Assembly: GCF_004358205.1 (NCBI RefSeq)
Contig: NZ_SMYO01000036.1
Coordinates: 1 to 14,705, forward strand
Length of the DNA: 14,705 bases
Direction: 5' to 3'
Origin: Bacillus salipaludis
GTDB lineage: Bacteria > Bacillota > Bacilli > Bacillales_B > DSM-18226
A program made the translations under genes and the position numbers. The notes under the pieces are model-generated. The model saw only the letters and a list, made by a program, of their open reading frames with translations, did not search any database and had not been told where the DNA came from. Below are positions 1 through 14,705 of the stretch, piece by piece (position 1 is the first letter of the stretch; every line of letters begins with the position of its first letter).

Positions 1-30
1 TAAACCAACAAATTTTTGTACATCCTTCAT
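1..30 (-). CDS. Start of an unidentified gene, cut by the window edge
   Basis: Only the first ten codons are inside the window and read MKDVQKFVGL on the minus strand. An AAAAGGAG ribosome binding site lies about nine bases before the ATG, which supports a real start. The rest of the gene lies outside, so no family can be named. The ribosome binding site falls in one arm of a long inverted repeat described in the next entry. Confidence 0.5.
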   Translation of the reverse strand, partial: MKDVQKFVGL

Positions 31-33
31 ATT

Positions 34-130
34 AAACGGCTCCTTTTCGTGTGTAGCTCTACACTTGGTTTATTTTTGGGTAGTAACATTATGACCAAGT
101 GCAACCTACGTTAAGCGATGGGAGCCGTTT
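34..130 (-). promoter_or_regulatory. Leader with nested inverted repeats able to mask a ribosome binding site
   Basis: AAACGGCTCC (34-43) and GGAGCCGTTT (121-130) are exact reverse complements. Inside them, CACTTGGT (62-69) and ACCAAGTG (94-101) also pair exactly. A third small hairpin, GTGTA/TACAC (51-55 and 60-64), overlaps one inner arm, so two folds compete. On the minus-strand transcript the GGAG of the ribosome binding site for the gene at 30-1 lies in the last arm, so the outer stem would hide it. No known riboswitch class is recognised. The pairing is seen; the regulatory role is inferred. Confidence 0.4.
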
Positions 131-140
131 CGTTCATTAT

Positions 141-212
141 GACTAAAGGTGCTGTTTCTACAAAAAGTGGAGACGCTTTTCTCTATTCAACTAAATGGGC
201 AGTTTAGTGGAA
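141..212. repeat. Dispersed repeat, copy R1 (GAGACGC-core type)
   Basis: ACTAAA (142-147) and TTTAGT (203-208) form the terminal stem, next to GGTGC on the left and GGGCAG on the right. The core hairpin, GCTGTTTC against GAGACGC, runs into TTTTCTC. The same core type recurs in the copy at 14234-14312, while other copies carry different cores between the same kinds of ends. Confidence 0.6.
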
Positions 213-238
213 GAAGAAATTGGATAACTTTAAAAAGA

Positions 239-270
239 AAACTCGCCATAAACATCTTTGGCGAGTTTTG
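239..270 (-). terminator. Intrinsic terminator
   Basis: AAACTCGCCA (239-248) pairs perfectly with TGGCGAGTTT (259-268) around a ten-base loop. Read on the minus strand, the stem is followed by TTTTCTTTTT, so it best ends transcripts coming from the dehydrogenase fragment at 375-662. A shorter T-run on the plus side may make it bidirectional. Confidence 0.75.
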
Positions 271-374
271 CTATTTATTACCCAATATGGTCCATTTAAA
301 ATACAACTGTCTTCTTAAATAAATGATTTTCTGAAAAGCATTTAAAAAATTTAGTAACTCTTCACAAGTGGTGG

Positions 375-662
375 TTACTCAATTATGTTCTTCGTTGCTT
401 GGTACATTTTCTCGACGTATTCGTCGATTTCATCCCGTGACATACGTAAGCGATTCACAGAAGTACCATATCCGATTTCGTTTTTACCCTCTTCTAATTC
501 TTTGAAAATGCCGTCTGCGAATTCATCTAATGGTTCTCCAGGCAGACCTGCACCGTTTAAAAAATCTGTATTCACCGCTGGCGGAGCAACTTCAATGACT
601 TCTATAGACCTTAAAATTTTCCTTTGTGAAATTCTATCAGAAGGAAAGGGTAATTTTACCAA
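375..662 (-). pseudogene. C-terminal fragment of a DltE-like short-chain dehydrogenase
   Basis: The readable frame ends with residues typical of the C-terminal third of DltE-type SDR oxidoreductases: IEVIEVAPPAVNTD, then PLDEFADGIFKELEEGKNEIGYGTS and a final helix. Whole family members have about 250 residues, with a Rossmann GxxxGxG motif and a YxxxK catalytic pair near the middle. None of that is present here or upstream. The first 15-20 residues of the frame, from a TTG without a clear ribosome binding site, do not look like the family. This is therefore a 5'-truncated remnant. Repeat copy R2 begins about 40 bases beyond the broken end, so repeat-associated rearrangement may have caused the loss, though that is inference. 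Confidence 0.7.
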
Positions 663-704
663 TAGGATATTTTATATTTTTAAGTATAAAAATTATTTAT
701 CATA

Positions 705-788
705 TTAAGCTAACGGGTGCAAGAGTTACAGAACTGGCTGTCATTTAGGCAGCTTTTCTTATGGAACTAAATGGGCGGGTTAGTTGAA
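705..788. repeat. Dispersed repeat, copy R2 (CTGTC-core type)
   Basis: The left end TTAAGCTAACGGGTGC and right end GGGCGGGTTAGTTGAA carry the complementary pair CTAAC/GTTAG. The core hairpin is GCTGTC-ATTTA-GGCAGC (737-753), followed by TTTTCTT. It is nearly identical to the core of R7, and differs from R4 at stem positions where pairing is kept by G-T wobble. Confidence 0.7.
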
Positions 789-909
789 CAATCGTCATTA
801 GCTTTTTTCCACAAACGATAAATGCGAAAGCCCCAGTTCCTTTAGATAAAAGGGGATGGGATCTGATTGTAGAAAAATCGAGAATATTTTTAAAAGCGTC
901 TTATCAAAA

Positions 910-1380
910 TTAGCTTTTTACACCCATATGTTCAATTATTCGCTTCATTGCTTGAACCTGTCCCATATGGGCAGCTTCATGCATCAGCGTTACACACGCC
1001 AGTTCTCCAAAGGTTTTACATCCCAGGAATGGTGTTTCTAAAGTGTTGTTTAGTTGTTCAGCTGAAATTTGCTGAAGACGAGCTAATTGATCTTTTAGCT
1101 GTACCATAAGTTCATCCATAGTAGGTACATTTCCTGTCCAATCAGCTGGTTTCGTACCGTTCCCGAACAATTCCATATAGTTTGTGGGAAGATGGGTTGT
1201 TGCATGAGGAAAACCAAACATGGTTTGTTCAGTAACTGTCAAAACGTGACCAGTATGCCAGTGAATTGTGTTATTGAAACCACCTGGCTGGAGATCTGTT
1301 TGGTCCTTGGAAATAGACCCTAAGATCTTGATGAAGTACTCTCTTGTCATTTCAAATTGCTTAAATAAAAGTTCGTTCAT
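910..1380 (-). CDS. DinB-family putative metal-dependent protein
   Basis: This 156-residue protein has the size and layout of the DinB/YfiT four-helix family. The family's metal-binding histidines appear as H45 in HTGHV and as H134 and H138 in HEAAHMGQV, so the likely metal triad is intact. Family members in Bacillus include putative thiol-dependent transferases and DNA-damage-induced proteins; the substrate cannot be told from sequence. The ATG follows AAAGGAGG at good spacing, which fixes the start. It stands alone on the minus strand between R2 and the thioredoxin gene, apparently as its own unit. GACATT-A-AATGTC (1464-1476) upstream is a possible operator, but nothing else supports that. 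Confidence 0.85.
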   Translation of the reverse strand: MNELLFKQFEMTREYFIKILGSISKDQTDLQPGGFNNTIHWHTGHVLTVTEQTMFGFPHATTHLPTNYMELFGNGTKPADWTGNVPTMDELMVQLKDQLARLQQISAEQLNNTLETPFLGCKTFGELACVTLMHEAAHMGQVQAMKRIIEHMGVKS

Positions 1381-1395
1381 TCGCTTTCTCCTCCT

Positions 1396-1630
1396 TTAAC
1401 ATAAACAACCATATTTTACCATAAAATAAGAGCGAATATGGCCTTTTTCTGTAACAATTTATTGACATTAAATGTCTAATTTTTTACTTTGTTTTCAATA
1501 GTTGAACCTAAAATATGGAATAATTTCCGTCCTTTAGCTCATAAGAAAACGGATTCTACAACATCCACACCCTATTAACATGAACTACAACTCGTTATAA
1601 AAATGGGGTTGCAACCTTTTTTATTTTTGT
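1396..1630. other. Intergenic stretch, no gene seen
   Basis: AT-rich, with no open frame of note on either strand. It holds the short palindrome GACATTAAATGTC (1464-1476) upstream of the DinB gene, and GGTTGCAACC followed by a T-rich run near 1606-1628, which could be a weak plus-strand terminator with no gene in front of it. Confidence 0.4.
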
Positions 1631-1664
1631 AGAGCAAGATTGTGAGAGATTATGGTGCTTAAAA
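1631..1664. repeat. Possible solo left end of the dispersed repeat
   Basis: GAGCAAGATTGTGA here is identical to the flank and outer end of copy R7 (near 6185-6198), and the following GCTTAAAA resembles the next part of its terminal repeat. No matching core or right end follows before the thioredoxin terminator. Confidence 0.35.
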
Positions 1665-1671
1665 TGAAATA

Positions 1672-1693
1672 ACGACCAAGATTATCTGGTCGT
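1672..1693 (-). terminator. Intrinsic terminator after the thioredoxin gene
   Basis: ACGACCA (1672-1678) pairs with TGGTCGT (1687-1693) across an eight-base loop. On the minus strand it is followed by the T-rich TATTTCATTTT. It lies about ten bases past the thioredoxin stop codon. Confidence 0.65.
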
Positions 1694-1703
1694 ATACCTT
1701 TAA

Positions 1704-2024
1704 TTATTTATTTTGTTCGTTCAAAAACTCTCTTACTTGCTCTGGAGATTTTGCGTTAGCACTATGTAAATGGGCAAGCTTTTCTCCGTTTTTGAAGATT
1801 AGCAAGCTTGGGATTCCCATTACAGAATATTTTTCAGCAAGTTCTGGAAAATCATCACGATTGATTTCGTTCCACTCATATTGACTGTAATCCTTAATGA
1901 CATCATCGATGAACATATTCATTCTAGTACAGTCTGGGCACCAACCTGCAAAAAATTTTATGATAACAGGTTTTTCATTAGAGACCACTTGTTCAAATGT
2001 TTCAAGACTTTTAATTTTCTCCAA
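1704..2024 (-). CDS. Thioredoxin-family protein, YtpP-like
   Basis: The 106 residues form a single thioredoxin fold. The redox motif is W28-C29-P30-D31-C32, and the cis-proline follows in GIPS (P71). The WCPDC variant and the short length match the YtpP-type thioredoxin-like proteins of Bacillus rather than the classical WCGPC thioredoxin. It is expected to be a cytosolic thiol-disulfide reductase; its partner is unknown. There is no signal peptide. The start is TTG, chosen because AAGGAGG lies seven bases upstream and no ATG fits. It is transcribed alone and ends at the hairpin at 1672-1693. Confidence 0.85.
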   Translation of the reverse strand: MEKIKSLETFEQVVSNEKPVIIKFFAGWCPDCTRMNMFIDDVIKDYSQYEWNEINRDDFPELAEKYSVMGIPSLLIFKNGEKLAHLHSANAKSPEQVREFLNEQNK

Positions 2025-2104
2025 GAGATTTCCTCCTTATTAAAATAACCAATGGGATTGATTATTTATTTATTAGTATTGTATAAAGTAATTTCTTCTC
2101 ATTC

Positions 2105-2206
2105 AAATTTTTTGATTGGTTAGTACTTGCTCTAATTTAAGACAAAGAAGCACTTATACCAATTGCTATTGGAGTTTTTGCTTTATGGTCATTTTTTAGT
2201 GGGTAG
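2105..2206 (+). other. Possible remnant of a small membrane protein gene
   Basis: One plus-strand frame reads DWLVLALI, a stop, then DKEALIPIAIGVFALWSFFSG and a stop at 2204-2206. This resembles a decayed hydrophobic C-terminus, but there is no start or ribosome binding site and the match to a family is not secure. The rest of the 2025-2545 gap holds repeat R3 and a terminator; 2309-2460 shows nothing recognisable. Confidence 0.2.
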
Positions 2207-2223
2207 AAAAGGTTTTCGTTATA

Positions 2224-2308
2224 AAACTAACGGGTGCTTATGTTAGGGATGATGATCGCTGCGGCAGTCATTTTTTCTTGTTGAACAAACGGGGCAGGAT
2301 CGTGGAAG
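2224..2308. repeat. Dispersed repeat, copy R3 (CTGCGGC-core type)
   Basis: The left end is AAACTAACGGGTGCTTATGTTA and the right side TTGAACAAACGGGGCAGG. The core hairpin is ATGATCGC-TGCG-GCAGTCAT (2252-2271), followed by TTTTTTCTTG. The right terminus (ATCGTGG) has drifted from the usual TTAGTT. The TTATGTTA segment groups it with R5, R10 and R12. Confidence 0.65.
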
Positions 2309-2462
2309 AAAGGAAAGTTATTTATAGTAAGGAATATTTTTCTTTTAGATTGATTTTGATAAAACAATCGTATTAGATGTCGGAGGAAATATAATATGGG
2401 TACATTTTAATGCGAGGTGAATTTGTAATAAAATATTGAAAAAATAGCATAAACAAAAAAAG

Positions 2463-2505
2463 AGCACGGGAAGAAAAACTTCTTATTTCCTTTCCATGCT
2501 TTTTT
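2463..2505 (-). terminator. Probable terminator of the COG4705-like gene
   Basis: An imperfect hairpin pairs AGCACGGGAAG with the TTCCATGCT side. On the minus strand the stem is followed by CTTTTTTTGTTT. It lies about 40 bases past the stop of the gene at 2546-3394. Confidence 0.5.
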
Positions 2506-2545
2506 AAGGACTCATTAGATTGGCCCTTTGTATGTCTTTTAAGTT

Positions 2546-3394
2546 TTAATCTACTTGGAGATTAGATTCGTTTATTCTCGATTTACTTGTTGTGAACTGA
2601 ATAATAATGCAGATTACGAGAATAGCCAATAAAATAGCGGAAGCGATTTCTGTACCATTTTCTAAACCTAGTCCACCTTTTTCGTGAGGTTTAATCAAGT
2701 AATCACCGAACGTTGCCCCGAAAGGACGAGTCAATACAAATGCTAACCAGAATAAAAATACTCTATTTATTTTTGTAAACCAATACGCTAAAAGAACGAT
2801 TAATATTAACCCACCTGTGACCATAGCGCCTTGAGCAATTGTAAGTCCTAAACCTTGTTCCAGATAATTTCCACCACCAGCTAACGTTCCGACTCCTGAA
2901 GCTTTGTGCGATAAAAAATCTCCTGCTGCTGTACCTAGTGTATTAGAAACTAGAATGGCTATCCAATATAGAATTTCAACTCGTTTTGTTGCTATACTCT
3001 TAACGTTTAATGTTGGCTCTGTGAAATACCAAAATAAAAAAATAATCACCAGCAAACTTACTAATAGCAGAGACCCTTTCAGATATCCTAGCCCTAATGA
3101 ACGGTCCATAAAGTCAGAAAATGCTGTTCCTGCAAGACTTGTTGATAAAATAACAGTCCAATAAACAGGAGGAACATATTTCTTAACAAACAATTGAATG
3201 GTTAAAAAGATAGCAAATACACCAATGAAAATCAGAAATGGGATTATGTAATTATCTTCTGTTCCAGGTACAGTAACTAAATCACTGCCTGTTTCTCCTA
3301 ATGTTGTGGCGGCAATCTTCATAATCCAGAATAGGAGTGTCAATTGAGGAATCTTGTTAATTGACGAATTTACGATTTCTTTTGTAGTAGACAT
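2546..3394 (-). CDS. COG4705-like multi-spanning membrane protein
   Basis: The 282 residues are mostly hydrophobic helices, about eight, with a short charged tail. The chain is a four-fold internal repeat. Each unit has an FW/YW start to a helix, then a G-x-x-x-[SG]-D motif (GETGSD 33-38, GTAFSD 89-94, GTAAGD 154-159, GATFGD 226-231), usually with GLG shortly after (101-103, 181-183, 241-243). This matches the uncharacterised membrane-protein group COG4705. No reaction is established; the repeated aspartates suggest ion or metal handling, but that is a guess. The ribosome binding site (GAAAGGTG) is moderate and about 11 bases from the ATG. A paralogue with an extra C-terminal part lies at 10420-11928. 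Confidence 0.75.
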   Translation of the reverse strand: MSTTKEIVNSSINKIPQLTLLFWIMKIAATTLGETGSDLVTVPGTEDNYIIPFLIFIGVFAIFLTIQLFVKKYVPPVYWTVILSTSLAGTAFSDFMDRSLGLGYLKGSLLLVSLLVIIFLFWYFTEPTLNVKSIATKRVEILYWIAILVSNTLGTAAGDFLSHKASGVGTLAGGGNYLEQGLGLTIAQGAMVTGGLILIVLLAYWFTKINRVFLFWLAFVLTRPFGATFGDYLIKPHEKGGLGLENGTEIASAILLAILVICIIIQFTTSKSRINESNLQVD

Positions 3395-3596
3395 TTAAAT
3401 TGCATTCACCTTTCATTTTTATTTTAAATTACAATAAATAGCCTCTTTATTTATTAAAGTAAGCTGAAAAAAGGATTAATTTTATATGATATTTCTCCGA
3501 CTGCATAATTTGCATCGCCATCGAATGTGGGCAGATAAGAATGTCATACACAGAGTAAAATATTTGGGGGTTGGTAAAAAACACTAAATATTATGT

Positions 3597-3700
3597 TTGT
3601 GAAGTAAACTACTTAAACTATCGGGTGCAGGAGTTACAGATCCAGCTGCCATTAAGGTGGCTTTTTTTCTTCTTCAAGTAACGGGGCAGGATAGCTTAAG
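3597..3700. repeat. Dispersed repeat, copy R4 (CTGCC-core type)
   Basis: The left end runs from TTGTGAAG through CTTAAACTATCGGGTGC, and the right end is GGGGCAGGATAGCTTAAG. CTTAAACTATC pairs with GATAGCTTAAG with one mismatch, giving a long terminal stem. The core hairpin is GCTGCC-ATTAA-GGTGGC (3645-3661), followed by TTTTTTTCTT. It ends about 25 bases before the extended -10 of the signal peptidase gene, so its terminator would shield that promoter from upstream reading. The rest of the gap (3395-3596) shows nothing recognisable. Confidence 0.75.
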
Positions 3701-3724
3701 AAAAAACATATACCCAAACAAATA

Positions 3725-3733
3725 TGGTAAAAT
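3725..3733 (+). promoter_or_regulatory. Extended -10 promoter of the signal peptidase gene
   Basis: TG-G-TAAAAT is an extended -10 element about 40 bases before the start codon. No good -35 is present at the usual spacing, as is common for extended -10 promoters. Confidence 0.45.
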
Positions 3734-3772
3734 GAGGATATGAAACAGATGAATATTTAGGGAGGTCGAGAA

Positions 3773-4321
3773 ATGGTAAAGAAGAAAAATGAAATGTATG
3801 AATGGATTAAAGCCTTAATAGGTGCACTTGCAATAGCAGTCATTATTCGCTCTTTTTTCTTTACGCCGATTGTTGTTGACGGTGCTTCAATGAACCCTAC
3901 TCTTCAGGACCAGGACCGTATGATTGTAACAAAAATCGGAGAACCGAAAAGATTTGATATTGTTGTGTTTCATGCTCCAGAAGATAAGGATTACATAAAA
4001 CGCGTAATCGGACTCCCAGGTGACAGAATTGAATATAAAAATGATGTTTTATATATAAATGGGAAAGCTTACAACGAACCTTACTTGGAAAAATACAAAA
4101 ATTCATTAAAAGATGGAGGAACATTAACAGACTCCTTCACTTTAAAGGAAACCGCAGTAGGTAGTGATACTGTCCCTAAAGATAGTTTGTTTGTAATGGG
4201 AGATAACAGAAGGCAAAGCAAAGACAGCCGTGCTATTGGAGCGATACCATTGAAAAAGGTAATAGGGACAACAAATGTTGTTTATTATCCAATAAAAGAT
4301 ATTAAAATCGTAAATGACTAA
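3773..4321 (+). CDS. Signal peptidase I (SipS/LepB type)
   Basis: This enzyme removes signal peptides from exported proteins at the outer face of the membrane. The 182 residues match the usual Gram-positive length: one N-terminal membrane anchor (about 11-30), then the catalytic domain. The nucleophile is S39 in GASMNPTL and the general base K76 in DYIKRVIGLPGD. The conserved GDNRRQSKDSR box is at 143-153, so the enzyme looks active. AGGGAGGT lies seven bases before the ATG. It is monocistronic, with its own extended -10 promoter and two hairpin terminators. Bacillus genomes carry several sip paralogues and the exact one cannot be told. Confidence 0.93.
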   Translation: MVKKKNEMYEWIKALIGALAIAVIIRSFFFTPIVVDGASMNPTLQDQDRMIVTKIGEPKRFDIVVFHAPEDKDYIKRVIGLPGDRIEYKNDVLYINGKAYNEPYLEKYKNSLKDGGTLTDSFTLKETAVGSDTVPKDSLFVMGDNRRQSKDSRAIGAIPLKKVIGTTNVVYYPIKDIKIVND

Positions 4322-4324
4322 ATC

Positions 4325-4359
4325 CAGTTTGACAAAATAGTTAGACTGTTTTCTTCTTT
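4325..4359 (+). terminator. First terminator after signal peptidase
   Basis: CAGTTTGAC (4325-4333) pairs with GTTAGACTG (4340-4348) when G-U pairs are allowed, and TTTTCTTCTTT follows. It begins three bases past the stop codon. Confidence 0.5.
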
Positions 4360-4366
4360 AACCATT

Positions 4367-4407
4367 GGGGTGCGTTTAATCCTAGAAGGATTACCACCCT
4401 TTTTTTG
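4367..4407 (+). terminator. Strong intrinsic terminator
   Basis: The stem GGGTG plus TTAATCC pairs with GGATTA plus CACCC around TAGAA, followed by seven T residues. It probably backs up the weaker hairpin just after the signal peptidase gene. Confidence 0.8.
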
Positions 4408-4457
4408 TTGAATACCTTCTTAAATAAACGGAACAGCATGTCTGAATAAATATAATA

Positions 4458-4479
4458 TGTGAAGTATTACACTTAAACT
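4458..4479. repeat. Solo left terminus of the dispersed repeat
   Basis: TGTGAAGTATTACACTTAAA is identical to the outer left end of copy R7 (6195-6214). The sequence after it is unrelated to any core, so this is an isolated end, left by decay or recombination. Confidence 0.6.
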
Positions 4480-4639
4480 CCCATGAAAATAAAAACTGAA
4501 TAAGGGCATGAAAAAATAGACCCAGAAAAACCAGTTTTTAAAAAAAGGCTGAGCCTCTTGAAGGATCGTATATAAGATTGGCTGGTAGATCGACTTGTGC
4601 AACCTTTCTACTTAAACTGAAATCAGTTAAAGCTGGCGC

Positions 4640-4850
4640 AACAACCAGAAAAAGGATTAATCTCCCATGAGTGCTACCCCTAAAGGGTGCGACAGTCGGT
4701 GGTACACCGTGGTCGTTGGAGTCAGACTAACGGATGGGCTCAAAGGCACCATAGTTCAAAGACCTTCTTCGCCAGCATTAAAACAGTATAGACGGTCTTA
4801 GCCATTTTCATTCTCTGTGGTGCAGCGCTGATTTTGCGCTACATGGATGG
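4640..4850 (+). ncRNA. Orphan structured region resembling an IS110-family end (candidate bridge-RNA segment)
   Basis: The stretch has no convincing gene but is dense in hairpins: ACCC-CTAAA-GGGT (about 4676-4688), GGTG-GTA-CACC (about 4699-4709), a wide AGACC...GGTCT pair enclosing a large internal loop (about 4759-4799), and AGCGC...GCGCT (about 4824-4840). The wording GGGTGCGACAGTCGG and GGTACACCGTGG reminds me of the non-coding ends of IS110-family elements, which encode bridge RNAs with large guide loops. No transposase follows: repeat R5 begins at once after it. If the reading is right, this is a dead element end. The family link is from memory and needs a search. Confidence 0.35.
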
Positions 4851-4930
4851 CTAACGGGTGCTTATGTTAACGATGGAATAGCTGCGGCGATTCCTGTTTT
4901 TTATTGGGGTAACGGCTTGGGAGAGTTTAA
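4851..4930. repeat. Dispersed repeat, copy R5 (CTGCGGC-core type)
   Basis: The left end is CTAACGGGTGCTTATGTTA. The core hairpin is GGAATAGC-TGCG-GCGATTCC (4875-4894), then TGTTTTTTATT. The right side (GGGGTAACGGCTTGGGAGAGTTT) is clearly degenerate. It abuts the structured region on its left, and the small gene at 4945 begins just to its right. Confidence 0.6.
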
Positions 4931-4944
4931 ATAGGAGGAATAAT

Positions 4945-5229
4945 ATGAAAAAATTTCGTGGGAAAAAGAGATATTTCCATAAAATATGGAGAAAAGTAAA
5001 TAGCTTTCATCTGGAACTTGATAATGAGTCATGGTTTAATTTTTATCATATTCACCTTGATTGGGATGGTCTTGGAAAAGGAAGTGTGAAGATAAGAAGA
5101 GAGCATATAAAAGCATATTTTGCTATTTATAAAAGGGTATTAAATAAGCTAAAAATGTTTGAAAAATCTTATTACAAGAGTCAAATAAGATTGGGCTGCT
5201 GCGGCAGCCTTTTTTGCTTGTTCCACTAA
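4945..5229 (+). CDS. Hypothetical protein whose 3' end lies in a dispersed repeat
   Basis: AGGAGG six bases before the ATG marks a genuine start. The first 75 or so residues are basic and aromatic, with ELDNESWFNFYHIHLDWDGLGKGSVKIRREHIKAYF, and resemble a Bacillus hypothetical protein family that I recall as longer. From about residue 76 the frame enters repeat copy R6, and its last residues (LGCCGSLFCLFH) are simply the translated hairpin of that repeat. The natural C-terminus is therefore probably lost. No signal peptide or membrane helix is seen. The function is unknown; it may be a pseudogene. Confidence 0.55.
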   Translation: MKKFRGKKRYFHKIWRKVNSFHLELDNESWFNFYHIHLDWDGLGKGSVKIRREHIKAYFAIYKRVLNKLKMFEKSYYKSQIRLGCCGSLFCLFH

Positions 5230-5246
5230 TGGGGCAGTTTAGCGAA
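5173..5246. repeat. Dispersed repeat, copy R6, left end missing
   Basis: The similarity starts inside the element at CAAGAGT. The core hairpin is perfect, GGCTGC-TGCG-GCAGCC (5194-5209), followed by TTTTTTGCTTG. The right end ACTAATGGGGCAGTTTAG is intact. The usual left CTAACGGGTGC is absent, replaced by the coding sequence of the small gene. Confidence 0.6.
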
Positions 5247-5320
5247 AGAATGAAATCCTAGTCTTAACAATTGTAAACTATATATAATGTACTATAATAT
5301 TTCCAATATCATATACAACA

Positions 5321-5360
5321 AAGAAGTGCCCATGCGACAGTTCATGCGGGGACACTTCTT
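5321..5360. terminator. Hairpin terminator, probably bidirectional
   Basis: AAGAAGTG plus CCC (5321-5331) pairs with GGG plus CACTTCTT (5348-5360), with one bulged A. It sits between the converging small gene (plus) and the repeat-peptide gene (minus) and has T-rich flanks on both strands. Confidence 0.7.
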
Positions 5361-5418
5361 TTCATAAAAAAGCAATTTTTTGTTGAAGATTTACCAACCT
5401 ACAAAACAGCTAAAACAA

Positions 5419-5835
5419 CTAAATAAAGCCGCCGCCCATCATGCCACCACACATCATGCCGCCGCCCATCATGCCACCACACATCATGCCGCCGCCCATC
5501 ATGCCACCACACATCATGCCGCCGCCCATCATGCCACCACACATCATGCCGCCGCCCATCATGCCACCACACATCATGCCGCCGCCCATCATGCCACCAC
5601 ACATCATGCCGCCGCCCATCATGCCACCACACATCATGCCGCCGCACATCATGCCACCGCAACGCATACCGCCGCACATCATGCCACCGCAACGCATGCC
5701 GCCGCCCATCATGCCACCGCAACGCATACCGCCAAATATTCTCGGATCCTGACTCTGAGCACCCATAGGAATTAACTGACCAACTTGGAAATTATCCATT
5801 CCTAAAGTTTGAAGTTCATTATGAAAATTGAGCAT
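5419..5835 (-). CDS. Met/Gly/Cys-repeat peptide, candidate heterocycloanthracin/sonorensin-like precursor
   Basis: The 138 residues split into a leader-like N-terminus of about 35 residues (MLNFHNELQTLGMDNFQVGQ, then QSQDPRIFGG) and a low-complexity tail of CGG and GGG units separated by MM or MR, with 12 cysteines. The leader pattern (NF..ELQ.L, then QVG) and the CGG repeats resemble heterocycloanthracin/sonorensin-family precursors, whose cysteines are cyclised to thiazoles before export. No cyclodehydratase, dehydrogenase or transporter gene is adjacent, so maturation, if any, would act in trans. A Met/Cys-rich metal-binding or coat protein is the main alternative. GGGAGGT precedes the ATG by four bases. 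It ends at the hairpin at 5321-5360. Confidence 0.6.
   Translation of the reverse strand: MLNFHNELQTLGMDNFQVGQLIPMGAQSQDPRIFGGMRCGGMMGGGMRCGGMMCGGMRCGGMMCGGMMCGGMMGGGMMCGGMMGGGMMCGGMMGGGMMCGGMMGGGMMCGGMMGGGMMCGGMMGGGMMCGGMMGGGFI
5431..5730. repeat. 30-bp tandem repeat, ten units
   Basis: Seven successive 30-base units (5431-5640) are identical, and three more (5641-5730) are diverged. Each unit encodes ten residues on the minus strand, MMCGGMMGGG in the uniform part and CGG units with MR in the older part. The identical block forms the C-terminal half of the peptide, so it has expanded recently, probably by slippage. Confidence 0.95.
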
Positions 5836-6192
5836 TTTTACCTCCCATGTTTATTTATTAATTTAGGTTAAACTGACATCTAACAAGAGATTTGAACGGA
5901 GGAATTTTGTCAGTAATGTGTAATTAAGAGATACTCCGTGTACTCTCTTCAACAAAATATGATTACTTTTAGGTGACTGTTACTGGTTTAAAAGCCTATT
6001 TAATGTTAAAAGCTTCATAAAATGTGGTGTCTGGAAGTAAAGTTGGGATTAATTTTATTCAACTTGTTTTAATTCTCAACGAAAGATCTCTTTAAGGGGA
6101 AGATTTGCTATTGAAAAGGAAGGAACCCCGTCAACCTTATTCTTGTTAGGAACTAGAGGTGGACTACTGCCCTTGTTTGTGTCGGAGCAAGA
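5836..6192. other. Intergenic stretch, nothing recognised
   Basis: AT-rich upstream region of the repeat-peptide gene. A short open stretch near 6095-6235 without start or ribosome binding site was not accepted as a gene. No clear promoter could be picked. Confidence 0.4.
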
Positions 6193-6308
6193 TTGTGAAG
6201 TATTACACTTAAACTATCGGGTGCAAGAGTTGTAGATCAAGCTGTCATTTAGGCAGCTTTTCTTATTGAAGTAACGGGGCAGTTTAATTTAAGTACATTT
6301 CTTCACAA
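6193..6308. repeat. Dispersed repeat, copy R7, the most complete copy
   Basis: Both outer ends are kept: TTGTGAAG (6193-6200) and CTTCACAA (6301-6308). Inside these, CTTAAACTA on the left pairs with the GTTTAATTTAAG side on the right. CGGGTGC and GGGGCAG flank the core hairpin GCTGTC-ATTTA-GGCAGC (6241-6257), which runs into TTTTCTT. The full length is 116 bases, the best guide to the boundaries of the family. 6309-6492 shows no further feature. Confidence 0.8.
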
Positions 6309-6492
6309 ACTTATTCATAATCCTATCCCTAAAATATACAAACGCATCAAATTAATTACTCAATGTGTTTGTAACTAAATAGTCGCCTGCTATTTTTGCG
6401 AAGTCGAGACGTTTGTATTACTATCATCATTTTGGTCACTTTATCATGTAAATCAAGTCCACCAAAAAGGGCTCTTTTGACGAAAAGTTTTA

Positions 6493-6553
6493 TTGACAAG
6501 AGAAGCTATTTAGTAATACTATATACTAGTAGTAAGCAACACTGAATATCAGT
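6493..6553 (+). promoter_or_regulatory. padR promoter and candidate PadR operator
   Basis: TTGACA (6493-6498) and TACTAT (6517-6522) are 18 bases apart. TTAGTAATACT (6510-6520) covers the -10, and the palindrome ACTGA-ATA-TCAGT (6541-6553) lies just past the likely transcription start. Both strings recur at the ABC transporter promoter (7559-7579), which points to a shared regulator, most simply the PadR protein encoded next. Confidence 0.6.
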
Positions 6554-6620
6554 AACACAAAATACCTGTGTTACAGAGTACTGAAAAAAATATAAGTAAA
6601 ATATAAATGGAGGTAAAGAA

Positions 6621-6965
6621 TTGGAAAATATCACGGAAATGCTGAAAGGGGTGCTTGAGGGTTGTGTGCTTGAAATCATCAGCCGTGGCGAAACTTACGG
6701 CTATGAAATCACGCAACAGCTGCGAGAACTTGGCTTCACTGATGTGGTTGAAGGCACAGTTTATACGATTACCATGCGGCTTGAGAAAAATAATTTGGTG
6801 GACATCGAGAAAAAGCCATCTAATATGGGACCGCCGAGAAAATTTTACACACTCAATGCAGCTGGTCAAGGTCAACTTGAAATGTTTTGGAAAAAATGGG
6901 AATTCATTTCAAGTAAAATGAACGAACTTAAAACTAAAATAAAATTAAAAGGAGAAATAAAATGA
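6621..6965 (+). CDS. PadR-family transcriptional regulator
   Basis: The 114 residues form a winged-helix repressor of the short PadR class. Typical signatures are [18 protein letters not shown] in the first helices, [16 protein letters not shown] in the recognition helix and wing, and [13 protein letters not shown] in the wing, followed by a C-terminal dimerisation helix. PadR proteins usually repress efflux or detoxification genes and release DNA on binding a small ligand. The start is TTG, fixed by GGAGG eight bases upstream. It overlaps the next gene by ATGA, indicating coupled translation, and probably represses both its own promoter and the downstream ABC exporter. Confidence 0.92.
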
Positions 6966-7303
6966 GTATTTTTGAAAAAATTATCGGAAGTTTGGATGAC
7001 AAACGAGAATGGAAGGCGATGGAGGCGCGTGCGAAAGCACTTCCAAGTGAGTACCGCAACGCTTACAAAGCTATCCAAAAATATATGTGGACTGCTGGTG
7101 GTGGTCCAACCGACTGGAAGGACAGCAGCCGTATCTTTGGCGGTATTCTCGACCTCTTCGAGGAAGGAGCAGTGGGAGGCAAGAAAGTCACTGACCTTAC
7201 GGGCGAGGACGTGGCTGCTTTCTGCGACGAGCTAGTGAAGGATGAGCAAACTTGGAAGGATAAGTATCGCAAGAAGTTGAACGATACAATTGGTCGTGGC
7301 TAA
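6962..7303 (+). CDS. DUF1048 family protein
   Basis: The 113 residues match the DUF1048 family, small soluble helical proteins usually encoded next to a PadR regulator. The N-terminus [28 protein letters not shown] and the central YKAIQKYMW are characteristic. No signal peptide or catalytic motif is seen and the biochemical role is unknown. The ATG overlaps the padR stop, with AAAAGGAG upstream. In related loci two DUF1048 genes often follow padR; here only the tail of a second copy remains. Confidence 0.88.
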
Positions 7304-7355
7304 CGGCGAAATCCTAGTGGATTTTCGCCTAGCATCGACACTCACGACTCAAATC

Positions 7356-7463
7356 GTCACTGGGGACGACTTGGCTTCTTTTGCCGACGAACTAGTGGCA
7401 AACGCTAAAACCTTTGTCGACAAGTATCGCGAAGATTTGAATCTGAGTTTCATGAAGCGATAG
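7356..7463 (+). pseudogene. C-terminal fragment of a second DUF1048 gene
   Basis: The frame reads VTGDDLASFADELVANAKTFVDKYREDLN and stops at 7461. This aligns with the end of the intact neighbour ([29 protein letters not shown]). The N-terminal two thirds and any start are missing, so this is the tail of a deleted paralogue or tandem duplicate. Confidence 0.75.
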
Positions 7464-7492
7464 GGAAAAAGTAAATTCAATAGATAATTCCT

Positions 7493-7547
7493 ACTGAATA
7501 GCTGTTAACTAATGTAATGTGTCACCTTCACTATTCAGTTTTATTTT
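7493..7547 (+). terminator. Terminator of the padR operon
   Basis: ACTGAATAG (7493-7501) and CTATTCAGT (7531-7539) pair perfectly around a 29-base loop, followed by TTTATTTTT. The stem ends ACTGA/TCAGT echo the candidate operator, so an extra regulatory role is possible. Confidence 0.6.
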
Positions 7548-7558
7548 TAACTCGGTAG

Positions 7559-7579
7559 TTAGTAATACTGATTATCAGT
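7559..7579 (+). promoter_or_regulatory. Candidate PadR operator before the ABC exporter
   Basis: TTAGTAATACT is followed directly by the perfect palindrome ACTGAT-T-ATCAGT (7567-7579), the two overlapping by three bases. Both strings also occur in the padR promoter. A weak -35/-10 pair (TTTAAC, GATTAT, 18 bases apart) would place the palindrome over the -10, consistent with repression. Confidence 0.55.
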
Positions 7580-7645
7580 CAGACTAAGTAGGAGGGTATA
7601 GGCAATCTGGCTCCGCAATGCGCATTTTATAAGGAGGAAAAAAGT

Positions 7646-8407
7646 ATGAGTAATGCAGCGATTTCTGTAAAAGGGTTAAAGAAAACCTTTAAAGATAAGG
7701 AAGTCTTAAAGGGGGTCGATTTTGAGGTGCAGCGTGGTGAAATCTTCGCACTGTTGGGCTCAAATGGAGCGGGCAAGACGACGACGGTCAACATCCTCTC
7801 AACGCTGATGAAGCCCGATGGCGGCGAAGTAGGTATTTGCGGCTTTGACGTCCAGCGTCAACCGGACCATGTTCGCCAGAGTATCAGCCTGACAGGGCAG
7901 TTCTCTAGCTTAGACGGCATGCTCACAGGAAGGGAAAACCTGATGATGATCGCTAAGTTGCGGGGAGTTTCCAATCCCGCTCAAGTCGCCGACAATCTGC
8001 TTGCAAGATTCAGCCTGACTGATGCGGCCAACCGCCGGGCGGCCCAATATTCCGGCGGGATGAAACGCCGGCTTGACCTCGCCATGAGCCTGATCGGTAC
8101 CCCGGAAGTCATTTTTCTCGACGAACCGACCACCGGGCTTGATCCCGAAGCGCGGAATGAAGTCTGGGGTACCATCAAGGAACTTGCGGGCGACGGCACG
8201 ACCATCTTGCTGACGACCCAGTACCTGGAGGAAGCCGAACAACTGGCAAACCGGATCGCCATCTTACATGGTGGAAAAATCATCACGACCGGTACTCTTA
8301 CTGAACTCAAAAAGATGTTCCCGCCAGCGAAAGTGGAGTATATCGAGAAGCAGCCGACATTGGAGGAAATTTTCCTCGCGATCATCGGCAAAAAGGAGGA
8401 GTTGTAA
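7646..8407 (+). CDS. ABC transporter ATP-binding protein, DrrA-like
   Basis: This 253-residue ATPase powers an ABC-2 type exporter. The Walker A motif is GSNGAGKTT (38-46), the Q-loop Q85, the signature YSGGMKRR (135-142) and Walker B VIFLDE (155-160). The switch position is Q192 in TTQYLEEAEQLA, which is normal for drug-export ATPases of the DrrA type. It lacks the longer C-terminal extension of some DrrA proteins and ends in the usual PTLEEIFL helix. AAGGAGG precedes the ATG. The permease gene follows at once. The gene is visibly richer in G+C than the flanking DNA, suggesting transfer. The substrate is probably a drug or lipophilic compound; this is inferred. Confidence 0.93.
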   Translation: MSNAAISVKGLKKTFKDKEVLKGVDFEVQRGEIFALLGSNGAGKTTTVNILSTLMKPDGGEVGICGFDVQRQPDHVRQSISLTGQFSSLDGMLTGRENLMMIAKLRGVSNPAQVADNLLARFSLTDAANRRAAQYSGGMKRRLDLAMSLIGTPEVIFLDEPTTGLDPEARNEVWGTIKELAGDGTTILLTTQYLEEAEQLANRIAILHGGKIITTGTLTELKKMFPPAKVEYIEKQPTLEEIFLAIIGKKEEL

Positions 8408-9157
8408 ATGAAAAACAAAACAGGGGTATTACTAGGACGTTTAATGCGCAACATCATGCGCAGCCCGGATACGATTATCACGGTGGCGATTACGCCGATT
8501 ATGATGATGCTGCTGTTTGTCTATGTATTTGGCGGCGCCATCGAGACAGGCACAGACAACTACGTCAATTATTTATTGCCGGGAATCTTGCTGATGGCGA
8601 TCGCATCCGGAGTCGCTTACACTTCCGTACGGCTATTTACTGATGTAAAGAGCGGGCTTATGGCGCGTTTCATTACCATGCCCATCAAGCGTTCATCGGT
8701 ATTATGGGCTCACGTGTTAACTTCACTTGTTTCCAATGCGCTTACTGTCGTGGTGGTGATCCTCGTCGCGCTCTTGATGGGGTTCCGTTCCAGCGCTGAT
8801 ATCCTGGATTGGCTCGCGGTAGCTGGGATACTCGGGTTGTTTACGCTGGCCTTGACATGGCTTGCGGTCATTCCCGGATTGACAGCGAGGTCTATGGAAG
8901 GGGCGACAGCCTACTCGTACCCGCTAATTTTCTTGCCTTTTATCAGTTCGGCCTTTGTCCCCACCGAAACCATGCCCAAAATTGTCCGTGCGTTCGCTGA
9001 GAACCAGCCCGTGACTTCAATCGTGAATGCGATTCGTGCCCTCTTGTATGAAGGGTCTGTTGGCAACAGTATCTGGATCGCGCTTGCCTGGTGCGTCGGC
9101 ATTATGGTCATCGCTTACTTCTTCGCTAGTAAACAATTTAAACGCCAGGTAGGGTAA
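8408..9157 (+). CDS. ABC-2 type transporter permease
   Basis: The 249 residues show about six membrane helices and the typical ABC-2 layout: a cytosolic N-terminus (LMRNIMRSPDTIITVAITPIMMMLLFVYVFGG), a loop with NYLLPGILLM, and the region RFITMPIKRSSVLWAHVL that contacts the ATPase. The conserved ENQPVTSIVNAIRALL and a final helix with basic tail close the protein. It is the membrane partner of the ATPase just upstream: the ATG follows the ATPase stop directly and the AAAGGAGG site lies inside the end of that gene, so translation is coupled. It shares the G+C-rich codon use of its partner. Likely a homodimeric multidrug exporter. Confidence 0.92.
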   Translation: MKNKTGVLLGRLMRNIMRSPDTIITVAITPIMMMLLFVYVFGGAIETGTDNYVNYLLPGILLMAIASGVAYTSVRLFTDVKSGLMARFITMPIKRSSVLWAHVLTSLVSNALTVVVVILVALLMGFRSSADILDWLAVAGILGLFTLALTWLAVIPGLTARSMEGATAYSYPLIFLPFISSAFVPTETMPKIVRAFAENQPVTSIVNAIRALLYEGSVGNSIWIALAWCVGIMVIAYFFASKQFKRQVG

Positions 9158-9326
9158 GTACACCATTATGGGATGTTTGCCATATCAATAGTCAGCTGCT
9201 GCGATGAATTCATTTGCTACACATGAAGGCTGCTTAAATGCGGTGCAACCATCAATGCCATACTATCGATTGAGTTGATCAAGATGGTAAAATTAACAGC
9301 AAAGGATTTCCTCTGGGGAGAGTAAT
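9158..9326. other. Intergenic stretch after the ABC genes
   Basis: No gene and no clear terminator are seen. The base composition drops back to AT-rich within this stretch, marking the right edge of the G+C-richer block. Confidence 0.35.
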
Positions 9327-9738
9327 ATGGAACAAGTGAATTTTTTTAAAACAGTCTTTTTTTCGAAAAGGTTGAGAAAGCTTTCTTATTTCATAAAAAG
9401 TAATTAAAGAACGTTTGCCAGAAGCTGATTTCCAGCACGTTGGAAGCGAGTAAAAGGACCACACTGGAAAATAATATTAGCGATTAATACAGTGGGTGCA
9501 GTAATCACCACCATTGTTGCTGTCATCTTTGGAGTTACCAAATTTACAAGTGGAGCGTGGGTTGTTTTATAGTGATACCACTTATCATATTCGCTTCATT
9601 AGCCCAATTACCATCATGATCAAAACATTTCATCAGTTAAAGATTGATGTTAACACTCTAAAGCCTAAAGGAAACAGGGTTATCACAATTGTTCTTGTTT
9701 CAGGAGTACATCGGGTACCATATCATTTAAAGAAATAG
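9327..9738 (+). pseudogene. Decayed APC-family permease (KimA-like)
   Basis: GGGGAG precedes an ATG at 9327 that reads MEQVNFFKTVFFSKRLRKL and then stops. From 9456 a second frame reads PHWKIILAINTVGAVITTIVAVIFGVTKFTSGAWVVL, stops at 9570, and continues one frame over as IVIPLIIF. Another shift gives QLKID, then NRVITIVLVSGVHRV to a stop at 9736-9738. The TKFTSGAW, IPL and VSGV blocks in this order resemble the C-terminal part of the large KimA/YdaO-type potassium or amino-acid permeases (about 600 residues). The middle of the gene is gone and frameshifts break the rest. The N-terminal part is less certain than the C-terminal part. Confidence 0.55.
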
Positions 9739-9745
9739 GTTGTAT

Positions 9746-9774
9746 AGGCATGATAAATTCTCATGCCTTTTATA
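9746..9774 (+). terminator. Intrinsic terminator of the former permease gene
   Basis: AGGCATGA (9746-9753) pairs perfectly with TCATGCCT (9761-9768) around TAAATTC, followed by TTTATATATTTTATT. It outlived the gene it served. 9775-9921 shows nothing recognisable. Confidence 0.75.
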
Positions 9775-9921
9775 TATTTTATTGATCTAATTCAGGTTTT
9801 TTTGCGTATTGAGTTCTGTTGATGTACGCACTAACATCGTAAACAGCAGGGCATTCAATAACCCACCTTAATATTCAAAGCTACGGGATTGTAAAACATT
9901 ACATTTTATTAAATTTAATTT

Positions 9922-10101
9922 TTACTTAGTTTCTTTTTTCCGTGATTTTATACATGATATAGACACCCATATTGATAAAACAATGGATAAGGCTCCAGTA
10001 AATTCATAACTTAACCGATAAATCGGGTTTATAAATAATTCATACGTACCATATAAAAAACCTAAACAAATGAAAATAAGGTCTATTATTGAAATCTTCA
10101 T
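9922..10101 (-). CDS. Small membrane protein of unknown function
   Basis: The preferred start is the ATG at 10101, because AAGGAG lies six bases upstream; a start 14 codons earlier has no such site. The 59 residues hold two hydrophobic segments (IIDLIFICLGFLYGTYELF and FTGALSIVLSIWVSISCI) joined by a short NPIYRLSYE loop, with a basic tail KSRKKETK. This suggests a two-helix inner-membrane protein with both ends in the cytoplasm. No family is recognised, and no terminator or partner gene is evident. Confidence 0.5.
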   Translation of the reverse strand: MKISIIDLIFICLGFLYGTYELFINPIYRLSYEFTGALSIVLSIWVSISCIKSRKKETK

Positions 10102-10256
10102 TTTCAGCTCCTTAACTTTTAAACCTTTACCATGACCTACCATATTATCAAATAAATACTTTAAATTTGTGACCGTTAAAATTTTAATCCAAGTTCTTTA
10201 GAAAAATTCATCATTATATGTCCAATCAATTCTTTATATATTATTTTCTATTCAAC

Positions 10257-10323
10257 CTGTCATTTTGACAGTTTTTCTTATGCACTAAAGTGGCAGACTG
10301 GTTTAAGTGTAATCTTTCACATT
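10257..10323. repeat. Dispersed repeat, copy R8, left half missing
   Basis: The core hairpin is CTGTC-ATTTT-GACAG (10257-10271), followed by TTTTTCTTA. The right end keeps the long terminus: GGTTTAAGTGTAATCTTTCACA is the near-exact reverse complement of the left end of R7 and of the solo end at 4458. The usual left half is absent. 10102-10256 shows nothing else. Confidence 0.65.
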
Positions 10324-10388
10324 CTTTAAATGCTCTTAACAATGGCTTTTCGCTTTTGACAATTAAATTGGGGTTGTCTCAAAAAATA

Positions 10389-10410
10389 GGGAACCGCTTT
10401 TGCGTTTCCC
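10389..10410 (-). terminator. Terminator of the long COG4705-like gene
   Basis: GGGAACCGC (10389-10397) pairs with GCGTTTCCC (10402-10410) with one mismatch. On the minus strand TATTTTTTGAG follows. It lies about ten bases past the stop codon at 10420. Confidence 0.75.
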
Positions 10411-10419
10411 AAGGATTTT

Positions 10420-11928
10420 CTATTTATTTGCATCATTTATGATACTGAGCGAATTGGTAAGTGCAGATTTTGACTTGCTAACATCAGGGCTTGATGAACG
10501 AACTGCAGCCAACACTACATCAATGGTTCCATCAATTTTTGTCCAGGAGGTACCATCTATTTTCCTAAGTTTAGGCTCTGCTGAATCCCATTGGTGTTCC
10601 AAATCATCCGCACTTTTCTTCGCTAAAGAAGAGTTATGGGAGTTAACATCTTTTAGCATAGTATTTTCAATTGTAGCGAAAGCTGTTAATTGTCCAACTA
10701 ATGTTGTTGAAGAAGCATTCGCAGATAATTTATTTGCGGTGTTTAGGACGCTGAGCGAATTGTTTAGTGCAACTTTACCCTTGCTCGCATCTGGATTGGC
10801 CGAACGAGTAGCTGCTAATACAACGTCAATCGTACCATCAATTTTAGTCCACGTGGTGCCATCGATTTTTCTAAGCTTGGCTTCTGATGTGTCCCATTGA
10901 TGTTCTAAATCATCCGCACTTGTTTTAGCCGAACTAAAGTTATTTGCGTTTACTTCCGTCAACATATCATTTTCAATTTTAATAAATCCTGTTAATTGTC
11001 CTCCTAATGAAGCTTGTGAAGTAACTGTTTGAGATGCTATAGCATTACTTCTCCACACATAACCGCCTATACCAACAATTAAGAAAATACACAGTGCCGC
11101 AATGGTTTGGGTCATAACATTTTTCTTACTTCCATTTGTTGGGCCTGTTTTCCCTGTTTCGCTCTTTGCATTTATATCAATTTTTGTAACAGCGAGAAAA
11201 ACTATAATCGCTAAGATAGCTACAAGAAAAATGACACTTGTCACAGTAGTACCCAACCCTAACCCGCCATTAACTTTTGGTTGAGAAAGGAAATCTCCTA
11301 TTGATGCTCCTAGAGGACGAGTCAAAATATACGCAATCCAAAATGCTAGTACACCATCAAGTTTCATTTTCCATGCCACGAAAATACACGCAATGATTAT
11401 AATGACTGTTATCCCTGTATTCAGATAACCAAGACCGAGTTGTTCGGAATATAAATCACCGACTGCAGTTCCGAGTGCAAATGTGAAGAGAATGGTAAGC
11501 CAATAGAAAACTTCTCTTTTCCTTGTGAAAATTGAGTGTATTGAGAGAGTTTTTTCACTTAGATACCAGAAAAGAAATGTTAATGCTAGTAGTACGGAGA
11601 ATACCCCCGTGCTAATTTCAAGAGGTACTCCAATACCGTCTGTCAAATTATCTGTTACCAATGTTCCAAAGACGCTTATAAGAACAACTGTTAGCCAATA
11701 AATGCCTGGAACGTATTTCTTTGCTCTAAATTGAAGAAACAACACAATGAAAAAAGCGATTCCCATAATGATGGTAGTGTTAGTTAAACCAAGTCCTAGA
11801 TTGAAATTAAGAAAATCAGCAAATGTTTCACCAACAGTGGTACATAAAACCTTGATAATCCAGAAGAAAATCGTCACTTCTGGTACCTTGTTAAGTAAAA
11901 TTTTCATTTTGTTTTGGTTCGTTTCCAT
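10420..11928 (-). CDS. COG4705-like membrane protein fused to a duplicated extracytoplasmic domain
   Basis: Residues 1-250 are a paralogue of the protein at 2546-3394, with the same four-fold motif (GETFAD 33-38, GTLVTD 88-93, GTAVGD 153-158, GASIGD 207-212). A hydrophilic linker follows, then a further membrane helix (271-292) and two tandem copies of a 92-residue domain (309-400 and 411-502). Each copy contains DLEHQWD, then LRKIDGT.WTKIDGTIDVVLAA.RS and ends in DANK or TANK. The domain is helical and hydrophilic; I do not recognise it by name. It is probably outside the cell, which is inferred from the extra helix. AAAGGA about eight bases before the ATG supports the start. Function unknown. 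Confidence 0.75.
   Translation of the reverse strand: METNQNKMKILLNKVPEVTIFFWIIKVLCTTVGETFADFLNFNLGLGLTNTTIIMGIAFFIVLFLQFRAKKYVPGIYWLTVVLISVFGTLVTDNLTDGIGVPLEISTGVFSVLLALTFLFWYLSEKTLSIHSIFTRKREVFYWLTILFTFALGTAVGDLYSEQLGLGYLNTGITVIIIIACIFVAWKMKLDGVLAFWIAYILTRPLGASIGDFLSQPKVNGGLGLGTTVTSVIFLVAILAIIVFLAVTKIDINAKSETGKTGPTNGSKKNVMTQTIAALCIFLIVGIGGYVWRSNAIASQTVTSQASLGGQLTGFIKIENDMLTEVNANNFSSAKTSADDLEHQWDTSEAKLRKIDGTTWTKIDGTIDVVLAATRSANPDASKGKVALNNSLSVLNTANKLSANASSTTLVGQLTAFATIENTMLKDVNSHNSSLAKKSADDLEHQWDSAEPKLRKIDGTSWTKIDGTIDVVLAAVRSSSPDVSKSKSALTNSLSIINDANK
10423..11004 (-). repeat. Tandem duplication inside the COG4705-like gene
   Basis: Two copies of about 276 bases (10729-11004 and 10423-10698) start 306 bases apart and encode the two C-terminal domains. 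The protein copies are highly alike, especially over KSADDLEHQWD and the KIDGT.WTKIDGTIDVVLAA block, while many third codon positions differ, so the duplication is not recent. Confidence 0.85.
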
Positions 11929-11961
11929 ACGTAATTTCCTTTCTTAAAGTGGTTTTCCGCA

Positions 11962-12022
11962 AACTTAACTTTAATACCGCTGACTCTCAAACAGTAGTTG
12001 CCATAATTTTAATGATCCAAAG
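11962..12022 (-). pseudogene. Scrap of a third COG4705-like gene
   Basis: On the minus strand one frame reads LWIIKIMATTV, a stop, then ES. This matches the first helix of the two intact paralogues (FWIIKVLCTTVGET and FWIMKIAATTLGET). The stop stands where the conserved glycine should be, consistent with GGA becoming TGA. Homology ends within about 20 codons. It sits directly upstream of the intact copy. Confidence 0.6.
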
Positions 12023-12257
12023 AGATTATTGTTCATTGCTGTATTTATTTACACCAGTTTTCCTGTGTTCCCCAACCTCGTTAATTCAACCACTAGTAAT
12101 TTTTTTCCAGAAAACCTCATTTCTATTTTTGAAAATAATCATTATTAATACTCCTTTTTCGATTGAAGTCATAATTAACAATTTAAACTATACGATATTG
12201 TTTTGGAGTAATTATTAAGAATCAATTAACCCTATGTTAACTGTCTATTAAGCTCTA
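12023..12257. other. Intergenic stretch, no gene accepted
   Basis: Very AT-rich. A plus-strand open frame covering 11949-12218 has no ribosome binding site, and overlaps the COG4705 remnant and the leader of the long minus-strand gene, so it is not called. Confidence 0.4.
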
Positions 12258-12287
12258 TTGAAAATTGAGTAATGTATATGCTATAAA
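12258..12287 (+). promoter_or_regulatory. Promoter of the DedA gene
   Basis: TTGAAA (12258-12263) and TATAAA (12282-12287) are 18 bases apart, with TG one base before the -10 (extended form). The start codon is about 80 bases downstream. Confidence 0.55.
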
Positions 12288-12370
12288 TTGCATTTTTTAT
12301 GGCAAACTGTTATATATTTATTGTCTAAATTTTCACCATACACATTTCATTAATATAAGGGAGAATTGCA

Positions 12371-12988
12371 GTGAGCATTTTACATCAATTAGGGGACATA
12401 GCAATAAACTGGATTAATTCAATTGGATATTGGGGCATCCTTTTAGGAATGATTTTGGAAAGTGCTTGTATACCAATTCCAAGCGAAGTCATCATGCCTT
12501 TTGGGGGCTATTTAGTTTCAACAGGGCATTTAAATATGGTAGGCGTGATTTTGGTTGGAACACTTGGCAATATCATCGGCTCTTTAATTGCCTATGCACT
12601 GGGATATTGGGGTGGAAAAAGATTGATCGAAAGATTCGGGAAGTACGTATTTTTGTCAAAAAAACACTTGGAATCTGCTGAAAAATGGTTCGACAAGCGG
12701 GGAGAAATCACTGTATTTGTTTCACGTATTTTACCTGCTATTCGTACATTTATTTCCTTACCAGCTGGAATTGCCCGTATGGCCCTTGGGAAGTTCTTAA
12801 TTTATACAGCAATCGGGAGTGTAATTTGGTCTGGATTCTTAACATATGTAGGATATATGTTAGGGAAAAACTGGGGAAACATTCAAAACTTCTTACATCC
12901 TATTGCTTATTTTGTTGCAGTTATTGTATTTTTCATTTTAGTTTACCTAGCTATAAAAGTTATAAAAAGTAAAAAGGCATCAGCTTAA
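12371..12988 (+). CDS. DedA-family membrane protein
   Basis: The 205 residues match the DedA (SNARE-associated/VTT domain) family. Key features are E30 in the first helix region, PIPSE (35-39), the GNIIGSLIAYALGYWGGK stretch, and SRILPAIRTFISLPAG (118-133) with R119 and R125. These acidic and basic residues in re-entrant loops are needed for function in characterised members. Several DedA proteins, including Bacillus UptA, recycle undecaprenyl phosphate across the membrane for wall synthesis; which paralogue this is cannot be told. The start is GTG, with AAGGGAGA seven bases upstream. It has its own promoter and stands alone. Confidence 0.9.
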   Translation: MSILHQLGDIAINWINSIGYWGILLGMILESACIPIPSEVIMPFGGYLVSTGHLNMVGVILVGTLGNIIGSLIAYALGYWGGKRLIERFGKYVFLSKKHLESAEKWFDKRGEITVFVSRILPAIRTFISLPAGIARMALGKFLIYTAIGSVIWSGFLTYVGYMLGKNWGNIQNFLHPIAYFVAVIVFFILVYLAIKVIKSKKASA

Positions 12989-13300
12989 CATAAATGATGG
13001 ATGTTTAAGGACATTTTAATTTTATACTTTTGGCCATCTACCGACGGTTTTTTAAAGCTATCACAGGCATCATAGTTAATATTTTAACTTATCGTTCCTC
13101 GGTTTATATTATCCACATTGGAAATGATGGCACTCAGCTATTTCCTACCCGTTCCTTTATGGATATTCATGTTTATGCATTTGAAATTCGTCCACTGGTT
13201 AAGAGAAACGTCTAGGCAAGCTAGTAAGCTTAATTAAAGAAGTCATCATCACTGGGTTACTTAAAGAAGCATGGCTTTTTTGGTTTATTAACGAAGAGAG
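12989..13300. other. Intergenic stretch with possible decayed coding sequence
   Basis: No gene is called. A plus-strand frame at 13030-13215 lacks a ribosome binding site. Another frame at 13203-13319 reads EKRLGKLVSLIKEVIITGL, faintly like the acetyl-CoA-binding part of the GNAT protein further on, but it is too short to call. No terminator for the DedA gene is obvious. Confidence 0.3.
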
Positions 13301-13391
13301 TGTGAAGGATTGTACTTAAGCTAACAGGTGCAAGAATTTAATAAAGGGTTGATGCGGCAACTCTTTTCTTATTCCACAACTAGGCAGGAAT
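13301..13391. repeat. Dispersed repeat, copy R9
   Basis: The left end is TGTGAAGGATTGTACTTAAGCTAACAGGTGC. The core hairpin is GGGTTG-ATGCGG-CAACTC (13346-13363), followed by TTTTCTT. The right end ACTAGGCAGGAA has lost most of its complementarity to the left. Confidence 0.6.
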
Positions 13392-13398
13392 GAGAAAA

Positions 13399-13432
13399 AT
13401 TAGTGCTCCCATGCGAGCACTAATGGTACAAT
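13399..13432 (+). promoter_or_regulatory. Promoter of the acetyltransferase gene with a perfect inverted repeat
   Basis: ATTAGTGCTC (13399-13408) and GAGCACTAAT (13415-13424) are exact reverse complements. Two bases later lies the extended -10 TG-G-TACAAT (13425-13432). The palindrome covers the -35 region and has no T-tract, so it reads better as an operator than as a terminator. Confidence 0.5.
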
Positions 13433-13468
13433 CTGCTTAATCATAAAAGTATGATGGAGGGGAGTAGC

Positions 13469-14002
13469 GTGAAAGATTCGATTATATTACGTGCAATTGA
13501 TGTTGGGGATATTCAAAACTTTGCATTTATCGAGAGGGCAGCGCAGCTATTACAGAACCTCGTTTTAAACGGTGCGGCACTCGGATGGGTCGACCCACCC
13601 TCAACGGACGAGGTGGTCTCCCTGCTTCGGGAGTTGTCCGTCGTGAGTGAGCGCGGCGATGCGTGCTTACTTTCAGTTTGGGTCGGACCAGACCTTGCAG
13701 GACTCGGATACTGGAGGCGCTATAATCGCCCGACTCATCGCCCAAATGCCGACATCGAAAAAGTAGCAGTCGATCCGCGGTATCAAGGTCGTGGTTTAGG
13801 GCGAAAGCTTGTAAGTCAGTTAATTTCGGAAGGGGTCACTACTGGAATTGAGGTATTAACCCTAGATTTCCGTGGTGACAACGAGCGTGCTGCCAAGTTG
13901 TACAGATCTCTGGGATTCACGGAATACGGGCGTTTACCTCGGTTTGTAGCTGTTGGTACTATGCGATATGACAAGGTATTATACGCCATCGATTTGCGCT
14001 GA
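13469..14002 (+). CDS. GNAT-family N-acetyltransferase
   Basis: The protein should transfer an acetyl group from acetyl-CoA to an amine. With the GTG start at 13469 it has 177 residues. This start is preferred because GGAGGGG lies eight bases upstream; the in-frame ATG at 13451 lies before that site. Motif A is VDPRYQGRGLGRKLV, with the CoA pyrophosphate loop QGRGLG at 106-111. Motif B is NERAAKLYRSLGF (138-150). The beta strand LTLDFRGDN between them is typical. The middle of the gene is richer in G+C than its neighbours, suggesting transfer. The substrate is unknown; small-molecule detoxification or resistance is possible. Confidence 0.9.
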   Translation: MKDSIILRAIDVGDIQNFAFIERAAQLLQNLVLNGAALGWVDPPSTDEVVSLLRELSVVSERGDACLLSVWVGPDLAGLGYWRRYNRPTHRPNADIEKVAVDPRYQGRGLGRKLVSQLISEGVTTGIEVLTLDFRGDNERAAKLYRSLGFTEYGRLPRFVAVGTMRYDKVLYAIDLR

Positions 14003-14007
14003 TAGAC

Positions 14008-14053
14008 GAGTGACGAAAGTCGTATAAATAAACGATAAGAAATTTCGTTACTC
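14008..14053. other. Hairpin after the acetyltransferase gene
   Basis: GAGTGACGAAA (14008-14018) and TTTCGTTACTC (14043-14053) pair with one G-T position around a 24-base loop. No T-tract follows, so it is not a standard terminator; the real one is probably the core of R10. Confidence 0.35.
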
Positions 14054-14093
14054 TGGCAGCACCAATACTGAGTATTTGAATTTAGCTTCTGTC

Positions 14094-14170
14094 GCTAAAG
14101 GGGGCTTATGTTAGAGATGGGATAGCTGCAGCTATCCCGTTTTTTTATTGAGCTGCCGAAGCAGATTAGA
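14094..14170. repeat. Dispersed repeat, copy R10, with perfect palindromic core
   Basis: CTAA (14094-14097) and TTAG (14166-14169) are the worn ends. The core GGGATAGCTGCAGCTATCCC (14119-14138) is a perfect 20-base palindrome followed by GTTTTTTTATT. It probably serves as terminator for the acetyltransferase gene. Confidence 0.65.
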
Positions 14171-14233
14171 CAAGGAAGGAATGTAAAAAAGAAAGGCGGG
14201 GGATTTTTATTTGTTTGATATTGCGAAGGTTTT

Positions 14234-14312
14234 CACTTAAAGTAACGGGTGCGTTTCCACAATAAGTAGAGACGCATTTTTTCAAATTGAAGTACCTCGG
14301 CAGGTTAGTTCA
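14234..14312. repeat. Dispersed repeat, copy R11 (GAGACGC-core type)
   Basis: The left end CACTTAAAGTAACGGGTGC and right end CGGCAGGTTAGTT frame the core hairpin TGCGTTTC/GAGACGCA (14250-14257, 14269-14276), followed by TTTTTTC. The core matches R1 rather than its neighbours R10 and R12. Confidence 0.7.
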
Positions 14313-14381
14313 GGAAAATAATACAAATAATCCCAATGTATAGGACTTAATAATGTTATTATTTTGTAAAGGGGTGGTTGT

Positions 14382-14570
14382 ATGAAAGATGAGAATAAAC
14401 CATTTAATGATGCAATAGACCATTTTAACGAGATTGAAGGAAATGCTGGTAACCCTTCTAATGCTAAGATAAACAAGTTACCAAAACCATTAAAATACTT
14501 TGGATACTTTATGATTGGTTTCATTTCATTATCCATTCTATTAATGATTATAGTAAATTTATTAAATTAA
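14382..14570 (+). CDS. Small single-helix membrane protein, unknown function
   Basis: AAAGGGGTGG just before the ATG supports a genuine start. The 62 residues have an acidic, asparagine-rich N-terminus (about 1-34) with no obvious fold, a PKPLKYFGYF lead-in, and one hydrophobic helix (about 41-61) at the very C-terminus. This is a tail-anchored layout with the N-terminal part in the cytoplasm. No family is recognised. Repeats R11 and R12 flank it, and R12 starts at its stop codon and would act as its terminator. TAATAA-TG-TTATTA (14348-14361) upstream is symmetric, but its meaning is unclear. Confidence 0.6.
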   Translation: MKDENKPFNDAIDHFNEIEGNAGNPSNAKINKLPKPLKYFGYFMIGFISLSILLMIIVNLLN

Positions 14571-14629
14571 CTAATACTTACGGGTGCTTATGCAAAAGAC
14601 GGGATGCTTCGGCGATCCCGTTTTCTTAT
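14570..14629. repeat. Dispersed repeat, copy R12, interrupted by an intron
   Basis: The left end ACTAATACTTACGGGTGCTTATG leads into the core hairpin ACGGGATGC-TTCG-GCGATCCCGT (14599-14621) with a UUCG loop, then TTTCTTAT. The right half expected in this family is absent. The sequence switches to the intron start instead. Confidence 0.65.
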
Positions 14630-14705
14630 GTGCGCCCGGCATGGGCGATAACTTGGTGGTGAAAGTCCACTACAGGCTTGGCAGTAGGAACTGTTAGCCA
14701 ATAGC
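14630..14705 (+). mobile_element. 5' end of a group II intron (class C type), runs off the window
   Basis: The sequence starts GTGCGCCCGGCATGGGCG and continues with GGTGGTGAAAGTCCACTAC and GGCAGTAGGAACTGTTAGCC. This is the 5' end and start of domain I of bacterial group II introns, closely like the Oceanobacillus iheyensis class C intron as I remember it. Class C introns typically insert just after intrinsic terminator hairpins, and here the intron begins eight bases after the hairpin of R12. The reverse transcriptase gene and catalytic domains V and VI would lie beyond the window. Confidence 0.82.

Follow-up and report, generated by a model that had tools for sequence, protein, structure and literature searches.

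The window, a 14,705-nt stretch of Bacillus salipaludis DNA analysed at its full length, carries genes on both strands and a dispersed family of short repeats that all read in the + direction. What kind of element are these repeats, and do they move alone or as the edges of something larger? A sequence-only reading had described them as a MITE-like element with a terminator and possibly a structured RNA. The family was followed from the window into related genomes, where the DNA between copies, the ends of shared segments and a recombinase gene were compared.

Structure of a copy

A complete copy consists of two sites resembling recombination cores, A (AACTAAC-GGGTGC-TTTAGTT) and B (AACTAAC-GGGGCAG-GTTAGTT), flanking an intrinsic terminator. 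Each site, in the family consensus, is an asymmetric 6-7 bp spacer set between inverted arms of about 13 bp. Four alternately inverted boxes around GGGTGC and GGGGCAG were found in a set of 297 copies from 127 records, which left out copies with more than two mismatches, copies too near an end and duplicates. The outer inverted repeats of up to 26 bp described earlier do occur, but they are not general. A hairpin with a T-tract was present on the element strand of 217 of the 297 close copies, against 9 of 297 on the opposite strand and 3.4% of dinucleotide shuffles, which bears out the proposed built-in terminator.

RNA structure was sought beyond the terminator. Pairing of left with right arm in the same copy was near expectation, and the right arm of a copy paired with the left arm of the next at 7.03 matches (permuted, 6.92, sd 0.10; 209 pairs). 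Pairing above expectation was confined to some positions between the arms of site B. RNAalifold predicted no consensus pair on the family copies, and the family model was therefore kept sequence-only. Given these nulls, the outer arms and the TGC and GCA flanking the G-runs find no support as conserved RNA stems, and nor does a structured RNA beyond the terminator. The nulls within and between copies likewise speak against an attC-like covarying palindrome, and since arm pairing shows no excess, two separate core sites were adopted as the reading. Searching the window against Rfam 15 gave no match at gathering thresholds, in keeping with the earlier failure to name the family.

Copies in the window

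The family is real. A sequence-only profile was built from 61 copies (1 from the window, 60 from other records) and gave 12 matches in the window at E ≤ 2.1e-5, close to the earlier count of about twelve copies of common layout, and two weaker rows at E 0.58 and 0.77. Every one of these 14 rows reads in the + direction. A strict two-part pattern matched the window exactly once and matched none of 200 shuffles.

The window copies are worn; a site search gave 15 sites, with both sites in only three copies (2219-2311, 3610-3703 and 6207-6294). The most complete copy lies at 6193-6308 (profile match 6207-6294, 61.9 bits; A spacer 6219-6224, hairpin 6239-6259, B spacer 6276-6282), and only there in the window do both long arms occur together. 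The copy at 3597-3705 (match 3610-3703, 59.3 bits) has a long left arm, A spacer 3623-3628, hairpin 3644-3662 and B spacer 3683-3689; that at 2219-2311 (56.7 bits) has spacers at 2232-2237 (A) and 2291-2297 (B). At 703-791 (55.1 bits) site A (spacer 715-720) and the terminator hairpin (736-754) precede a worn right end. At 140-216 (27.8 bits) a worn site A was located by eye at about 147-152, followed by a terminator-like hairpin (153-175) and a site B spacer reading TGGGCAG (196-202).

Right parts of copies were found at 5179-5250 (40.8 bits; hairpin 5193-5210, B spacer 5231-5237) and, with a long right arm, at 10257-10326 (match 10260-10307, 18.7 bits; hairpin 10257-10271, B spacer GTGGCAG at 10290-10296). 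Long left arms are retained at 13301-13392 (match 13313-13392, 36.7 bits; A spacer AGGTGC at 13326-13331, hairpin 13343-13366) and at 14222-14316 (match 14235-14316, 31.5 bits; A spacer 14247-14252). The copy at 14088-14175 (34 bits) has a worn A spacer, GGGGGC, at 14100-14105, and a left part at 14572-14630 (21.2 bits) holds an A spacer (14582-14587) and the terminator region. Two pieces, a left arm at 4454-4480 with direct repeat D4 and a remainder at 4851-4915 (match 4850-4915, 31.4 bits; A spacer 4856-4861, terminator region), both with insertion boundaries, are apparently the halves of one copy parted by a repeated insertion of about 370 bp.

Arrays in related genomes

More than 100 copies were found in 10 of 13 related genomes, which had been picked by pattern matches. 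Over 100 regions, neighbouring copies lay on the same strand 813 times and on opposite strands 3 times; looser detection on the first loci gave 233 and 17. The copy strand had a positive GC skew in all 100 regions, and likewise in all 61 analysed with the copies masked; these regions belong to eight genomes and the window. On a complete Neobacillus chromosome the matches split 29 to 2 between the strands, and a simple replichore rule for the copy strand is not shown. Viral contigs searched with two exact patterns gave no match, and neither did phage records searched with one 131-bp query.

The order of sites is not strictly alternating (AB 324, BA 310, BB 135, AA 120), and 74% of the 324 A-to-B gaps measure 90 bp or less.

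Ends of shared blocks

Blocks common to different genomes were collected (184), and 13 of inconsistent orientation and 11 near region ends were removed, leaving 160; block orientation had agreed with copy orientation in 171 of the 184. The 5' end fell at a copy in both genomes for 55 of the 160 and the 3' end for 45, while 7.5% of the DNA lies equally close to a copy. A second comparison of shared blocks covered the 22 pairs listed out of 23. Different array positions, and not only different genomes, have such blocks in common. Blocks both begin and finish at A and at B, and gene-holding B-to-A blocks are shared as well.

Of 108 block junctions lying at A or B, 77 matched better in the near, block-side arm and 7 in the far arm, with 24 ties; an earlier junction set likewise had homologous blocks switching inside the spacers of A and B. 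These sets omit duplicates and junctions alike on both sides; the junctions are phylogenetically non-independent and resolve about to the inner arms. At block ends the far-arm match, too, was somewhat higher than background (site A, 0.61 against 0.47; site B, 0.49 against 0.37). The ends behave more like tyrosine-recombinase cores than like the terminal repeats of a transposase, since the switch between homologous blocks lies within the 6-7 bp spacers of both A and B and since gene segments between copies are also shared as blocks. Of the MITE-like description, the mobile type of the repeat is borne out and the nature of its ends is not.

Empty sites were sought twice, and neither search gave a clean empty/filled pair in which every junction coincided with a site (0 of 10 candidates in the first set, 0 of 10 in a larger one). 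The best case is a 1.6-kb insertion in otherwise matching DNA, of which only the right junction is at site A.

Among six inspected candidates, one showed an insertion adjoining site B with a single long, mostly masked ORF. The start of this ORF looks IS110-like, and the insertion was for that reason not counted as module movement.

A recombinase gene in the arrays

A gene for a 279-aa XerA/XerD-like tyrosine recombinase is located in the A/B arrays. The protein scores 220.1 bits with NF040815, marginally above the cut-off of 220, and has 4a8e and 1a0p as solved relatives. The catalytic domain was compared for the insertion specific to IntI: the alignment to XerD is continuous, with no large insertion, and that to IntI4 covers only residues 186-268. 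Identity to other Xer-type proteins of the same genomes is about 31-32%. The genes are multi-copy and often decayed. A second 279-aa recombinase, P0002, was set aside, as its 2.6-kb locus holds no copy.

In one genome a 1.23-kb A-recombinase-B unit occurs in two arrays and is 99.67% identical inside, with flanks of 28% and 31% identity and boundaries at the A and B spacers. The longer relative anticipated for the family is thus there between both end types, but it carries a tyrosine recombinase, not a transposase. With the motif used, A-like and B-like sites were found on the two sides of the recombinase at 7 of 34 loci scanned and no pair at the other 27.

In a profile search of 150 genomes of the order (28 candidates scored per genome, counts being among the matches listed), copies turned up in 19 of the 31 that have a relative of the recombinase, the other 12 showing none, and in 31 of the 119 that have no such relative (Fisher p 4.5e-4). 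Among the matches listed, a copy lay within 25 kb of a recombinase gene in 11 of the 19 genomes holding both. Genomes G004, G009 and G010, with 125, 147 and 37 matches, have no close relative of the 279-aa recombinase.

Proposed mechanism and alternatives

We read the system as an integron-like module system and not as a classical MITE. The repeats are probably the joints of a site-specific recombination array, whose modules would be exchanged at A and B by the XerA/XerD-like recombinase; the 279-aa enzyme is the candidate to act on both sites. Itself carried between A and B, it would exchange strands within the spacers, A with A and B with B. Modules would be excised as circles and then inserted at other sites. 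Asymmetric spacers would let them enter in one direction only, from which the single orientation of the array would follow. The terminator, which usually fills the short A-to-B gap, would insulate each module, and the short A-terminator-B copy would relate to the A-recombinase-B unit as a non-autonomous to an autonomous element. Weighing against the array reading are the lack of a clean empty/filled pair, array genomes with no close relative of the recombinase, genomes that showed a relative without copies or copies without a relative, the loose A/B alternation, far-arm matching above background and the 27 loci without an A/B pair.

It is unlikely that short A-terminator-B units simply insert in MITE-like fashion, that A-recombinase-B is their autonomous parent and that the intervening genes are bystanders. 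The predominance of short A-B spacings and the movement of A-recombinase-B as one unit would suit such a process, but gene-holding B-to-A blocks are shared too and end at sites, blocks start and end at both A and B, and independent insertions need not share one strand. We are about equally disinclined to assign the same module system to the host chromosome-dimer recombinases (XerC/XerD type), as in Acinetobacter dif modules. Large arrays persist in G004 and G009, whose only relatives of the enzyme are about 31-32% identical to it and include the host Xer-type proteins; yet the near-symmetric arms would seem to fit one recombinase better than two, and it is the 279-aa protein that is site-bounded, linked to copies and co-occurring with them.

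More doubtful still is that the copies give only short homology through which general recombination shuffles the DNA between them. Similarity among the copies extends over about 95 bp, deletion or duplication of the intervening DNA is expected where repeats share a direction, and junctions that are non-independent and resolved about to the inner arms leave room for such a process. Homology, however, spans the whole copy, whereas 77 of the 84 informative junctions have their switch between the inner arms, and this at two different short sites; the site-bounded recombinase and its co-occurrence would also go unexplained. That the repeats are ordinary intrinsic terminators, retained behind genes by selection, is very improbable. 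Their hairpins and the excess of coding DNA on the copy strand (576 kb against 238 kb opposite, 61 regions) are what such terminators would give, but conservation extends beyond the terminator to arms and spacers, copies run one way even where genes run opposite, as in the window, and shared blocks break at the sites.

For a wider proposal built on the array reading we see the balance as even: that this is a separate Gram-positive invention of the gene-cassette array, in which an Xer-derived recombinase, one of its own modules, shuffles more than 100 gene and terminator modules in each genome by way of A and B, the terminator being exchangeable too, and in which soil bacilli have a large common stock of mobile genes, part of which may have passed to plasmids in other hosts. 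If true, a set of Bacillaceae and relatives carries an integron equivalent, with more than 100 sites in 10 of 13 genomes examined closely, on a platform that the integron-integrase model scored far below its cut-off. It would then be testable where the accessory genes of these bacteria come from and how they are shuffled, a tractable two-site recombinase system would be at hand, and the site-like sequences next to dfrK and qacH on plasmids in other Gram-positives may find an explanation. No earlier description of this gene-shuffling system was found in the literature searched, which was covered in part, and the system is apparently undescribed so far.

Relation to known systems

Integron attC sites are about 60-140 bp long, with the core motif GTTRRRY. 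The right-arm consensus here is GTTAGTT, and neither within a copy nor between neighbours is there the excess of pairing that a covarying attC fold implies. Like integrons and CALIN, the arrays run in one direction and hold many exchangeable small-gene modules; as in integrons, the sites are short and imperfectly palindromic, a tyrosine recombinase gene lies nearby, often facing the other way, and insertion sequences target the recombination sites (for attC, IS1111-family elements, according to the accessible text of PMC11187229). Unlike integron integrases, the recombinase fails the IntI model TIGR02249 (95.9 bits, cut-off 265). The system further differs in its two different core sites with a terminator between them, arms without covariation, arrays in many islands instead of one platform, and a recombinase gene that sits between two sites like a module. 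In Firmicutes, according to the accessible text of PMC9024848, integrons are reported as extremely rare.

Acinetobacter dif (pdif) modules are likewise genes between short cores with inverted arms and a short spacer, there of 6 bp, and they shuffle. As given in the accessible text of PMC13141974, exchange is within the spacer, and the sites bind XerC and XerD, alternate C/D and D/C and are mainly plasmid-borne. Sites in the present arrays all point one way (813 against 3), fall into two spacer classes (6 and 7 bp) and have a dedicated recombinase carried within; their near-symmetric arms, TTnAACTAAC/GTTAGTTnAA, are unlike those in that text.

The Bacillus cereus repeats bcr1-bcr18 are also short interspersed repeats of bacilli, of 100-400 bp and with a suggested mobility resembling site-specific recombination (accessible text of PMC6542083). 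They are set apart by their description there, which links their mobility with TTTAT motifs and ties bcr1 to the B. cereus group. As regards MITEs of DDE transposons, which have terminal inverted repeats with target duplication and a parent encoding a DDE transposase, the observation here is that shared blocks switch inside the sites and that the longer relative carries a tyrosine recombinase. That protein is of the same kind as the simple recombinases XerA and XerD; unlike host Xer proteins, its gene is array-located, multi-copy and often decayed.

Anatomy of the sites

One motif, approximately CTTnTTnAACTAAC, was found as four boxes of alternating direction in 297 copies of the repeat, in the order box-GGGTGC-box (site A, AACTAAC-GGGTGC-TTTAGTT), middle, box-GGGGCAG-box (site B, AACTAAC-GGGGCAG-GTTAGTT). 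A terminator-like middle, which would act as a terminator in vivo, was present in 217 of these copies. Spacers were counted in the first 61 regions, where 723 matches (one site may count at two lengths) included 401 of 7 bases and 281 of 6 bases; GGGGCAG (240) and GGGTGC (166) were the commonest. Across the 297 copies the boxes were conserved at the sequence level, and pairing between them showed no excess over expectation save at some positions within site B, which suggests that they fit better as protein-binding arms than as an RNA stem.

Anchor-to-anchor distances in the copies of L001-L126 (regions of other records) and of the window clustered at 56-63 bp and 48-50 bp, a difference of roughly one helical turn.

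Array layout and distribution

Array regions (100, each 3.9-20 kb long; eight genomes plus the window) were picked for containing copies, which biases density and leaves orientation unselected. Their 913 copies gave 813 adjacent pairs on the same strand and 3 on opposite strands. The median distance from B to the next A was 707 bp, and alternation was not strict (AB 324, BA 310, BB 135, AA 120). Coding DNA in 61 regions amounted to 576 kb on the copy strand versus 238 kb on the opposite strand. One region, L130, held 28 profile matches within 20 kb, with small ORFs between the sites.

A pattern of two conserved halves matched at least 120 stretches. Matches listed came from Peribacillus, Neobacillus, Viridibacillus, Metabacillus, Psychrobacillus, Paenisporosarcina, Cytobacillus, Sporosarcina, Lederbergia, Domibacillus and Jeotgalibacillus, and from strains labelled Bacillus or Paenibacillus. 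Thirteen genomes, picked because the pattern matched in them, were searched with the model; nine had at least 144-155 matches, close to the ceiling of 150 candidates scored, and the remaining four had 125, 89, 74 and 37. In a sample of 150 genomes of the order, a match at E <= 1e-8 occurred in 50, mostly just 1 to 5 per genome, with the best 28 candidates scored in each. High copy number is therefore a trait of some lineages and not order-wide.

Probable exchange of blocks at the sites

Ends of 160 usable blocks common to different genomes were scored as lying at a copy if inside it or no more than 20 bp away, a zone that covered 7.5% of the DNA. The 5' end lay at a copy in both genomes for 55 blocks, in one genome for 27 and in neither for 78; the corresponding values for the 3' end were 45, 47 and 68. 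A 956-bp block with 99.0% identity between two Peribacillus genomes started at ACTAACGGGGCAG and ended at CTAACGGGTGC, with unrelated flanks. Other shared blocks ended at B, past a common terminator.

Junctions, 108 in all, came from comparisons of different genomes or of different regions within a genome; not all are independent, since one block may give several. At variable positions the block-side arm matched at 0.72-0.95, the far arm at 0.26-0.61 and unrelated sites at 0.27-0.47. The near arm matched better at 77 junctions and the far arm at 7, with 24 ties, indicating that the homology switch falls, at A and at B alike, in the stretch bounded by the inner arm parts. Searches of the array regions yielded no clean empty/filled pair; in the best candidate just one junction lay at a site.

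The 279-residue recombinase

A tyrosine recombinase scan of six array genomes located a 279-aa protein inside the arrays, and this is the putative enzyme of the exchange. It scored best with XerA/XerD models and failed the integron-integrase model. The R, K, HxxR, H and Y residues of the tyrosine recombinase family were all present. Seven of 34 recombinase loci (L201, L206, L207, L218, L220, L235 and L243) were flanked by an A-like and a B-like site, one on each side; the remaining 27 had one site or none, using a motif tuned to the core family. In Paenisporosarcina HGH0030, the A-recombinase-B unit occurred in two arrays with 99.67% identity over 1,228 bp and flanks at 28% and 31%. The left switch lay at TAAC-GGGTGC and the right directly after GGGGCAG; this comparison shows that the unit has moved.

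A recombinase copy or fragment at >=53% identity was found in 10 of the 13 array genomes, several containing stops; at that threshold G004, G009 and G010 had no relative. In the order sample, relatives (>=53% identity, fragments counted) were present in 31 of 150 genomes; copies occurred in 19 of these 31 versus 31 of the 119 without (Fisher p 4.5e-4). Of the 19 genomes having both, 11 (G003, G032, G052, G088, G089, G095, G101, G104, G114, G128 and G145) had a listed copy and a listed recombinase no more than 25 kb apart, with gene and copies in opposite directions in 7 and in the same direction in 4. In the other eight the two were on separate contigs (7) or far apart (1). The mismatch runs both ways: arrays in genomes without recombinase may be relics or may be served in trans, and where recombinase occurs without copies the sites may have diverged and escaped the model.

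Proposed mechanism and known systems

Exchange of A with A, or of B with B, between direct repeats would produce a circle carrying a module plus one site. By inserting into a different A or B, such a circle would regenerate the array with its direction unchanged.

Integron cassettes and Acinetobacter dif modules work similarly, but the A/B system failed tests of defining features of both. Published work consulted was PMC9024848, PMC13141974, PMC8138268, PMC6542083 and PMC11187229. No description of the A/B array system was found in the literature searched, whose reach left out most subscription papers and preprints, and the system is likely to be new.

Copies in the window

A sequence-only search model, made from 61 copies, gave 12 good matches in the window, every one on the plus strand. 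Gene-like ORFs between the first four copies were on the minus strand, opposite to the copies. The window copies are worn: the site search detected 15 sites, with both sites in 3 copies. An ABC-transporter ATPase (window 7646-8404) reached 93% identity with proteins labelled Neobacillus and Cytobacillus, which indicates a bacillus-like bacterium as host.

On the minus strand, an ORF at 5419-5835 with long GGMM(C/G) repeats overlay a 30-bp tandem repeat. Directly after the terminator of the last copy, positions 14631-14705 look like the beginning of a group II intron; Rfam gave only a sub-threshold match (12 bits, E 0.86), and 51 bp of this stretch matched the related genome G003 at three places at 80%.

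Elements within and beside the sites

A repeated element of about 370 bp interrupts one window copy (window about 4477-4850). The element, up to about 375 bp long and mostly non-coding, sat inside the left arm of sites of either type, A or B, there and in L045, L051, L101, L108, L158, L160, L162, L180, L282, L283 and L284. Among 13 distinct element copies listed, the site's AACGGG followed in 12 and AACT preceded in 10. Rfam gave no match for the element. Its CT at both ends and its choice of target may recall, by analogy, IS110/IS1111-type insertions.

CATTCCTG or a variant followed the B spacer or GTTAG at 17 places (L137, L138, L143, L146, L264 of G001, and other regions), and six of those in the genome G001 had one longer start in common. 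In L138 it was followed by a long, largely masked ORF with a presumably IS110-like start. A Peribacillus plasmid carried Tn554-like genes, encoding two tyrosine recombinases along with a DUF6262 protein (L006 5809-9414), which started about 700 bp from a copy.

Site-like sequences were also seen on other plasmids. On a Listeria plasmid, a TetR-qacH pair had a site-A-like sequence upstream (L003 near 1641), and on an E. coli plasmid such sequences lay next to an ABC-F gene region (L002 near 5031 and 6091). On Staphylococcus plasmid pKKS627 (L001 2851-3423), dfrK (2919-3410) was flanked by two B sites, with spacers at 2851 and 3417.
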